Below, piece by piece: positions 1-64,000 of a stretch of 64,000 nt of DNA. This DNA comes from Streptomyces sp. HmicA12. GTDB taxonomy: Bacteria; Actinomycetota; Actinomycetes; Streptomycetales; Streptomycetaceae. The position numbers were made by a program, and so were the translations under genes. The DNA is taken from the NCBI RefSeq assembly GCF_000373565.1, contig NZ_KB891797.1, positions 716,487 to 780,486 on the forward strand, read 5' to 3'. Below the pieces are notes generated by a model. The model searched no databases and was not told where the DNA came from. It worked only from the letters and a program-made list of their open reading frames with translations. Position 1 is the first letter of the stretch. Each line of letters begins with the position of its first letter.

Positions 1-658
1 CGGGTGGCAGGTCCTCGAACCACATCAAGGAGACGAAGCCTTCCATCAGCGCGTGGTAGCCCACGGAGAAGGGCAGTACGTGCACGCGGATGCGGTGGCT
101 TTCGCCCAATCCGACGATGTGACAGAGCTGCTCGCACATCACTCCCGGGCCACCGACCGGGCGGCGCAGTACGGCCTCGTCGAGGAGTGTCCACACCACC
201 GGGCTCTCGAAGTCGTCGAGAACGCGTGCGCGGCGGAGGCGTGTGACAAGGAGCTTGTCACGTGCCTCCGGGGTCTTGGGCGGGAAGCCCGACGCCAGCA
301 CTTCCCCCGCGTAGGCGGGGGTTTGGAGGAGGCCCGGGACGAGCTTCGGCCCGTAGACCCTGATCGTCGTCGCCTGCTCCTCCAGGCGCAGCGCCTCCTC
401 GAAGTGCTCCGCCACCGTGCCCTCGCCCTGCGTCGGCAGGAACGTCTCGAAGACGCCGCCCGTGTCGAGCACCTTGTCGAGGCGCCGGGCGTCGTCCAGG
501 GCCGGTCTGCGCCGCCCCGCCTCGATGTGTGCGATGTGCGTGCGCGACATGACCGCGCGCACGCTCAGCTCCTCCTGCGTGAGTCCGGCCGCCTCGCGGC
601 GCCGCCGCAGTTCCTCGCCGTAGCTGGTACGTGATCCGGGGTTGTCCTCGACAGCCAT
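1..658 (-). CDS. XRE-family regulator with DUF5753 (Scr1-like) domain, 3' end cut by window
   Basis: The reading frame starts at the ATG at 658-656 and runs off the left edge, so only about the first 219 residues are present. The N-terminus (about residues 12-65) is an XRE helix-turn-helix, recognisable in GLTQEELSVRAVMSRTHIAH. The rest (from about 85 on) matches the DUF5753 domain, including GPKLVPGLLQTPAYA. Proteins of this architecture are abundant in Streptomyces, and many pair with a small DUF397 protein. No DUF397 gene is visible here, but it could lie left of the window. It is divergent from the small gene at 770. The family is secure; its regulatory target is unknown. Confidence 0.88.
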   Translation of the reverse strand, partial: MAVEDNPGSRTSYGEELRRRREAAGLTQEELSVRAVMSRTHIAHIEAGRRRPALDDARRLDKVLDTGGVFETFLPTQGEGTVAEHFEEALRLEEQATTIRVYGPKLVPGLLQTPAYAGEVLASGFPPKTPEARDKLLVTRLRRARVLDDFESPVVWTLLDEAVLRRPVGGPGVMCEQLCHIVGLGESHRIRVHVLPFSVGYHALMEGFVSLMWFEDLPP

Positions 659-769
659 ACGTAACTCCCGTATGTGACAGATCAGTTGTCACGCGCGAAC
701 CTCTGGCGAGCCTAGCTGCGACGACGCCACGCTGTGACCGTTTCCATGCGGAAAGTGAGGAGCGGTGCG

Positions 770-994
770 ATGGGAGTTCCGTACGGCGAGGGCGCGTACG
801 TCGCCCATGCCGAGACCGATGTCTACGGGCCGGGCAGAGTGCTGGCCGTGGAGGGCGAGTTGAGGCGGGTGCGGTTCGTGTACTTCGTCGCCACGGTGGG
901 GGTCGAGGTGCTGCGGGCCGCGAGTGACGGCGAGGAGGCGTGGGTGCGGGCCTGGATCGCGGAGCGGCGGCAGCGGTACGGCAACCAGTGGTGA
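770..994 (+). CDS. Small hypothetical protein (74 aa)
   Basis: This is a short frame with good streptomycete codon use. The ATG at 770 is chosen because GTGAGGAG lies about 8 bases upstream; a GTG at 734 would add 12 residues but has no ribosome site. The product begins MGVPYGEGAYVAHAETDVYG, is predicted soluble, and ends in an Arg-rich helix (WVRAWIAERRQRYGNQW). I do not recognise a family. It is not DUF397, the usual small partner of the neighbouring XRE/DUF5753 regulator. It is transcribed away from that regulator. Confidence 0.55.
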   Translation: MGVPYGEGAYVAHAETDVYGPGRVLAVEGELRRVRFVYFVATVGVEVLRAASDGEEAWVRAWIAERRQRYGNQW

Positions 995-1117
995 TTACGG
1001 TAAGTGGCCATCCCGTGACGGAAGTTGCGCTACGGTTGCCGAAACTTAAGCGGCCCAAGACGCCGGTAGCAGCCAGCGTCGAGGGCCTTCATCCTCAGTG
1101 GAAATGAGTCCACCGGA

Positions 1118-1978
1118 ATGCTCCGCCATGCTATCCCTCCGACTGGTTCCTTCAGTCAGGTTCCGAACCACCTCATCCGGCATCCCCGGCTGAGCGCCGA
1201 CGCGCTGCGGCTGCTCCTCTGGCAGCTCTCCCTTCCGGCCGACGCCCGTGACTCCCTCTCCAAGACCGCCGAGAAGGCCGGCCTCGGCAAGTGCGCCTTC
1301 CTGCGCGCCAAGCGGCAGTTGAAGGCCGAAGGGCATCTGCACGAGTGGCGCACGCAGGGGGACCGGGGGAGGTGGGAGACCGTGCAGCTCGTGTCCAGTA
1401 CGCCGCTGAGCGCCGAGGAAGCCGTCGTCGTACGGGACGGGGAACCGGCGGGCGGCAACCCGGCGGGCGCCTCTCCGGCCGTCGGTGAGCCGACCCGCCG
1501 GGCCGTCGGCCGTCATCCAGGGCAAGATCCTGGGGACAACACCTCCAACCCTCCGGCGCCCGAAGCGGGCGAGGCGGGCGAGGTGGGCGACGGTGACCCG
1601 GCCGCTCAATTCGTCGCGGGGCTGCCGGAGTTGGACGCGCGCCTGCGCATCCCGCGCTCCATGGTCGCCGAACTCGCCGCCCGCGTGAGGGACTGGTTCG
1701 GGCGCGGGCACACGGCCGCCAGCCTGTGGCAGCACATCCGCCGCAACCTGCCGGGTCGGCTCGGCTGGATCGAGCGGCCCGGCGGACTGCTGAGGTACGT
1801 ACTCGCGGACGTTCCTCCGGTCGCCGTCGCCGAGGCCGTCCATATCCCCGTACAGCGGCAGGCTCCCGTCCCGCGCGTCTCGCGGATGCGGGAGTGCGAG
1901 GGGGACGGGCATGTGCAGGCCACGCTGTTCCTGCCGGGCGGGGACGACGAGACGCTGTGCGGGGCCTGCCGCGCGTGA
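1118..1978 (+). CDS. Helix-turn-helix domain protein (286 aa)
   Basis: The N-terminal 90 residues look like a winged-helix/replication-initiator-type HTH: LSADALRLLLWQLSLP, then SLSKTAEKAGLGKCAFLRAK as the likely recognition region, then a wing (EGHLHEWRTQGDRGRWE). A low-complexity Pro/Gly/Glu linker (about 105-160) leads to a second helical domain (about 165-235) and a Cys-containing C-terminus (CEGDG...LCGAC) that could bind a metal. Similar HTH proteins are common and uncharacterised in Streptomyces. The ATG at 1118 has a weak ribosome site. A perfect 14-bp palindrome follows the gene. DNA binding is inferred from the fold only. Confidence 0.7.
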   Translation: MLRHAIPPTGSFSQVPNHLIRHPRLSADALRLLLWQLSLPADARDSLSKTAEKAGLGKCAFLRAKRQLKAEGHLHEWRTQGDRGRWETVQLVSSTPLSAEEAVVVRDGEPAGGNPAGASPAVGEPTRRAVGRHPGQDPGDNTSNPPAPEAGEAGEVGDGDPAAQFVAGLPELDARLRIPRSMVAELAARVRDWFGRGHTAASLWQHIRRNLPGRLGWIERPGGLLRYVLADVPPVAVAEAVHIPVQRQAPVPRVSRMRECEGDGHVQATLFLPGGDDETLCGACRA

Positions 1979-2024
1979 ACGTGGCGCCTGGCGGGTGGGG
2001 CAGGGATCGGACATAAGGGCGGCG

Positions 2025-2038
2025 TAGGCATATGCCTA
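2025..2038. promoter_or_regulatory. Perfect 14-bp palindrome upstream of gadB
   Basis: TAGGCATATGCCTA is its own reverse complement. It sits 47 bp after the HTH gene and 154 bp before glutamate decarboxylase, in an AT-richer intergenic stretch (2040-2105). A transcription-factor operator, possibly for the adjacent HTH protein, is an inference. It is too short and lacks a T-run for a convincing terminator. Confidence 0.4.
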
Positions 2039-2192
2039 TCGCGGGGTAAAGCACCTCAATCGATCAGCAAAGTATGTGTTTAACCTCGGTATTCCCTCCC
2101 TCGCATGGGTGAATTCGCGCAGGTCACGGGGGTGGTCGCCGCTCTAGGTTCGGCAGTGATCGGCTGATGCCGCCGTCCGCCCTGGAGAGGTC

Positions 2193-3578
2193 ATGTCCTA
2201 CACCTCCGTCCCCGTTCCCTCCGCTCCCGTTCCCTCCGCTCCCGCTCCCGTCGCTCCTCCCGCCGAGACCGCGTTCCCCCGCGACGAGTCCGCGCCTCGC
2301 GCCGTCTACGAAGCCATCCGCGACGAGCTGCTCCTCGACGGCCGCAGCCGCCTCAACCTCGCCACGTTCGGCACCACGTGGATGGAGGACGAGGCCCGGC
2401 TGCTGATGACCGAGACCGCCGACAAGAACCTCGTCGACACCGACGAGTACCCGCAGGTCGCCGACATGGAGGCGCGGTGCGTGCGGATGCTCGCCGACCT
2501 CTGGCACGCCCCGGACCCGGCCCGCGCCACCGGCTGCTCCACCACGGGGTCCAGCGAGGCCGCCATGCTCGCCGGGCTCGCGCTCAAGCGGCGCTGGGAG
2601 CAGCGGCGGCGCGCGGCCGGTCTCGACACCGAGCGCCCCAACATCGTCGCGGGCGCCAACGTCCAGGTCTGCTGGAAGAAGTTCTGCTCCTACTTCGACG
2701 TCGAGGCGCGACTCGTCCCGCTCGCGCCCGGACGGCTGCACCTCACCCCGGAGATGCTCGCCCAGTACTGCGACGACCGCACCGTCGGCGTCATCGGCAT
2801 CCTCGGCTCCACCTTCGACGGGTCGTACGAGCCGATCGCCGACCTGTGCCTCGCCCTCGACGGCATCCAGGACGCCACGGGCCACGACATCCCGGTCCAC
2901 GTCGACGGCGCGTCCGGCGCCCTGGTCGCCCCCTTCCTCGACCCCGACCTCCTCTGGGACTTCCAGCTCCCGCGCGTCGCCTCCATCAACACCTCGGGGC
3001 ACAAGTACGGGCAGGTCTTCCCGGGGCTCGGCTGGGCGCTGTGGCGGGACGCGGCCGCGCTGCCCGCCGAACTCGTCCACCACGTCGACTACTTGGGCGG
3101 CGAGATGAACACCTTCTCGCTCACCTTCACCCGCCCCGCGTCCCACGTCGCCGCGCAGTACTACACCTTCCACCGCTACGGGTACGCGGGCCTGCGCCGC
3201 CTGCACCTGGAGTCACGGCGTACCGCGCGCGGACTCGCCGCCGGGATCGCCGACCTCGACCTCTTCGAACTGCTCACGGACGGCAGCGAGTTGCCCGCCT
3301 TCGCCTTCCGGCTGACCGACCGCGCACACGCCCTCGGGCTGCACGAGCGGGGCATCGCCCTCGCGATGCGGGCCCGCGGCTGGCAGGTCCCCGCGTACCC
3401 GCTGCCGACCGGCCTCACCGACACCTGGGTCCTGCGCGTCGTCGTCCGCACCGGCTTCACCCCGCGCCTGGCCGCCCTCTTCCTGGACGACCTGCGCAAC
3501 GCGGCACGCGTGGTCGCCGGGGCCACCGTCTCCGTACCCGTCGAAGTGGAGGAGGTGCAGGTGCTGACCGTGGGGTGA
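2193..3578 (+). CDS. gadB: Glutamate decarboxylase (PLP-dependent)
   Basis: This 461-aa protein matches the length and order of bacterial GadB. It should convert glutamate to GABA and CO2, consuming a proton. The PLP-binding lysine is Lys271 in NTSGHKYG, preceded by the VHVDGASG segment (Asp at about 238) that contacts the cofactor ring. TTGSSEAAM (about 117-125) forms the phosphate loop region. A Pro/Val/Ser-rich N-terminal tail (residues 6-24) is unusual and probably disordered. The start has GGAGAGG 5 bases upstream. No glutamate/GABA antiporter is adjacent, so a GABA-shunt or nitrogen role is as likely as acid resistance. Confidence 0.95.
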   Translation: MSYTSVPVPSAPVPSAPAPVAPPAETAFPRDESAPRAVYEAIRDELLLDGRSRLNLATFGTTWMEDEARLLMTETADKNLVDTDEYPQVADMEARCVRMLADLWHAPDPARATGCSTTGSSEAAMLAGLALKRRWEQRRRAAGLDTERPNIVAGANVQVCWKKFCSYFDVEARLVPLAPGRLHLTPEMLAQYCDDRTVGVIGILGSTFDGSYEPIADLCLALDGIQDATGHDIPVHVDGASGALVAPFLDPDLLWDFQLPRVASINTSGHKYGQVFPGLGWALWRDAAALPAELVHHVDYLGGEMNTFSLTFTRPASHVAAQYYTFHRYGYAGLRRLHLESRRTARGLAAGIADLDLFELLTDGSELPAFAFRLTDRAHALGLHERGIALAMRARGWQVPAYPLPTGLTDTWVLRVVVRTGFTPRLAALFLDDLRNAARVVAGATVSVPVEVEEVQVLTVG

Positions 3579-3657
3579 CGGCTTCCGCCTCGGCTGCGCT
3601 GCACCAGTGGGCCGTTCATGGCCCGGGACCACCCGTGCGAACCCGAGAGGTGCCTCC

Positions 3658-4146
3658 GTGTCCGTCTGCCTCAGCCTGCGCCGGTTCAGACCGGGCGACC
3701 CGCACCTGTGCGGGGACGTCGAGCTCCTCATCGGCGCCGTGCCCATCACGTCCCGCGTGGAGGAGGACGCGGGACTGCTGGTGAGCCTCGGGGAGGAGTG
3801 GGTCGTGGTCCTGGCGGCCCTGGCCGGGGACGACACCAGCACCGCCACCGTCGGCCACCGGGCCGTGCTCGGCGGGGAGTTCCTCGGACGCACGGAGACC
3901 GAGGTCGCCGTCCTCCTCACCCCGGACGCGGTCCGCCGCGTCGCCGCCGAACTGGCCTCGGACTCCGTCGGCGGCGACGGCGAGGCCCGGGTGCTCCGGC
4001 ACCTGGACGCGGTGGAGGCCGCACACGGCGCGACGGCCGGCGACGGCCTGCGGCGCAGAGTGGCGGCCCAGGTGGAGGCCCTGGCGGGCTTCTACGCCGT
4101 CGCCGCCGCGCAGGGGGACGTGGTGGTGAAGGTGGCGTACTCGTGA
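3658..4146 (+). CDS. Hypothetical protein (162 aa)
   Basis: The GTG at 3658 is preferred because GAGAGG lies 7 bases upstream; a more upstream ATG would add an unlikely tail. The product (MSVCLSLRRFRPGDPHLCGD...) is predicted soluble, acidic in the middle (VEEDAGLLVSLGEEW), and has no signal peptide or membrane span. I recognise no family. It follows gadB by 79 bp in the same direction and could be co-transcribed, but nothing in its sequence links it to glutamate metabolism. Confidence 0.6.
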   Translation: MSVCLSLRRFRPGDPHLCGDVELLIGAVPITSRVEEDAGLLVSLGEEWVVVLAALAGDDTSTATVGHRAVLGGEFLGRTETEVAVLLTPDAVRRVAAELASDSVGGDGEARVLRHLDAVEAAHGATAGDGLRRRVAAQVEALAGFYAVAAAQGDVVVKVAYS

Positions 4147-4149
4147 GCC

Positions 4150-4183
4150 GGGGGAGGGGTGGAGGGGCGGAGGGGCGGAGGGG
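4150..4183 (+). other. G-run array, potential G-quadruplex
   Basis: Five runs of four or five G lie at 4150-4154, 4156-4159, 4164-4167, 4172-4175 and 4180-4183. The last four are spaced exactly 4 bases apart by TGGA or CGGA, forming an 8-bp tandem repeat. The array immediately follows the stop codon of the preceding gene on the coding strand, so the RNA could also fold. Function is unknown. Confidence 0.45.
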
Positions 4184-4345
4184 TGGCACCCGGCAGAGGG
4201 GGCGGACGCATCGGACAGCTGAAGCCCCGTCAAGGTTGTACGCCCGCATGCAACTAGTGATGTGAGAAGCGACATGTGAGAAACCCGTGACGGTGGCGTG
4301 TGTCCGTCCGCTGGTGAAGTGCCTAAGGAAAAGAGGGGGCTCACC

Positions 4346-4804
4346 ATGCCTGAGGGCGGGAAACCAGCGGTCGCCGCCGAGATGCGGCAGCACGCGGCGG
4401 CGTTCGTCGCGAGGGTCGCCTCGTCGCGGCTGCCGCTGGACTACTCCGTGGCCAGCCTGCGCGTCGTCGACTTCCTCATCGACGGTCTGCGCAAGGGGAG
4501 TGCGGAGCGGGCCCGGATCGATGTCGTGCTCTTCGGGCTCGGCGCCTACGTCGGAGAGGTGCTGGCCCGCCGGGCCGGAGCCGTGTGGGTGGACCTGGAC
4601 GAGGCACAGCGGGCGTACTTCGGGCAGCGGGTCGGCGTGCGCATGCCGGACGGCCGGGTGTGGAGCCCGCTGGGCAAGGTCGTCAACCGGTACGAGGTCG
4701 GCGCCGAGGAGTCGCTGCAGACCTTCTACCTGACGCTGCCGGGCCGGGTGGCGACGTCGCGGCCGGTCACCGAGCGAGGGAGCCGCGCGTGCGCCGCTCG
4801 GTGA
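4346..4804 (+). CDS. Uncharacterised actinobacterial protein (152 aa)
   Basis: The ATG at 4346 has AAGAGGGGG just upstream. The protein starts MPEGGKPAVAAEMRQHAAAF and carries a compact alpha/beta stretch including LRVVDFLIDGLRKG, VVLFGLGAYVGEVLARRAGA and MPDGRVWSPLGKVVNRYEVG. It has no signal peptide. I believe this is a small uncharacterised Streptomyces family, but cannot name it securely. Its last 16 bases overlap the start of the next gene, a secreted protein, so the two are probably translationally coupled and function together. Confidence 0.65.
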   Translation: MPEGGKPAVAAEMRQHAAAFVARVASSRLPLDYSVASLRVVDFLIDGLRKGSAERARIDVVLFGLGAYVGEVLARRAGAVWVDLDEAQRAYFGQRVGVRMPDGRVWSPLGKVVNRYEVGAEESLQTFYLTLPGRVATSRPVTERGSRACAAR

Positions 4805-5664
4805 TCACCGGAGCCGCGGTCGCCGTGGCACTGCTCGCGGCGGGCGCTCTCACGCACCCCGTGACCGCTCCGGCCGGGGCGTCCCGCGTCGCCGCACGGG
4901 AGTCCGGCGGTGACTGGCTCCTGCGGATGGCCGAGCGCGCCGCGCAGCCGCCGCGCCCGGCCGAACAGGCCCGCGGGGAGCGCCTTCTGACGGAGGCGAT
5001 CTCGCTGCTGCGCGCGACCCCCTCGGTGCGGATCGCGGAGGACATCACCGTCACGAAGGGGCAGCGGATCCGCGTCGACCTGCGCATGAACCGTCACGGC
5101 GACTGCGCCGGCACCTTGGACGCCGGGGTCGGCAAACGCGGCGACATCATCTTCATCGCCGCCCGCAAGGGGCACGAGGCCGAGGGCTACCTGAAGTACA
5201 CCGACACCGCGCTGAACGAAATGCGTGCGCTGGCCCTGCGCGCCGACCCCGACACCACGGAGCGGGTCCTGCCGCGCCTGACGCAGGCGCGGGGCAAGTA
5301 CGTGAAACTCCCTCAAGGACCCCGCGGCACCGACCCCTTCGCGAAGCAGTGCCGCATCGGGCAGACCCTCGGCTCCATGGCGAGCGACGTGGCGGGCACT
5401 CGCGCCCGGCCCGCCGTGCGCCGCGCCGGACACCGGCTGATCCCCCTCGTGCCGCCGGCGGACTCCGCGAACTCGAAGGACACCGGCACCGTGTACGTGG
5501 ACGCCGACGGAAAGCCGTATCTGCGCTCCATGGAAGGGACTTCGGGCGGAAAGCCACTGTCCCTCACCTTCTCCGCGTACGGCGAACCGGTGCCCGCCCA
5601 CCGCCCCGACCCCGCGCTCACCGTCGAGTTCCCGCCGGACGAGGACTCGGTGTTCGCGGTCTGA
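4789..5664 (+). CDS. Secreted protein with LolA/LppX-like features (291 aa)
   Basis: The GTG at 4789 is chosen because GAGGGAG lies upstream and it begins a clear Sec signal (MRRSVITGAAVAVALLAAG, cleavage near PAGA). There is no lipobox cysteine, so the mature protein is probably exported rather than lipid-anchored. The mature region has patterns seen in actinobacterial LolA-fold/LppX-type proteins: IRVDLRMNRHGDCAGTLD, DIIFIAARKGHEAEGYLKY and a late VYVDADGKPYLRSME strand. This assignment is a fold-level impression. The overlap with the preceding gene points to one operon. Confidence 0.6.
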   Translation: MRRSVITGAAVAVALLAAGALTHPVTAPAGASRVAARESGGDWLLRMAERAAQPPRPAEQARGERLLTEAISLLRATPSVRIAEDITVTKGQRIRVDLRMNRHGDCAGTLDAGVGKRGDIIFIAARKGHEAEGYLKYTDTALNEMRALALRADPDTTERVLPRLTQARGKYVKLPQGPRGTDPFAKQCRIGQTLGSMASDVAGTRARPAVRRAGHRLIPLVPPADSANSKDTGTVYVDADGKPYLRSMEGTSGGKPLSLTFSAYGEPVPAHRPDPALTVEFPPDEDSVFAV

Positions 5665-5780
5665 GGCGACGCGGTACCGGGGCCTGTGACGTTTCTGTGG
5701 GCCCGGGCGCAGATCACCTAGTAGGGAGTTCGGACGGCTGCGGATCCGCCGTCCCCGGTTACGTACACAGAGGACAGCGG

Positions 5781-6389
5781 TTGGGCCAGGGAGGGGAGCA
5801 ACGTCGTACGCAGGTGTACGACGAGGAGTTGGGCGCGGCCGTCGCGCGGGCCCAGGAAGGCGACGAGGCCGCGTTCGCCGTGGCCTTCCGGCTGGTGCAG
5901 CCCGGACTGCTCGGCTATCTGCGCGGGATCGTCGGCGAGGAGGCCGAGGACGTCGCCGCCGACGCCTGGCTGGAGATCGCCCGGGACCTCGGGCGCTTCC
6001 GCGGCGACGGCGCGGGGTTCCGCGGCTGGACCGCGACCATCGCCCGGCACCGCGCGCTCGACCTGCTGCGCCGCCAGAAGGTACGGCCCCGCGCCAGCAC
6101 CACGGATCTGGACGTGCTCGACCTGCCCGCCGCCCACAACACCGCCGAGCAGGCCTTGGAGACCCTCTCCACGGAACGCGCCCTCGCCCTCATCGCCGAC
6201 CTTCCGCGCGACCAGGCCGAAGCGGTGCTGCTGCGCGTCGTCGTCGGGCTCGACGGGCCCGCCACCGCGCGCGTCCTCGGCAAGCGGTCCGGCGCCGTGC
6301 GCATGGCGGCGTACCGAGGCCTGAAACGGCTCGCCCGGCAGCTCGGTGTGACGGAAGACGGGCAGCACACGCTGGGGGAGTCGAGATGA
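5781..6389 (+). CDS. ECF-type RNA polymerase sigma factor, copy 1
   Basis: The TTG at 5781 is proposed because GAGGA lies about 6 bases upstream; a GTG at 5814 is the alternative. Region 2 is seen as GLLGYLRGIVGEEAEDVAAD and FRGWTATIARHRALDLLRRQ. Region 4 follows (LPRDQAEAVLLRVVVGLDG, then VLGKRSGAVRMAAYRGLKRL). The 202-aa length fits the ECF class. The stop overlaps the start of a single-span membrane protein, the standard arrangement with an anti-sigma factor. A clear paralogue with the same partner type lies 850 bp downstream. Target promoters are unknown. Confidence 0.85.
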   Translation: MGQGGEQRRTQVYDEELGAAVARAQEGDEAAFAVAFRLVQPGLLGYLRGIVGEEAEDVAADAWLEIARDLGRFRGDGAGFRGWTATIARHRALDLLRRQKVRPRASTTDLDVLDLPAAHNTAEQALETLSTERALALIADLPRDQAEAVLLRVVVGLDGPATARVLGKRSGAVRMAAYRGLKRLARQLGVTEDGQHTLGESR

Positions 6390-6955
6390 CTGACAACCAC
6401 GTGCACGCCCTGGGTGAGGCGCTGGCCGAGGCGGTCCGGCAACCGGACGAGGCCGGGGAGCGCCGGGCGCTCGCCGCGTTCCGGGCCGCGCGCGACTCCG
6501 GCGCCCTCGTCGCGGAACCGCGGCGGCGGGACGACTGGCGGCCGCGCCGGCGCCGGGCGCGCTGGTCCGTGCGCACCATGGTGGGGGCGGCCGTCGGCGG
6601 CCTGATGGTGGGCGGCGTCGCCGTCGCCGGGATCGGCACCGTGGCCACGCCGGACGAGCCCGGCGAGCGGGTCAGGCCCACCCGTACGGTGTCGCCCCCG
6701 GAGTCCTCGGCGCCTCCGTCACCCGTACGGAACCCGGCGTCCGCGGCGCCGACCGGCACACCCACGCCCACGCCCACGCATCCGGAACAGGCCCGGGACG
6801 ACGAGGCGCGGTGCAAGGCGTACGAGGACGGGCACGGGACGAACCGTTCGGAGCGGGCGGCACAAGGGTGCGAGTCGCCTTCGGCGGATGCCGCCGTGGG
6901 GTCCGGCGCCGCGAAGACGCCGCCCGGCACCGCGCACCGGCACGACGAGAAGTAG
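6386..6955 (+). CDS. Single-span membrane protein, probable anti-sigma partner of copy 1 ECF factor
   Basis: The ATG overlaps the sigma gene's TGA by 4 bases (ATGA), indicating coupling. The predicted cytosolic N-terminus (about 1-60: HALGEALAEAVRQPDEAGER...) is followed by one membrane span (about 63-87, TMVGAAVGGLMVGGVAVAG). A Pro/Thr/Ser-rich extracytoplasmic linker follows, then a small domain with two cysteines (CKAYEDG, QGCESP). There is no HxxxCxxC zinc motif, so it is not a classical ZAS anti-sigma factor. The anti-sigma role rests on context and topology. Confidence 0.6.
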   Translation: MTDNHVHALGEALAEAVRQPDEAGERRALAAFRAARDSGALVAEPRRRDDWRPRRRRARWSVRTMVGAAVGGLMVGGVAVAGIGTVATPDEPGERVRPTRTVSPPESSAPPSPVRNPASAAPTGTPTPTPTHPEQARDDEARCKAYEDGHGTNRSERAAQGCESPSADAAVGSGAAKTPPGTAHRHDEK

Positions 6956-7107
6956 TCGCGACGAGAAGTAGTCACGACAAGCAGTAGTCCGGGGCCGGAA
7001 ATACGGGACGGCCGAGGTCGCCACCCCCCACAGGAGAGACCCCGGCCGCCGCGCGGTACGGGTCGCGAGCGGCCCGTACTCCCTTCAGCGCCGTAGGTGC
7101 GTTTTCT

Positions 7108-7127
7108 GTCACACCCCGCTGTGTGAC
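7108..7127. promoter_or_regulatory. Inverted repeat GTCACAC-N6-GTGTGAC upstream of second ECF gene
   Basis: This is a perfect 7-bp inverted repeat with a 6-base spacer, 113 bp upstream of the second ECF sigma gene and downstream of the first pair. It looks like a dimeric regulator's operator. The surrounding bases (TTTTCTGTC before, CAGTAGTTGCCC after) are AT-richer than average and could hold the promoter. No equivalent perfect repeat was found upstream of the first ECF gene. Confidence 0.35.
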
Positions 7128-7240
7128 CCAGTAGTTGCCCGTTGTACAAACATGGACGCAGGGCGATTCAGGCCGTAGCGTGCTGATTCGCGCCAGGGGC
7201 GCGCCGGGGGCGCACGAGACCAAGTGGGCAGGGACTGGGA

Positions 7241-7915
7241 GTGCTGGGGGACGACGCGGAGTTGACCGCCGCGGTGCTTGCGGCACAGGACGGGAACGAG
7301 ACCGCGTTCCGGACTGTGTACCGCGCCGTGCACCCGAGGCTGCTCGGATACGTACGCACGCTCGTCGGCGATCCCGAGGCCGAGGACGTCACGTCGGAGG
7401 CATGGCTGCAGATCGCCCGGGACATCGACCGGTTCGAGGGTGACGCCGACCGGTTCCGCGGCTGGGCCGCCCGGATCGCCCGCAACCGCGCCCTCGACCA
7501 CATACGCATGCGGGGACGCCGGCCCGCCATAGGCGGTGACGAGACCGAACTCACCGGCCGACCCGCGCTCTCCGACACCGCCGACGAGGCGATGGAGTCC
7601 CTCGCCACCGGCGACACCCTGGCACTCATCTCCCAACTCCCGCAGGACCAGGCCGAGGCGGTCGTGCTGCGCGTCGTCGTCGGGCTCGACGCGAAGAGCG
7701 CCGCGCAGACCCTCGGCAAGCGGCCGGGCGCCGTCCGCACCGCCGCACACCGGGGCCTGAAGAAGCTCGCCGAACTGCTCGGCGCGGACCTCGTCGAGCC
7801 GCCGAACGACCCCGGACCCCTCGGCGCGGTGCCGCAGCCGAGGCAGCCGAGACCCCGCACGGTGACGTCCGCCGGTGTGACGCAATCGCGTACGCGGACG
7901 CAGAAGGACATGTGA
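7241..7915 (+). CDS. ECF-type RNA polymerase sigma factor, copy 2
   Basis: This 224-aa paralogue of the 5781 gene aligns with it along most of its length: PRLLGYVRTLVGDPEAEDVT, FRGWAARIARNRALDHIRMR, LPQDQAEAVVLRVVVGLDA and TLGKRPGAVRTAAHRGLKKL. Regions 2 and 4 are intact. The C-terminus adds about 30 Pro/Arg/Thr-rich residues not found in copy 1. The start is GTG 7241. The gene end abuts the start of a membrane protein, repeating the sigma/anti-sigma layout. The region-4 helices differ from copy 1 at several surface positions, so promoter preference may have diverged. Confidence 0.87.
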   Translation: MLGDDAELTAAVLAAQDGNETAFRTVYRAVHPRLLGYVRTLVGDPEAEDVTSEAWLQIARDIDRFEGDADRFRGWAARIARNRALDHIRMRGRRPAIGGDETELTGRPALSDTADEAMESLATGDTLALISQLPQDQAEAVVLRVVVGLDAKSAAQTLGKRPGAVRTAAHRGLKKLAELLGADLVEPPNDPGPLGAVPQPRQPRPRTVTSAGVTQSRTRTQKDM

Positions 7916-9048
7916 TGGCCGACGAGCACTACAGGTGGCTGGACCGCGACGCGGCGGAGCGTCTGCTGCGCGGGGAGCCGCTGGAGGCCGTCTCCGACGA
8001 CGCCGCGCGCCAGGCACTGGAACTCGTCGCGGCGCTCGACGCGCTCACCGCGCTTTCCGCCGGACCCGAGGGTGAACTGCCGGGCGAGGACGTCGCGTTG
8101 AAGGCGTTCCGCGAGGCCAGGGCCGTCTCCGCGGTGGACGGCGCCGTGACCTCCATCGGCGCGACCGGCAGCACCGGCCGCTCCGGACGCCACCGCGTGG
8201 GCCCGCCCGCGGAACCGGACCGCCGCGGGCCGCGCTGGGGCCGCCCCGTGCGCTTCGGACTCGCCGCCGCCGTCGCCGCGTGCATGGTCGGCGGGGTCGC
8301 CGCCGCCGGGTCCGGGGTGCTCCCCTCGCCGTTCGGCGGCCGGGACGATCCGGCGCCCGCCTCCTCCGTGTCCGCCGTCGCCAGCCCCGACCGGCCGCTC
8401 GCCCCACCGTCGCCGAGCACCACGGCGGGCGGCGACGAGGCGCTGCCCGACGGCTCGGCGAGCCCCGACGACGGCACCGGCTCCACCACCCCCGACCGGA
8501 GCGGCTCCGCGGGGAACAAGGGCTCCCCGTCCGCGCCCGACTCCAAGGCGACCGGGAACGACCGGGGATCCGTACTGCTGCGCCGCGAGATCGCCGAGGC
8601 CTGCGCCAAGTACCGGGGCGGCCGCCTGTCCGCCGACGAGAAGCAGCGACTGCGGGACTCGGTGGAGGCGTCGGGGCGCAGCGCCTCCGACATCGCCCGC
8701 TTCTGCGACCGCGTCCTCGGCCGCTCGGACGGCTCCGACGGCCCCCGGGAATTCGGCGACTCCGACGGCTCCGGAGACTTCGGCGACGGCGACGGCCGCG
8801 GCGGCACTCAGGACGGCGACAGCGACGGGGACAGTGACGGGGACGGCCGGACCGGCGGCGCGAGCGGCAACGACACCAACGGGTTCGGCAACGGGAACGG
8901 CGACACCGTCGGCTTCCACACCCGCACGCCCGGCGTCTCCCCGAGCCGGACCTACAGCGCGTCCCCCGAGCTGCCGACCGCCGGGCCGTCGCCCTCCGCC
9001 ACTGCCTCCGCCTCCGCCTCGCCTTCCGCCCCGACCTCTGCCTACTGA
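7915..9048 (+). CDS. Single-span membrane protein, probable anti-sigma partner of copy 2 ECF factor
   Basis: The ATG at 7915 shares one base with the sigma stop and has AGAAGGA about 6 bases upstream; a GTG at 7912 is possible. The N-terminus (MADEHYRWLDRDAAERLLRG) and following helices are cytosolic. A membrane span follows at about 104-125 (FGLAAAVAACMVGGVAAAG), then a long Ser/Pro/Asp-rich extracytoplasmic region. A conserved-looking motif at about 222-265 (EACAKYRGGRLSADEKQRL ... DIARFCDRVLG) has a Cys pair. The tail has Asp/Gly-rich repeats (about 270-320) resembling a disordered or calcium-binding stretch. The anti-sigma role is inferred from context. Confidence 0.62.
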   Translation: MADEHYRWLDRDAAERLLRGEPLEAVSDDAARQALELVAALDALTALSAGPEGELPGEDVALKAFREARAVSAVDGAVTSIGATGSTGRSGRHRVGPPAEPDRRGPRWGRPVRFGLAAAVAACMVGGVAAAGSGVLPSPFGGRDDPAPASSVSAVASPDRPLAPPSPSTTAGGDEALPDGSASPDDGTGSTTPDRSGSAGNKGSPSAPDSKATGNDRGSVLLRREIAEACAKYRGGRLSADEKQRLRDSVEASGRSASDIARFCDRVLGRSDGSDGPREFGDSDGSGDFGDGDGRGGTQDGDSDGDSDGDGRTGGASGNDTNGFGNGNGDTVGFHTRTPGVSPSRTYSASPELPTAGPSPSATASASASPSAPTSAY

Positions 9049-9219
9049 TCGTCGATCAGTGGCCTGAACTGCGAAAACACCGCTGTCGGAAGGCGCGTAG
9101 AAGAATCTACGGAACGGGTGTGACGTTTTTGGAGCATGAGGCGCAGTACTGAGTGAGCCGACTGGTCATCGGCCGTGCACGAGCCGGGGTTCCCCCCGTA
9201 CCTTCGGTTCAGTGCCACC

Positions 9220-9258
9220 GGCGTGGGTGGGACACGTTCCCCCGGTCCCACCCACGCC
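9220..9258. terminator. Bidirectional hairpin terminator
   Basis: A perfect 14-bp stem (arms 9220-9233 and 9245-9258, 11-base loop) lies between the convergent sigma/membrane-protein operon and the L,D-transpeptidase gene. TAAAAC follows on the plus side; there is no strong U-run, as is usual in Streptomyces. A smaller 7-bp hairpin (9044-9060) overlaps the upstream stop codon. Confidence 0.7.
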
Positions 9259-9286
9259 CCTAAAACACTCCGGTAAGCACTCCGGG

Positions 9287-10138
9287 TCACCAGTAGATGA
9301 CGACCTTGTCGCCGTTGCGCACCTGGCCGAAGAGGCTCGCGATCTTCCCCTCGTCCTTCACGTTCACGCAGCCGTGCGAGGCACCGGCGTAACCGCGGGC
9401 CGCGAAGTCCGACGAGTAGTGCACCGCCTGGCCACCGCTGAAGAACATCGCGTACGGCATGGGCGTGTGGTAGATCGTCGAGACGTGGTGGCGGGACTTG
9501 AAGTAGACCTGGAAGACGCCCTCACGGGTGGGCGTGTACTGCGATCCGAACCGCACGTCCGTCGTCATCAGCCGCTTGCCGTCCACCATCCACGACAGGG
9601 TGCGGCTCGTCTTGCTGATGCACAGCACCCTCCCCTGCATGCAGCGCGGATCGGGCTTCGCCGGGGGCTGCCCACCGGACGCGTACAGCTCGTCCCGGTT
9701 CGGCTCGTGCGTCATCTTCAGCAGCCGCTGCCAGGTCACGGTGTCGGTCCTCCCGGTGCGCGGCAGCCCGCGCTTGCCCTGGAACCCCTTGACCGCCTCG
9801 GTGGTCGATTCCCCGTACGTGCCCGTCGGCCCGTCGAAGAGCCAGGCCACCTGACGCAGCCGCGCCTGCAGCTCCCGCACCTCCTCGCCCCGGTCGCCCG
9901 ACGCCCACAACGTCTTCGGCGGCGCGGCCGTCGCCGACGCGGAAGGGGCGGTGGAATCGGCGGGAGCAGAGGGCTCGGCGGACCCGGAGGGCTTCGCGTC
10001 GTCCGGTGCGCCGGCGCTCGACGCGGGTGCCGACGGCGGCCGCGCCGAACCTCCCTCGACCGCCTGCGCCGTACAGCCACAGGCCAGCGCGAGCACCCCG
10101 AATGCCGCTACCGATCTCCTCATGACAGCTGTCCGCAT
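9287..10138 (-). CDS. L,D-transpeptidase with peptidoglycan-binding domain, exported
   Basis: This enzyme should form 3-3 or related cross-links in peptidoglycan, or anchor proteins to it. The ATG at 10138 has GGGGGAC upstream and gives an export signal ([20 protein letters not shown]). The Cys after LALA could be lipidated, although the lipobox is non-canonical. A Ser/Ala/Pro linker is followed by a PG_binding_1 domain (about 100-160: [20 protein letters not shown]) and the YkuD catalytic domain, ending with the motif H...SHGCVNV (catalytic Cys in SHGC). The 283-aa length is normal. It is transcribed divergently from the acyl-CoA mutase. Confidence 0.92.
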
Positions 10139-10337
10139 GATGTCCCCCGTCCCTCGTGTCGTACCCCTTCTCTCTACTGATGCTTCCCGCGCCCGAAACG
10201 TTGCGAACTGCCGCAGCTCAGCGGGTAGGTCTGTGAGCAAGGTCCCAGCGTGGGCCCCTCCACTCACCGAACGGCCGCCGCTACAGTCCGTCGCGAGGGT
10301 CGATGACTACTGGCAAGTAATCGCTGGAGGCACAACC

Positions 10338-11927
<1,590 letters not shown>

Positions 11928-11966
11928 CCCGCTGACCTGCTCTTTCCGCCCTGTGGGGCCCCGGCG

Positions 11967-11996
11967 CGGAGTGTCGTACTCGTGTGCGACACTCCG
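11967..11996. promoter_or_regulatory. 10-bp inverted repeat immediately before leuE start
   Basis: CGGAGTGTCG and CGACACTCCG are perfect inverted copies separated by 10 bases, ending 3 bases before the ATG at 12000. It could be an operator, an RNA hairpin that masks translation initiation, or a terminator for the preceding mutase gene. The position against the start codon favours control of leuE. There is no T-run. Confidence 0.45.
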
Positions 11997-11999
11997 GTC

Positions 12000-12656
12000 A
12001 TGCTGGGTGTCATCGATCTTCCGACCTATCTCGCGGGTCTCGTCCTCATCATCCTTCTCCCGGGGCCGAACTCGCTGTACGTACTCTCCGTCGCCGCCCG
12101 CCGCGGCATACGCACCGGCTACAAGGCCGCAGCCGGTGTGTGGTGCGGCGACACCGTCCTGATGACCCTGTCCGCCGCCGGTGTCGCCTCCCTCCTCCAG
12201 GCCAACGCGGTGATCTTCGGGATCGTGAAGTACGCGGGCGCCGGATATCTCACCTGGCTCGCGATCGGCATGATGCGCGCCGCCTGGTCGATGTGGCGCA
12301 CCCGGCGCGAGCGGCTCGCCGCCGAGCCCACCGGGGACGCGGCCGTCGAGGCCCAGGAGCGGCCGTTCCGCCGCGCCTTCGTGATCAGCCTCCTCAACCC
12401 CAAGGCGATCCTGTTCTTCATCGCCTTCTTCGTCCAGTTCGTCGACCCGTCCTACGCGTATCCCGCCCTTTCCTTCGTGGTCCTCGGCGCCTTCGCGCAG
12501 CTCGCGAGCGTGCTGTACCTGTCGGCCCTGATCTTCAGCGGCACGAAGCTGGCGGCCGCCTTCCGCCGCCGCAAGCGGCTGTCGGCCGGGGCGACCTCGG
12601 CGGCCGGCGTGCTGTTCCTCGGCTTCGCGGTGAAGCTGTCGCTGGCCAGCGTGTGA
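12000..12656 (+). CDS. leuE: LysE/RhtB-family amino acid exporter, LeuE-like
   Basis: This 218-aa inner-membrane protein has about six predicted spans and the family signature LPGPNSLYVLSVAARRG near the N-terminus. It also has SLLNPKAILFFIAFFVQF in the middle, typical of LysE/RhtB exporters. The closest subgroup from motif memory is leucine exporter LeuE. The ATG at 12000 aligns with the family N-terminus (MLGVIDLPTYLAG); a GTG at 11982 would add six residues. No ribosome site is obvious because the upstream bases form an inverted repeat. Substrate assignment is by family only. Confidence 0.85.
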   Translation: MLGVIDLPTYLAGLVLIILLPGPNSLYVLSVAARRGIRTGYKAAAGVWCGDTVLMTLSAAGVASLLQANAVIFGIVKYAGAGYLTWLAIGMMRAAWSMWRTRRERLAAEPTGDAAVEAQERPFRRAFVISLLNPKAILFFIAFFVQFVDPSYAYPALSFVVLGAFAQLASVLYLSALIFSGTKLAAAFRRRKRLSAGATSAAGVLFLGFAVKLSLASV

Positions 12657-12750
12657 GGCTTCGGCGGGGCGGTACCGATCGGGTGACTCCGGGCGGAGCC
12701 GCTGCGGCGGTGGTTACGCTCTTGGAGAGTGCTCCCTGAAGGAGGATGCC

Positions 12751-13332
12751 GTGGCTGTTCTGCAACACGAGCTGACGTTGGGCGGGGCCGCCGAGATGCT
12801 CTCCCGTGCACTGCCGCCCGGGCACCGCGTGGAGATTCTCCAGGGGAGGCTCACTGTGACACCGCCGCCGGACGGCTCGCATGCGTTGTCGTTGACGAAA
12901 CTGGGCCGCAGGTTCGACCGCGCCGGTATCGAGGACACGGACGCGGAATTCGTCCAGGGCATCGGCCTCTGGCTCCCCGCCCTGCCCGAGGACTACGCGA
13001 TTCCTGACTTCTCCGTCGTCGACGAGGACTTCCGTGACGCCCGGGTCCAGAAGAACTGTTACGCGGCCAACGTCTTCCGCCTGGTCCTGGAAGTAACGTC
13101 GTCGAACTGGGCCGACGACCTCGGCCCCAAGGTCGAGTGCTACGCCGAAGCCGGTGTGCCCGTCTACATCGTCGTCGACCGCAAGCACGGTGAGGTGCTC
13201 CTGTACCAGGAACCGGTGGACGGGCGGTATCCCGCACCGGAGCGTTACAAGCGCGGCCAGACCGTGATCGTGCCCGAGTCGGTCGGGGTCACCCCGGAGC
13301 TGTCCGTCGACACCCTCCTCGACGGCGACTGA
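12751..13332 (+). CDS. Uma2-family (DUF820) restriction-endonuclease-fold protein
   Basis: This 193-aa protein has the PD-(D/E)XK-fold Uma2 pattern. HRVEILQGRLTVTPPPDGSHA is the N-terminal strand, IPDFSVVDEDF contains the metal-binding Asp, LVLEVTSSN has Glu of the E-x-K-like core, and KVECYAEAGVPVYIVVD is the typical Uma2 end motif. AAGGAGG lies upstream of the GTG. Uma2 genes are numerous in Streptomyces and cyanobacteria, and their nuclease role is mostly untested. A second, divergent copy is at 48527. It stands alone between leuE and the monooxygenase. Confidence 0.85.
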   Translation: MAVLQHELTLGGAAEMLSRALPPGHRVEILQGRLTVTPPPDGSHALSLTKLGRRFDRAGIEDTDAEFVQGIGLWLPALPEDYAIPDFSVVDEDFRDARVQKNCYAANVFRLVLEVTSSNWADDLGPKVECYAEAGVPVYIVVDRKHGEVLLYQEPVDGRYPAPERYKRGQTVIVPESVGVTPELSVDTLLDGD

Positions 13333-13334
13333 CC

Positions 13335-14801
13335 TCAGGCCCCGACGACACCGGCCCGCGCCAGGTACTTCTCCACGCCCTCCGCCGTGTCCCCGGCCCA
13401 CCCCACGTATCCGTCCGGCCGCACCAGGAAGACACCGGTGCCGTACGCCTCGTACGCGGGCACCGTGACCGTACGTATCGCCGTCTCGTCGAGCGACAGC
13501 AGCCCGGTGCCGGGTGAGGCCACCGCCCCCACCGTCAGCAGCGTCCAGTGCGGGCCCCGGAACGCGTCGAAGAGCCGGATCCCGCCCGGGTGGCCGTCCG
13601 GTGCCCGGTCGCCCGCGCGCAGGGCGTCCTCCGCCAGGTCCGTGCGGGTCTCCCCGGTCAGCGCCGACTCCCGGTAGCCGATGCCCAGTTGACGCAGCTC
13701 GCCGCCGCGCTTGACCGGGGTCTCGGAGCGGTGGATGCGGGTGCTGATGCCGAGGATGCCCGCCGCGACCGGCATCCGCTCCTCCTCGTACGTGTCCAGC
13801 AGCGATTCAGGGGCCCCGGCGAGCACCGCGGCCAGCTTCCACGCCAGGTTGTACGCGTCCTGCACGCTCGTGTTCAGGCCCTGTCCGCCCGCCGGGGAGT
13901 GGATGTGCGCCGCGTCGCCCGCGAGGAGGACCCGGCCGTCGCGGAAGCGGTCCGCCATCGCCGCCCGTGCCCGGAAGTCCGAGGCCCAGAGCACCTCGGC
14001 GACGTGCTCCTCGCGCAGGACGGTGCGGGCGGCGAGCAGCTCGGCCACGCCCGCCGGTGAGGTGTCGGGGGTCGCCGACTCGTCCGCGTACTGCGCGGCC
14101 AGCTGGAAGACCCGGCCGGTGTCCGAGGGCAGGGGGCAGAAGGCCACCATCCCCTCCTCGGCCTTCGGCCACACGTGCCAGTGCGTGTCGGGGAGCGGCG
14201 CGTCGTCCGTGATCCGGACGTCCGCGACCAGCATCGGCTTCGGGTCGACGGTCTCGCCGGTCATCCCGATGCCGAGTTCCCTGCGGACCGTGGACCGGCC
14301 GCCGTCCGCCGCCACCAGGTACCGCGCGCGGACCGTCGAGCCGTCCTCGAACGTGGCCGTCACCCCGGCCGCGTCCTGCGCCAGGCCGGTCAGCCCGGCG
14401 CCGAAGCGGACCTCGCCGCCGAGCTCCCGCAGGCGCGCGTACAGCACCTCCTGCGTGCGGGCCTGCGGTATCAACCACCCATTGGCGAACGGCACTTGCT
14501 CCGTCGGCTCGGCGCGCTCCATCATGTCCCACTCCGCGCCCGGCTCGTCGCCCTCCCACACGCGCATCGTCGGGTACTCGGTGCCCGCCGCGTGGATCGC
14601 GTCCAGCACCCCGAGGTCGTACAGGACCTCCTGGGTGCGCGGCTGGAGGCCCTTGCCCCGCGAGCCGGGGAAGAGCCCCTCCGCCCGCTCCACCAGCAGA
14701 GCCGGCACGCCGCGCCGCGCCAGGTCCGCCGCCAGCACCAGGCCGGTCGGGCCCGCGCCCACGATCAGCACCTCGGTATCGGTATCAGTAGCCATGACCA
14801 T
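13335..14801 (-). CDS. FAD-dependent aromatic monooxygenase (PheA/TfdB, RdmE-like)
   Basis: This 488-aa flavoprotein hydroxylase carries the Rossmann dinucleotide motif near the N-terminus (VLIVGAGPTGLVLAADLARRG) and the second FAD motif GRVLLAGDAAHIHSPAGGQG with LNTSVQDAYNLAWKLA. The C-terminal thioredoxin-like domain (about 400-488) is present. Substrates in this family are phenols, polyketides or antibiotics such as rifamycin or tetracycline. ATGs at 14801 and 14795 are both possible. A TetR regulator is transcribed divergently with two shared palindromes between them, so the enzyme is probably induced by its aromatic ligand. Confidence 0.9.
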   Translation of the reverse strand: MVMATDTDTEVLIVGAGPTGLVLAADLARRGVPALLVERAEGLFPGSRGKGLQPRTQEVLYDLGVLDAIHAAGTEYPTMRVWEGDEPGAEWDMMERAEPTEQVPFANGWLIPQARTQEVLYARLRELGGEVRFGAGLTGLAQDAAGVTATFEDGSTVRARYLVAADGGRSTVRRELGIGMTGETVDPKPMLVADVRITDDAPLPDTHWHVWPKAEEGMVAFCPLPSDTGRVFQLAAQYADESATPDTSPAGVAELLAARTVLREEHVAEVLWASDFRARAAMADRFRDGRVLLAGDAAHIHSPAGGQGLNTSVQDAYNLAWKLAAVLAGAPESLLDTYEEERMPVAAGILGISTRIHRSETPVKRGGELRQLGIGYRESALTGETRTDLAEDALRAGDRAPDGHPGGIRLFDAFRGPHWTLLTVGAVASPGTGLLSLDETAIRTVTVPAYEAYGTGVFLVRPDGYVGWAGDTAEGVEKYLARAGVVGA

Positions 14802-14814
14802 GATCCACCCGCTC

Positions 14815-14829
14815 CTTAACGTCGTTAAG
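14815..14829. promoter_or_regulatory. TetR-type operator 1
   Basis: CTTAACGTCGTTAAG is a perfect palindrome apart from its central base. It starts 14 bp before the monooxygenase ATG (minus strand) and lies in the divergent intergenic region next to a TetR gene. The arm sequence CTTAA..TTAAG recurs at 14850. Confidence 0.75.
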
Positions 14830-14849
14830 TTCGATGTCCCGAGCATGGC

Positions 14850-14864
14850 CTTAATGGCGTTAAG
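14850..14864. promoter_or_regulatory. TetR-type operator 2
   Basis: CTTAATGGCGTTAAG repeats the arms of operator 1 with two inner changes. The centres are 35 bp apart, about 3.3 helical turns. It ends 10 bp before the TetR GTG, so binding would also block the regulator's own transcription (autoregulation, inferred). Confidence 0.7.
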
Positions 14865-14873
14865 CTGTCAAGC

Positions 14874-15560
14874 GTGGCCGAGAAGAAGACCCCGAAAGAA
14901 GCGGCGAGCCCGAAGAAGCCGAAGCTCGACAAGGCGTCCGTCGCCGACACCGCCCTCGACCTGCTGAACGACGTAGGTCTGGAGGGTCTGACGCTGCGCG
15001 CCATCGCCAAGGAGCTGAACGTGCAGGCGCCCGCCCTGTACTGGCACTTCAAGAACAAGCAGGCGCTGCTCGACGAGATGGCGACCGTGATGTTCCGGCG
15101 GATGGCGCGGGAGGGCCGCGACATCGGGTACGAGCCCTCCGGCCCCTGGCAGGAGTGGCTGCTGCTCGGGAACCGGCAGCTGCGCGCCACGCTTCTGCGC
15201 TACCGCGACGGCGCGAAGGTCTTCAGCGGGTCACAGTTCACCGGGGCCGACCACGGCCCCGAGATGGAGGCGAACCTGCGCTTCCTCACCGACGCGGGCT
15301 TCACCCCCGACCAGGCGGCCTGGGCGAGCTCCACCACGTTCATGTACACGCTCGGCTTCGTCACCGAGGAGCAGGGTGTGCAGCCGCTGCCCGGCGAGCG
15401 GCGCCCCGGCTACGACGTCGCCGAGCGCGCCGAGCTGCTCTCCGACTACCCGCTCGCCGCAGCCGCGGGGGAGCGGCTCTTCGAGGGGTACGACGAGCGG
15501 TTCGAGGAGGGGCTGCGGCTGATCGTGGCGGGGATCGAGGCGCGGTACGGGGTGAGCTGA
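14874..15560 (+). CDS. TetR-family repressor with TetR class C-terminal domain
   Basis: The HTH lies at about residues 20-66 (VADTALDLLNDVGLEGLTLR, then NVQAPALYWHFKNKQALLDE). The C-terminal ligand domain resembles the tetracycline-repressor (TetR_C) group (FTGADHGPEMEANLRFL, DERFEEGLRLIVAGIEARYG). A Lys-rich N-terminal tail precedes the HTH. The GTG at 14874 has no ribosome site and lies 10 bp from an operator, so the mRNA may be leaderless. It is divergent from an aromatic flavin monooxygenase that it most likely represses. Confidence 0.9.
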   Translation: MAEKKTPKEAASPKKPKLDKASVADTALDLLNDVGLEGLTLRAIAKELNVQAPALYWHFKNKQALLDEMATVMFRRMAREGRDIGYEPSGPWQEWLLLGNRQLRATLLRYRDGAKVFSGSQFTGADHGPEMEANLRFLTDAGFTPDQAAWASSTTFMYTLGFVTEEQGVQPLPGERRPGYDVAERAELLSDYPLAAAAGERLFEGYDERFEEGLRLIVAGIEARYGVS

Positions 15561-15582
15561 CGCCGCGGCGGGCGGCCCCGGG

Positions 15583-16728
15583 TCAGCCCAGCGCCCTGCG
15601 CAGGCGCGGCGTCGCCCACCGCTCCACGTACCGGTGCATCAGCCACGCGAGGGTCAGCATCACGATCACCGTCGCGGCGAACGTCACCGACGACGGCAGG
15701 CCGAGGCGGCGGTGCAGGAAGCCGATCGACACCCAGCCCAGGTGTTCGTGGACCAGGTAGAAGGGGTACGTCAGCGCCCCCGCCACGGTGAGCCAGCGCC
15801 AGTTCGCCCATCGCAGGCGGCCCATGGCGATCGCGGCGACGGCGGCGAAGCCGAGCGTGACCACCAGGGCGATGCCGAGCGAGGAGCGGTTCGAGAAGGC
15901 GTGCGGGTTCGGCGCGTGCCAGAGCCCCGCGACCGCGTAGTGCTGGCCGATCGCCCAGCCGACCGCCACGATCCCCCAGGCCAGGACGTCGCGCCGGTCG
16001 CGGTGGACCAGGTAGAGGCCGATGCCGCCGATGAAGAACGGCGCGTACTCGGGCATCAGGAGGACCGTGAGGAACGGTTCGCCGGAGGCCTGCGTCAGCG
16101 CCGCCGCCAGGGTCCACACCGCGCAGAACAGCACGACGCGCCCCCGGGTCGCGCCCGGCAGGACCACGCACAGCGCGAACAGGGCGTAGAAGCGCAGCTC
16201 GGCCCACAGGGTCCAGCACACGCCCAACACCCGGTCGGCGCCCAGGGGTTGCTGGAGCATGGTGAGGTTCACCAGCGCGTCGCTGGGCGAGACCGCCTCG
16301 TAGACCACCACCGGCAGCGCGAAGACCGCCGTCACCAGCACGACCGCCACCCAGTACGCGGGGAAGAGCCGGGCAACCCGGGACGCGAAGAACGAGCGCA
16401 GCGGACGGCCCCAGCCGCTCATGCAGATCACGAAGCCGCTGATGACGAAGAAGATCTGCACACCCAGGCAGCCGTACGCGAACAGGCCGTGCGTGGAAGG
16501 GAATTGATCGCGCGGAGAGGTGCCCCATGCTGTGGCCACGTCACCGCCCCTGCCGCCGTAGTGGTACGCCGCGACCATCAGGGCGGCGCCCAGACGTAGC
16601 CCGTCCAGGGCGCGCAGCCGGCCGTCCCCGCGGGCCCGGCCGGGCTCTCGCGACGGCGGCAGTGACGGGGCGTCGAGCACCGCGGCGCTCGACGAGGGGC
16701 CCGGCGTGCTGACGGCCGTCTCGGTCAC
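15583..16728 (-). CDS. Membrane acyltransferase, OafA/acyltransferase_3 family
   Basis: This 381-aa protein with about ten membrane spans has the acyltransferase_3 N-terminal motif LRALDGLRLGAALMVAAYHY (catalytic His) and FFVISGFVICMS, followed by SFFASRVARLFPAYW. Such enzymes O-acylate surface polysaccharides or antibiotics. The GTG at 16728 has GGGAG about 8 bases upstream; a longer start at 16809 is less likely. It lies at the edge of the glycopolymer cluster and points the same way, so O-acetylation of that polymer is a reasonable guess. Another acyltransferase is immediately upstream. Confidence 0.85.
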   Translation of the reverse strand: MTETAVSTPGPSSSAAVLDAPSLPPSREPGRARGDGRLRALDGLRLGAALMVAAYHYGGRGGDVATAWGTSPRDQFPSTHGLFAYGCLGVQIFFVISGFVICMSGWGRPLRSFFASRVARLFPAYWVAVVLVTAVFALPVVVYEAVSPSDALVNLTMLQQPLGADRVLGVCWTLWAELRFYALFALCVVLPGATRGRVVLFCAVWTLAAALTQASGEPFLTVLLMPEYAPFFIGGIGLYLVHRDRRDVLAWGIVAVGWAIGQHYAVAGLWHAPNPHAFSNRSSLGIALVVTLGFAAVAAIAMGRLRWANWRWLTVAGALTYPFYLVHEHLGWVSIGFLHRRLGLPSSVTFAATVIVMLTLAWLMHRYVERWATPRLRRALG

Positions 16729-16880
16729 GGATGCCACTCCCTGCTGTGTCGTTGCGCCCCGCGGCGTCCGGGAGGCGCGGCTCACGGGCCACACTAGGCA
16801 GGCCCGCACCAGGAGTCGCGGCCCCGCAGGGCCGGTTCGCCGAGTGCTCGCGAGAACGTCATCCGCCGGTCACCCGGGGG

Positions 16881-17984
16881 TCAGCCGAAGTAGCGGCGCA
16901 GGTTCAGCCGGCCCCACAGCAGGCTGGCGGCGAACGACAGGACCATGACCGCGGCGAGCAGACCGACCAGGAGCAGTGCCGCCACCGGGCCGCTCAGGTC
17001 CGGCGACACCAGGGGCCGCACGAGCTCCTCGACGAACAGCACGTGCACCATGTACGCGCCGAGCGCGGCACCGGCCAGCTTCTGCAGCAGCGGCCGCCAC
17101 TTGTCGGGGACGCGGACCCTGCTGACCAGGAGCAGTACGGAGGCGGCCATGACGGCGACGAACAGGTGGGCGTTGGGGATCACGTAGTGGACCTGCGTGT
17201 TGTACCAGAGGCACGCCGCGATGGCGGCCGGAAGCAGCACGAGCAGCGTCTTGCGCCACCGGAAGGCGCCCGCCGGGAGGGCGAAGAGCATCGCTCCGCC
17301 GACCGCGTACACCACCGAGTAGGTGCTGAACCCCCAGGCCACGGTGGGCATTTCATGGCCGGTGGTCTCGGCGACGGTGCTCAGCACGCTCGGCAGGACG
17401 GCGATGCCGAGCAGCACCGCCCCGAGGCCCCACGGCCGCTGACCGGCCTTGATCAGCATCGCGAAGGCGAGGAGCACGATGATGGGGATGTAGGTGTACA
17501 TGAACCACAGGTGGTAGGCGGGCTCGACGGAACCGACGAGGGAGTCCACCGCCAGCTCGGTCATGGGCCGGTCGTTGCGGTCGCGCAGCCAGGCCCAGAG
17601 CAGGTACACCGCCGTCCACGCGAACAGCGGGACCGTGTTGCGCACGATCCGCTTCCACATGCGGGCGCTGTCCTTCGGGGGCGCGCCCACGAGCACGGCC
17701 CACCCGGCTATCGCGAAGTACATCGGGACCGCGAACGGGTTGATGGCCTCCGCGACGTGCCCCACCCAGTACGAACCGGACCCGTTGGCCGGGTCGTTGC
17801 CGGTCGAGCGGATGAACTGGGAGCCGACGTGCCCCAGCATGATGATGGCGGAGCACAGCAGCCGCATCAGGTCGATGTCGAAGCGGTGCTCGCGCTTCCC
17901 GGCCCCGATCCCGGCGGGCTCCGCCGTCCGCGGCGCGCCGGTGGTTCTCGTCTCGGGCAGGCTGATCGTCGTCTCGGGTTGCAC
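16881..17984 (-). CDS. Membrane acyltransferase (acyltransferase_3 / WecH-like)
   Basis: This 367-aa multi-span protein begins with a cytosolic tail and then DIDLMRLLCSAIIMLGHVGS, with the conserved His of the acyltransferase_3 family. Arg-rich KRIVRNTVPLFAWTAVYLLW and HLWFMYTYIPIIVLL follow, typical of WecH/YiaH-like O-acetyltransferases. GTG at 17984 has GAAAGG upstream. It sits 51 bp downstream of the polysialyltransferase-family gene at 18036 in the same direction, so it probably belongs to that transcription unit and decorates the polymer. The donor would be acetyl-CoA. Confidence 0.82.
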   Translation of the reverse strand: MQPETTISLPETRTTGAPRTAEPAGIGAGKREHRFDIDLMRLLCSAIIMLGHVGSQFIRSTGNDPANGSGSYWVGHVAEAINPFAVPMYFAIAGWAVLVGAPPKDSARMWKRIVRNTVPLFAWTAVYLLWAWLRDRNDRPMTELAVDSLVGSVEPAYHLWFMYTYIPIIVLLAFAMLIKAGQRPWGLGAVLLGIAVLPSVLSTVAETTGHEMPTVAWGFSTYSVVYAVGGAMLFALPAGAFRWRKTLLVLLPAAIAACLWYNTQVHYVIPNAHLFVAVMAASVLLLVSRVRVPDKWRPLLQKLAGAALGAYMVHVLFVEELVRPLVSPDLSGPVAALLLVGLLAAVMVLSFAASLLWGRLNLRRYFG

Positions 17985-18035
17985 GGCGCACCTTTCGAAG
18001 GGCGAGGAGGCGGGGATGAGGGGATGCGGGCGGTG

Positions 18036-19400
18036 TCAGCGCCCGGAGTCGCGCCGGACGGCCTTCCTGACGACGCGCCTGGCCCGGCGCGCGCGGAGCT
18101 TCGCCCGTGCCTGCTGGCCGGCGCCGGGCAGGCCGAGTTCGGCCAGGCGCGGCTCGGGGAAGCAGTGGCCGGGCAGTGCGGCGAGGTGCTCGCGCAGCCA
18201 GGCCTCGACCGGCTCGCGCGCCTGCTCGTGCAGCGCGGGCTGCATGCAGAATCCGAGCGCCCGCACCAGCGGTGACAGCGAGGCGGGGGCCGCGCCCACG
18301 AGGGCGGCGGCCCTGCCGTCCTCCAGGTCGGGCACCACGTGGTCGACGATCGCCAGCGGTACGCGGTTGCTGTTCTGGAACGGCTTCAGCCGCTCCATCA
18401 CCAGCGCCGTGCCGACCCGGCCGACCGGGACGTCGTAGTACGCGGAGGCGGTCACCATCGCCGTGGAGAAGCAGCCGACGACGAGCTCGGGACGGCAGTG
18501 GTGGTACAGCGTCTCGGCCAGCAGCGGCGCGTCGAGGACCGTGAGCCGGACGCCCGCGTCCGCGGCCGCCTTGCTCAGCGCCGCCGAGTAGCTGGGGGGC
18601 GCGGTCGGATGCGGCTTGAAGACCACCGTGCGGTGTCCGGCCCGCGCGGCGGAGGTGAGCATCCGCACGTGCAGCTCCTCCTCCTCGGCCGGCTCAAGGA
18701 TGTTGATCGCCGCCAGGTACTGCCCCAACAGCACGGCCGTGGGCGCCTCTTCGCGTACGGGCGTCAGGCGCGGGTCGTCGGCGGCGTCGACGGCGATCTC
18801 GTCGAGCACCGCCCGGAACGCCTCGTCCGGGACGATCTCCGGCTCCACGTCGAACTCGGAGAGCAGCAGCGGCCGCAGCCCCGGCACCAGGTCGAGGTGG
18901 AGCAGCCGCTGGATGCGCGCCCCGATGGACAGCGGAAGGCGCTCGCGGGTCGGGCCGTAACTCATCAGGCCGTCCGCGTACACGTGCACGGCGCTCTCCG
19001 AGAAGATCGCCGCCAGCGCGCGGCCCGGGTTGACCTGGATCGACTCGACGGCGATCTCGACCCGCTCGCGCGGGTCGATGTCCCAGGCGAGCCGGAACGC
19101 CCGCTGCCACAGCGTCGCGTCGTCGCCGCGCGGGCCCCAGGTGCTGGGGTGGTGCGGGCGGATCGCCTCGTTCCAGCTGATCACCGAGTCGAAGCGGCGG
19201 GTGATCGGCGTGTAGCCGTGCATCTCGTCGAGGCGCAGCGCGGTCTCCGGCACGGCGGCGTTCTGGGAGACCAGCAGGATGCGGCGGGTCCCCTCGTGCT
19301 CGCCGAACAGGCCGGCGTCCAGAGCGGCGGCCAGGGTGGCCGCGCCGTACAGCGTCGAGACCTGGAAGATCTGGGTTCTGTTCCGGTGTCCGGGAAACAT
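18036..19400 (-). CDS. Polysialyltransferase-family glycosyltransferase, copy 1
   Basis: This 454-aa protein starts with TQIFQVSTLYGAATLAAALD, the N-terminal Rossmann half of the alpha-2,8-polysialyltransferase family. It contains the conserved blocks HVYADGLMSYGPTRERLPL, VVFKPHPTAPPSY (the HP motif that binds CMP-sialic acid in this superfamily) and ELVVGCFSTAMVTASAYY (S/T-rich motif). It has no signal peptide or span and is probably membrane-associated through its basic C-terminus (RARRARRVVRKAVRR). It follows the GT2 gene by 3 bp. Its paralogue at 24160 is paired with another GT2 gene in the same order. Confidence 0.85.
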   Translation of the reverse strand: MFPGHRNRTQIFQVSTLYGAATLAAALDAGLFGEHEGTRRILLVSQNAAVPETALRLDEMHGYTPITRRFDSVISWNEAIRPHHPSTWGPRGDDATLWQRAFRLAWDIDPRERVEIAVESIQVNPGRALAAIFSESAVHVYADGLMSYGPTRERLPLSIGARIQRLLHLDLVPGLRPLLLSEFDVEPEIVPDEAFRAVLDEIAVDAADDPRLTPVREEAPTAVLLGQYLAAINILEPAEEEELHVRMLTSAARAGHRTVVFKPHPTAPPSYSAALSKAAADAGVRLTVLDAPLLAETLYHHCRPELVVGCFSTAMVTASAYYDVPVGRVGTALVMERLKPFQNSNRVPLAIVDHVVPDLEDGRAAALVGAAPASLSPLVRALGFCMQPALHEQAREPVEAWLREHLAALPGHCFPEPRLAELGLPGAGQQARAKLRARRARRVVRKAVRRDSGR

Positions 19401-19403
19401 GGA

Positions 19404-20369
19404 TCAGGCTGCCTTCCGCCCGTCACGCAGGCGGCTGAGAACGCGGCTCCGCTTGCTGTCGATCGTTCTGAGGGTCTCCTCCAGCACCTGCTCGGGCATG
19501 CGGTGGAGGGCGGCGCGGGCCTCGCGGCGCAGTCGCCGGGCCGCCGCGGTGTCGTACTGATCCGCCTTGTCGAGGTGGAAGGCGATCATGGCGCAGTAGG
19601 TCCGTACGGCCTTGGGGAGGAAGCGTTCGGCCTCGGGGTCGGCGCGCACGTCGTCGAGCAGCAGGTCGTAGGCCGGGATGAAGTCCAGCTGGCGGGAGTC
19701 CTTGATCTGGGTGAGCGAGGTCGCCACGCCCCGCCGGTAGAAGACGCCGTGGAGGCCGACAGCCGCGTACGTGTCCGCCTTCAGATGCAGGCGCCAGATC
19801 CACAACCGGTCCTCGGCGGTGCGCAGTCGGGTCGCGAAGCGCATCCCGCCGTCGGCGAAGAGGCGGCCGCTGTAGATGCCCGCCCAGACGAAGGGGTAGT
19901 CGACCATCGTCTCCCGGTGGGCCGGCGCGATCCCGTCGCGCGCCGCGAACACGGTGTCGCGGGCGCCGGCCGGGGGTCTGCGCAGGACCCGCTCCGTGCC
20001 GGTGGCCTGGACGTGGTCGGTCCGGGCGAAGTCGCAGCCCAACTCACGTATTCGGTCCACGAGTTCCGGCAGGTGGCCGGGGGCGTACCAGTCGTCCCCG
20101 TCGAGGAACGTGAGGTAGTCGCCGTGCGCCGCGTCGATCCCGGTGTTGCGCGCCTGCGCGATGCCCCGGTTCTCCTCGTGCCGCAGCACCCTGGCGTTGG
20201 GGAGCTTCTCCGCCCAGCGGTCGATGATCCGCGGTGTGGTGTCCGTGGAGCGGTCGTCGACGATCAGGAACTCGAAGTCGGGGTGCGCGTTGCCGACGAG
20301 ACTTCGCAGGGTGCTCTCGGCGAAGGCCCCCACATTGTGCATGGGGACTATGACGGAAAGTATCGGCAC
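19404..20369 (-). CDS. GT2-family glycosyltransferase, copy 1
   Basis: This 321-aa GT-A enzyme opens with SVIVPMHNVGAFAESTLRSL and contains FLIVDDRSTDTT, the donor-binding GIAQARNTGIDAAHGDYLTF and LDGDDW (the DxD metal site). The acceptor region includes RLRTAEDRLWIWRL. GTG 20369 has GAGAGG 5-6 bases upstream. It is the first gene of a GT2-polysialyltransferase pair, followed by an acyltransferase. A close paralogue at 25494 shares long blocks such as GVFYRRGV.TSLTQI and FLPKAVRTYCA. It probably adds a linker or backbone sugar. Confidence 0.9.
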   Translation of the reverse strand: MPILSVIVPMHNVGAFAESTLRSLVGNAHPDFEFLIVDDRSTDTTPRIIDRWAEKLPNARVLRHEENRGIAQARNTGIDAAHGDYLTFLDGDDWYAPGHLPELVDRIRELGCDFARTDHVQATGTERVLRRPPAGARDTVFAARDGIAPAHRETMVDYPFVWAGIYSGRLFADGGMRFATRLRTAEDRLWIWRLHLKADTYAAVGLHGVFYRRGVATSLTQIKDSRQLDFIPAYDLLLDDVRADPEAERFLPKAVRTYCAMIAFHLDKADQYDTAAARRLRREARAALHRMPEQVLEETLRTIDSKRSRVLSRLRDGRKAA

Positions 20370-20463
20370 GCGGGCCTCTCACAAAAGAAAAAGATCAACC
20401 GGGAACAAGTCGTGCACAGGTTACGAATGTTCCCGGTGTGAACGGTGACCGGAGAAGCGTCGT

Positions 20464-20475
20464 TGAGTGAACTCT
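20464..20475 (-). repeat. 12-bp shared motif TGAGTGAACTCT, copy 1
   Basis: The same 12 bases occur at 24149-24160. Each copy lies about 95-105 bp upstream of the first gene of a minus-strand glycopolymer operon (GTG 20369 and ATG 24046). On the coding strand it reads AGAGTTCACTCA. A promoter or regulator site is inferred. Confidence 0.35.
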
Positions 20476-20540
20476 GTTGCCTTGATCGGTGAATTGTCGG
20501 TACGTGAGGTGTGGGCGGGGCCTTTTCCGGTCAGCCGGGG

Positions 20541-20577
20541 CCGTCGGCGTCCGTCGGCGTCCGTCGGCGTCCGTCAG
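20541..20577. repeat. Short tandem repeat, about 3.5 copies of a 10-bp unit
   Basis: The unit GTCGGCGTCC is repeated with a 10-bp period and ends in the stop region of the 20574 gene. It may reflect replication slippage; no function is evident. Confidence 0.5.
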
Positions 20578-22799
20578 CCGAGTCCGAAGGTCGCGCGGAG
20601 TTCGCCGAGGTTCGCCTGCGTGGTCTTCCACAGGAACTCCTGGGCGGCGCGCACGTCCGCGACGGCCGCGTCGTGGTCGTCGAGGACCGCTGCCGCCCGT
20701 TCGGCGAGCCGAGGACCGAGGTCCCTGTCGTGCACCGACAGACCCCAGGAGCGGCGGTCGATGTCGGACAGGAAGTACGCGAGCTTCGGGTGCGAGACCA
20801 GGCTGAGGATCGGGGTGCCGCAGCCGAACGGGATCATGCCCGCGTGCCCGCGCATCCCGATCACCAGGCGCGCCCTGCGGTACAGGTCGCGGATGGCGTC
20901 GTTCGACAGGGCGTAGAGCCGGTCGACGGGCAGACTCAGGCCGTGCTCCCGGCGCAGGTCGTGCACGAACTTCTCGTCCGGCGGCATATGGGCCGCGTAC
21001 CGGACCTCGGCCCGCTCGCTCAACTCCCTGAGCGCGCCCGCCATTTCGGCGAGGAAATGAGCGTAGTCGTGACCGAACCGCAGACCGGAACGGTCGTACG
21101 CGCAGTTGACGAGGACGGTGTCGGAGCGCGGCACCGCGCTCGCGGGCGGCGCGAGCCGGTCGGCGACCGTGGTCGGGCACGGCTGGTAGCGCACCCGGTC
21201 CCGCAGGTCCTCGGGCAGCAGTTCCCGCACCCGCTCGATCGAGCCGTGGTTGCGCAGCCCGAAGAACGCCGACCGCTCCACGAGCACCCGCAGGCTCTCG
21301 GCGAACCGGGTCCTGCGGTACTGCTGCCCGTCGAAGATGTTGTAGCCGACCGCGAACACCGCGAGCGGCGCCGTGATCCGGGCCAGCAGGGCGTCCGGCA
21401 CGTTCCACTGCCAGTAACTGTTGCTGTTGGGGGAGGTGTCCGGGAGGAAGAGCCCGCCGCCGCCGACGACCACGCCGCGCCGCGCGTTCAGCTCCTCCAG
21501 CGTCTCCTCGTCGACGAGGCGGTGCGCCTGCTGCCGGTACCAGCGGCGCGGTCCCGTGTCGGGGCCGAAGCACTGCCGCACCGCTTCGGGCAGCACTTTG
21601 TCACCGGCGTTCTCGTCGCCCTCGGCGAACAGCGCCACGTGGGCCAGCTGCTCGGAGGCGGGCCCCGCCTCCGACTCCGTCTCGCCGCGGCCTTCACCGG
21701 TGCGTACGTACCAGCTGTGGCATCCGGCGTCGGTCGGGTCGGCGGCCAGGCCCTGGCGGGCGTAGTCGTGCGCGTCCTCCTCGCGGCCGCACAGCCAGGC
21801 CAGGCGGGCGAGCTGGGCGAAGGCGCGGGGCGCGTTGTCGGGGGACGCGGCGGCGAGCAGCAGATGGGTCTCGGCCTCGGCGTAGCGGGACAGCGCCATC
21901 AGGCACACGCCGAGCGTCTCGTGGCAGCGCGGCGCGTCCGGGCGGTCGTCGAGGACCGGGGCGAGCACCGCGACGGCCTCCTCGTAACGGCCCTGCTGCC
22001 GGTACACGTCGGCGACCGTGCGGGCCAGGTCGAGGGAGGGGCGGCTGTCGAGGAGCGGCGGGACGAGGTGCGCGACGAGCTCGGCGTGCTTGCCGCCGGG
22101 CAGCGCGCGGTAGGCGGCCCGGAAGTCCTCGTCGTCCAGCTCGAAGCGGCGCCGGGCCTCGTCGGCCGGGCCGTACCCGGGGGAGTCGAACGGGCCGCTG
22201 AAGTGCAGCACCGCGACCCGCTCGGGCACCGGCAGATCGTCGTGCAGGCGGCGCGTGAGGAAATCGTGGCGCGCGTCGACCGGGACGAGCAGGGAGCCGA
22301 GGAGACCGTCCAGGCTCTCCACGCCGTCCCAGCCGGCCAGGGCGTCGTCCACGTCGGCGCGCTGCACGACAAGCAGCCCGTCGGGCAGGACCGAGCGCCG
22401 CTCCACCCCCGCGTCGTCGCACCACACCTGCGGCACGGCGGCCACCCCGCGCCGCAGCCGCAGCAGTTCACCGAGGTCGCCGAGGACGACCATCGCCGTG
22501 TCCAGGGCGATGACCGTGTCGTAGCCGTCGAGCCGGAACACCTCCGCCCGCGAGCGCGCGCGGCGGGTGACGAGCCGCGGGTGCAGCCGGCGCGGCGCGT
22601 CGAACGAGGCGTCGTCGAGGCCCGGGTGGAGGACCACCACGTCCTCGCACACCTTCGGATTGGTCAGCACCAGGCTGCGCAGCAGCGTGGCCAGGGCGGG
22701 CAGCGACGCGGCGTCGACATGGACGGCGAACGCGATGCGCCGCCTGCCCGTGACGGTGCTGCGGTCGTCGGGCCGGTCGTCGGCGCGGGAGTGCGTCAT
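20574..22799 (-). CDS. Three-part protein: GT8-like domain, TPR repeats, polysaccharide pyruvyltransferase
   Basis: The ATG at 22799 overlaps the upstream stop by 4 bases (ATGA). Of 741 residues, about 1-230 look like a GT8 glycosyltransferase (RIAFAVHVDAASLPALATLL, DGYDTVIALDTAMVVLGDLG). The usual DxD is degenerate here (D-T-A), so this half may be weak or inactive. About 260-370 contains TPR-like helices (DVYRQQGRYEEAVAVLAPVL, CHETLGVCLMALSRYAEAET). About 395-720 matches the pyruvyltransferase family PF04230, with VVVGGGGLFLPDTSPNSNSY, RNHGSIERV and RLVIGMRGHAGMIPFGCGTP. It should transfer pyruvate from PEP to a glycan sugar. The domain fusion is unusual. Confidence 0.82.
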   Translation of the reverse strand: MTHSRADDRPDDRSTVTGRRRIAFAVHVDAASLPALATLLRSLVLTNPKVCEDVVVLHPGLDDASFDAPRRLHPRLVTRRARSRAEVFRLDGYDTVIALDTAMVVLGDLGELLRLRRGVAAVPQVWCDDAGVERRSVLPDGLLVVQRADVDDALAGWDGVESLDGLLGSLLVPVDARHDFLTRRLHDDLPVPERVAVLHFSGPFDSPGYGPADEARRRFELDDEDFRAAYRALPGGKHAELVAHLVPPLLDSRPSLDLARTVADVYRQQGRYEEAVAVLAPVLDDRPDAPRCHETLGVCLMALSRYAEAETHLLLAAASPDNAPRAFAQLARLAWLCGREEDAHDYARQGLAADPTDAGCHSWYVRTGEGRGETESEAGPASEQLAHVALFAEGDENAGDKVLPEAVRQCFGPDTGPRRWYRQQAHRLVDEETLEELNARRGVVVGGGGLFLPDTSPNSNSYWQWNVPDALLARITAPLAVFAVGYNIFDGQQYRRTRFAESLRVLVERSAFFGLRNHGSIERVRELLPEDLRDRVRYQPCPTTVADRLAPPASAVPRSDTVLVNCAYDRSGLRFGHDYAHFLAEMAGALRELSERAEVRYAAHMPPDEKFVHDLRREHGLSLPVDRLYALSNDAIRDLYRRARLVIGMRGHAGMIPFGCGTPILSLVSHPKLAYFLSDIDRRSWGLSVHDRDLGPRLAERAAAVLDDHDAAVADVRAAQEFLWKTTQANLGELRATFGLG

Positions 22800-24046
22800 C
22801 GCAGGGCGATCCTCATCGTGCTGTCGGCTCTGTCGGCTCTGTTGTCGATGTCGTCGATGCGGGTGGAGTGGTCCCTGACCCAGGCGGCCTCCGCCGGGCG
22901 CAGTCCTCCCGCGCCGGACGGCCCGAAGCCGATGAGGTCGAGGCGGGGGCTGACGTCCAGGAAGTCCAGGAGTCGCACGACGGAGAAGGCGGTACCGGCG
23001 TCCTCCCCCCAGCCGTCCTCCCCGATCAGCGCCGGGTCGCTCAGCGGGCGGCGCAGCGACACGTCGCCGACGTGCCGCTGGGCGCCGGGCACGAGGCGCT
23101 GCCGGACGGTCCGCCGCCAGCGCGGGACCTGTGCGTCGAACACGAGCCGGATGCCGGTCGGCAGGGTCCAGGCGGGGCCCTCCCACGGTGTGTCGCCGCG
23201 CGGCGAGACGGCGTGCAGATCGGTGCGAGCGCCGGTGCCGGGCGCGTCGATCCGGACCGCGTCGCAGCGCACGACCACGTCGTAGCGGTCGATCTCGGGG
23301 CCGAGCCCGCCGCGCGCCACCGCGTCGGTGCCCGCGACCACGCACACGCTTCTGCCGGTGAGCAGCGCGCGCAGTCCCGCGACGCCGACGGGCGTGGTGG
23401 TGTCGGGCAGCGCCTCGGGCACGGCGTCCCGTTCGACGAGCCGCCGGTACGTGCCGTACAGCTCGGCCAGGCGACGCACCCCGGGGTCGCCGGCGCCGTC
23501 CCGGGCCAGCCGCTGCCGGAGCAGTTCCGCGGTCTTCTCGACCCCGGCGCCGGTACCGGCGACCGCCTCCAGCGCGTCCCGGCACGCCCGCCGCTGTCGC
23601 AGGGTCTCGATCCGGCGGACCGTCCCCGCCGCACCGTCGCCGCCCTCGACCAGCGCGAGGTAGCGCTCGTACGACTCCAGCGCCTCGTCGTCGCGGCCCA
23701 GTCCGTCCAGGGCCGCGCCGTGCAGCCGCCAGGCCGCCCGGGAGCGCCGGCGCAGCCGGGTCGCGTTCTCGGCGACGTCCAGGGCGAGGCCGAGACCGTC
23801 GGCCCCGCCGGCCTCCAGCGCCCGCTCGCCGACCGTGAGGAGGGCGTCGAACGGATCGGCCGCCGGACTGTCCACGGAGGCCGTCAGGGTGCCGATCGCC
23901 CGGGTGAGCCGGGTCTGCCGCGGAATGGTGGGCGCGCTCTGCGTGGCGAGATAGGCACCGCACCGGTGGACGCTGCCCGCGTACAGGGCCGACCTGGCGG
24001 CGTCCCGCTGCCGCGCCTTGAAGAGTCCCGCCAGGGGGTTCGTCAT
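22796..24046 (-). CDS. GT29 (eukaryotic-type) sialyltransferase-like protein with N-terminal TPR region
   Basis: Residues 85-150 of this 416-aa protein look TPR-like (AWRLHGAALDGLGRDDEALE). Residues 233-262 (SVCVVAGTDAVARGGLGPEI then DRYDVVVRCD) match sialylmotif L of GT29 enzymes (C-x-V-V-G-...-G-x-x-I-D-x-x-D-x-V-x-R). Residues 349-377 (DAGTAFSVVRLLDFLD...LDLIGFGPSG) match sialylmotif S, and WVRDHS may be the motif-VS histidine. The family transfers sialic acid from CMP-sialic acid. The neighbouring neuA and neuB homologues fit. There is no signal peptide, so action would be cytosolic, unlike the animal enzymes. Confidence 0.75.
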   Translation of the reverse strand: MTNPLAGLFKARQRDAARSALYAGSVHRCGAYLATQSAPTIPRQTRLTRAIGTLTASVDSPAADPFDALLTVGERALEAGGADGLGLALDVAENATRLRRRSRAAWRLHGAALDGLGRDDEALESYERYLALVEGGDGAAGTVRRIETLRQRRACRDALEAVAGTGAGVEKTAELLRQRLARDGAGDPGVRRLAELYGTYRRLVERDAVPEALPDTTTPVGVAGLRALLTGRSVCVVAGTDAVARGGLGPEIDRYDVVVRCDAVRIDAPGTGARTDLHAVSPRGDTPWEGPAWTLPTGIRLVFDAQVPRWRRTVRQRLVPGAQRHVGDVSLRRPLSDPALIGEDGWGEDAGTAFSVVRLLDFLDVSPRLDLIGFGPSGAGGLRPAEAAWVRDHSTRIDDIDNRADRADSTMRIALR

Positions 24047-24148
24047 GGGGTCACCGTTCTCGTCATCTCCCGGTCCGTGCGTCGGGCGCGGCCGGAGGCC
24101 CGAATGTGCCCCAACTCACGTGGGCCCGGGCGGCTTTCGGGCGGACGC

Positions 24149-24160
24149 TGAGTGAACTCT
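24149..24160 (-). repeat. 12-bp shared motif TGAGTGAACTCT, copy 2
   Basis: This is identical to 20464-20475. It lies within a 7-6-7 inverted repeat (24146-24165, CGCTGAG/CTCAGCG) that overlaps the 3' end of the polysialyltransferase gene, about 103 bp upstream of the GT29 gene's ATG. The region may combine the end of one operon and the promoter of the next. Confidence 0.35.
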
Positions 24161-25494
24161 CAGCGCTTGACCGCCTTCCAGGTCCGGCGGGCCCGCCGCG
24201 CCATCCGCCGGGCGGTCGAGTTGCGCGGCAGGAACCCGAGCCGCTGCGGGAGGCCGCCGGGCAGTCCGAGCGAGGTGAGCCGGCGGCGCTTGAAGTAGCG
24301 CTGGACGCGGCTGTCGAAGTGCTGGGAGAGATACCGCTCGGCCGCCGGGCGCAGCGCGGGCAGGACCTGCGGCTGCATCGCGAAGCTCACCGCGCCGATC
24401 AGCCCTTCGAGCTGCTTGGGCGGCAGCGCGGCGGTGTCACGCCCGCCCGGCTCCAGGTCCGGGAGAAGCGCGTCGGCGAGGACGACGGGCACCCGGTTGC
24501 TGTTCTGGAACGGGGCGAGCCGCTCAAGGAGCGTCCCGGTCCCGATCCGGGCGACCGGAAGCCCGTAGAACGCGGACGCGGTGAACAGGGCGGTCGAGAA
24601 GCAGCCGACGACCAGCGCGGGCCGCGCCCTGGCGAACAGCACCTCGGCGAGCACGGGCGTGTCGACGACGGTGAGGTCGACGCCGAGCCGCTCCGCCTCG
24701 GCCTCCAGGGCCAGTTCGTAGTCGGCCGGGGCCATCGGGTGCGGCTTGAAGACGAGGGAGCGGTGGCCGCGCTCGACGGCCCCGCGCATCATCCGCAGAT
24801 GCAGCTCCGTCTCCTCGGCGGCGGTGAGGATGCCCAGGGCGGACAGGTACTGGCCGAGCAGCAGCGCGGCCCCGTCCGGCACGGCGGGCAGCTCGCCGGA
24901 GGCGCCGGTCAGGCCCGCCATCACCTTCAGGAAGTTCTCGGTGGGCACGATCTGCGGCGGCACCCCGAACTCGGTCAGCAGCACCGGCTTCAGGCCCGGC
25001 ACCAGATCCAGGTGGAGCAGCCGCCGCACGCGCGTACCGACCAGCGGGTCGATCTTGTTGCGGGTGGGGCCGTAACTCATCAGCCCGTCCGCGTAGGCGT
25101 GGATCGGCGCACCGGTGAAGATCTGGGCGAACGCGAGCGCCGGATTGACCTGGAGCGACTCCAGGATTAGTTCGAGGCGGTCGTCGTCGAGCCGCCACAG
25201 CATCCGGAAGTACCGCTCCAGGAGCGGGATGTCGTCCTGGCGCGGGCCCCAGGCCGACGGGTGCAGCGGGCTGATGGCGTCGTTGAAGACGAGCACCTCG
25301 TCGAAGTGCTTGCGCAGCGCGCCGAACCCGGGCATCTCGTGCACGCCCGGCGACGTCTCCGGCACGGCCGCGTTGTTGAACACCAGCAGGATGCGGCGGT
25401 CCGGTTCGCTGAAGCACTCGGCCTCGATCGCCGCGGCCAGCGTGGCCGCGCCGTAGAGCGTGGAGGCGCAGAAGATCTGGGTGGTACGGGGCAT
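24160..25494 (-). CDS. Polysialyltransferase-family glycosyltransferase, copy 2
   Basis: This 444-aa paralogue of the 18036 gene has the same blocks: TQIFCASTLYGAATLAAAIE, HAYADGLMSYGPTRNKIDPL, LVFKPHPMAPADY, ALVVGCFSTALFTASAFYG and PFQNSNRVPVVLADALLPDL. The C-terminus is strongly basic (ARRMARRARRTWKAVKR), suggesting membrane association. Its ATG shares one base with the preceding GT2 stop (TGATG), so the pair is coupled. The divergence in the acceptor region against copy 1 suggests that the two pairs add different linkages or act at different stages. Donor specificity is inferred from family and from neuA/neuB nearby. Confidence 0.85.
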   Translation of the reverse strand: MPRTTQIFCASTLYGAATLAAAIEAECFSEPDRRILLVFNNAAVPETSPGVHEMPGFGALRKHFDEVLVFNDAISPLHPSAWGPRQDDIPLLERYFRMLWRLDDDRLELILESLQVNPALAFAQIFTGAPIHAYADGLMSYGPTRNKIDPLVGTRVRRLLHLDLVPGLKPVLLTEFGVPPQIVPTENFLKVMAGLTGASGELPAVPDGAALLLGQYLSALGILTAAEETELHLRMMRGAVERGHRSLVFKPHPMAPADYELALEAEAERLGVDLTVVDTPVLAEVLFARARPALVVGCFSTALFTASAFYGLPVARIGTGTLLERLAPFQNSNRVPVVLADALLPDLEPGGRDTAALPPKQLEGLIGAVSFAMQPQVLPALRPAAERYLSQHFDSRVQRYFKRRRLTSLGLPGGLPQRLGFLPRNSTARRMARRARRTWKAVKR

Positions 25495-26471
25495 CAGGCG
25501 GCCGCCTTCGCTGAGGTGACCCGGCGCCGCAGCCGGCGCAGTCGCGCGGCGCGGTCGAGGTCCATGGTGTCGAGGACGTCGGCGAGCAGGGCCTGCGGCA
25601 TCCGGTCGAGCGCCGCCGCGCTCATCGCCCGCAGCCGCTTGGCCACCGCGGGCTCGAACTTCTCGATCTCCGACAGATGGTGGGCGATGATCGCGCAGTA
25701 GGTGCGCACGGCCTTGGGCAGCAGCCGGTCGGCGTCCCGGTCGGCCGCCGTCTCCTCAAGTACCTCGTCGAAGGCGCGGATGAAGTCGAGCTGGCGCACG
25801 TCGCCGATCTGCGTGAGGGACGTGGTCACCCCGCGGCGGTAGAACACCCCCAGCAGGCCGACGGCGGCGAACGACTCGGCCTCCCGGTGCAGTTGCCAGA
25901 TCCACGGCCGGTCCTCGGCGGTGCGCAGCCCGTCCGTGAAGTGCAGCAGCCCCCGGTCGAGCAGCCGCCGGTGGTAGATCCCGGCCCAGGCGTACGCGTA
26001 GTCGACGGAGGTGGTGCGGTCGGCGGGCAGGATCGCCTCGCGCGGCAGCAGGACCTCGTTCCTGACCCCGACCGGGACCCGGGACACCGAGCGGGCCCGG
26101 CCCTTGGCCTGTACGTGGTCGGTGCGCACGAAGTCGCAGTCCAACTCCTCGATGGAGCGGACCAGTTCGGCCAGGTAGCCCTCGGCGAGCCAGTCGTCGC
26201 CGTCGAGGAACGTCAGGTACTCGCCTCTGGCCGCGTCCAGGCCCGTGTTGCGGGCCGTGGCGAGACCTCCGTTCTTCTCGTGTCCGACCAGGACGGCACC
26301 GGGCAGGTCACGCTCGGCGCGCGCGAGTATCGCCGGGGTCTCGTCCTGGGAACAGTCGTCGACGAGAATGAATTCGAAATCGTCGCGCGCATTTGTGCGA
26401 AGACTTCGGAGGGTGTCGGGCGCATATTGCTGCACGTTGTAGAACGGCACGATGACGGAGAGCTTGACCAC
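25494..26471 (-). CDS. GT2-family glycosyltransferase, copy 2
   Basis: This 325-aa GT-A enzyme contains LSVIVPFYNVQQYAPDTLRS, FILVDDCSQDETP, GLATARNTGLDAARGEYLTF and LDGDDW. It is a clear paralogue of the 19404 gene and is followed by a polysialyltransferase-family gene in the same way. The GTG at 26471 (MVKLSVIV-type start) is preferred because upstream residues are unlike the family; an ATG at 26501 is possible, and neither has a good ribosome site. The gene is divergent from the DUF6716 gene across about 200 bp, which should hold promoters for both directions. Confidence 0.88.
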   Translation of the reverse strand: MVKLSVIVPFYNVQQYAPDTLRSLRTNARDDFEFILVDDCSQDETPAILARAERDLPGAVLVGHEKNGGLATARNTGLDAARGEYLTFLDGDDWLAEGYLAELVRSIEELDCDFVRTDHVQAKGRARSVSRVPVGVRNEVLLPREAILPADRTTSVDYAYAWAGIYHRRLLDRGLLHFTDGLRTAEDRPWIWQLHREAESFAAVGLLGVFYRRGVTTSLTQIGDVRQLDFIRAFDEVLEETAADRDADRLLPKAVRTYCAIIAHHLSEIEKFEPAVAKRLRAMSAAALDRMPQALLADVLDTMDLDRAARLRRLRRRVTSAKAAA

Positions 26472-26670
26472 CCGTCGGACGCTACTGGGGCGGCCCGTCA
26501 TGCGGCTTGGCCAGCGGCTTGATGCCGGATGAACGACGTGTGTCGGATTCGTGAACCGGCGCCGCCGCAGGGGAATTCCGGGGCCGATTCGCCATTCGGC
26601 GATCTGCTGTTAACCGTTTGTTGCGCTCCGGTTGGGCCGCGGCTCGGAATGGCTTTCTAACTTCGTCGAC

Positions 26671-27978
26671 GTGCCAGCAAGGAACCAGAAGCAGTCACGG
26701 ATCGCCGTGCTCGCGGACTCCGACACCCGATGGAAATGGGGGTCGCTCACCGCCTCCCGCATCGCCCCCGAGGGCGCCGCCCTCGACGGCTACCTGCTGC
26801 GCGGCCGCTCCACCCCGACCGCCCGGCAGCTCCGGGAGGTCGGCGTCCGCGCGGACAGCCTCCGCGAGGTCACCGCGGTCGAGTTCCTCCGTGACATGCA
26901 GCGTGCGCCCGGTGCGTACGACGTGGTCGTCCTCGCCCTCGTCGGCGGTGGCGTCCAGGCCGTACTGCACGGACTCGCCCACGCCTGGGCGGAGTCGGCC
27001 GACCGGCCCGTCGTCGTCACCGGATACGTCGGCGTCGTCTACGAGAAGCTCGCCGACGGACTGCTCCTGCGCCACGGCGCGGACGTCGTCCTCGCCAACT
27101 CGGCGTACGACGCGGACCGGTTCCGCGCCGTGTACGAGGGAGTGGGCGCCGACGCCTCGTCGGTCACGGAGTGCGCGCTGCCGTTCCTCGGCGGCGCGCG
27201 CTACACCGACGCGCACGACCCGTACACGGTCGTCTTCGCCGCCCAGCCGTCCGTCCCGGACACGGCCGCCGACCGGCTCTACCTCCTCGACCGCCTGGTC
27301 CGGCACGCCCGGTCGCACCCCGAGCGCGAGGTGCTCCTCAAGCTGCGCAGCAGGCCCGGGGAGCACACCACGCACATCGAGGAGATCCCCTACCAGAAGC
27401 TCGCGCAGCGCATCGACCTCCCCGCCAACTTCCGTCTCGTGTACGGGAACATGGGCGAGGTCCTCGACCGCACCGACCTGCTGGTCACGGTCAGCTCGAC
27501 GGCGGCGCTCGAATCCCTGCACCGGCGCATCCCGACCGCGCTCCTCACCGACCTCGGTGTCCGGGAAGCGCTCGGCAACCACCACTTCACCGGCTCCAAC
27601 TGCCTTGTTTCGTGGGACCAGTTGGACGCCGGACTGTGCCCCGAGGCCGACCCCGCCTGGGTCGCCCGGCAGGGCGTCGCCGCCGACGGCACGTACGAGA
27701 GCGCCTTCGACGGCGCGCGTGCCAAGGTCGCAGCCCTCCTGGCCCACGAGCGGCCGGCGCTCGCCCCCTACTACAGCCGCACCACCGCCCCCGGCTACCT
27801 GCCGCGCGTCCTCGCCCGGCACCACCTCGCGCCCGACGGCAGCCCGCTGCCCGGCGCGCCCGCCGGCGACAAGGATCCGGGCCCCGTGCGGCAGATCGTC
27901 CGCCGGGCCGCGCGCGGCGCCTACCGGCACGGCGTGCAGCGCGTCGCCCCCGTGATCCGGCGGATGGGGGAGCTGTGA
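26671..27978 (+). CDS. DUF6716 putative glycosyltransferase
   Basis: This 435-aa protein has a two-Rossmann (GT-B-like) layout. The N-terminus is RIAVLADSDTRWKWGSLTAS, the middle has PVVVTGYVGVVYEKLADGLL and DVVLANSAYDADRFR, and the C-terminal half has LLKLRSRPGEHTTHIEEIPY and DLLVTVSSTAALESLHRRIP, the donor-site Ser/Thr loop. I recall this family as DUF6716. The GTG at 26671 has no ribosome site. A TAAC-like -10 about 10 bp upstream suggests a leaderless mRNA (inferred). A longer start at 26632 cannot be excluded. It heads the operon with the neuA and neuB homologues. Confidence 0.78.
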   Translation: MPARNQKQSRIAVLADSDTRWKWGSLTASRIAPEGAALDGYLLRGRSTPTARQLREVGVRADSLREVTAVEFLRDMQRAPGAYDVVVLALVGGGVQAVLHGLAHAWAESADRPVVVTGYVGVVYEKLADGLLLRHGADVVLANSAYDADRFRAVYEGVGADASSVTECALPFLGGARYTDAHDPYTVVFAAQPSVPDTAADRLYLLDRLVRHARSHPEREVLLKLRSRPGEHTTHIEEIPYQKLAQRIDLPANFRLVYGNMGEVLDRTDLLVTVSSTAALESLHRRIPTALLTDLGVREALGNHHFTGSNCLVSWDQLDAGLCPEADPAWVARQGVAADGTYESAFDGARAKVAALLAHERPALAPYYSRTTAPGYLPRVLARHHLAPDGSPLPGAPAGDKDPGPVRQIVRRAARGAYRHGVQRVAPVIRRMGEL

Positions 27979-28016
27979 GCACCCATCTCGACCAACTCCC
28001 CGAAGGAGAAGCGCAC

Positions 28017-29336
28017 ATGACCGAAACGGAAGCGGTCGACGCCGCCCCCGTACGCCGCGTGCTCGCGGTGATCCCCGCCCGTGGCGGCTCCAAGGGAGTG
28101 CCGGCCAAGAACCTCGCCCCGGTCGGCGGCGTGCCCCTGGTGGCGCGGGCCGTCCGCGAATGCCGGGCCACCCGGTTCGTCACCGACGTCGTGGTCTCCA
28201 CGGACGACGCGGCGATCGCCGCCGCGGCCCGCGAGGCCGGCGCGGAGGTCGTGACCCGGCCCACCGCCATCGCGGGCGACAAGTCCAGCTCCGAGGCGGC
28301 CGTGCTGCACGCCATGGACGCGCACGAGGCGCTGCACGGCGCCGCCGTCGACATCGTCCTCCTCGTCCAGTGCACCAGCCCCTTCCTCGTACGCGACGAC
28401 ATCGACGGCGTCGTCCGGGCGGTCGCCGACGACGGCGCCGACAGCGCGCTGACCGTGGCGCCCTTCCACGGCTTCGTGTGGCGCGACGCGGCCGACGAGC
28501 CCGAGGCCGTCGCCGCGCGGCGTGCCCGCGCGGCCCGGTCCGGGGAGGGCGGCACCGTGGCCGTCCTCGCCGACCCGCTCACCGGCGGCGGCTACGGCGT
28601 CAACCACGACAAGTCCTTCCGCCAGATGCGCCAGGACCGCCCCCAGGACCTTCTGGAGACCGGCGCCGTGTACGCGATGGAGGCCACCGGCTTCCGCCGC
28701 CACGAGCACCGCTTCTTCGGCCGTACGGACCTCGTCCGCACCGACCCCGCCCGGGTCCTGGAGATCGACGACCCGCACGACCTGGCCCGCGCCCGCGCGC
28801 TGGCCCCCCTCCTCGACCAGCGCGTCCTTCCCTCGATGGAAGACATCGACGCGGTCGTCCTCGACTTCGACGGCACCCAGACCGACGACCGGGTGCTGAT
28901 CGACTCCGACGGACGGGAGTTCGTCACCGTGCACCGCGGTGACGGCCTCGGCATCGCGGCCCTCCGCAGGAGCGGCCTGCACCTGCTGATCCTGTCCACG
29001 GAGGTGAACCCTGTGGTCGCCGCCCGGGCCCGGAAGCTCAAGATCCCGGTCCTGCACGGCATCGACCGCAAGGACCTCGCACTGAAGCAGTGGTGCGAGG
29101 AGCAGGGCATCGCGCCGGAGCGCGTGCTCTACGTCGGCAACGACGTCAACGACCTCCCCGTGTTCGGCCTCGTCGGCTGGCCCGTGGCGGTCGCCAGTGC
29201 CCATGACGTCGTGCGCGACGCCGCACGCGCCGTCACCACCGTCCCCGGTGGCGAAGGCGCGATCCGGGAGATCGCGGGCTGGCTCCTCGGCCCCTCTCTC
29301 GCCTCTCCCGACACCCTCAAGCCGCTCGACAAGTAA
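28017..29336 (+). CDS. neuA: Acylneuraminate (Kdn-type) cytidylyltransferase fused to HAD phosphatase
   Basis: The ATG at 28017 has GAAGGAG upstream. Of 439 residues, about 10-230 form the CMP-nonulosonate synthetase domain (VIPARGGSKGVPAKNLAPVG, LLVQCTSPFLVRDDID). About 280-425 form a KDO-8-P phosphatase-like HAD domain with intact motifs: DFDGTQTDD (nucleophile DxD), LLILST, and GNDVNDLPV. The fusion suggests that it dephosphorylates a 9-phospho nonulosonic acid and then activates the product with CTP. Animal CMP-sialate synthetases carry a similar but catalytically altered tail. Its partner NeuB follows 14 bp downstream. Confidence 0.9.
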   Translation: MTETEAVDAAPVRRVLAVIPARGGSKGVPAKNLAPVGGVPLVARAVRECRATRFVTDVVVSTDDAAIAAAAREAGAEVVTRPTAIAGDKSSSEAAVLHAMDAHEALHGAAVDIVLLVQCTSPFLVRDDIDGVVRAVADDGADSALTVAPFHGFVWRDAADEPEAVAARRARAARSGEGGTVAVLADPLTGGGYGVNHDKSFRQMRQDRPQDLLETGAVYAMEATGFRRHEHRFFGRTDLVRTDPARVLEIDDPHDLARARALAPLLDQRVLPSMEDIDAVVLDFDGTQTDDRVLIDSDGREFVTVHRGDGLGIAALRRSGLHLLILSTEVNPVVAARARKLKIPVLHGIDRKDLALKQWCEEQGIAPERVLYVGNDVNDLPVFGLVGWPVAVASAHDVVRDAARAVTTVPGGEGAIREIAGWLLGPSLASPDTLKPLDK

Positions 29337-29350
29337 GGAACGTACTCACC

Positions 29351-30292
29351 ATGTCTGTCCTCAACTCCCGCCTCCGCACCTTCGGTTCGCGCACCGCGGG
29401 CCCCGGCCGGCCCGTCTACATCACCGGTGAGATCGGCATCAACCACAACGGTGACCTGGAGAACGCGTTCAAGCTGATCGACGTCGCCGCCGAGGCCGGC
29501 TGCGACGCCGTCAAGTTCCAGAAGCGCACCCCGGAGATCTGCACCCCGCGCGACCAGTGGGACATCGAGCGGGACACCCCCTGGGGCCGGATGACGTACA
29601 TCGACTACCGCCACCGCGTCGAGTTCGGCGAGGACGAGTACCGCCGGATCGACGAGCACTGCAAGAAGCGCGGCATCGACTGGTTCGCCTCCCCGTGGGA
29701 CACCGAGGCCGTCGCCTTCCTGGAGAAGTTCGACGTCCCCGCCCACAAGGTCGCCTCCGCCTCCCTCACCGACGACGAGCTGCTGCGCGCCCTGCGCGCC
29801 ACCGGCCGCACCGTCATCCTCTCCACCGGCATGTCGACGCCGAAGCAGATCCGGCACGCCGTCGAGGTCCTCGGCAGCGACAACATCCTGATGTGCCACG
29901 CCACGTCGACGTACCCCTCGGTCGCCGAGGAGCTCAACCTCCGCGTCATCAACACCCTCCAGGCCGAGTACCCGAACGTCCCGATCGGCTACTCCGGCCA
30001 CGAGACCGGCCTGCAGACCACGCTCGCCGCCGTCGCCCTGGGCGCCACCTTCGTCGAGCGCCACATCACCCTCGACCGCGCCATGTGGGGCTCCGACCAG
30101 GCCGCCTCCGTCGAGCCGCAGGGCCTGCAGCGCCTCGTCCGCGACATCCGCACCATCGAGGCCTCCCTCGGTGACGGCGTCAAGAAGGTCTACGAGTCCG
30201 AGCTCGGCCCGATGAAGAAGCTGCGCCGCGTCGCGGGCGTCGTCGCCGAGTCGGAGATCGCCGTCGCCGCCGGTGAGCCGGTCGGCGTCTGA
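29351..30292 (+). CDS. neuB: Nonulosonic acid (sialic acid/Kdn) synthase, short NeuB form
   Basis: This enzyme condenses PEP with a hexose or hexosamine to make a nine-carbon acid. Its 313 residues form a TIM barrel with YITGEIGINHNGDLENAFKL, CDAVKFQKRTPEICTP, ASPWDTEAVAFLEKF, ILSTGMSTPKQI and GYSGHETGLQTTLAAVALGA followed by VERHITLDR. The C-terminal SAF (antifreeze-like) domain of typical NeuB, about 60 residues, is missing, although the protein ends cleanly in a stop. With no NeuC or legionaminate genes nearby, and a phosphatase fused to NeuA, mannose-6-phosphate to Kdn-9-phosphate is a likely reaction (inferred). Confidence 0.9.
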   Translation: MSVLNSRLRTFGSRTAGPGRPVYITGEIGINHNGDLENAFKLIDVAAEAGCDAVKFQKRTPEICTPRDQWDIERDTPWGRMTYIDYRHRVEFGEDEYRRIDEHCKKRGIDWFASPWDTEAVAFLEKFDVPAHKVASASLTDDELLRALRATGRTVILSTGMSTPKQIRHAVEVLGSDNILMCHATSTYPSVAEELNLRVINTLQAEYPNVPIGYSGHETGLQTTLAAVALGATFVERHITLDRAMWGSDQAASVEPQGLQRLVRDIRTIEASLGDGVKKVYESELGPMKKLRRVAGVVAESEIAVAAGEPVGV

Positions 30293-30365
30293 TCCACCAA
30301 GTCCCAGGCGGTTCGGCGGAGTTCACGCGCCGGACCGCCACGGCGTCCCTCGGGAGGGTCGCAGC

Positions 30366-31391
30366 ATGTCCGGCAGCAGTACGTTGTGCTTCGTCGAGAG
30401 TCCGGTCCAGCTCCTCAACGTCCTCGAATGGGCGCACATCGACGGTGGCGAGGTCACGATCGTCGTGCTCTCGCCCACCGACCCGATGACCCGCGGCCAA
30501 CTGCGCCGGGTCGCCGAACTCGCGCGCGGGGAAGGCCACTCGGTGCGCTGGGAAGAGGCGCGCGGCGGCGCGGCCGCCCCGTTCCAGACGATCGGCGGCC
30601 TCGCGGGCCCGCTCCGCGCGGCGGACCGGATCGTGATCGGCGACCCGTTCTCCCGCTACGTACAGCTGCTCCTGACGATCACCCGGGCCCGCGACCTCGT
30701 CGTCGTCGACGACGGCACCGCCACCATGGAGTTCGTCACCCAACTCGCCCGCGGGGAACGGTTCGTGCGCTGGCACCGGCGCGGCGGCCGGCCCGGCCCG
30801 CGCGACATCGCCTTCGGCCCGGTCGCCTCCGCGGCCCGCCGCAGGCTCACCCCGCGGCCGGGCGGCCGCACGGTGTCCCTGTTCACGTCCATGCCGGTGG
30901 ACGGGGTCCCGGACGGGGTGACCGTGGTGCCGAACGCGTACGCGTGGACGCGGGCCCGGTTCGGCCCGCCGCGCCTGACGCGCGGCGCCGACCTGGTCGG
31001 CACCTCCCTGGTGGAGACGGGAGTCGTGGACATGGACCGCTATGTGCAGGCGGTCCGCGAACTCTCCGCCGCCCACGGCGCCACCCGCTACTTCGCGCAC
31101 CGCCGCGAGAGCGCCGACAAACTGCACCGCCTCGCCGTCGAGACCGGCCTGGAGATCGTCCGCCCGGACCTGCCCCTGGAGCTGATCGCCCGCCGGGGGC
31201 CCATAGGCCGTACGATCCTCAGCTTCCCGTCGACCGTGGTGCACACCCTGCCGATCGCCCTCGCCGGTACGGACGTCAAGGTCGCGGTCTGCGAGATCGA
31301 CCCGGCCTGGCTGAGCGAGGGCGTGTCCGACCACGCGCAGGGGTTCCTGGCGGGGATCGCGGGGTCGGCGCGCGGGGTGCGGGCGGTGTGA
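30366..31391 (+). CDS. Sialyltransferase-like glycosyltransferase (GT52/polysialyltransferase-like)
   Basis: This 341-aa protein starts STLCFVESPVQLLNVLEWAH, a pattern typical of GT52/polysialyltransferase-type enzymes that open with a V/T-E-S/T-P-x-Q motif. Later blocks are RIVIGDPFSRYVQLLLTITR, DLVVVDDGTATMEF and a C-terminal FAHRRESADKLHRLAVETGL followed by SFPSTVVHTLPIAL. The HR-E and S-T motifs match the donor site of this superfamily. GGGAGGG precedes the ATG. It is the fourth gene of the DUF6716-neuA-neuB unit. The exact CAZy family is uncertain. Confidence 0.7.
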   Translation: MSGSSTLCFVESPVQLLNVLEWAHIDGGEVTIVVLSPTDPMTRGQLRRVAELARGEGHSVRWEEARGGAAAPFQTIGGLAGPLRAADRIVIGDPFSRYVQLLLTITRARDLVVVDDGTATMEFVTQLARGERFVRWHRRGGRPGPRDIAFGPVASAARRRLTPRPGGRTVSLFTSMPVDGVPDGVTVVPNAYAWTRARFGPPRLTRGADLVGTSLVETGVVDMDRYVQAVRELSAAHGATRYFAHRRESADKLHRLAVETGLEIVRPDLPLELIARRGPIGRTILSFPSTVVHTLPIALAGTDVKVAVCEIDPAWLSEGVSDHAQGFLAGIAGSARGVRAV

Positions 31392-31495
31392 CGACGGGCG
31401 AGCAGCCGCCGCCCGCCTCGCATCCCCTTGCGTGCCGCTTCCCGGCGGGCGTCCGGCACGTCGCCTCACCTCTTCCGGCGAGAGGGATCAAACCG

Positions 31496-31526
31496 CTGGA
31501 CGGCTCCGGCGGGCGCCGCCTAGCCT
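31496..31526 (+). promoter_or_regulatory. Predicted promoter of efflux leader transcript
   Basis: CTGGAC (31496-31501) and TAGCCT (31521-31526) are separated by 19 bp and fit weak -35/-10 boxes. Initiation about 7 bases later would fall at 31533-31535, at the ATG of a short leader ORF, giving a nearly leaderless message. Confidence 0.4.
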
Positions 31527-31534
31527 TCCTGCCC

Positions 31535-31606
31535 ATGAGCAGCCCCGAGTCCGACAGACTCCGGCCACCGGCAGCCGTCCGGTGGCCCTTCTCCGCGCAG
31601 CGTTGA
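31535..31606 (+). CDS. Possible leader peptide (23 aa) for chloramphenicol-type efflux gene
   Basis: A short ORF beginning MSSPESDRLRPPAAV ends at TGA 31604-31606, 93 bp before the efflux gene. Known cmx/cmlR genes of actinobacteria are preceded by a short leader peptide that begins MSTSKNADK and mediates ribosome-stalling attenuation. The similar MSS..(S/D) opening, the nearly leaderless position and the hairpin inside this ORF support the same arrangement. It is not proven to be translated, and codon use alone would not single it out. Confidence 0.45.
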   Translation: MSSPESDRLRPPAAVRWPFSAQR

Positions 31607-31695
31607 GGCGTCCCGCCTCCGCCGACGCCTGCCCTCGCCACCGCCCGGACTGCCGTACCGCGACCCTTCCCTCTCGCTCGTACGGTCACGGAGTC
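31557..31695 (+). promoter_or_regulatory. Possible attenuator: leader hairpin and Shine-Dalgarno sequestering helix
   Basis: GGCCACCGG (31563-31571) and CCGGTGGCC (31579-31587) form a perfect 9-bp hairpin inside the leader ORF. GACTCCG (31557-31563) is complementary to CGGAGTC (31689-31695), which contains the efflux gene's GGAG ribosome site. A ribosome stalled early in the leader would cover 31557-31571 and free the ribosome site. The switch model is inferred from these pairings. Confidence 0.4.
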
Positions 31696-31699
31696 CGCT

Positions 31700-32887
31700 G
31701 TGCCCTTCGTCCTTCCCCTGCTCGCCCTTGCCGTCTTCGCGCAAGGCACCTCCGAGTTCATGCTGTCCGGGCTCGTCCCGGACATCGCCCATGACCTGGG
31801 CGTGTCCGTCCCCGCCGCCGGCTCGCTCACCTCGGCCTTCGCCCTCGGCATGATCGTCGGGGCACCGGCGACGGCGCTGCTCGCACGCCGCAGGCCACGC
31901 CGCGAAGCCCTGTGCGGGACGCTGCTCGTCTTCCTGCTGGCGCACGTCGTGGGGGCGCTCACCTCCGCCTACGGCGTCCTGCTCGCCACCCGGGTCGTGG
32001 CGGCCCTGGCCAACGCCGGATTCCTCGCCGTCGCCCTCGCCACCGCCGCGTCCCTGGCCGCCCCGGACGCCAAGGGCCGCGCCACCTCGATCCTCCTGGG
32101 CGGCACCACGCTCGCCTGCGTCGCCGGAGTGCCGGGCGGGGCGCTGCTCGGTCAACTCCTCGGCTGGCGGGTCGCGTTCTGGGCCGTGGCCGCGCTGTGC
32201 CTGCCCGCGCTCGTCGCGGTCGTGCGGTGGGTTCCGGCGGCCGACGACGCCCTCGACGAGGGGACCGCCCCCGGGAACGTACGCGACGAGGCCCGCGCCC
32301 TGCGCTCGCCGCGCCTGCTCACCGTCCTCGTGCTCGGCGCCCTCGTGAACGCGGCGACCTTCTGCACGTTCACGTACCTGGCGTCCCTGGCGACGGACGT
32401 GACCGGCATCGACCCGGGCCGGGTGCCGGTGCTCCTCGCGCTCTTCGGCCTCGGCTCCTTCGCGGGCGTCATGGCGGCGGGCCGCTGGTCGGACGCCCGG
32501 CCCACGCCGGTGCTCGTGGGCGGCGGGGCGGCACTGCTCGCGGGCTGGGTGCTGTTCGCGTACGCGGCGGACAGCGTCCCGGCCACCCTCCTGCTCGCCT
32601 TCGCCCAGGGCGCCCTGTCCTTCGCCGTCGGCTCCACACTGATCGCGCGGGCCCTGTACGCGGCGTCCGGCGCCCCGAACCTGGCGGGCGGCTGCGCGAC
32701 GGCGGCGCTCAACGTCGGTGCGGCGCTGGGCCCTTGGGCCGGCGGCCTGGTCATCGACGGCGGGCTCGGGTACCGGGCCGTGGCGGGCGTGAGCGCGGTG
32801 CTCGTGGCGGCGGCGTTCGTGGTCGGGGGCGCGGGCGCGACGGCCCGTGCGGCACGTCGGCGTACGGCTTCGCGACCCGGCGCGTGA
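31700..32887 (+). CDS. MFS drug exporter, Cmx/CmlR chloramphenicol-efflux type
   Basis: This 395-aa transporter has 12 predicted spans and opens VPFVLPLLALAVFAQGTSEF MLSGLVPDIA, nearly the signature of Cmx/CmlR efflux pumps of Streptomyces and Corynebacterium. The motif-A-like loop (LARRRPRRE), motif C-like GGTTLACVAGVPGGALLGQL and the C-terminal GGCATAALNVGAALGPWAGG fit drug:H+ antiporters. The GTG has GGAG 6 bases upstream, and that site can pair with an upstream leader. Chloramphenicol or florfenicol export is inferred from family. It is the only obvious resistance gene in the window. Confidence 0.85.
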   Translation: MPFVLPLLALAVFAQGTSEFMLSGLVPDIAHDLGVSVPAAGSLTSAFALGMIVGAPATALLARRRPRREALCGTLLVFLLAHVVGALTSAYGVLLATRVVAALANAGFLAVALATAASLAAPDAKGRATSILLGGTTLACVAGVPGGALLGQLLGWRVAFWAVAALCLPALVAVVRWVPAADDALDEGTAPGNVRDEARALRSPRLLTVLVLGALVNAATFCTFTYLASLATDVTGIDPGRVPVLLALFGLGSFAGVMAAGRWSDARPTPVLVGGGAALLAGWVLFAYAADSVPATLLLAFAQGALSFAVGSTLIARALYAASGAPNLAGGCATAALNVGAALGPWAGGLVIDGGLGYRAVAGVSAVLVAAAFVVGGAGATARAARRRTASRPGA

Positions 32888-32891
32888 AAGG

Positions 32892-32933
32892 GGCGGCGTA
32901 CTCCGACCTGGTGCCATGTCGGAGTACGCCGCC
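32892..32933. terminator. Bidirectional hairpin terminator
   Basis: A perfect 16-bp stem (32892-32907 with 32918-32933, 10-base loop) lies between the convergent efflux gene and the DUF4097 gene. Confidence 0.8.
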
Positions 32934-32957
32934 GGGGGCGTGGGCCGCGCGGCCGGT

Positions 32958-33629
32958 TCAGAGGCTGCGGGCGGTGATGTCGCCGTAGGCGGTGGTCGCG
33001 TGGACGGTCAGGTCGCTGCCGGCGCCCGCGCTGTTCTTGAGCGCGTTCTGGATCCGGCCGTAGCCGGTGCCGGCGTCGAGGGCGGCCGAGACGCCGGGGG
33101 CGGCGCCGACGTTCACGTCACCGGACTCGGTGCGCAGGGTGAGCGTGCCGCGCACCGCCTCGGTGACGGTCAGGTCGCCCTGCAGGGTGCTGATCTCGGC
33201 GTTCCCGCCCAGGCGGCCGACCGAGACGTCGCCGTCCTTGAGGGAGAGCCGGACGTCGGCGGCCTCGTCGAGCTTGACGGGGCCCTGCGCGCTCTCGAAG
33301 GTGACGTCGCCGAGGCGCCCGACGCCCCGGAGTTCGGCGGCGGCGGCCTTCGCCTCGACGTGCGAGCCGGCCGGCAGCTGCACCGTGACCTCGACGGCGC
33401 CCGAGGAGCCGAAGAGCTGGTTCTTGGCGGCGGGGGCGGCGATCCGCAGCACCCCGTCCGCGTAGCCGACCTCGATCCCCTCGGCGGCCTTCACGTCACG
33501 GCTCTTGGCGGGGTTGGCGGGGCGGATGTCGACGGTGGTGTCGGTCCGGTCGGCGGCGATGAACCGGATGCGTCCCGCGGGGATGTCGAGGACGGTGGAG
33601 ATCGTGGCGGGGGTGGCGAACTTCTGCAT
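32958..33629 (-). CDS. DUF4097-family beta-repeat protein
   Basis: This 223-aa protein is built from repeated short beta strands (ELRGVGRLGDVTFESAQGPV, LSLKDGDVSVGRLGGNAEIS, LTLRTESGDVNVGAAPG, TTAYGDITARSL), the right-handed beta-solenoid pattern of DUF4097. There is no signal peptide and no membrane span. AAGGAGCC precedes the ATG. Its function is unknown; relatives are often next to regulators or in stress-response operons. It is divergent from an HTH/MarR-like regulator, and the intergenic DNA contains five GTTGC-type boxes, so it is very probably that regulator's target. Confidence 0.85.
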   Translation of the reverse strand: MQKFATPATISTVLDIPAGRIRFIAADRTDTTVDIRPANPAKSRDVKAAEGIEVGYADGVLRIAAPAAKNQLFGSSGAVEVTVQLPAGSHVEAKAAAAELRGVGRLGDVTFESAQGPVKLDEAADVRLSLKDGDVSVGRLGGNAEISTLQGDLTVTEAVRGTLTLRTESGDVNVGAAPGVSAALDAGTGYGRIQNALKNSAGAGSDLTVHATTAYGDITARSL

Positions 33630-33665
33630 CGTGGGCTCCTTGACTCGTTGTTTCCGATGAATGAA

Positions 33666-33694
33666 ACGCTACGTTGCATTCGCGGAGCTGGCAA
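33666..33694 (-). promoter_or_regulatory. Predicted promoter of DUF4097 gene
   Basis: On the minus strand, TTGCCA (33694-33689) and TAGCGT (33671-33666) are separated by exactly 17 bp. A CGTTGCA box (33672-33678) lies in the spacer, and the GCAACG-N4-CGTTGC repeat overlaps the -35, so a repressor could occlude it. Confidence 0.55.
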
Positions 33695-33706
33695 CGAGTT
33701 CGTTGC
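33691..33706. promoter_or_regulatory. GTTGC operator, inverted repeat GCAACG-N4-CGTTGC
   Basis: This is a perfect 6-bp inverted repeat with a 4-base spacer, overlapping the predicted -35 of the DUF4097 promoter. The half-site CGTTGC recurs four more times in 33672-33794. Confidence 0.65.
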
Positions 33707-33741
33707 GCTTGGATCAGGTAATGGCAGGTGAAAGGCATGAA

Positions 33742-33755
33742 ATCGTTGCAACGAT
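33742..33755. promoter_or_regulatory. GTTGC operator, 14-bp perfect palindrome
   Basis: ATCGTTGCAACGAT is fully self-complementary. It lies midway between the two divergent promoters and shares the CGTTGC half-site with 33691-33706. Confidence 0.7.
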
Positions 33756-33787
33756 ATCTCGCCTAACGCAACGGATCGCACCCCGTA

Positions 33788-33819
33788 CGTTGCAATGGAA
33801 TGAAGGTGAACGCTATAGT
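33788..33819 (+). promoter_or_regulatory. Predicted promoter of HTH/MarR-like gene with overlapping GTTGC box
   Basis: TTGCAA (33790-33795) and TATAGT (33814-33819) have an 18-bp spacer. The -35 is part of a CGTTGCA box (33788-33794), suggesting autoregulation by the downstream gene product. Confidence 0.6.
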
Positions 33820-33864
33820 CGGCGCGGTCGGGAACAGTGATGGAGCAGTGCGAAGGAGACCGCG

Positions 33865-34596
33865 ATGCCGGGAGGCAGGCTCAGCCAGCAGGAACGCCAG
33901 CAGATCGCGCTCGGCCTCGGCGACGGCCTGGCCTACGCGGAGATCGCGCGGCGCCTGGAGCGGCCCACGTCGACCATCACCCGCGAGGTGATGCGCAACG
34001 GCGGCCCGACCGGCTACCGCGCGGACCTCGCCCACCGCGCCACCGAGCAGCGCGCCCACCGGCGCAAGCAGGCGGCCGCACCCCGCGGCCCGCAGGCGGT
34101 GCCGCAGGCCCACGGGCGGGACGCGGAGGCGGTGCGCGCGTACGAGGAGGCGTTCACCACCGTGATGATGGCCCAGGGGCTGCCCGCGATGATGGCCCGG
34201 GTGATGGCCGCCCTCATGCTCACGGACTCCGGCAGCCTCACCGCCGCCGAACTGGTCCAGCGGCTCTCGGTCAGTCCGGCGTCCGTCTCCAAGGCGATCG
34301 CGTTCCTGGACAGCCAGGGACTGGTGCGCCGGGAGCGCGACGAGCGCCGCCGCGAGCGCTACACCGTCGACAACGACGTCTACTACCAGTCGATGATGGC
34401 CAGCGCGCGGTCCACCGCCCAGGTCGTCGCGACCGCGCGCGAGGGCGTCGGCGTGCTCGGCCCCGGCACCCCGGCCGCCGTGCGCCTGGAGAACGTCGCC
34501 CGCTTCCTCGACTTCGTCTCCGAGAACATGGTCCGCGCGGCGGAACAGGCCCGCGACATCCTGCACGTGAGCCCGGAGACACCGACAGACCACTGA
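33865..34596 (+). CDS. Transcriptional regulator: IS30-type HTH fused to GbsR/MarR-like domain
   Basis: This 243-aa protein has two DNA-binding modules. Residues 5-45 (LSQQERQQIALGLGDGLAYA, IARRLERPTSTITREVMRNG) match the HTH_38 of IS30 transposases. About 85-170 is a MarR/GbsR-like winged helix (TAAELVQRLSVSPASVSKAI AFLDSQGLVRRERDERRRER). A helical C-terminus may dimerise. GAAGGAG lies upstream of the ATG. It is divergent from the DUF4097 gene over a palindrome-rich intergenic region that is its likely operator. The N-terminal HTH is probably domesticated, since no transposase catalytic core is present. Confidence 0.85.
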   Translation: MPGGRLSQQERQQIALGLGDGLAYAEIARRLERPTSTITREVMRNGGPTGYRADLAHRATEQRAHRRKQAAAPRGPQAVPQAHGRDAEAVRAYEEAFTTVMMAQGLPAMMARVMAALMLTDSGSLTAAELVQRLSVSPASVSKAIAFLDSQGLVRRERDERRRERYTVDNDVYYQSMMASARSTAQVVATAREGVGVLGPGTPAAVRLENVARFLDFVSENMVRAAEQARDILHVSPETPTDH

Positions 34597-34612
34597 TGCG
34601 TGATCGTGACGG

Positions 34613-35344
34613 TCAGAACATGCCGCCCCCGGCATGGATCGTCTGCCCGGTGATCCACCGGCTCGCGTCGGAGGCCAGGAACCCCACGACGTCCGCGATG
34701 TCGTCGGGCCGCCCGATCCGCCCCAGCGGGGCCCGGGCCACCAGCTCGGCGCGGGCCTGCTCCGGCAGGCCCGCGGCGAAGGCCTCGGTGTCGGTGGCGC
34801 CGGGCAGCACGCTGTTCACCGTGATGCGGCGAGGCCCCAACTCCTGGGCGAGCGTGCGAACGAGTGCGTCGCCGGCCGCCTTCGACGCCCCGTAGACCCC
34901 GGATCCGGGCCGCGCGGTGACAGCGGTCCCACTGGACACGACGACGATCCGCCCGCCCTCGCGCACCCGGCGCGCCGCCTCCCGCAGCGCGAGGAACGTG
35001 CCGCGGGTGTTCGTACGGAAGATCGTGTCGAAGTCCTCGTCGCTGGTCTCGGCGATGGGCGCGAAGCGTGCGACGCCGACATTGCACACGACGGTGTCGA
35101 TGCCCCCGTACTCTCGCTCCGCGACATCGAACAGCCCACGCAGCTCGTCCTGTTCGCCGGCGTCGGCCTGCGCGGCGACGGCCTGCCCGCCGGACCTCTC
35201 GATGGCCGTGACGACCTTGGCGGCGGCGTCCGCGTCCGACCGGTAGTTGACGACGACGGCCGCCCCGTCCGCGCCGAGGCGCTCGGCTATGGCGCGGCCG
35301 ATCCCGCGGGAGGCTCCGGTGACGAGGGCGACGCGATCGGGCAT
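34613..35344 (-). CDS. SDR-family NAD(P)-dependent oxidoreductase
   Basis: This 243-aa classical short-chain dehydrogenase has the cofactor motif VALVTGASRGIGRAIAERLG, VCNVGVARF (the NNAG equivalent), catalytic Ser in VVSSGTA, and Tyr/Lys in GVYGASKAAGDAL. The C-terminal PLGRIGRPDDIADVVGFLAS segment is typical of FabG-like reductases. ATG 35344 has GGAGG upstream. The NYRSDADAA segment after beta-2 suggests an NADP preference. The substrate is unknown. It is convergent with the regulator at 33865 (16-bp gap). Confidence 0.9.
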   Translation of the reverse strand: MPDRVALVTGASRGIGRAIAERLGADGAAVVVNYRSDADAAAKVVTAIERSGGQAVAAQADAGEQDELRGLFDVAEREYGGIDTVVCNVGVARFAPIAETSDEDFDTIFRTNTRGTFLALREAARRVREGGRIVVVSSGTAVTARPGSGVYGASKAAGDALVRTLAQELGPRRITVNSVLPGATDTEAFAAGLPEQARAELVARAPLGRIGRPDDIADVVGFLASDASRWITGQTIHAGGGMF

Positions 35345-35784
35345 GGGGTCCTCCTGGCCAAGTTCCGGTGGCTTGTCGATCGCCACCCTCGATCGCTCGC
35401 GCAACAGGTGTCAAACGATCGCGGCCCCGGCTCTTGCCGCCGACGAGCAGCGCACGGGGCGGTGGTGGCAAGGAGTCCTCACGCGCCCCGGCCGGGGCGC
35501 CTTCGTGGGGGCGCGCGTCTCCGTGGCGGTGATGCCACGGGTACGAGGGGGAGGGCCTCCGGGGCGCGGCCGAAGGGCGCGGCAGGTCCGGGGCGGTGCT
35601 CCGCCGTCTCGTGGCTCTGGTGGCGGCCCGCATCGGAGCCGCCGGAGGGCGCGGACGGAAAGAAACTTCATACCCGCCCCGCGCGATCCGTATGCGCAGC
35701 CCGGCCGACTTTCTTACCCCAATCTGGCTGAACTTTTGTTGATCGACCGTTAGTTGGCCCCCGCATCGCCCTACCCTTCAGAGG
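35345..35784. other. Intergenic region, 440 bp, no gene seen
   Basis: No frame here has convincing codon use or a ribosome site. It separates divergent SDR and amidohydrolase genes. The right part (35695-35780) is AT-richer, with TTGTTGATCGACCGTTAGTT and CTACCCT, and probably holds the amidohydrolase promoter. Short CGATCG-containing repeats are near 35375-35395. Confidence 0.5.
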
Positions 35785-37056
35785 GTGAACCAGACGAAGT
35801 CCCGAGAGTCCGAGGCCGACAAGCCGGGAGAAGCCGCCGGGGAAGCAGCCCCCGGCGCCGAGCTCCCCGGCACGCTGCCCGACGCCCTGCGCACCGAACT
35901 CATCGCCTTCCGGCGCGACTTGCACATGCACCCCGAGCTGGGCAACCAGGAGTTCCGCACCACCGCCGCGCTCAAGGCCCGCCTGGAGAAGGCGGGGCTC
36001 ACGCCACGGGTGCTCGGCATGGGGACCGGGCTCATCTGTGACATCGGGACCGAGACCGGGGAGTGGTCCGGCGGACGCGGCATGTTCGCGCTGCGGGCCG
36101 ACATCGACGCGCTGCCCATCCCGGACACCAAGGTCAACTGCGCCTACCGGTCCACCGTTCCGGACCGCGCGCACGCCTGCGGCCACGACGTGCACACCAC
36201 CGTCGTGCTCGGCGCCGGACTCGTCCTCGCCGAGCTGCACCGCAAGGGCCGGCTGCCGCACCCCGTGCGGCTGATCTTCCAGCCCGCCGAGGAGGTGCTG
36301 CCCGGCGGAGCGCCCGACGTCATCGAGTGCGGAGCCCTCGACGGCGTACGGAAGATCGTCGCCGTGCACTGCGACCCGAAGGTCGACGCCGGACGGATCG
36401 GGCTGCGGCAGGGCGCCATCACCTCCGCCTGCGACCGCCTGGAGGTCACCCTCGACGGGCCCGGCGGGCACACCGCGCGCCCGCACCTCACCACCGACCT
36501 CGTCGTCGCCGCCGCGAGGGTCGCCACCGACGTGCCGGCCCTGGTCGGACGCCGGGTCGACGCCCGCTCCGGGCTCTCCGTCACGTGGGGGCGCCTGGAG
36601 ACCGGTCACGCGTGCAACGTGATCCCGCAGCACGCCGAACTCTCCGGCACCGTCCGCTGCCTGGACCTCGACGCCTGGCGGCAGGCGCCCGACCTGGTGC
36701 ACGCGGCCATCCAGGAGATCGCCGACCTGTACCGGGCCAAGCCCGTCGTGAACTACGTGCGCGGAGTCCCGCCCGTCGTCAACGACCCGGCCGTGACCGA
36801 CCTGCTGCGGGACGCCATGACCGCCCGGCTCGGGGCCGACTCCGTCGAGGACACCCCGCAGAGCCTGGGCGGCGAGGACTTCTCCTGGTACCTGGAGCAC
36901 GTCCCGGGCGCCATGGCGCGGCTCGGCGTGAAGACGCCGGGGGACCGGGTCGGCCGCGATCTGCACCAGGGCGACTTCGACGCCGACGAGTACGCGATCA
37001 CGGTGGGCGTGGAGCTGTTCACGGCGGCGGCCCTGCTGGACGCTGAGCTCGCTTGA
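35785..37056 (+). CDS. M20-family amidohydrolase (AbgB/HipO-like)
   Basis: This 423-aa metallopeptidase-fold amidohydrolase has the family opening FRRDLHMHPELGNQEFRT. Metal ligands lie in HACGHDVHTT, IFQPAEEVLPGG (Glu pair) and VAVHCDPK, with the dimerisation-domain loop GPGGHTARP and the late GGEDFSWYLEHVPGAM. Members hydrolyse N-acyl amino acids, indole-acetyl conjugates or aminobenzoyl-glutamate. A charged, probably disordered tail covers residues 1-28. GTG start. A dispersed palindromic repeat after the stop may terminate transcription. Confidence 0.92.
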   Translation: MNQTKSRESEADKPGEAAGEAAPGAELPGTLPDALRTELIAFRRDLHMHPELGNQEFRTTAALKARLEKAGLTPRVLGMGTGLICDIGTETGEWSGGRGMFALRADIDALPIPDTKVNCAYRSTVPDRAHACGHDVHTTVVLGAGLVLAELHRKGRLPHPVRLIFQPAEEVLPGGAPDVIECGALDGVRKIVAVHCDPKVDAGRIGLRQGAITSACDRLEVTLDGPGGHTARPHLTTDLVVAAARVATDVPALVGRRVDARSGLSVTWGRLETGHACNVIPQHAELSGTVRCLDLDAWRQAPDLVHAAIQEIADLYRAKPVVNYVRGVPPVVNDPAVTDLLRDAMTARLGADSVEDTPQSLGGEDFSWYLEHVPGAMARLGVKTPGDRVGRDLHQGDFDADEYAITVGVELFTAAALLDAELA

Positions 37057-37103
37057 CCGGGTGCCGGGTGCGCTTGATGTGCGGCTGCGGCCCGGTGGGG
37101 CTT

Positions 37104-37195
37104 CTCGCGCAGTTCCCCGCGCCCCTGAAGCATGCGCTGCGCGCAGCTTCCCCTGAAGGCCGCAGGCCTTTCAGGGGCGCGGGGAACTGCGCGAG
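37104..37195. repeat. Dispersed long palindrome, copy 1
   Basis: Arms 37104-37129 and 37170-37195 are perfect 26-bp inverted copies beginning CTCGCGCAGTTCCCCGCGCC. The 40-bp centre contains smaller hairpins. The same arms occur at 62852-62943, with the centre inverted, and in a degenerate form at 44426-44508. All copies lie just after stop codons, so terminator or RNA-stabiliser roles are plausible. Confidence 0.85.
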
Positions 37196-37354
37196 CAACC
37201 CATCACCGAGCCGCACCCGCCCGACTGCGGAACCCCGCAGACGCCCCCGCGAAATGCCCCCCTTCGCACCCCGCGTCCCTACCCGACACCCAGATGTAAC
37301 CAACCCCCGGCACGATCCGGTAACGGCGGAGCCGAACCCGCTTCCCCGGCCCTT

Positions 37355-37366
37355 CTACGCGCGTTA
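37355..37366 (+). promoter_or_regulatory. Nucleoside-regulon operator A (bmp1)
   Basis: CTACGCGCGTTA matches 10 of 12 positions of the palindrome CTACGCGCGTAG found upstream of four other nucleoside genes. A plausible -10 (TACGCT) starts at its right end. The start codon is 54 bp downstream. The rest of the gap 37057-37420 contains only the palindromic repeat and no gene. Confidence 0.65.
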
Positions 37367-37420
37367 CGCTCCGCCGAACTCAGCGCCCTGCGCGGCGTGT
37401 TGACGAAGGAGCACTCCATC

Positions 37421-38485
37421 ATGCGTCGTTCTCGTACAACCCGGGCCACGCGGATAGCCGTGGCCGTCACCGGTCTCGCGCTCGCCGCCACCGCTTGTGG
37501 TGGCACCAGCAGTGAGGCCGGCGACGACGACGGCTCCGCGAAGGAGAACCTGGGCCTCGCCATCGCGTACGACGTCGGTGGCAAGGGCGACCAGTCCTTC
37601 AACGACTCCGCCTACGAGGGCCTGGAGAAGGCCAAGACCGAGTTCGGGTACAAGACGGCCGACCAGGAGCCGAAGGACGGCGAGTCCGACGACGACAAGG
37701 CGCAGCGCCTGGGCAACCTGGCGAAGGCCGGCTACAACCCGGTCGTCGGCATCGGTTACGCCTACGGCCCGGCCCTGGAGAAGGTGGCGAAGAAGTACCC
37801 GAAGACCACCTTCGGCATCGTCGACTCCGTCGTCGAGGGCAAGAACGTCGCCTCCCTCGTCTTCGCCGAGAACGAGTCCTCCTACCTCGCCGGTGTCGCC
37901 GCCGCCAAGGCCACCAAGTCGAACCACGTCGGCTTCGTCGGCGGTGTCGACAACGAGCTGATCAACAAGTTCCAGGCCGGCTTCGAGCAGGGCATCAAGG
38001 ACACCAAGAAGGGTGTCAAGGTCGACGTCCAGTACCTCGACGAGGACCCGGCGAAGGGCTTCGCCAGCCCCGACCTCGGTGAGGCCGCCGCCGACAAGCA
38101 GCTGGAGGACGGCGCCGACGTGATCTACCACGCGGCCGGTCTGTCCGGGCAGGGCGTCATCAAGGCCGCCGCCGAGAAGAAGAAGTGGGTCATCGGCGTC
38201 GACTCCGACCAGTACAAGCAGCAGACGCTCGCCAAGTACAAGGACTACATCCTCACCTCCGCGCTCAAGGAGGTCGGCGAGTCCGTCTACACGCTGGCCA
38301 AGTCGGTCGAGGACAAGAAGCCGCTGACCGGCGTCCAGACCTTCGACCTCAAGGTGAACGGCGTGGGCGCCTCCGAGTCCAACCCGAAGTTCAAGGAGAT
38401 CTCCGGTCTCGCCGACGCGGTCGCCAAGGCGAAGAAGGGCATCGTCGACGGTTCGATCAAGGTCGCGGTCAAGCCGGCCAAGTGA
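37421..38485 (+). CDS. BMP-family nucleoside-binding lipoprotein 1
   Basis: This 354-aa substrate-binding protein is for an ABC nucleoside importer. The signal peptide ends at a lipobox-like ATAC (Cys about 25), followed by an acidic linker. The BMP domain shows GLAIAYDVGGKGDQSFNDSA, NPVVGIGYAYGPALEKVAKK, GIVDSVVEGKNVASLVF, HVGFVGGVDNELINKF and AAGLSGQGVIKAA. AAGGAG precedes the ATG. It is about 70% similar by eye to the next gene. It has its own operator and terminator, so the two are expressed as separate units. Confidence 0.93.
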   Translation: MRRSRTTRATRIAVAVTGLALAATACGGTSSEAGDDDGSAKENLGLAIAYDVGGKGDQSFNDSAYEGLEKAKTEFGYKTADQEPKDGESDDDKAQRLGNLAKAGYNPVVGIGYAYGPALEKVAKKYPKTTFGIVDSVVEGKNVASLVFAENESSYLAGVAAAKATKSNHVGFVGGVDNELINKFQAGFEQGIKDTKKGVKVDVQYLDEDPAKGFASPDLGEAAADKQLEDGADVIYHAAGLSGQGVIKAAAEKKKWVIGVDSDQYKQQTLAKYKDYILTSALKEVGESVYTLAKSVEDKKPLTGVQTFDLKVNGVGASESNPKFKEISGLADAVAKAKKGIVDGSIKVAVKPAK

Positions 38486-38561
38486 GGCCGCGGGAGTGAT
38501 CCCCGGACCCGTGCCGGGGTCACCCCCCGGCACACGTCATACGTACAACGCCAGGCGGCGT

Positions 38562-38597
38562 CAGGGCGGGCGCGGAACTCCTTCCGCGCCCGCCCTG
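38562..38597 (+). terminator. Intrinsic terminator of bmp1
   Basis: A perfect 16-bp GC stem (38562-38577 with 38582-38597, 4-base loop) lies 77 bp after the first BMP gene and before the operator of the second. Confidence 0.75.
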
Positions 38598-38686
38598 CGT
38601 TGCGTTCGGGAAGGTCCGCCACAGGTGCGCCGGATGCTGTGCATCGCCCTGATAACGACTCGGACAGAAGGGGTTTTATGTTCTGT

Positions 38687-38698
38687 CTACGCGCGTTA
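38687..38698 (+). promoter_or_regulatory. Nucleoside-regulon operator B (bmp2)
   Basis: CTACGCGCGTTA is identical to operator A. The next 20 bases are also conserved (CGAACTCAGCG in both), as expected from a duplicated promoter. The start codon is 61 bp downstream. Confidence 0.65.
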
Positions 38699-38759
38699 CT
38701 CTGCGGCGAACTCAGCGTCGGGCCCTGCTTTCCGGCGCTTGTACGAAGGAGCTCTTCCC

Positions 38760-39806
38760 ATGCGCCGGGTTTCCCGCATAGCGGTCGCAGGCACCGCCAC
38801 CGCCTCGCTCGCTCTCGCTCTCTCCGCCTGTGGCGGCACGTCGTCCGACGCCTCGTCGTCGGCCGGCGGCAAGGACAAGGGCCTCGCCATCGCGTACGAC
38901 GTCGGTGGCAAGGGCGACCAGTCCTTCAACGACGCCGCCTACGAGGGCCTGAAGAAGGCCAAGAGCGAGTTCGGCTACGACGTCGCCGACCAGGAGCCGA
39001 AGGACGGCGAGTCCGACGACGACAAGGCGGCACGCCTGGTCAACCTGGCGAAGGCGGGCTACAACCCGGTCGTCGGCATCGGCTACTCCTACGCCCCGGC
39101 GGTGAAGGAGGCCGCGGCCAAGTTCCCGAAGACGACCTTCGGCATCGTCGACGACTCCTCGGTCCAGGGCAAGAACGTCGCCGACCTGGTCTTCCAGGAG
39201 AACGAGGTCTCCTACCTCGCCGGCGTCACCGCCGCCCTGAAGACCAAGTCGAACCACGTCGGCTTCGTCGGCGGCGTCGACAACGCGCTGATCAACAAGT
39301 TCCGGGCCGGCTTCGAGCAGGGCGTCAAGGACACCAAGAAGGGCGTCAAGGTCGACGTCCAGTTCCTCGACGAGGACCCGGCCAAGGGCTTCGCCTCGCC
39401 GGACCTCGGCAAGGCCGCCGCCGAGAAGCAGCTCGAGGACGGCGCCGACGTCGTCTACCACGCCGCCGGTCTGTCCGGTCAGGGCGTCATCGAGGCCGCC
39501 GCCGCCGAGAAGAAGTACGCGATCGGCGTCGACTCCGACCAGTACAGCCAGAAGCCGCTGGCGGCGTACAAGAAGTACATCATCACCTCCGCCACCAAGG
39601 GCGTCGCCGAGTCGATCTACAAGCTCGCGAAGTCGGTCGAGGACGGCAAGCCGGAGACCGGTGTCATCACCGGCAACCTGAAGTCGGGTGAGGTCTCCCT
39701 CGCCGACTCCAACCCGGAGTTCAAGAACGACAGCAAGCTCCAGGCCGCGCTGAAGAAGGCCGAGGCGGGCATCGTGGACGGCTCCATCACGGTCGCCGCC
39801 AAGTAA
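38760..39806 (+). CDS. BMP-family nucleoside-binding lipoprotein 2
   Basis: This 348-aa protein has a clean lipobox (LALSACGG, Cys about 23), so it is membrane-anchored outside the cell. The BMP domain repeats the motifs of copy 1: GLAIAYDVGGKGDQSFNDAA, HVGFVGGVDNALINKF, EDPAKGFASPDLG and YHAAGLSGQGVIEAA. AAGGAGC lies upstream of the ATG. Differences from copy 1 cluster in the C-terminal third, which may tune ligand range. It precedes the ABC ATPase and permease genes but is separated by a strong terminator, allowing higher expression of the binding protein. Confidence 0.93.
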   Translation: MRRVSRIAVAGTATASLALALSACGGTSSDASSSAGGKDKGLAIAYDVGGKGDQSFNDAAYEGLKKAKSEFGYDVADQEPKDGESDDDKAARLVNLAKAGYNPVVGIGYSYAPAVKEAAAKFPKTTFGIVDDSSVQGKNVADLVFQENEVSYLAGVTAALKTKSNHVGFVGGVDNALINKFRAGFEQGVKDTKKGVKVDVQFLDEDPAKGFASPDLGKAAAEKQLEDGADVVYHAAGLSGQGVIEAAAAEKKYAIGVDSDQYSQKPLAAYKKYIITSATKGVAESIYKLAKSVEDGKPETGVITGNLKSGEVSLADSNPEFKNDSKLQAALKKAEAGIVDGSITVAAK

Positions 39807-39843
39807 CAGGCAGGCAAGCAGGCACAGCCGCAAGGCGAAGGGG

Positions 39844-39876
39844 GGCCCGGACCGCGTGTGCGACGCGGTCCGGGCC
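39844..39876 (+). terminator. Intrinsic terminator of bmp2
   Basis: Perfect 14-bp stem (39844-39857 with 39863-39876, 5-base loop), 37 bp after the second BMP gene. Confidence 0.75.
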
Positions 39877-40012
39877 GACCCGGTCGGTGACCGGGGCCTC
39901 CGGGGCCGAAGCATCCCCGTCCGGACGCTTCTTCCCCGTAACACGTTCGTGGGATCCTGCTCGGACTCCGGCTCGAACACGAACTCACTTCTCGCACAAC
40001 GCTGTTGGGGCG

Positions 40013-40024
40013 CTACGCGTGTAG
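40013..40024 (+). promoter_or_regulatory. Nucleoside-regulon operator C (ABC operon)
   Basis: CTACGCGTGTAG differs from the consensus CTACGCGCGTAG at one position. It lies 28 bp before the proposed start of the ATPase gene, with TAGGCG as a possible -10 at its right end. Confidence 0.7.
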
Positions 40025-40052
40025 GCGACCCCCCTTCCCAGGAGAGTGCGCC

Positions 40053-41609
40053 ATCGCCACGTCAAGCTCCCCGCCGACCGCAGTCGCCGTAGAACTCCAA
40101 GGCATCACCAAGCGGTTCCCGGGCGTCGTCGCCAACCACGACATCTGCCTCACCGTCCGCAAGGGCACCGTGCACGCCCTGGTCGGCGAGAACGGGGCAG
40201 GCAAGTCCACACTGATGAAGATCCTCTACGGCATGCAGAAGCCGGACGAGGGCACCATCACCATCCACGGCGAGCAGGTCTCGTACTCCTCGCCCGCCGA
40301 CGCGATCGTGCGCGGCATCGGCATGGTGCACCAGCACTTCATGCTCGCGGACAACCTCACGGTCCTGGAGAACGTCGTCCTCGGCAGCGAGAAGCTGTAC
40401 GGGATCGGCGCGAAGGCCCGCAAGAAGATCCTCGAGATATCCGAGCGGTACGGGCTCGGGGTGCGCCCCGACGTCCTGGTCGAGGACCTCGGTGTCGCCG
40501 ACCGGCAGCGCGTGGAGATCCTCAAGGTGCTGTACCGGGGCGCCACCACGCTGATCCTGGACGAGCCGACGGCCGTGCTCGTGCCGCAGGAGGTCGACGC
40601 GCTCTTCGACAACCTGCGCGGACTCAAGGCCGAGGGCCTGTCCGTCATCTTCATCTCGCACAAGCTCGGCGAGGTCCTCTCCGTCGCCGACGAGATCACC
40701 GTCATCCGGCGCGGCACGACGGTCGGCACCGCCGTCCCCGCCGAGACGACCCCCAAGCAGCTCGCCGAGCTGATGGTCGGCAGCGAACTGCCCACCCCCG
40801 AGACCGCCGAGTCCACCGTCACCGACCGACCGGTGGTCGAGGTCGACGACCTGCGGCTCGCGGCCCCCGGCGGCGGCAAGCCGCTCCTCGACGGCATCAC
40901 GTTCACCATCCACGCCGGTGAGGTCCTGGGCCTCGCGGGCGTCGAGGGCAACGGACAGACCGAGCTGATCGAGGCCCTCATCGGCCTGGAGCACGCCGAC
41001 AGCGGCGTCATCAAGATGCTCGGCGAGGACATCACCTCCTGGACGACCCGCAAGCGCCGCGAGTCAGGCGTCGGGTACATCCCCGAGGACCGTCACCGCC
41101 ACGGCCTCCTCCTGGACGCGCCGCTGTGGGAGAACCGCATCCTCGGCCACGTCACCGAGAAGCCCAACAGCAAGGGCTTCTGGCTGGACCCGAAGGCCGC
41201 GCAGGCCGACACCGAGCGGATCGTGAAGGACTACGACGTCCGCACGCCCGGCATCGACGTCACCGCCGCCTCCCTGTCCGGCGGCAACCAGCAGAAGCTG
41301 ATCGTCGGCCGCGAGATGAGCCACGCCCCCAAGTTCCTGATCGCCGCCCACCCCACCCGCGGTGTGGACGTCGGCGCGCAGGCGCAGATCTGGGACCAGA
41401 TCCGCGAGGCCCGCCGCGAGGGCCTGGCCGTGCTCCTCATCTCCGCCGACCTCGACGAACTGATCGGCCTCTCCGACACCCTCCGGGTCATCTACGACGG
41501 CCGCCTGGTCGCCGACGCCGACCCGGCCTCCATCACCCCGGAAGAGCTGGGATCCGCCATGACCGGTGCCGCCTCGGGCCACCTGGAGCACACGGAAGAC
41601 GGTGCCTGA
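40053..41609 (+). CDS. Nucleoside ABC transporter ATPase, possible ATC start codon
   Basis: This roughly 518-aa protein has two ATPase halves, as in RbsA/NupA-type importers. The first has Walker A GENGAGKST and Walker B LILDEPTAV; the second has VEGNGQTE, LSGGNQQKLIVGRE and FLIAAHPTRGVDVGAQ, with a degenerate Walker B. No ATG or GTG exists in frame near the conserved N-terminus. ATC at 40053 is perfectly placed 8 bases after AGGAGAG, whereas TTG at 40005 lies within the operator/promoter. It forms an operon with two permeases and cytidine deaminase and energises nucleoside uptake. Confidence 0.9.
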   Translation: MATSSSPPTAVAVELQGITKRFPGVVANHDICLTVRKGTVHALVGENGAGKSTLMKILYGMQKPDEGTITIHGEQVSYSSPADAIVRGIGMVHQHFMLADNLTVLENVVLGSEKLYGIGAKARKKILEISERYGLGVRPDVLVEDLGVADRQRVEILKVLYRGATTLILDEPTAVLVPQEVDALFDNLRGLKAEGLSVIFISHKLGEVLSVADEITVIRRGTTVGTAVPAETTPKQLAELMVGSELPTPETAESTVTDRPVVEVDDLRLAAPGGGKPLLDGITFTIHAGEVLGLAGVEGNGQTELIEALIGLEHADSGVIKMLGEDITSWTTRKRRESGVGYIPEDRHRHGLLLDAPLWENRILGHVTEKPNSKGFWLDPKAAQADTERIVKDYDVRTPGIDVTAASLSGGNQQKLIVGREMSHAPKFLIAAHPTRGVDVGAQAQIWDQIREARREGLAVLLISADLDELIGLSDTLRVIYDGRLVADADPASITPEELGSAMTGAASGHLEHTEDGA

Positions 41610-41611
41610 CC

Positions 41612-42751
41612 ATGAACATCCTCAAGCGCTGGAATTCCGAGCGGATCCTCCTCGCGGCGGCCGGCCCCGTCATCGCCCTCGTCGTGGCGTTCGCCCTGAC
41701 CGCGATCGTGCTGCTCGCCTCGGGCGAGAACCCGGTCGAGCCGTTCTCGATCATGTTCGAGCAGGCGACGTTCTCCGACGTCCAGGTGCTGATCATCAAT
41801 GACGCCGCCGGTCTCTACATCGGCGCGCTCGCGGTGGCCATCGGCTTCCGGATGAACCTCTTCAACATCGGTGTCGAGGGCCAGTACCGGCTCGCCGCCT
41901 GTGTCGCCGCCATCGTCGGCGCGCACATCGCGTTCCCGGCCTTCCTGCAGATCCCGCTGCTGATGCTGTCGGCCGCCGTGACCGGTGCGATCTGGTCCGG
42001 CATCGCCGGTGTGCTCAAGGTGACCCGCGGCGTCAGCGAGGTCGTCTCCACGATCATGCTCAACTCGATCGCGGCGTCGGTCATCGCGTACCTGACGCTG
42101 GAGGACGCCTTCGGTGTCGCGGTCGGCAACAACCGCACCACCGGCGAGATGGACAAGGCGGGCTGGTTCCCCGGCATCAACATGGGCGACCAGATCGGCA
42201 CCGTCTACGGCTTCGTGATCGTCGCCGTCGTCCTCGGCGCCGTCTACTGGGTGATGCTCAACCGCACCCGCTTCGGCTTCGACCTGCGCGCCTCGGGCGC
42301 CTCCGAGACCGCGGCCGCCGCCTCCGGTGTCTCCGCCAAGAAGATGGTCCTCACCGCGATGCTCCTGTCGGGCGCCGTCGCGGGCCTCGCCGGTCTGCCG
42401 ACGCTGCTCGGCTCGACGCACACCTTCTCCGACTCCTTCCCGGCCTCGCTCGGCTTCAACGCCATCACCGTGGCGCTGCTCGGCCGCAACAGCCCGGCCG
42501 GCATGGCGCTGGCCTCGCTCCTGCTCTCCTGGCTCTTCAACGCGGCCGACCCGCTCGACCTGAAGGGCTACAGCTCCGAGATCGCCACGATCATGCAGGG
42601 CCTGATCGTGATCGCCGTCGTCGTCTCCTACGAGGCCGTCCGTGTCTGGGGCACCCGCCGCCAGCAGCAGCGGGTCGGCGCCGAACTCGCCGCGGGCCAC
42701 GTCCTCGGCACCTCCGACTCCCACGAGAAGAAGCAGGAGGTGGCCGCCTGA
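41612..42751 (+). CDS. Nucleoside ABC transporter permease 1
   Basis: This 379-aa BPD_transp_2-family permease has about nine spans. Conserved segments are GLYIGALAVAIGFRMNLFNI, GVEGQYRLAACVAAIVGAHI, GVSEVVSTIMLNSIA and RTRFGFDLRASGASETAAAA (the EAA-like loop that contacts the ATPase). It starts 2 bp after the ATPase stop. It resembles the longer, NupB/YufP-like subunit of BMP-dependent nucleoside importers and pairs with permease 2, whose start overlaps its stop by one base. Confidence 0.93.
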   Translation: MNILKRWNSERILLAAAGPVIALVVAFALTAIVLLASGENPVEPFSIMFEQATFSDVQVLIINDAAGLYIGALAVAIGFRMNLFNIGVEGQYRLAACVAAIVGAHIAFPAFLQIPLLMLSAAVTGAIWSGIAGVLKVTRGVSEVVSTIMLNSIAASVIAYLTLEDAFGVAVGNNRTTGEMDKAGWFPGINMGDQIGTVYGFVIVAVVLGAVYWVMLNRTRFGFDLRASGASETAAAASGVSAKKMVLTAMLLSGAVAGLAGLPTLLGSTHTFSDSFPASLGFNAITVALLGRNSPAGMALASLLLSWLFNAADPLDLKGYSSEIATIMQGLIVIAVVVSYEAVRVWGTRRQQQRVGAELAAGHVLGTSDSHEKKQEVAA

Positions 42752-44013
42752 TGAGTACGGCACCCGTCCTCGACAAGACGCCCGCCGCGACCTCCGCGGC
42801 ACGGCGCAAGCTCAGCCTCCCCGTCCTGCTCCTGCTCATCGCGGGCCTGCTCTGCCTGGTCTCCGCGGTCCGCCTCATCACCGACGCCAACGGCCTGACG
42901 TCCGTCAGCCAGATGTCGACGGCCCTCCAACTCGCCGTCCCCATCGGCATGGCGGGCCTCGGCGGCCTGTGGGCCGAGCGCGCGGGCGTGGTCAACATCG
43001 GCCTCGAAGGCATGCTGATCCTCGGCACCTGGTTCGGCGCCTGGGCCGGCTACCAGTGGGGCCCCTGGGTCGGCATCCTCGCCGCACTGATCGGCGGCGC
43101 GCTCGGCGGCCTGGTGCACGCCATCGCCACCGTCACCTTCAACGTGAACCACATCGTCTCCGGTGTGGCCATCAACATCCTGGCCCTGGGCGCGACCCGC
43201 TACCTGTCGGCCATGATCTACGACGGCATGGACAACGCCACCACCCGGCAGTCCCCGCCCGTCTCCAGCCTCGGCGAGTTCACCGTCCCCGGCCTCGCGG
43301 ACGCGCTCGCCGACCTCAACAAGCAGGGCTGGTTCCTGATCTCCGACATCGCGGGCCTGCTCGGCGGCGTGATGACCGGTGTCTCCTGGCTGACCCTGAT
43401 CGCGGTGCTGCTGATCCCGGCGTCCTGGTGGATCCTGTGGCGCACCTCGTTCGGCCTGCGCCTGCGCTCCTGCGGCGAGAACCCGGTCGCGGCCGAGTCG
43501 CTCGGCGTCAACGTCATCAAGTACAAGTACATCGCCGTGCTGGCGTCCGGCGCCCTCGCGGGCCTCGGCGGCGCCTTCCTCTCGATGGTCTCCTCCAACT
43601 ACTACCTGGAGGGCCAGACCGGCGGTCGCGGCTACATCGGTCTCGCCGCGATGATCTTCGGCAACTGGATGCCGGGCGGACTCGCCCTCGGTGCGGGCCT
43701 GTTCGGCTACAGCGACACCCTCAAGGTCCGCGGCGGCACGGAGAACACCCACGCGCTGCTCCTGCTGATCGCGCTCCTCGCGCTCCTCGCCGTCGCGTGG
43801 CTGATCTGGAAGAAGAAGTACGTCGGCGGAGTCGTCACGCTCGCCGTCTCCGTCCTCCTCTTCTTCTGGTACGCCTCCACCGACTCGGTCCCGAGCCAGG
43901 TCGCCACGGCCATGCCGTACGTCATCACCCTGATCGTGCTGGCGCTCTCGGCACAGCGCCTGAGGATGCCGAAGGCGGACGGACAGCCGTACCGGAAGGG
44001 CCAGGGCACGTGA
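42751..44013 (+). CDS. Nucleoside ABC transporter permease 2
   Basis: This 420-aa BPD_transp_2-family protein has the motifs GGLWAERAGVVNIGLEGMLI, NHIVSGVAINILALGATRYL, RTSFGLRLRSCGENPVAAES and ASGALAGLGGAFLSMVSSNY typical of the NupC/YufQ-like subunit. Ten or so spans are predicted, with a long C-terminal hydrophobic region (LLIALLALLAVAWLIWKKK, then three more). The start overlaps the previous stop (TGATG), and its own stop overlaps the cytidine deaminase GTG. Confidence 0.93.
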   Translation: MSTAPVLDKTPAATSAARRKLSLPVLLLLIAGLLCLVSAVRLITDANGLTSVSQMSTALQLAVPIGMAGLGGLWAERAGVVNIGLEGMLILGTWFGAWAGYQWGPWVGILAALIGGALGGLVHAIATVTFNVNHIVSGVAINILALGATRYLSAMIYDGMDNATTRQSPPVSSLGEFTVPGLADALADLNKQGWFLISDIAGLLGGVMTGVSWLTLIAVLLIPASWWILWRTSFGLRLRSCGENPVAAESLGVNVIKYKYIAVLASGALAGLGGAFLSMVSSNYYLEGQTGGRGYIGLAAMIFGNWMPGGLALGAGLFGYSDTLKVRGGTENTHALLLLIALLALLAVAWLIWKKKYVGGVVTLAVSVLLFFWYASTDSVPSQVATAMPYVITLIVLALSAQRLRMPKADGQPYRKGQGT

Positions 44014-44408
44014 CGGACGTGACGGTCGCCGACTGGGAGGCACTGCGGCAGGCGGCGCGCGCGGCCATGTCCCGCGCGTACGCCCCGTACTCGGGCTTCC
44101 CGGTCGGCGCGGCCGCCCGCGTCGACGACGGCCGCACCGTCACCGGCTGCAACGTCGAGAACGCGTCGTACGGGCTCGGCCTGTGCGCCGAGTGCGGTCT
44201 GGTCTCGCAGCTGGTGTCCACCGGCGGCGGCCGCCTCACGCACTTCACGTGCGTGGACGGCAAGGGCGAGATCCTCATGCCGTGCGGCCGCTGCCGTCAG
44301 CTGTTGTACGAGTTCGGGGGCCGGGAGCTCCTGCTGGAGACGTCCGCCGGGATACGCACGCTCGGCGACATGCTCCCGGACGCGTTCGGCCCGGAGCAGC
44401 TGGGCTGA
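44010..44408 (+). CDS. cdd: Cytidine deaminase
   Basis: This 132-aa tetrameric-type enzyme converts cytidine and deoxycytidine to uridine and deoxyuridine. The active site is clear: GCNVENASYGLGLCAECGLV holds the CAE (zinc Cys and proton-shuttle Glu), and MPCGRCRQLLYEF holds the other two zinc cysteines. GTG 44010 overlaps the permease stop by 4 bases (GTGA), so uptake and the first catabolic step are coupled in one operon. Confidence 0.95.
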   Translation: MTDVTVADWEALRQAARAAMSRAYAPYSGFPVGAAARVDDGRTVTGCNVENASYGLGLCAECGLVSQLVSTGGGRLTHFTCVDGKGEILMPCGRCRQLLYEFGGRELLLETSAGIRTLGDMLPDAFGPEQLG

Positions 44409-44425
44409 TTGTTCGGGGCGGGTGC

Positions 44426-44508
44426 GTGGGGGCTTCTCGCGCAGTCCCACCGGCCCTGAAGGCCACAGGCCTTCCAGGGGCGCGGGGAACTGCGCGAGAA
44501 GCCCCCAC
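44426..44508. repeat. Dispersed long palindrome, copy 2 (degenerate)
   Basis: Outer arms 44426-44445 and 44489-44508 are perfect 20-bp inverted copies (GTGGGGGCTTCTCGCGCAGT on the left). The inner left arm has diverged, while the inner right arm keeps the AGGGGCGCGGGGAA core. It sits 17 bp after cytidine deaminase and probably ends the ABC-cdd operon. Confidence 0.8.
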
Positions 44509-44599
44509 CGGCCCGCACCCGACAACGCACCGACGAAATGGCGCCCAACGCTTGGCAAAGCGTGGGCCGCGTCCCCGCGCCGGGCCGGATCATCACCCC

Positions 44600-45358
44600 A
44601 TGACGACCAGCACGCAGGGCCTGGCCTTCGAGCAGGCCGCAGCCGACTACGCAGCCAACCGCCCCTCGTACCCACCCGCACTGATCGACGCGGTGGAAGA
44701 CCTCGCGGGCCGCCCCGTCGCGGGAGCCCGCGTCGCCGACGTAGGAGCCGGCACCGGCCTCGGCACCGCCCTGCTGCACGCCCGCGGCGCGCACGTCGTC
44801 GCCGTCGAACCGGGCCCGATGATGGCCGCCCAGCTCCGCCGCACCCTGCCCGGCGTGTCCCTGGTCCGCGGCGACGGCAACCGGCTGCCGCTGGCCTCCG
44901 CCTCCGTCGACCTGGTGACCTACGCCCAGGCCTGGCACTGGACCGACCCGGCCCGCTCCGTCCCGGAGGCCAGGCGCGTCCTGCGCCCGGGCGGCGCGCT
45001 CGCCCTGTGGTGGAACGACCAGGACTCCACCGACGGCTGGGCCGCCGCCCAACTCGCCCGCGTGCGGCGCTTCCTCGGGGCTGAGGACGACGCGAACCAG
45101 GGCCCGCCCGACTTGATGGTCCGGTTCCGCCGGCTGCCGCCCGGCCTGGACTTCGGCCGCCGGCAGGTGGCGTGGACCCGCCGCGTCACCGTCGGCACCC
45201 ACCTGGCCAACCTCGCCAGTTACTCCGACTTCCTCGTACGCGACGCGGACACCGTCGCCGCGTTCCTGGCCGCCGAACGGGACCACCTGAGCGCACTCTT
45301 CCCCGGCGGCACGCTGGAGGAGAAGTACGTGGTGAGCCTGGCCGTGGCCCGACCCTGA
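44600..45358 (+). CDS. Class I SAM-dependent methyltransferase
   Basis: This 252-aa protein has the Methyltransf_11 layout. FEQAAADYAANRPSYPP is the family N-terminus, ARVADVGAGTGLGTALLHAR is motif I, VVAVEPGPMMAAQ holds the acidic residue at the end of beta-2, and DLVTYAQAWHWTDP with VLRPGGALALWW are motifs II and III. The substrate is unknown. It stands between the deaminase operon and a convergent small gene; co-regulation with nucleoside genes is not evident. Confidence 0.88.
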   Translation: MTTSTQGLAFEQAAADYAANRPSYPPALIDAVEDLAGRPVAGARVADVGAGTGLGTALLHARGAHVVAVEPGPMMAAQLRRTLPGVSLVRGDGNRLPLASASVDLVTYAQAWHWTDPARSVPEARRVLRPGGALALWWNDQDSTDGWAAAQLARVRRFLGAEDDANQGPPDLMVRFRRLPPGLDFGRRQVAWTRRVTVGTHLANLASYSDFLVRDADTVAAFLAAERDHLSALFPGGTLEEKYVVSLAVARP

Positions 45359-45365
45359 GCGGCGG

Positions 45366-45686
45366 CTACCGCAGGCCGCGCGCCGCGAGTTCGTCCGCGC
45401 ATTCCTCCGGCACCGTCATGGCCGAGAGGGTGCCCTTGACCTGAAAGGTGGGGCTCGCGGACGGATCCAGCAGCCTCTCCCGCTCCTCCCGCCGCTCCCG
45501 CGCGGCGGCGGCGCGGCCCCGCTCGACGCGGTCGGCGATCTCGTGGCAGTCGACCGAGGTGGTCGCGCCATGGCCGTCGGGCCGCGCGTCACCCTCGTAC
45601 GAACCGGATTCGAGGATGGCCGTCGCGCCGAGCCCGGCCAGGCAGAGCCCGGCCCACACTCCGACGAGTCGTCTGGCACTCGGCAT
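45366..45686 (-). CDS. Small exported or membrane-anchored hypothetical protein (106 aa)
   Basis: ATG 45686 has GGAG 8 bases upstream. The N-terminus (MPSARRLVGVWAGLCLAGLG ATAIL) is a signal peptide or anchor. The rest is charged, including an Arg/Glu-rich helix (ERGRAAAARERREERERLL) and two cysteines (VDCHEIADR, PEECADEL) that could form a disulfide. I do not recognise a family. It is convergent with the methyltransferase and divergent from the ketosynthase. Confidence 0.6.
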   Translation of the reverse strand: MPSARRLVGVWAGLCLAGLGATAILESGSYEGDARPDGHGATTSVDCHEIADRVERGRAAAARERREERERLLDPSASPTFQVKGTLSAMTVPEECADELAARGLR

Positions 45687-45820
45687 TGTCACTACTCCAC
45701 AAATCTCGTGAGCCGAATCGCTCGCCTTCCCGGCTTCTTCGCCAGCAGTTCGCCGTGATGGTCTCAGAGGAGATCGCGATCTGTCTTGTGAACTGTCTAT
45801 AAGGCCTGGAGGAGAGCGGA

Positions 45821-47053
45821 ATGCCCAAGAACGCCAGGGGAGCGGGTGCGGTGCTGGTGACCGGGGTCGGTGCGACGACCCCCCTGGGCGCCGACGCCGC
45901 GACGACCTGGGCGGGCCTGCTGGCCGGGAGGTCCGGGGTGCGCGCACTGACGGAGGAGTGGGCCGAGGGGCTTCCGGTGCATGTCGCCGCCGGGCTCGCC
46001 CAGGACCCGGCGGCGGAACTGTCCCGCGTGGAGGCCCGGAAGCTCGACCGGGTCGAGCGGGTCGCGCTGGTCGCCTCCCGCGAGGCGTGGCGGGACGCGG
46101 GCGCGCCCGAGGTCGACCCGGTGCGGCTCGCCGTGGTGATCGGCACCGGCACCGGCGGCGTCCTCACCACGCTCGGCCAGGACGACGTCCTGGAGCGGTC
46201 CGGGCCGCGCAGGCTCTCCCCGCACACCGTGCCGATGCTCATGCCCAACGGCCCCGCGGCCCACGTCAGCATGGACCTGGGGGCGAAGGGCGGTGCCCGC
46301 ACCCCGGTCAGCGCCTGTGCCTCCGGCGCCGAGGCGCTCGCCGTGGGCCTCGACCTGATCAGGGCGGGCCGGGCCGACGTGGTCGTGGCCGGGGGAGTGG
46401 AGGCGTGCCTGCACCCGTTCACGCTCGCCGCGTTCGCGCAGATGAAGGCGCTGTCGCCGAGCTCGGAGCACCCCGAGTCGGTCTCCCGCCCCTTCGACGC
46501 CGCGCGCAACGGCTTCGTCATGGGCGAGGGCGGCTGCGTCATGGTCCTGGAACGCGCCGGCTTCGCCCGGGCCCGCGGCGCCCGCGCCCTCGGCACCCTG
46601 GCCGGCGCCGGGATCGGGTCCAGCGCCGACCACATCACGGCGTCGGACGTCGCCGGGCAGGTGGCCGCCATCGAACTCGCCCTGCGTGACGCCGGGTTGA
46701 GCCCGTCCGACATCGGTCACGTGCACGCCCACGCGACCTCCACCCCGTCCGGCGACCTCGCCGAGGCCGAGGCCGTGCGGAAGGCCGTCGGCGACCACGC
46801 CCCGGTCAGCGCGACCAAGTCGATGACCGGCCACATGCTCGGCGCGTCCGGCGCGCTCGGCGCCCTGTCGGCGCTCCTGACCCTGCGCGACGGCATCGCC
46901 CCCGCGGTACGCAACCTGGACGACCCGGACCCGCGGGTCGACCTCGACGTCGTACGCGGCGAGAACCGCGCCGGCCACTGGGACGCGGCCCTCGCCAACT
47001 CCTTCGGGTTCGGCGGGCACAACGTGAGCCTGGTCCTCACGGCCGAGCAGTGA
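45821..47053 (+). CDS. Beta-ketoacyl-ACP synthase II-like (FabF-type)
   Basis: This 410-aa thiolase-fold enzyme has the full catalytic triad: Cys in VSACASGAEAL, His in HAHATSTPSGD and His in GHMLGASGALG, plus the C-terminal NSFGFGGHNVSLVL. It should condense malonyl-ACP with acyl-ACP. GGAGGAG precedes the ATG, and a TATAAG -10-like box is at 45798. It is not next to acyl carrier protein or other fatty-acid genes, so it may be a stand-alone FabF paralogue rather than the primary housekeeping enzyme. Confidence 0.9.
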   Translation: MPKNARGAGAVLVTGVGATTPLGADAATTWAGLLAGRSGVRALTEEWAEGLPVHVAAGLAQDPAAELSRVEARKLDRVERVALVASREAWRDAGAPEVDPVRLAVVIGTGTGGVLTTLGQDDVLERSGPRRLSPHTVPMLMPNGPAAHVSMDLGAKGGARTPVSACASGAEALAVGLDLIRAGRADVVVAGGVEACLHPFTLAAFAQMKALSPSSEHPESVSRPFDAARNGFVMGEGGCVMVLERAGFARARGARALGTLAGAGIGSSADHITASDVAGQVAAIELALRDAGLSPSDIGHVHAHATSTPSGDLAEAEAVRKAVGDHAPVSATKSMTGHMLGASGALGALSALLTLRDGIAPAVRNLDDPDPRVDLDVVRGENRAGHWDAALANSFGFGGHNVSLVLTAEQ

Positions 47054-47099
47054 CCCCGCGCCACCGCCTTGCCCGCCCAGCTCTCTTCACGCGCGGCAT

Positions 47100-47111
47100 C
47101 TATGCGCGTAG
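47100..47111 (+). promoter_or_regulatory. Nucleoside-regulon operator D (deoA)
   Basis: CTATGCGCGTAG differs from the consensus by one base. TAGAGT (47109-47114) at its right end is a credible -10. The start codon is 42 bp downstream. Confidence 0.72.
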
Positions 47112-47153
47112 AGTCGCGGCATCGCGTCGAGCCGAACCGTTGGAGGATTTGCC

Positions 47154-48431
<1,278 letters not shown>

Positions 48432-48453
48432 CCTGGGGTTTCTTCTTTCGCGT

Positions 48454-48487
48454 GAACGGGATCGGTGGACCGCCACCGGTCCCGTTC
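48454..48487 (+). terminator. Intrinsic terminator of deoA
   Basis: A 15-bp stem (48454-48468 with 48473-48487, one G-U pair, 4-base loop) starts 23 bp after the stop codon. Confidence 0.75.
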
Positions 48488-48526
48488 GGCATGCTGGTAT
48501 CGGTGACGACCGAGGGGAGCACCGCC

Positions 48527-49117
48527 ATGAGCCCACTCGCCGTCGAGCCCGGGCCCGCCCGCGGCTCGGACTGGGACGAGCTCGTCCGTGTCTGGGAGGA
48601 GACGGACGCCCCCGAGGGCTGCAAGGTGGAGATCATCGAGGGGATCGTCACCTTGGCGCCGCCGCCTTCCGAAGAGCACAACGACGCCGCTGAACTTGTC
48701 ACCGAGATCCTCTGGCCCGCACGGCCCGAGGGCTGTGGGATTTACCAGGCCCTCGGCCTGATCGCCGCCGACGCCGGAGGCCTCTACATCCCCGATCTCT
48801 GCGTCGTCCCCCGCGCCGCACTGCGTGAGCGCCGCCGCGTCCAGGCCGCTGAGGCGGAACTGGTCGTCGAGATCACCTCGCAGGACAACGCCAACCACGA
48901 CCGGGTCAAGAAGGCCCACGGATACGCGAAGGCCGGCGTTCCGCTCTACCTGCTCCTGGACCCCTGGCACTCAGGGCGACCGACGGCGACGCTGTACGGC
49001 GAACCCGCGGGCGGGACCTACCGGGTGCTGGACTCGGTGGAGTACGGCGAGGAACTGAGGCTGCCCGCCCCGTTCGCCATCACCCTCGACATCAATGTGC
49101 TGCCTCTCAACGACTGA
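48527..49117 (+). CDS. Uma2-family (DUF820) restriction-endonuclease-fold protein, second copy
   Basis: This 196-aa protein has the Uma2 core: CKVEIIEGIVTLAPPPSEEH, YIPDLCVVPRAAL (metal-binding Asp), AELVVEITSQDNANHDRVKK (E-x-T...K) and HGYAKAGVPLYLLLDP. It is only distantly similar to the copy at 12751. GAGGGGAGC precedes the ATG. Its biological role is unknown, although the catalytic residues look intact. It is convergent with the AEC transporter with a 1-bp gap. Confidence 0.85.
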   Translation: MSPLAVEPGPARGSDWDELVRVWEETDAPEGCKVEIIEGIVTLAPPPSEEHNDAAELVTEILWPARPEGCGIYQALGLIAADAGGLYIPDLCVVPRAALRERRRVQAAEAELVVEITSQDNANHDRVKKAHGYAKAGVPLYLLLDPWHSGRPTATLYGEPAGGTYRVLDSVEYGEELRLPAPFAITLDINVLPLND

Positions 49118-49118
49118 G

Positions 49119-50057
49119 TCACCCCAACAACGCCGCCACCACCACCAACACCGGCACCGCCACCATCGTCGACAAGAGAATCGACTCCCGGGCCAACCGC
49201 TCGCCCACCCGGTACCGGCTCGCGTACGTGAACAGGTTCTGCGCCGCCGGAAGCGCCGACGTCACCACCACGTCGAGCAGCCGCGCCCCGTGCAGCCCGA
49301 ACACGGACGTCGCCAGCGCCCACGCCGCCACCGGCTGGCCCACCGACTTCAGCGCCGTCGACAGCAGCACCGGCACCCGGTCCGCGCCGCGCCCGCCCGG
49401 CCACGAACTCCCGCACAGCGAGATGCCGAACGCGATCAGGATCGCGGGCACCGACATGTTCGCGATCAGTTCCAGCGGGTCGAAGACCGGGGACGGCACC
49501 GTCCAGCCGGTCGCCGACACCGCCACCCCGGACAGCGAGCCGATCGCGATCGGATTGCGGAACGGCGTCAACAGCCGCTGCCCCCACGTCAGTCGCGCCC
49601 CCGACGACGCCTCCGCCAGATCGAGGATCGTCAGCGCGATCGGCGTCACGAACAGCTGCTGGAAGAGGAGGACCGGGGCCACGAGCGAGGCGTCGCCGAG
49701 GACGTACACCGCGATCGGGATGCCGAGGTTGCCCGAGTTCACGTACGAGGAGCAGAGCGCGCCGATCGTGGTGCGGCCGACGCCCCAGCCGCGTACCGCA
49801 CCCACCGCGACGAAGATTCCGGCCGTCACCGCCGTGGACAGGGCCGTCACCAGCAGGCTCGGCGAGAGGATCAGGGACAGGTCCGCCTTGGCGAGCATCG
49901 TGAAGAGCAGGGCCGGGGTCGCCACATGGAAGGCCAGCTTGGTGAGCACCTCGCGGCCGCCCTCGCCCAAGTAGCCGCGCCGGCCGATGACATAGCCGAC
50001 CGCGATGACGATCGCGATGACCGCGAACCCGTTGAGTACCCCCTGCACGTACTCCAC
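49119..50057 (-). CDS. AEC-family (auxin efflux carrier-like) transporter
   Basis: This 312-aa membrane protein has about ten spans in two repeats. It opens GFAVIAIVIAVGYVIGRRGY, has the central SSYVNSGNLGIPIAVYVLGD (the conserved N-x-G-N-x-x-x-P motif of the crossover helix) and a second repeat FGISLCGSSW...LPAAQNLFTYASRY. AEC proteins move organic anions such as malate or malonate. GTG start at 50057. The substrate is unknown. Confidence 0.88.
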   Translation of the reverse strand: MEYVQGVLNGFAVIAIVIAVGYVIGRRGYLGEGGREVLTKLAFHVATPALLFTMLAKADLSLILSPSLLVTALSTAVTAGIFVAVGAVRGWGVGRTTIGALCSSYVNSGNLGIPIAVYVLGDASLVAPVLLFQQLFVTPIALTILDLAEASSGARLTWGQRLLTPFRNPIAIGSLSGVAVSATGWTVPSPVFDPLELIANMSVPAILIAFGISLCGSSWPGGRGADRVPVLLSTALKSVGQPVAAWALATSVFGLHGARLLDVVVTSALPAAQNLFTYASRYRVGERLARESILLSTMVAVPVLVVVAALLG

Positions 50058-50143
50058 CCTCGGACGCGGAAGAACCGCAGGTCAACGTTGATCAGGATCA
50101 ACGTGATCCAGCCCACGCCGAATCCACGGCGGGGCACCGGCGC

Positions 50144-50587
50144 ATGCCGATGAGTTTCGGCGCGCCGTCCGGTCTCGTCTACGTGGCTGATTCTGTGTTC
50201 TCCGGGTCCTCTCCGTCCTCTCCGTCTCCCGTCGTGGTCGTCGCCGGGCCGATCGGGCCTGCCGACGTGCAGGGGCTGTGCGACCGCGTCCGCCGCGCCG
50301 CCCACCAGTGCGCCCCGGACGGCGATGTCGTCTGCGACGTCGCCGGCGTGACCGGCACCGGTCTCGCCACCGTCGACGCGCTCGCCCGGATGCAGCTCGC
50401 CGCCCGGCGGGCCGGGGGCCGGATCAGATTGCGCGACCCGTCCCCGAAGCTCGCCCTGCTCATCCGACTCGCCGGGCTCGAAAGCCCTTTGGGACTAGGC
50501 GTCGAGATGCTCGGGGACGCCGAACAGCGGGAACCACCGCTTGCCGAGGTCCAGGAAGCAGTGGAAACCCGCGATGCGCCCCTCTGA
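50144..50587 (+). CDS. STAS-domain protein (anti-anti-sigma-like)
   Basis: This 147-aa protein has a STAS fold: VVVVAGPIGPADVQGLCDRV, DGDVVCDVAGVTGTGLATVD (the loop where a Ser/Thr would be phosphorylated is T-G-T-G-L) and LARMQLAARRAGGRIRLRDP. GTGLATVDAL takes the place of the usual D-S-S/T-G motif. The last 93 bases overlap the 3' end of the convergent sigma gene, so its final 30 residues are read opposite that gene. An ATG at 50150 is a possible alternative start. Confidence 0.72.
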   Translation: MPMSFGAPSGLVYVADSVFSGSSPSSPSPVVVVAGPIGPADVQGLCDRVRRAAHQCAPDGDVVCDVAGVTGTGLATVDALARMQLAARRAGGRIRLRDPSPKLALLIRLAGLESPLGLGVEMLGDAEQREPPLAEVQEAVETRDAPL

Positions 50588-51475
50588 GATCTCCAGGACC
50601 TGGATGGCCCAGGGCGTGAAGCCGCCGTTGTCCGGGTCGGGCTTGTAGTGGGCGAACGCCGGCGTCCCGTTCGCCGAGACCGGCAGCAGGCGGGAGTTCT
50701 CGCACTCGCTGCCGATCGTGAGCATGAAGCCCGTGATGTCGTCCGTGCCGCGCAGCCACAGGTCGAACGGCGGCATCGTCATGACCGCGTCCTCGGCCAG
50801 CAGCTCGGTGAGCGCCTTCATGTCGTAGCCCTCGAACGCCGTGACGTAGCGCTCCAGGAGCTTCTGCTGCTCGTCGTCCAGCGGGTTCGCCGTCGCCGAG
50901 TCCGCCGGGGGCGCCTCCGCGAGCGTCGCCCGCGCCCGCTGCAGCGCGCTGTTCACCGACGCCACCGACGTGTCGAGCAGCTCGGCGACCTCGCTCGCCT
51001 TCCACGCCAGCACCTCGCGCAGGATCAGCACCGCCCGCTGCTTGGACGGCAGCTGCTGCAGGGCCGCCACGAAGGCGAGCCGCACCGACTCGCGCGCCAC
51101 GGCCGCCTCCGCCGGGTCGTGCACCGTCGGCAGAACACGGGCGTCGGGCATCGGCTCCAGCCACACATTGTCGGGACGGGGGGTCAGCGCCGCCTGGGCC
51201 AGCGGGGCCGCCGCCGTCAGGTCCATCGGACGGGCCCGCTTGTTGCCCGCGTTCAACGAGTCCAGGCACACGTTCGTCGCGATGCGGTACAGCCACGAGC
51301 GCAGCGAGGAGCGGCCCTCGAACTTGTCGAAGCTGCGCCAGGCCCGGACCATCGTGTCCTGCACGGCGTCCTCCGCCTCGAACGCGGAGCCCAGCATCCG
51401 GTAGCAGTAGCCGGTCAGCTCGACCCGGTATTTCTCCAGGTCTTCGAGCCCGGCCTTCGTCGCGGTGTCACTCAT
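50495..51475 (-). CDS. Long ECF sigma factor with SnoaL-like C-terminal domain (SigG/SigJ-like)
   Basis: This 326-aa protein contains region 2 (RVELTGYCYRMLGSAFEAED, SSLRSWLYRIATNVCLDSLN) and region 4 (LQQLPSKQRAVLILREVLAW, VAELLDTSVASVNSALQRAR). About 120 residues of a SnoaL/NTF2-like fold follow (LLERYVTAFEGYDMKALTEL, AVMTMPPFDLWLRG, GFHCFLDLGKRWFP). Such factors lack a separate anti-sigma factor; the C-terminal domain modulates activity and may bind a small ligand. ATG 51475 is favoured over 51514. Confidence 0.9.
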   Translation of the reverse strand: MSDTATKAGLEDLEKYRVELTGYCYRMLGSAFEAEDAVQDTMVRAWRSFDKFEGRSSLRSWLYRIATNVCLDSLNAGNKRARPMDLTAAAPLAQAALTPRPDNVWLEPMPDARVLPTVHDPAEAAVARESVRLAFVAALQQLPSKQRAVLILREVLAWKASEVAELLDTSVASVNSALQRARATLAEAPPADSATANPLDDEQQKLLERYVTAFEGYDMKALTELLAEDAVMTMPPFDLWLRGTDDITGFMLTIGSECENSRLLPVSANGTPAFAHYKPDPDNGGFTPWAIQVLEISEGRIAGFHCFLDLGKRWFPLFGVPEHLDA

Positions 51476-51650
51476 GGTCCTACGCCCCCATCGCGGCTGT
51501 GATTCCCAGCACATCCCCAGTACTTCGCAAGCTACCGCAGCCCACTGACAACGGCCCCCGGACCGGCGAAAAGCGCAGGTCGGGAGGCCGTCGACGAAAG
51601 CCGTGGGACGGGTGTGGAAGCCGGGTGAGGGCCTAGTGGGGGCGTGACCG

Positions 51651-52952
51651 TCAGTGCGCGGCGGCCAGCTTCCCGCCGCGCCGCTCCCGGGACCGTGCCG
51701 CGTACGTCCCCCACAGCGTCAGCGAGACGACACCGAGCACGGCGGCGAAACCGAGCCCCACCGTGCCGCCCCAGCCCGCCGCGTGGAACGCCATGGCGCC
51801 CACCGCCGAGCCGACGCTGGAGCCGATGTAGTACGCGGACTGGTACAGCGCCGACGCCTGCGCGCGCCCGTGCGTCGCGGTGCGGCTGACGGACGAGGAC
51901 GCGGTCGCGTGCCCGGCGAAGAACCCCGCCGTGATCAGCACGAGGCCGAGCAGGACGACCGGCAGCCGGGGCATCAGGACGAGCACCAGGCCCGCCGCCG
52001 TCGTGCCCGCGCCCAGGTACAGCGTGCCGCGCCGCCCGAGCCGCGCGACCAGCCTGCCGGCCGCCGACGAGGAGACCGTGCCCACCAGATAGACCAGGAA
52101 GATCGAGCCGACGAAGCCCTGGGAGAGCGAGAAGGGCGCCGCCGTGAGCCGGTAGCCGATGACCGTGTACGTCGCGCCGAACACCATCATGAACAGCGCG
52201 CCGATCACGTACAGGCGGCGCAGCAGCGGGTTGGCCAGGTGGTCGCCGACCGTGCGGACCAGCGCGCGCGGGTGCAGCGACCCGGGCGTGAAGTGGCGCG
52301 GCGCCGGCAGCAGGAGACGGAACGCGATCGCGCACGCCACGGCGATGACGCCGACGGTGCCCACGGCCGCCCGCCAGCCCCACGCCTCGGCGATCCAGCC
52401 GCCGATGATGCGGCCGCTCATGCCCCCGATGGAGTTGCCCGCGACGAACAGGCCGATCGCCGTGACCAGCGCCTTCGGCCGGACCTCCTCCGCCAGGTAC
52501 GCCATCGCTGAGGCCGGGAGCCCGGCCAGCGCGGCACCCTGGAGCACCCGCAGCGCGACCAGGACCTCCAGGGTCGGCGCGAACGGGACCAGCAGACCCA
52601 CCGAGACGGCGACCGCCAGCGACGCCGTCATCACCGTGCGCCGCCCGAACCGCTCCGACAGCGCGCTCAGCGGCAGCACGCACACCGCGAGCGCGAAGGT
52701 CGCGCCGGACACCGTCCAGCTCGCCGCGCTCGCGCTCGCGCCGAAGCCGGCCGAGACGAGGGGGAGCAGGGCCTGCGTGGAGTAGAGCAGCGCGAAGGTG
52801 GCGATCCCGGCGAGGAAGAGGGCGAAGCTCATCCGGCGGTAGCCGGGGCCGCCCGGGGTCATCCGGGTGTCGGATTGCTCGACGGCGGTGTGCTCGACGG
52901 CGGGGGCGGCGACCGCAGGGGTGACGGCCGCCTGACTACTGGCAGGAGACAT
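51651..52952 (-). CDS. MFS transporter (YnfM-like)
   Basis: This 433-aa protein has 12 predicted spans after a 35-residue Ala/Pro/Thr tail. Motif-A is LSERFGRRTVMTASLA and a motif-C-like segment is GNSIGGMSGRIIGGWIAEAW. The second half carries LVARLGRRGTLYLGAGTTAA. It is divergent from a LysR regulator, a pairing seen often for this MFS subgroup, and the intergenic region contains an LTTR-type TCCA-N5-TGGA site. The exported compound is unknown. Confidence 0.88.
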   Translation of the reverse strand: MSPASSQAAVTPAVAAPAVEHTAVEQSDTRMTPGGPGYRRMSFALFLAGIATFALLYSTQALLPLVSAGFGASASAASWTVSGATFALAVCVLPLSALSERFGRRTVMTASLAVAVSVGLLVPFAPTLEVLVALRVLQGAALAGLPASAMAYLAEEVRPKALVTAIGLFVAGNSIGGMSGRIIGGWIAEAWGWRAAVGTVGVIAVACAIAFRLLLPAPRHFTPGSLHPRALVRTVGDHLANPLLRRLYVIGALFMMVFGATYTVIGYRLTAAPFSLSQGFVGSIFLVYLVGTVSSSAAGRLVARLGRRGTLYLGAGTTAAGLVLVLMPRLPVVLLGLVLITAGFFAGHATASSSVSRTATHGRAQASALYQSAYYIGSSVGSAVGAMAFHAAGWGGTVGLGFAAVLGVVSLTLWGTYAARSRERRGGKLAAAH

Positions 52953-52982
52953 GCCATGAACGTAGGACCGTCCGACTCATGC

Positions 52983-53007
52983 GTCCAATGCATGGACAGC
53001 CCATAAT
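52983..53007 (+). promoter_or_regulatory. LysR-type box and likely leaderless promoter of LysR gene
   Basis: GTCCAATGCATGGAC (52983-52997) contains TCCA-N5-TGGA dyad arms, suited to a LysR dimer. CATAAT (53002-53007) is a good -10, and initiation 7-8 bases later would fall on the ATG at 53015, so the mRNA is probably leaderless. No ribosome site is present. Confidence 0.55.
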
Positions 53008-53014
53008 CGTTCCC

Positions 53015-53995
53015 ATGGAGCATGAGCACAGGTCACAGCGGCGGATGTCACCGGCCGGTGACACGGAAGACATGGTCACCCTGCTCGCGCCGCGGCTCTC
53101 CTACTTCGCCGCCGTGGCCCGCGCCGAGCACGTCACGCGCGCCGCCCACGAGCTGCAGGTACCCCAGTCCACGCTCTCGCGCGCCATGGTCCGTCTCGAA
53201 CAGGACCTGGGCGTCGACCTGTTCGCCCGCCACGGCCGCACGGTCTCCCTCACCCCCGCGGGCCGTACGTTCCTCACCTCCGTCGAACGGGCCCTCGGCG
53301 AGGTCGAGAAGGCCGCCGAGTCCGTGCGCGCCGACGCCGACCCGGCCTCCGGCAAGGTCGCCTTCGGGTTCCTGCACACCATGGGCGTGGAGACGGTGCC
53401 AGGACTGATCCGGGCCTTCCGCGCCGACCATCCCCGGATCCGCTTCAGCCTCGTACAGAACTATGGCGAGGCGATGCTGGAGCGGCTGCGCGCGGGCGAG
53501 CTCGACCTGTGCCTCACCTCGCCCGTGCCCGACGAGCCCGGACTGGTCGCCCGCCGCCTCGACGAGCAGCGGCTGCGCCTGGTCGTCCCCGAGGACCATC
53601 GGCTCGCCGCCCGCAAGCGCGTCCGTCTCCCCGAGCTCGCCGACGAAACGTTCGTCACCCTCGAACCCGGCTACGGCCTGCGCCGCATCTTCGACGACCT
53701 CTGCGCGGAAGCGGGATTCAAACCCCGGGTCGCGTTCGAGGGCGAGGAGGCCGAGACGCTGCGCGGCCTGGTCGCGGCGGGCCTCGGCGTGGCGCTCCTG
53801 CCGCCACCGACCGTGCCGCGCCCCGGAGTCGTGGAGCTGACCGTCACCGGCCAGCGCGCCGTCCGCGAGATCGGCGTGGCCTGGCTGGACGGCCACCCGG
53901 ACACACCGCCGGTGGCGGCGTTCAAGAACTTCCTGCTGTCCCGGCGCGGGCGACTGCTGCCGGAGCAGGCGGACGTGGAGCAGGGGGAGCAGTGA
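53015..53995 (+). CDS. LysR-family transcriptional regulator
   Basis: This 326-aa protein has a winged HTH near residues 22-82 (LSYFAAVARAEHVTRAAHEL, then QVPQSTLSRAMVRLEQDLGV followed by LFARHGRTVSLTPAG) and a periplasmic-binding-protein-like ligand domain (GFLHTMGVETVPGLIRAFRA, LCLTSPVPDEPGLVARRLDE, VALLPPPTVPRPGVVELTV). The sequence between the HTH and wing is canonical. It is divergent from the MFS transporter and probably controls it in response to the exported compound. ATG 53015 is chosen from the -10 position; an upstream start at 52979 would disrupt the promoter. Confidence 0.9.
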   Translation: MEHEHRSQRRMSPAGDTEDMVTLLAPRLSYFAAVARAEHVTRAAHELQVPQSTLSRAMVRLEQDLGVDLFARHGRTVSLTPAGRTFLTSVERALGEVEKAAESVRADADPASGKVAFGFLHTMGVETVPGLIRAFRADHPRIRFSLVQNYGEAMLERLRAGELDLCLTSPVPDEPGLVARRLDEQRLRLVVPEDHRLAARKRVRLPELADETFVTLEPGYGLRRIFDDLCAEAGFKPRVAFEGEEAETLRGLVAAGLGVALLPPPTVPRPGVVELTVTGQRAVREIGVAWLDGHPDTPPVAAFKNFLLSRRGRLLPEQADVEQGEQ

Positions 53996-54064
53996 GGGGG
54001 CTCCCGCGGGGAACCGTTCGCGACCGCCGGACGTGGAGGTGAGCGACGAGAGGGAGTGGTGGGG

Positions 54065-55192
54065 ATGACGGGCAGCGCGAGACAGGACCCGCCGGGGGTG
54101 GCGCGGGGCAGCCTGCGAGAGGTGTCGCTGCGACGGCAGCGGGCCACGACGTACACCGCCGTGATCATGGTGCTGGTCTCCGCGGTCCTGTTCGCGCTGA
54201 TCCCGCTCGCCGAGGCCGACAACCGCGCCTACGCGGCGGCGCCGCGCTGCCCCGCCGGGACCCGGGCCGACGACTGCCGGGCACGCGTCCCGGCGATGGT
54301 CCTCGGCACGGAGGACGAGGCGAACGGCAGAAGCAGCGCCTACTTCCTCCGCCTCACCGACCTGAAGACGCACTCCGTGTACCGGCTGCGGATGCCCGGC
54401 AAGCGCCCCCTCTACGCCGTCGCACGCCCGGCCGACCGGGTCACCGTGACGTACTGGAAGACCGAGGCCCGACAGGTCCGGCTCGGCTCGCTGACCCAGG
54501 ACACCTGGCGCTCGCCGCTCGCCGACGGACGGCTCCCCGGCGGCTTCGCGCTCCTCCTGCTGCCCCTGGGGCTCGGGCTGCTCTGGCTCTGCTGGTGGCA
54601 GCGGTACCGGGGGAGGGCGAAGGAGCACTCCTGGGTGTCCGCCGTCGGGATCGTCGCGGGGGTCTTCGTCGGCTCCACCGCGCTCACCCTCTGCTTCGCC
54701 GGAGATCTGTTCGGCGGCCCGGGCGTCTGGTGGATCGCGAGGATCTGCGCCCTCGCCGCCGTCCCGAGCATCCTGCTCTCCGCCCTCCTGTGCTGGTCGC
54801 TGATGCGGCGGATGCGCGGCGTGGCCCGCAACGTCGTCCCGGTCGAGCCGGACGGACACCGCTGCGTGCTCGCGATCGTCCACGGCGACGTCCCCTACAG
54901 CGTCCCCGGTTACCCCTACCTGGTCGTGGGCGCGGGACCGCCGGCCGCGACCCCGGACCCGACGGGACGCTTCGCCCTCGTCCCGCTCCCGCCGACGCTG
55001 ACGGTGCGCGAAGTGCGGGCGCTGGACGCCGACGACCCCGCGGGCTGGCACGGCAACCCCAAGGACCTCGGCATCGTCATCGACTGCGTCGACACCGACG
55101 GCGATCACCGGGTCCGGATCGCGGCGGGCCGCAAGACCGCGCCGCTCGTGCTCGGGGCGTTGCTCGAAGCCGCCGCAGGCACCGTGCGCTGA
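54065..55192 (+). CDS. Multi-span membrane protein of unknown function (375 aa)
   Basis: Predicted spans are about 28-50 (TTYTAVIMVLVSAVLFALIP), about 160-177 (FALLLLPLGLGLLWLCWW), about 191-215 and about 222-246. Between the first two lies an extracytoplasmic domain with two cysteines (APRCPAGTRADDCRAR) and a beta-rich stretch. The C-terminal cytosolic part has VRIAAGRKTAPLVLGALLEA. I recognise no family. It starts about 70 bp after the LysR gene in the same direction. Confidence 0.7.
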   Translation: MTGSARQDPPGVARGSLREVSLRRQRATTYTAVIMVLVSAVLFALIPLAEADNRAYAAAPRCPAGTRADDCRARVPAMVLGTEDEANGRSSAYFLRLTDLKTHSVYRLRMPGKRPLYAVARPADRVTVTYWKTEARQVRLGSLTQDTWRSPLADGRLPGGFALLLLPLGLGLLWLCWWQRYRGRAKEHSWVSAVGIVAGVFVGSTALTLCFAGDLFGGPGVWWIARICALAAVPSILLSALLCWSLMRRMRGVARNVVPVEPDGHRCVLAIVHGDVPYSVPGYPYLVVGAGPPAATPDPTGRFALVPLPPTLTVREVRALDADDPAGWHGNPKDLGIVIDCVDTDGDHRVRIAAGRKTAPLVLGALLEAAAGTVR

Positions 55193-55198
55193 CCCCGC

Positions 55199-55957
55199 CT
55201 ACAGGGGGAGCGTCTGACCGAACCCCGCGGCCAGCGGCATCCGCAGACCGATCGGCGGCGGCGCCGCGAGCGCGTCCTGCAACGGCCGGGAGAAGGGGCG
55301 GCCGAAGAGCGTGCCGAGCGTGAAGTCCACGGCCAGCGCGGTGACTTCGGCCCGGTGCTGGGACAGGCTGTGCCCGTCCGAGTGCACCTCGAAGCGGCAC
55401 ACGTCACGGTTCGCCTTCTTCGCCCGCCCGGCGAGCCGGAACGACAGCTCCGGATCCGTGCGCCGGTCGTCCGTGCCGTGCACGATCAGCACCCGTCGGC
55501 CCGCGAGCTGTTTCACCGGTTCGGGCGGTGCCGCGACATCGTCCTCCGGCAACCAAGGGGCGAGCGCGAGAACGGAGTTGACGGCGTCGTGGCCGCCCGC
55601 GTGCAGCGCCGCGCGTCCGCCCATGTCCGTGCCCGCGAGACAGATCGGCACGTCCCCGTAGCGGCGCACCACCTCGTCGGCGGCCCACTCGGCGTCCCGT
55701 GCGAGCCCGGCCTGCGCGCCGTTCCAGCCGCGGCACCGGTACTGCACGACATGGGTGACCAGGCCCTTGTCGCGGCCCGCGCGCGTGAGTCCGCGCGCCA
55801 GCGGACGCAGCAGCGTGGCCGCCAGCCGCGAGGGTCCGCGGGTGGACGTCTGCTCGCCCGCGGGCAGCAGCAGCACCACGCCGCCGACCGCCCCGGGCAC
55901 CGGCCCGACCGCCTTGCCGAGCCTGGCCTCGCGGGCCGGCATCGCTCGCTGCTGCAT
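55199..55957 (-). CDS. Alpha/beta hydrolase with Asp at the nucleophile position
   Basis: This 252-aa protein shows the hydrolase fold: GGVVLLLPAGEQT (strand and oxyanion loop), ICLAGTDMGGRAALHAGGHD (nucleophile elbow), VLIVHGTDDRRTDPELS (acid) and HSDGHSLSQHR (His). The elbow reads G-T-D-M-G, with Asp where esterases have Ser, as in dehalogenases and epoxide hydrolases, although the rest resembles dienelactone-hydrolase-like proteins. It may be inactive as an esterase or have a different chemistry. It is convergent with the membrane protein upstream. Confidence 0.75.
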   Translation of the reverse strand: MQQRAMPAREARLGKAVGPVPGAVGGVVLLLPAGEQTSTRGPSRLAATLLRPLARGLTRAGRDKGLVTHVVQYRCRGWNGAQAGLARDAEWAADEVVRRYGDVPICLAGTDMGGRAALHAGGHDAVNSVLALAPWLPEDDVAAPPEPVKQLAGRRVLIVHGTDDRRTDPELSFRLAGRAKKANRDVCRFEVHSDGHSLSQHRAEVTALAVDFTLGTLFGRPFSRPLQDALAAPPPIGLRMPLAAGFGQTLPL

Positions 55958-56064
55958 GACAGAACAGTGTCAGAAGCCAGGATGTACGCCACCCGTCCGC
56001 AGGGTCACTGTTGCGTATCGGCGGATCACGTTCTCCTCACTTTCTCCCGTCGACCCGGAGTGAT

Positions 56065-56076
56065 CTACGCGCGTAG
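56065..56076 (+). promoter_or_regulatory. Nucleoside-regulon operator E (add)
   Basis: CTACGCGCGTAG is a perfect 12-bp palindrome and the best match to the consensus. TAGAGT (56081-56086) is a likely -10, which would start transcription at or next to the ATG at 56093 (leaderless). Operator-bound repressor would overlap the promoter. Confidence 0.75.
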
Positions 56077-56092
56077 GAGTTAGAGTGCGGAA

Positions 56093-57208
56093 ATGACGAG
56101 CCAGACACCGAACGTGCCGACCGCAGAGCAGATCCGCCGCGCCCCCAAGGTGCTCCTCCACGACCACCTCGACGGCGGCCTGCGCCCCGGCACCATCGTC
56201 GACCTGGCCCGCGAGCAGGGGTACGCGAACCTGCCGGAGACCGACCCGGACAAGCTCGGCGTCTGGTTCCGCGAGGCGGCCGACTCCGGTTCCCTGGAGC
56301 GGTACTTGGAGACGTTCGCCCACACCTGCGCCGTCATGCAGACGCGCGAGGCCCTCGTCCGGGTCGCCGCCGAATGCGCCGAGGACCTCGCCGAGGACGG
56401 CGTCGTCTACGCCGAGATCCGCTACGCCCCCGAGCAGCACCTGGAGCAGGGGCTCAGCCTCGAAGAGGTCGTCGAGGCGGTCAACGAGGGCTTCAGGGAA
56501 GGCGAGCGCCGCGCGAAGGAGAACGGCCACCGCATCCGCGTGGGCGCGCTGCTCACCGCCATGCGGCACGCGGCCCGCGCCCTGGAGATCGCCGAACTCG
56601 CCAACCGCTACCGCGACCTGGGCGTCGTCGGCTTCGACATCGCGGGCGCGGAAGCCGGCTTCCCTCCCACCCGCCACCTCGACGCGTTCGAGTACCTCAA
56701 GCGCGAGAACAACCACTTCACGATCCACGCCGGTGAGGCCTTCGGTCTGCCGTCCATCTGGCAGGCCCTGCAGTGGTGCGGCGCCGACCGCCTCGGTCAC
56801 GGCGTGCGCATCATCGACGACATCAAGGTCGCCGAGGACGGCACGGTCGAACTCGGCCGCCTGGCTTCCTACGTACGCGACAAGCGCGTCCCGCTGGAGA
56901 TGTGCCCGTCCTCGAACCTGCAGACGGGCGCGGCGACCTCGCTCGCCGAGCACCCCATCGCCCTGCTGCGCAAGCTGCGCTTCCGCGTCACGGTCAACAC
57001 CGACAACCGGCTGATGTCCGGCACGTCGATGAGCCGCGAGTTCGGCCTGCTCGCCGAGACGTTCGGCTACACCCTCACCGACTTCGAGTGGTTCACGACG
57101 AACGCGCTCAAGTCAGCCTTCATCCCGTTCGACGAGCGGCTCGCGATGATCAACGACGTGATCAAGCCGCGCTACGCCGAGCTGCGCGCGGAGTGGCTGT
57201 TCCAGTAG
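56093..57208 (+). CDS. add: Adenosine deaminase
   Basis: This 371-aa zinc enzyme deaminates adenosine and deoxyadenosine to inosine compounds. Metal and catalytic motifs are intact: [16 protein letters not shown] (two zinc His), [10 protein letters not shown] (His/Glu), [12 protein letters not shown] (His) and [16 protein letters not shown] (Asp pair). Length is normal. No ribosome site is needed if the message is leaderless, as the -10 position suggests. Operator E, shared with the nucleoside uptake operon and deoA, overlaps its promoter. Confidence 0.95.
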
Positions 57209-57224
57209 GCGGACCGGCCGCCCG

Positions 57225-57241
57225 GTCAACCAGGGGTTGAC
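57225..57241 (+). terminator. Weak hairpin after adenosine deaminase
   Basis: GTCAACC and GGTTGAC form a 7-bp stem with a 3-base loop, 17 bp after the stop codon. No T-run; low strength. Confidence 0.35.
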
Positions 57242-57422
57242 GGCGACCGGCGTATTGCTGTCCCACCTCGGCCGGGGCGGCCGCGCGCCTCTGACCTGCT
57301 GTTTCGCCCTGAGGTGCGAGGGCCTGCGGGGCGTGCGGGACGGGGAGCGGCAGTAACTCCTCGGCGGCGTGTGGTGTTTGCCGATCAGAACCCGTCGTCA
57401 AGGAACCAGGAACAAGGGACCC

Positions 57423-57791
57423 ATGAAGCAGTCTGCTGCCAAGACCCTCGGTGTCGCCGCCCTCGGCGTCGCCTTCGCCGCCGCCGGTGCCGGGGCCGCG
57501 AATGCCGCCCCGGGCGTTCCCGACGCCGCCGCGGCGCTCGACTCCGTGACCCAGAACCTGCCCACCGAGTCGGTCACGAAGGCGCTGCCCGCCGGCGCCC
57601 CGGAGTCCCTGGCCGCCGGGCAGAACGCCCTGGGCAGCTCCCTGAACACCGCCAAGCCCATCGTCGACCACGCCGCCCCGTCGATGCTCCCCACCGACGG
57701 TGCCGACCCGGTCTCCGGCCTGCTCGGCGGTCTTCCCCTGGCGCAGACGCTGCCGGCCGGCGGTCTCGCCGGCGGTCTGCCGATCGGCTGA
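57423..57791 (+). CDS. Small secreted protein (122 aa), Ala/Gly/Pro-rich
   Basis: ATG 57423 has AAGGG upstream. The signal peptide (KTLGVAALGVAFAAAGAGAA, cleavage ANA-AP) is followed by a low-complexity mature part with VPDAAAALDSVTQNLPTESV and a Gly/Leu-rich tail (GLLGGLPLAQTLPAGGLAGG). The mature part has no cysteine. I recall similar small exported proteins in Streptomyces with no known function; surface or aerial-hypha association is possible but not shown. A strong terminator follows. Confidence 0.75.
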   Translation: MKQSAAKTLGVAALGVAFAAAGAGAANAAPGVPDAAAALDSVTQNLPTESVTKALPAGAPESLAAGQNALGSSLNTAKPIVDHAAPSMLPTDGADPVSGLLGGLPLAQTLPAGGLAGGLPIG

Positions 57792-57804
57792 CCCGGAGCA
57801 ACAC

Positions 57805-57841
57805 CGAAGGGGCGCACCCGCGATCCGCGGGTGCGCCCCTT
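57805..57841. terminator. Bidirectional hairpin terminator
   Basis: A perfect 17-bp stem (57805-57821 with 57825-57841, 3-base loop) lies between the convergent secreted-protein gene and the PspC-like gene. Confidence 0.85.
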
Positions 57842-57855
57842 CGCGCGTACGTACG

Positions 57856-58056
57856 TCACCAGGCCTGGCGGACCTTGCCCTCGCTCGGGAACAGGATCCA
57901 CAGCGCGATGTACAGCAGGAACTGCGGACCGGGCAGCAGGCACGAGACGAGGAAGATCACGCGCATCGTGGTCGCGGAGGTGCCGAAGCGCCGTGCCAGC
58001 GCTGCGCACACTCCGCCGATCATCCGTCCGTTGGTGGGGCGGGCAAGGGCGGTCAT
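57856..58056 (-). CDS. PspC-domain membrane protein (66 aa)
   Basis: ATG 58056 has AAGGAG about 6 bases upstream; a longer start at 58122 lacks this. The sequence ALARPTNGRMIGGVCAALAR RFG and one hydrophobic span (VIFLVSCLLPGPQFLLYIAL) form the PspC domain, with the typical end WILFPSEG. Short PspC proteins are membrane-associated and often linked to envelope-stress regulation. It is in the same direction as the VanZ-like gene, 106 bp downstream of it. Confidence 0.85.
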   Translation of the reverse strand: MTALARPTNGRMIGGVCAALARRFGTSATTMRVIFLVSCLLPGPQFLLYIALWILFPSEGKVRQAW

Positions 58057-58162
58057 GGTGGGCTCCTTCGCGAACCGTAGGTCTTCGATGTGGCTGCTGA
58101 CGTCTTCCGCGTCAGCGTTCATACCTACGAAGTTACGGTCACGAAGAGGGCAAAGCGTCAGC

Positions 58163-58705
58163 TCACGGGGCGATGCCGACCCTGGTAATCGTCGGGGTGC
58201 GACCCTGAGCCGCCTCCTCCAGGGGGAGGGGCGCACGCTCGGACCAGCGACGGAGACGGGCCCGCAGGGCGGGGACCACCGCGAGATGCGCGAGGGCCAC
58301 CCCCACCGTGTTCAGGAGCAGCGAGTCGACGTCCACGACCTGGCCGGGCACCCCGGTCTGCAACAGCTCGATGCCGAGCGAGATCAGAGCGCCCGCCGCG
58401 ACCGTACGCACCAGCGAACCCCACACCGACACGTACAGGCGTCCGCCCGCGAGCGGCAGCAGGACGCCCAGCGGCGCGAGCAGCAGGAGCCCCTCACCGA
58501 TGCGCCGGGCCCCCTCGCGCCAGCCGAGCGCGAGATCGGCGCGGATCCCGGCCAGCGGATGCAGGTTCGCGGCACTGACCCACGGCACGTCCAGGGGGCG
58601 CAGCGTGAACCATGCGACGAGGAAGAGGTGTACGGCGAGGAGGGCGAACCCTGCCGTACGGAAACTGAAGGCGGCCCTGTGGCCGCCCGGGCGATGGCGC
58701 TGCAC
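58163..58705 (-). CDS. VanZ-family membrane protein
   Basis: This 180-aa protein has about four spans. FALLAVHLFLVAWFTLRPLD, EGLLLLAPLGVLLPLAGGRL and GALISLGIELLQTGVPGQVV D-V-D-SLLLNTVGV carry the VanZ family pattern (E-x-x-Q and D-x-D-x-x-x-N). VanZ gives low teicoplanin resistance in enterococci; in Streptomyces the role is unknown. GTG 58705. It lies downstream of the afsQ operon and in the same direction. Confidence 0.85.
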   Translation of the reverse strand: MQRHRPGGHRAAFSFRTAGFALLAVHLFLVAWFTLRPLDVPWVSAANLHPLAGIRADLALGWREGARRIGEGLLLLAPLGVLLPLAGGRLYVSVWGSLVRTVAAGALISLGIELLQTGVPGQVVDVDSLLLNTVGVALAHLAVVPALRARLRRWSERAPLPLEEAAQGRTPTITRVGIAP

Positions 58706-58792
58706 GCCCCCCTAGACGCCGGGGGTGCGACGATCGGTTCCGGGCGGTTCGTGATGACGTGGGTCACGCCCCGCGGGATGCGGGGAAAGGCC

Positions 58793-59395
58793 CTACCCCA
58801 CGGTGGTGGCCGGGGCGGGAATGGTTCCCGGCCGCGCCTTCACCGCGTCCGTGCACTCGTAGTCCCGCAGCGGATCGCTGCCCGGACCGCCGAGCACCAT
58901 GTGGTCCCCGTCGCCCGTCGTCATCTTGCTGTTCGCGAAGGTGCAGACGATCTGCGCGAGGGCGTACGGGGAGAGGTCGTCCGGCGGGGTGCTCAGGCGC
59001 AGCGCGTTCGCGGGGTCGCCCTCGCGCGGGCCCGAGACCTTCATCCCGGCGTCCACGTCCGTCGAGTAACCGGCCTGCGCCTCCTCGGCCGACGGCTTCC
59101 GCTCCAGCTGCTCCAGGAGCTGCTGGGCGACGACGGCGCGCTCGGAGGCCCGGCCGCGCTCCAGGGTGACCGTCCGGTCGACCGTCACGAGCTGCGACGT
59201 ACAGACGAGGTAGATCTGCGCGGGGAACTGGCCGCCCGCGCTCGCCTGCGCCCGGTCCGTGCCCGACAGCGAGCAGCCGACCCGGGTGGGGGCCGCGCCG
59301 AACTCGGTGGGCACCTCGGTCGGCCGGATCCCGCATCCGGCGAGCACGAGCGCCGACAGGGCGAGCATCACCGACAGCCTGGTACGCGGCCTCAC
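58793..59395 (-). CDS. Lipoprotein of the afsQ operon
   Basis: This 200-aa protein has a clear lipobox (LSALVLAGCG, Cys at about 21), so it is anchored outside the cell. The mature domain (AQIYLVCTSQLVTVDRTV, AVVAQQLLEQLERKPSAEEA) resembles the GerMN/sporulation-type fold in part. Its GTG overlaps the kinase stop (GTGA), so it is co-translated with AfsQ2. In S. coelicolor a lipoprotein gene follows afsQ2, and a role in modulating the sensor has been suggested. That role here is inferred from position. Confidence 0.85.
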   Translation of the reverse strand: MRPRTRLSVMLALSALVLAGCGIRPTEVPTEFGAAPTRVGCSLSGTDRAQASAGGQFPAQIYLVCTSQLVTVDRTVTLERGRASERAVVAQQLLEQLERKPSAEEAQAGYSTDVDAGMKVSGPREGDPANALRLSTPPDDLSPYALAQIVCTFANSKMTTGDGDHMVLGGPGSDPLRDYECTDAVKARPGTIPAPATTVG

Positions 59396-61050
59396 GTGAC
59401 GACACCACCTTCCTGGGAGTCCTTGGTGTCGTCCGGGCCGTCCGTGTCGTCCGCGTCGTCCGCGTCGTCCTCGCCGTCCCGGGTGTCGCGCGGCAGGCGC
59501 AGCGTGAACACGGCCCCGCCGTCGGGGGAGTTGGCGGCGGTGATCTCGCCACCGTGGATGTGGGCGTTCTCCATCGCGATGGAGAGGCCGAGCCCGCTGC
59601 CCTCCGAACGCGGCCGTGACGCGCTCGCCTTGTAGAACCGGTCGAAGACGTGCGGCAGTACGTCCTCGGGGATGCCGGGGCCGTGGTCGCGTACGTCGAT
59701 GACCAGGTCGCTGTCCTCCGTGCGCACGGAGACCCGTACCGGGGAGCCGCCGTGCTTGAGGGCGTTGCCGATGAGGTTGGCGAGGATGACGTCCAGGCGG
59801 CGCGGGTCGAGGCGGGCCATGATGCCGCGCTCGGCGTCGAGTTCGACGGCGTCCAGCCAGGCGCGGGCGTCGATGCAGGCGGTGATCTGGTCGGCGATGT
59901 CGACGTCGTCGAGGACGAGCCGGGCGGTGCCCGCGTCGAAGCGGGTCACCTCCATGAGGTTCTCGACGAGGTCGCCCAGGCGCCGCGTCTCGCTCACCAC
60001 GAGCCGCACGGCGGGCTCGATCATCGGGTCCACCGACCCGGTCTCCGCGTCGAGTTCCTCCTCCAGGACCTCGGTCACGGCCGTGATCGCGGTCAGCGGC
60101 GTGCGCAGCTCGTGCGACATGTCGGCGACGAACCGGCGCGAGGACTCGTCGCGCGAGCGCATGTCGGCGACCTGCTTCTCCAGGTTCTCCGCCGTCTTGT
60201 TGAACGTCCTTGACAGCTCGGCGAGTTCATCGGTGCCGGACACCCGCAGCCGGGTGTCGAGCTTGCCCTCGCCGAGCCTGCGCGCCGCGACACCCAGCCG
60301 GTGCACGGGCTTGAGGACGGTCGTCGCCGCGGCCTGCGCGAGCAGCGCCGAGCCGATCAGCGCGAGCCCGGTGGCGATGCCCAGGGACCAGGCGAGGGAG
60401 TTGAGGTCCTTCGCCTCCGGTTCCAGGGACTTGAGCATGTAACCGGTCGGCCCGTCGGCCACCTTCGCGCCGCCCACCAGGTACGGCTCGTCGTCCTGCA
60501 TGGTGCGCTGCCAGTACAGGTGGTACGCGTGCTTGTTGCCGGAGGTGACCGGCTGCTCGCGGTTCACCGCGTCCTGCAGCGACTGCGGCACGTCGGCCGG
60601 GGTGAAGGCGTCGAGCGCCGAATTGCCCACCACCTGGCGGCCGTTCTCGTCCGTGGCCACGAGCAGCACGCTGAAGTGCTGGCTGCTGTCCGCCATCAGG
60701 TTCGCCGCGTGCTGCAGTTCGCCCTGCGTGGGGTGCTCGGGCAGCACGGCCGCCCGGTTCTGCATCTCCTGCTGGAAGTCGCTGAGCGCCGCGTCCTGGG
60801 TCCGGGTGAGGACCGCCTCGCGGTTGAGCCAGTACGCGATCCCGGACGCGGAGACCGCGGCCGTCAGGGCCACGAGCGCGAACACGACGACGAGCCGCAG
60901 GCGCAGGCTGGTGAAGCGCAGCCCGGCCAGTATCGCCTTCTTGGCCCCGGCGAACGCGCGTAGCCTGCCGCGGCGTTGCCCGCTCTTCGCGTCGTCCTCA
61001 TCGGGGGCCGGCCGCTCGTCGTGCCCTTGCGTGTCGTGCGGTTCGGTCAC
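59392..61050 (-). CDS. afsQ2: Sensor histidine kinase AfsQ2
   Basis: This 552-aa kinase has spans at about 52-74 and about 220-242 that bracket an extracytoplasmic sensor domain. A HAMP region follows (LKPVHRLGVAARRLGEGKLD), then the H-box ADMSHELRTPLTAITAVTEV (phospho-His), N-box ANLIGNALKHGG, and G-boxes DHGPGIP and SEGSGLGLSIA. Acidic tails are at both ends. GTG 61050 overlaps the AfsQ1 stop. With AfsQ1 it controls antibiotic production in relation to nitrogen source in S. coelicolor. The whole arrangement and sequence match that system. Confidence 0.95.
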   Translation of the reverse strand: MTEPHDTQGHDERPAPDEDDAKSGQRRGRLRAFAGAKKAILAGLRFTSLRLRLVVVFALVALTAAVSASGIAYWLNREAVLTRTQDAALSDFQQEMQNRAAVLPEHPTQGELQHAANLMADSSQHFSVLLVATDENGRQVVGNSALDAFTPADVPQSLQDAVNREQPVTSGNKHAYHLYWQRTMQDDEPYLVGGAKVADGPTGYMLKSLEPEAKDLNSLAWSLGIATGLALIGSALLAQAAATTVLKPVHRLGVAARRLGEGKLDTRLRVSGTDELAELSRTFNKTAENLEKQVADMRSRDESSRRFVADMSHELRTPLTAITAVTEVLEEELDAETGSVDPMIEPAVRLVVSETRRLGDLVENLMEVTRFDAGTARLVLDDVDIADQITACIDARAWLDAVELDAERGIMARLDPRRLDVILANLIGNALKHGGSPVRVSVRTEDSDLVIDVRDHGPGIPEDVLPHVFDRFYKASASRPRSEGSGLGLSIAMENAHIHGGEITAANSPDGGAVFTLRLPRDTRDGEDDADDADDTDGPDDTKDSQEGGVVT

Positions 61051-61724
61051 TGAGGCGTGTCCAGCCGGTAGCCCACGCCGCGCACGGTACGGATCAGGGT
61101 CGGCGACGACGGCACGTCCTCGACCTTCGCGCGCAGCCGCTGCACACAGGCGTCCACGAGCCGCGAGTCACCCAGGTAGTCGTGCTCCCACACCAGGCGC
61201 AGCAACTGCTGCCGGGACAGCGCCTGTCCGGGCCGCCGGCTCAGTTCGAGCAGCAGACGCAGCTCGGTGGGCGTCAGCTGCAGGTCCTCGCCGTTCTTGG
61301 TGACGGTCATCGCGGCGCGGTCGATGACCAGCGAGCCGAACGCCGCCGAGTCGTTGGCCTCGCGCTCGCCGCGGCGCAGCACGGCGCGGATCCGGGCGTC
61401 GAGGACACGGCCCTGGACGGGCTTCACGACATAGTCGTCGGCCCCGGACTCGAGCCCGACGACCACGTCGATGTCGTCACTGCGCGCGGTGAGCAGGATG
61501 ATCGGCAGCTGGTCGGTGCGCCGGATGCGGCGGCACACCTCGAAACCGTCGATGCCCGGCAGCATCACATCGAGCACGATCAGATCCGGCCGCTGCTCGC
61601 GCAGCAGCTTCAGACCGTCCTCGCCGGTGGCAGCGGTGGCCACCCGATGACCCTGGCGCGTCAGAGACAGCTCCAGTGCCGTACGGATGGCGTCGTCGTC
61701 CTCGATCAGCAACAGGGAAGGCAC
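61047..61724 (-). CDS. afsQ1: Response regulator AfsQ1 (OmpR family)
   Basis: This 225-aa protein has the receiver domain (SLLLIEDDDAIRTALELSLT, phosphoacceptor Asp in DLIVLDVMLPGIDGFEV, Lys in DDYVVKPVQ) and a winged-helix OmpR domain (LQLTPTELRLLLELSRRPGQ, VDACVQRLRAKVEDVPSSPT, RTVRGVGYRL). GTG 61724 gives the length known for AfsQ1; an ATG at 61733 is the alternative. It binds GTnAC-N6-GTnAC sites in S. coelicolor; such a site lies upstream between it and sigQ. Confidence 0.96.
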   Translation of the reverse strand: MPSLLLIEDDDAIRTALELSLTRQGHRVATAATGEDGLKLLREQRPDLIVLDVMLPGIDGFEVCRRIRRTDQLPIILLTARSDDIDVVVGLESGADDYVVKPVQGRVLDARIRAVLRRGEREANDSAAFGSLVIDRAAMTVTKNGEDLQLTPTELRLLLELSRRPGQALSRQQLLRLVWEHDYLGDSRLVDACVQRLRAKVEDVPSSPTLIRTVRGVGYRLDTPQ

Positions 61725-61805
61725 GAGCGCCATTCTGGCCCATGACGGGCCCTTAGTTCGACCGCTGAAGCGCTCCCACACCCGACCCGCACAGGCTGAG
61801 CCGCT

Positions 61806-61821
61806 GTGACAGGTCTGTGAC
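61806..61821. promoter_or_regulatory. AfsQ1 binding box in sigQ-afsQ1 intergenic region
   Basis: GTGACAGGTCTGTGAC exactly fits the published AfsQ1 consensus GTnAC-N6-GTnAC. It lies 82 bp upstream of the AfsQ1 start and 118 bp upstream of the sigQ start, as expected for a shared regulatory region. Confidence 0.85.
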
Positions 61822-61939
61822 AGTCGACGGACACCGTCATGAAGTCCCCCGGGCAAGCTTTTGGACATCGCAAGGAACCACCGCGATGAGCAGGCGAACG
61901 ACCGCAGGAAGAACCGGACTCCACGACGGGGGGCGCGAG

Positions 61940-62704
61940 ATGAACACGCTGCACAGCACCAGCTCAAGCGCAGTTGTCACGCGCCTGCACGATGTGGTGG
62001 TCCGGGCTGAGAAGTCCGGTGCCGTGAGCGGGCGGGGGTGCGCTCGCGGCACCGGACGTCAGCACACGCCGTTCATGACGGTGCTCGACGCACCAGGGAC
62101 GGTGGCTGACGGGGGTCACGGGGGTGGCCACGGGGGAGCCGCGTACAGGGAGGAATCGGGGGAGCAGCGTCGTACTTCTTTGTCGGAGGCCGAGTTCACG
62201 GCCTACGTCCAGGAGCGCCGCGCCTCCCTGTACGCAACCGCCTATCACCTGACCGGTGACCGGTTCGAGGCCGAGGACCTGCTCCAGAGCGCCCTCTTCT
62301 CGACGTACCGGGCCTGGGACAGGATCAGCGACAAGGCGGCGGTCGGGGGATACCTGCGCCGCACCATGACCAATCTGCACATCAGCGCGTGGCGCCGCCG
62401 CAAGCTGAGCGAGTACCCGACCGAGGAGCTGCCGGAGACGGCCGGCGACACGGACGCGATGCGCGGCACCGAACTGCGGGCGGTTCTCTGGCAGGCCCTG
62501 GCCCGCCTTCCCGAACTGCAGCGCACGATGCTGGTGCTGCGCTACTACGAGGGCCGTACCGACCCGGAGATCGCCGAGATCCTCGACATCAGCGTCGGCA
62601 CGGTGAAGTCCAGCATCTGGCGGTCGCTGCGGCGGCTTCGCGAGGACGAGGTGCTGAGCTTCGGGCGCGACCAGGAGGAGTCCTTCGGCGAGCTCGTCGC
62701 GTAG
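61940..62704 (+). CDS. sigQ: ECF sigma factor SigQ
   Basis: This 254-aa protein is a SigE-type ECF factor. Region 2 is FTAYVQERRASLYATAYHLT with FEAEDLLQSALFSTYRAW. Region 4 is LARLPELQRTMLVLRYYEGR with IAEILDISVGTVKSSIWRSL. An unusually long N-terminal tail of about 80 residues precedes region 2. ATG 61940 (MNTLHSTSS) is preferred; an ATG at 61885 or GTG at 61817 would run through the AfsQ1 box. In S. coelicolor, sigQ is an AfsQ1 target and represses antibiotic production. Confidence 0.95.
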   Translation: MNTLHSTSSSAVVTRLHDVVVRAEKSGAVSGRGCARGTGRQHTPFMTVLDAPGTVADGGHGGGHGGAAYREESGEQRRTSLSEAEFTAYVQERRASLYATAYHLTGDRFEAEDLLQSALFSTYRAWDRISDKAAVGGYLRRTMTNLHISAWRRRKLSEYPTEELPETAGDTDAMRGTELRAVLWQALARLPELQRTMLVLRYYEGRTDPEIAEILDISVGTVKSSIWRSLRRLREDEVLSFGRDQEESFGELVA

Positions 62705-62767
62705 GCCCTCCGGGGGGAACGGGGGACTGGGTCCGGGGGGATCACGGGGGATCGCCGCGGGGGGAGT

Positions 62768-62817
62768 GGAGCGGGACCGGAAGGCCGGGGGGTCTTTCCG
62801 GTCCCGCTCCGTTTTTT
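62768..62817 (+). terminator. Intrinsic terminator of sigQ with T-run
   Basis: A perfect 15-bp stem (62768-62782 with 62796-62810) is followed by GTTTTTTG (62811-62818). This is the only classical U-tract terminator in the window. Confidence 0.92.
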
Positions 62818-62851
62818 GCGTCGTGGGTCGGCCGCGGGCCGGTGGGGGCTT

Positions 62852-62943
62852 CTCGCGCAGTTCCCCGCGCCCCTGAGAGGCCTGCGGCCTTCAGGGGAGG
62901 CTGCGCGAAGCGCATGCCTCAGGGGCGCGGGGAACTGCGCGAG
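62852..62943. repeat. Dispersed long palindrome, copy 3
   Basis: Arms 62852-62877 and 62918-62943 are perfect 26-bp inverted copies and match copy 1 in all but the innermost base. The centre is nearly the reverse complement of copy 1's centre. It lies between convergent sigQ and the kinase gene, 34 bp after the sigQ terminator. Confidence 0.85.
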
Positions 62944-62979
62944 CAACCACCCACGCACCCGCACCCGCGAACGAATCGG

Positions 62980-63615
62980 TCACCCGGCAGGCGAAGAGGC
63001 GACGCAGCGACCCGCCGCGGCCGACGCCAGCCGGCCCAGCGCCTCGTCCGCCCCGCAGGGATACGCCCCGAGTGCCACCTGCCGCGCCACGATCGAGCGT
63101 TCCGCCCGCATCAGGCGCCAGCCCCGGCGCAGCAGGAACGGAACCGACTTGCGCCCCTCCCTGAGATCCCGCAGCAGCCGGCGGCGGAACGTCGTCGAGG
63201 GGCGGCCGCGCAGACACAGCGCGTCGGCCAGCACCCCGATTTCACGGCACCGCTCCACGATGTCCGCCGCGAAGATCCCCTCCGCGATGAACAGGGGCGT
63301 GCGCTCGATGTCGAGCGACTCCTCGCCCACCCGCGAGCTGGTCGCGATGTCGTACACCGGTACCTGCGTTCGCCCCTTCGCGCACAGCGCGCCGATCGCG
63401 GCGAGCGCCGCCTCCGTGTCCCAGGAGTCCGGCGAGTCCCAGTCGATGTCCGAGGTGCCCGGCACCAGCGGCAGCGTCGGGTCGTCGTGCTCCTTGTAGA
63501 AGTCGTCGAGGCAGAGCACGGGAAGCCCGGAGCGGGTGGCGAACGACGACTTGCCGGACCCGGAAGGGCCGGACAGCAGAACGACCCGGGTCGGTATCGG
63601 AGGATGCGAACTCAC
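62980..63615 (-). CDS. Uridine kinase-like P-loop protein
   Basis: This 211-aa P-loop NTPase has Walker A VVLLSGPSGSGKSSFATRSG, LCLDDFYKEHDDP (the DDFY motif of uridine kinase/PRK) and IAEGIFAADIV. RRRLLRDLREGRKSVPFLLR is the lid. It would phosphorylate uridine or a related nucleoside or metabolite. GTG 63615. It is the only salvage-type gene in the window without a visible CTACGCGCGTAG site upstream, so it is probably outside that regulon. Confidence 0.85.
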   Translation of the reverse strand: MSSHPPIPTRVVLLSGPSGSGKSSFATRSGLPVLCLDDFYKEHDDPTLPLVPGTSDIDWDSPDSWDTEAALAAIGALCAKGRTQVPVYDIATSSRVGEESLDIERTPLFIAEGIFAADIVERCREIGVLADALCLRGRPSTTFRRRLLRDLREGRKSVPFLLRRGWRLMRAERSIVARQVALGAYPCGADEALGRLASAAAGRCVASSPAG

Positions 63616-63763
63616 GAGAGACCAGTGTGAGGCATCCCGGCCCCGGTGCCGACCCCGCGTCGCAGCCCTGTGGCACGCGCCACGTCAACTACGCTACGTG
63701 GCCACGCGGTTACCCGTGCCGCGCGTCGAACCCCGAACCTCGAAAGACTCAGGCGGAAACACC

Positions 63764-64000
63764 ATGGCCCGACACGCAGCTTCCAACTCCCCTTCCCGCG
63801 CGCGCCGTACGCTCCTGCGCGCCGGCCTCACCGTGACCGCCGCAGGCGCGGTCATCGGCGCGGGCGGCGCCGCCGCGAGCGCCGCCCCGTCGGCGGCCGC
63901 ACCGGCGGCCGGTTCCGACACCGCGACGCCGGCGCAGGCCGTGGCGAACGCGCTGGGCGGGTCGACGGCGAGCGGCCTCGGCACGGTCAAGCACCTGCAG
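63764..64000 (+). CDS. Exported protein, 3' end cut by window
   Basis: ATG 63764 has GGCGGAA upstream. The first 79 residues show a twin-Arg-containing signal (SRARRTLLRAGLTVTAAGAV) with cleavage near ASAA-PS, then a low-complexity Ala/Pro/Thr stretch and ALGGSTASGLGTVKHLQ, where the window ends. Sec export is likely; the RR context is not a full Tat motif. The function cannot be judged from this fragment. Confidence 0.7.
   Translation, partial: MARHAASNSPSRARRTLLRAGLTVTAAGAVIGAGGAAASAAPSAAAPAAGSDTATPAQAVANALGGSTASGLGTVKHLQ

Follow-up and report, generated by a model that had tools for sequence, protein, structure and literature searches.

The 12-base palindrome CTACGCGCGTAG, which stands at promoters of nucleoside uptake and salvage genes in Streptomyces sp. 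HmicA12, is probably the operator of one regulator, in the likeliest case a dimeric repressor, which would control a regulon for nucleic-acid scavenging and purine supply across the family Streptomycetaceae. Judged from sequence comparison, with target functions assigned by homology, this regulator likely switches nucleoside uptake, salvage and breakdown together with some purine-synthesis genes in Streptomyces and its sister genera. The predicted targets cover extracellular digestion of nucleic acids and nucleotides, import of nucleosides and bases, pyrimidine-ring breakdown, the catabolic and salvage genes add, deoA, deoC, purine nucleoside phosphorylase and nucleoside hydrolase, and the purine-synthesis steps purS and purN.

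Copies of the probable operator at nucleoside genes of the window

The window is the whole analyzed stretch of 64,000 nucleotides. A sequence scan re-located all five copies of the palindrome at the coordinates given in the initial annotation, and their measured gaps to the start codons agree with the 16–61 bases reported there. The copies and the genes they precede are:

37355..37366, + strand: operator copy of the first BMP gene, CTACGCGCGTTA, 2 mismatches, gap to start 54 bases
37421..38485, + strand: BMP/PnrA-type nucleoside-binding lipoprotein 1 (PF02608)
38687..38698, + strand: operator copy of the second BMP gene, CTACGCGCGTTA, 2 mismatches, gap 61 bases
38760..39806, + strand: BMP lipoprotein 2, similar to lipoprotein 1, with its ATG beginning at 38760
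40013..40024, + strand: operator copy of the ABC importer-cdd operon, CTACGCGTGTAG, 1 mismatch, gap 28 bases
40053..44408, + strand: ABC ATPase (PF00005), two permeases (PF02653) and a cytidine deaminase recognized from sequence
47100..47111, + strand: operator copy of deoA, CTATGCGCGTAG, 1 mismatch, gap 42 bases
47154..48431, + strand: deoA, pyrimidine nucleoside phosphorylase (PF00591, PF07831, PF02885)
56065..56076, + strand: exact operator of add, CTACGCGCGTAG, 0 mismatches, gap 16 bases
56093..57208, + strand: add, adenosine deaminase (PF00962)

The last two bases of the first BMP copy form the beginning of a -10-like TACGCT (37365-37370), and overlaps of the same kind are seen at the second BMP gene (TACTCT, 38697-38702) and at deoA (TAGAGT, 47109-47114). 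At add, a -10-like TAGAGT (56081-56086) follows the palindrome, with the start codon 6 bases further on. The importer copy is flanked by GGGGC and GCCCC-like stretches.

Nine sequences in the window, rather than five, have at most two mismatches. The four besides the promoter copies carry two mismatches each and lie at the end of add (57182), outside called genes (57839), and within two called two-component-system genes (60952 and 61125). Under looser matching (at most three mismatches), the window holds 39 matches against a mean of 59.9 in shuffled sequence, that is, no enrichment; the significance of the window sites derives from their position, the whole-genome count and their conservation rather than from loose counts.

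Exact and near copies across the genome

Three exact copies of the 12-mer are present in the 9.16-Mb genome, against 0.37–0.53 expected, and all fall within 20 kb, upstream of add, deoC and purine nucleoside phosphorylase. Beyond the add copy listed above, these are:

C1:786984: exact operator of deoC, 6.5 kb past the window
C1:791943: exact operator of purine nucleoside phosphorylase, 11.5 kb past the window

One-mismatch sites lie upstream of genes for nucleotidases, nucleoside hydrolase, nucleobase permeases, purS, beta-ureidopropionase and secreted nuclease-like proteins, and these wider targets, unlinked to the window locus, also include nicotinamidase. Among the 24 one-mismatch sites of the genome, 13 are away from genes of this functional theme, nine of them inside called ORFs; the off-theme sites include one 11 bases upstream of rpoB, seen again in genome G057, and one 54 bases upstream of a secreted protease gene. 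CTACNNNNGTAG as such is not over-represented in the genome (14 copies against 17–30 expected).

The initial annotation had proposed one repressor coordinating nucleoside import with cytidine, thymidine and adenosine catabolism. The shared site does tie these processes together, and repression is deduced from the -10-like boxes; the proposed scope proved too small, since copies also stand upstream of deoC and the phosphorylase, of nucleotidase, nucleoside hydrolase, nucleobase permease and nicotinamidase genes, and of genes that act in pyrimidine-ring breakdown and purine synthesis.

Conservation in Streptomyces and the wider family

All 61 sampled Streptomyces genomes carry the exact 12-mer in 2–6 copies each, giving 229 sites against 38 for the reversed pattern. 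Across Streptomycetaceae it is present in 80 of 81 genomes and 16 of 17 genera, and in the sole family genome without it, deoC and the phosphorylase still have near copies. A class-wide draw recovered it in 10 of 268 genomes outside Streptomyces. Surroundings were read for 117 distinct exact sites within the family: 99 lie upstream of nucleoside or purine genes, and five lie inside coding sequence, within the opening codons of a second adenosine deaminase. For exact sites outside the family, the surroundings of nine of 12 were read, and none was directly upstream of a gene of the theme. The random scatter in a genome scan that would, by the initial annotation, have refuted its reading is not seen for the exact 12-mer at the level of the genome, the genus or the family.

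The window locus was compared across six Streptomyces contigs, one of them cut at its end and the others representing five species or strains. Ten of the 11 BMP genes retain CTACGCGCGTTA upstream, five of six importers have the importer site (once in mirror form), and four of six deoA genes are preceded by CTATGCGCGTAG; a Janibacter locus compared alongside has no BMP, importer or deoA site. In an alignment of ten BMP promoters selected for having the site, TCTACGCGCGTTA forms 13 consecutive invariant columns between diverged flanks. Unlinked one-mismatch targets that recur between genomes are purS, beta-ureidopropionase and two nucleotidases. Three other genomes contain 49 one-mismatch sites, of which 22, picked for promoter-like variants, were read and nine stand at theme genes. 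At purS, the sites of five genomes keep their arms while the centres read GCGA, GCGC, CCGC, CCGC and CCGT, so that the arms CTAC/GTAG are under stricter conservation there than the four central bases. A common site is found at functionally related, unlinked genes, and it is conserved at orthologous promoters of related species, where the initial annotation would have taken its absence as refutation.

Position at the promoter and proposed mode of action

The palindrome overlaps a -10-like box or stands 1–14 bases upstream of one. With the box defined as TANNNT, its offset from the site is fixed at +4 for add (20 of 22), +1 for deoC (9 of 9), +12 for the phosphorylase (31 of 34) and +4 for a HAD gene (2 of 2); no -10-like box occurs at any single fixed offset at the importer, purN and secreted-protein promoters. 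These fixed distances make a repressor likely, and the overlap or close upstream placement suggests that its binding would deny RNA polymerase access to the promoter. The repressor may then leave the DNA in response to a purine-pathway metabolite, the least certain step of the proposed mechanism; because scavenging and purine synthesis have a common site, phosphoribosyl pyrophosphate or a purine base would be the favoured signal.

It is unlikely that the bound protein is instead an activator, for example one binding between the -35 and -10 elements. The placement immediately before the -10-like box at add, deoC and the phosphorylase is that of MerR-type activators, but the copies of the BMP genes and of deoA overlap the box; moreover, MerR operators tend to be longer than 12 bases, and repression is the commoner control of catabolic genes. 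That the palindrome is no protein operator but an element of the core promoter or of the RNA is extremely improbable. Its shortness, its constant proximity to starts and the flanks of the importer copy would suit such an element, whereas the distance from site to start varies by target from 28 bases (add, 56065 to 56093) to about 150 bases (purN), the add site would lie upstream of a leaderless transcript, and the palindrome is limited to one functional theme. A dimeric repressor is our preferred reading.

Candidate regulators

A conserved regulator gene with its own copy of the site, which the initial annotation had suggested looking for, was not found among the site surroundings read. One candidate gene encodes a DeoR-family sugar-phosphate sensor (HTH_DeoR and DeoRC; C1:794292-795248), 2.3 kb from the phosphorylase site. 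Orthologs are present in all 22 family genomes searched (71–100% identity), their first 61 residues show 0–2 differences and none in 19 of 22, a degree of conservation that a regulator with numerous fixed sites should show, and the gene sits next to the phosphorylase in each of the five retrieved loci covering the two genes (L311, L312, L314, L315 and L316). We nevertheless consider its role as the regulator distinctly unlikely: it lacks the 12-mer upstream, where its promoter has a different conserved block; none of four out-group orthologs read has the 12-mer upstream, and two of them (G113 and G087) neighbour sugar-importer-like genes and have different inverted repeats; and TTCG/CGAA half-sites are usual in DeoR-type operators.

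There is also a slim chance that this role belongs to a BlaI/MecI/CopY-family protein, an orphan with a winged helix (PF03965; C14:37575-38003). The available part of PMC7253601 gives the CopY box as KACANNTGTA and BlaI/MecI operators as TACA/TGTA, whose geometry, TAC-N4-GTA, is that of the palindrome. Many actinobacterial BlaI-type gene promoters have CTAC-N5-GTAG or CTAC-N6-GTAG, with the same CTAC/GTAG arms. A relative of the protein is present in all 81 family genomes, and it is the only paralog-search match in G013 and G292, both of which have the regulon. Against this, the TAC/GTA arms are four bases apart, not five or six as in the actinobacterial promoters, and G and C stand where TACA/TGTA has its inner A and T (consensus TACG/CGTA). 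The candidate gene has no such site upstream in the loci read, and close orthologs are absent from some site-bearing genomes: the best relatives in genera g115 and g118 are 47–59% identical, yet the exact add site is kept in all four g118 genomes, and G397 has one exact site but a weak relative (E 6.6e-12).

Several other candidates were rejected. A BlaI-type paralog (C21:25554-25976), adjacent to a peptidase-like gene and with two ACGCGYGTAG half-sites before its start, has no close counterpart in G013 and G292. A small XRE-type gene, near a site in G024 and G159 and 1.5 kb from the beta-ureidopropionase site of HmicA12, shows a different repeat at its promoter there. A LacI/PurR-type operator was discarded because the central CpG is not invariant, being changed at the beta-ureidopropionase and nicotinamidase sites, and XdhR because the one xdh-like locus read has no site below three mismatches.

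Two further genes were observed near sites: a MarR-type gene 139 bases from CTACGCATGTAG in locus L368, a single case, and a PucR-type gene inside the beta-ureidopropionase operon.

Relation to known systems and significance

In E. coli and B. subtilis, PurR regulons place purine synthesis and purine uptake genes under one regulator, and in E. coli CytR/DeoR exert common control over deoA, deoC, cdd and nucleoside import. The proposed Streptomycetaceae regulon resembles the former in joining purine synthesis with uptake, but it extends to nucleoside catabolism, to pyrimidine-ring breakdown and to secreted nuclease-like genes, and its operator is unlike PurR boxes. It groups deoA, deoC, cdd and nucleoside import as CytR/DeoR do, whereas its operator differs from the DeoR box, purine synthesis is added and the DeoR-type neighbour lacks the site. 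NupR of Bacillus thuringiensis, a GntR-type nucleoside permease regulator according to the available part of PMC9430930, likewise regulates nucleoside uptake but is permease-centred and from Firmicutes. XdhR of Streptomyces coelicolor, described as a repressor of purine salvage in the accessible part of PMC6627660, shares genus and pathway, but the xdh-like locus noted above has no copy of the palindrome below three mismatches. Our literature search, in agreement with the initial annotation, found no description of this operator, nor of PurR/CytR-like nucleoside or purine control in Streptomyces.

It is conceivable, though we hold this tentatively, that Streptomycetaceae have an undescribed master repressor with a sensor type new to purine and nucleoside control. 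Through one palindrome it would join nucleases and nucleotidases that are secreted, the import of nucleosides and bases, their salvage and catabolism, the breakdown of the pyrimidine ring, nicotinamide salvage and purine synthesis. The exact 12-mer offers a bait for one-step pull-down of the regulator. According to the review PMC6627660, in the part available, ppGpp and c-di-GMP are made from GTP and influence antibiotic production as well as development in Streptomyces, so that the regulator could offer new access to these two processes. If true, the finding would mean that nucleoside and purine metabolism of Streptomyces is under a control like that of PurR/CytR, and such a scavenging programme would suit a mycelium that feeds on the DNA and RNA of lysed cells.

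Palindromic sites in the window

The initial annotation placed copies of one 12-base palindrome at five nucleoside uptake and salvage promoters, 16–61 bases before the start codons; both the positions and the distances were confirmed.

Site-bearing genes in the window (site position, gene, basis of identification)
37355: BMP lipoprotein gene 1; Pfam
38687: BMP lipoprotein gene 2; similarity
40013: ABC importer–cdd operon; importer by Pfam, cdd from its sequence
47100: deoA; Pfam
56065: add; Pfam

Nine sequences in the window lie within two mismatches of the palindrome, and the four beyond these five copies precede no called gene start. At up to three mismatches, matches are rarer than in shuffled sequence (39 versus 59.9), so the case for the palindrome rests on placement and conservation rather than on loose counts. 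The BMP protein shares 86–88% identity with the nearest Streptomyces loci. As a separate observation, the importer ATPase gene (region 40005–40055) has an apparent start ATC at 40053, where its similarity begins; other genomes carry ATC or ATA, and the nearest usual start codons in the frame on either side are a TTG lying 5' of the operator and a GTG at 40170.

Distribution across the genome

The 9,160,373 bases of the HmicA12 genome contain three exact copies of the 12-mer, all inside 20 kb of contig C1, upstream of add, deoC (window coordinate 70498) and the purine nucleoside phosphorylase gene (75457); Markov models of order 1–3, fitted to 248 kb of its sequence, predict 0.37–0.53 copies by chance. 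Among 24 one-mismatch sites, two are the importer and deoA sites of the window, and nine more lie at nucleoside, nucleotide, nucleobase or purine genes (hereafter theme genes), 35–182 bases upstream of or overlapping the called start. Their targets, by Pfam, are a 5'-nucleotidase, a second nucleotidase, a nucleoside hydrolase, NCS2 and NCS1 permeases, purS, a beta-ureidopropionase-like protein, and a nicotinamidase-like protein and a PhoX-like phosphatase, the last two seen in HmicA12 alone. Another 13 sites fall off-theme: nine are within called ORFs, and four lie 11 bases upstream of rpoB, 54 of a secreted protease gene, 291 of a further gene, and near no gene. The sequence GTACGCGCGTAG stands at the rpoB start here and in genome G057 (L008, L251), and may reflect either chance or a real target.

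Conservation and downstream genes

Every one of 61 Streptomyces genomes carries two to six exact copies, 229 in total versus 38 for the reversed pattern. Within Streptomycetaceae, the 12-mer was found in 80 of 81 genomes and 16 of 17 genera; in G362, the one genome without it, deoC is preceded by a one-mismatch copy and the phosphorylase gene by a two-mismatch copy. Of 296 genomes drawn across the class, the 12-mer was present in 28/28 Streptomyces versus 10/268 others, with a single copy in nine of these ten and three in the other; at none of the nine outside sites read, from 12 in total, was a theme gene directly downstream.

Gene context was examined for 126 distinct exact sites (117 in the family, nine outside), a sample comprising sites with loci returned and hand-chosen others, mostly singletons. 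Theme genes follow 99 of the 117 family sites.

Genes following exact family sites, with the offset in bases from the site to the start of a -10-like TANNNT box 3' of it
Purine nucleoside phosphorylase: 34; +12 (31/34)
Importer: 25; no common offset among the sites examined
add: 22; +4 (20/22)
deoC: 10, including L316, assigned by eye; +1 (9/9)
purN: 6; no common offset among the sites examined
5'-nucleotidase: 1
purS: 1; +14 (1/1)
HAD hydrolase (role unclear): 2; +4 (2/2)

Five further family sites fall in the opening codons of a second adenosine deaminase gene, which encode M-T-A-T-R-V and where the exact copies may reflect coding conservation. Another five precede two recurrent genes without a clear role: the HAD hydrolase (two) and a gene for a secreted protein whose putative domains are of Ig and carbohydrate-binding type (three), the latter with the site 56–63 bases upstream in sister genera (L200, L210, L211). 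In two further cases (L035, L041) the contig breaks off at the point where a phosphorylase or importer gene would be expected, and six sites have no explanation (L042, L047, L123, L214, L217, L218). A scripted assignment of the L042 site to a beta-ureidopropionase relative was discarded; that gene is 299 bases away.

Three compared genomes (G057, G292, G419) together hold 49 one-mismatch sites. The 22 examined were picked for promoter-like variants, a subset from which no rate is derivable, and nine are on-theme: purS, beta-ureidopropionase and 5'-nucleotidase (two each), the second nucleotidase (one), and two secreted nuclease-like proteins, L243 with a lamin-tail domain under Pfam's cut-off and L259 with an endonuclease/exonuclease/phosphatase domain.

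Site anatomy

At the purS sites of five genomes the arms are constant and the centres vary (GCGA, GCGC, CCGC, CCGC and CCGT on the gene strand). The pattern CTACNNNNGTAG shows no excess in the HmicA12 genome (14 observed versus 17–30 expected); seven of the 14 copies are targets, including all four with one central change, as are five of nine in G292. An asymmetric form, TCTACGCGCGTTA, is retained at the BMP genes and contributes the opening bases of their -10-like box. In HmicA12, six bases separate the -10-like box from the start codon of add and of deoC, a spacing that would fit leaderless genes.

Candidate regulators

Among the genes read, no regulator gene with its own copy of the site was found. 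A DeoR-type gene neighboring the phosphorylase is present in all 22 family genomes searched, and the DNA-binding part of its product is nearly invariant; its promoter lacks the palindrome, and among the four out-group orthologs examined, two adjoin sugar-importer-like genes. In the family members compared (L267–L288), that promoter carries a separate conserved block, about GTTACTGTCAGTTTCGTGTTCGC, which suggests that the DeoR-type protein may govern another regulon.

The other candidate is an orphan BlaI/CopY-type protein encoded on contig C14. Published operators of its kind (PMC7253601) match the site in arms and spacing. Either CTAC-N5-GTAG or CTAC-N6-GTAG is present in the promoters of actinobacterial BlaI-type genes (L323, L330, L336, L338, L340, L343, L344, L346, L348, L351, L353), with arms as in the palindrome and a spacing of 5–6; these are probably the genes' own operators. 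The orphan protein itself is divergent in genera retaining the site.

In both G024 and G159, the neighborhood of the site includes a small XRE-type gene adjoining a methionine aminopeptidase-like gene; in HmicA12 the XRE-type gene lies 1.5 kb from the site, and its own promoter there has a different inverted repeat (L044, L224, L300 for the three genomes).

Standing of the proposed operator

No description of the operator or regulon was found in searches of an open-licence literature library. The 12-mer turns up in PMC8510090 and PMC8063756, solely as the A-form DNA duplex crystallised in PDB 5MVK, and a nine-base part of it is a primer in PMC4573997. The palindrome is strongly supported as a transcription-factor operator, a known kind of element, and is apparently undescribed; its theme is unusually wide and its range spans a whole bacterial family.
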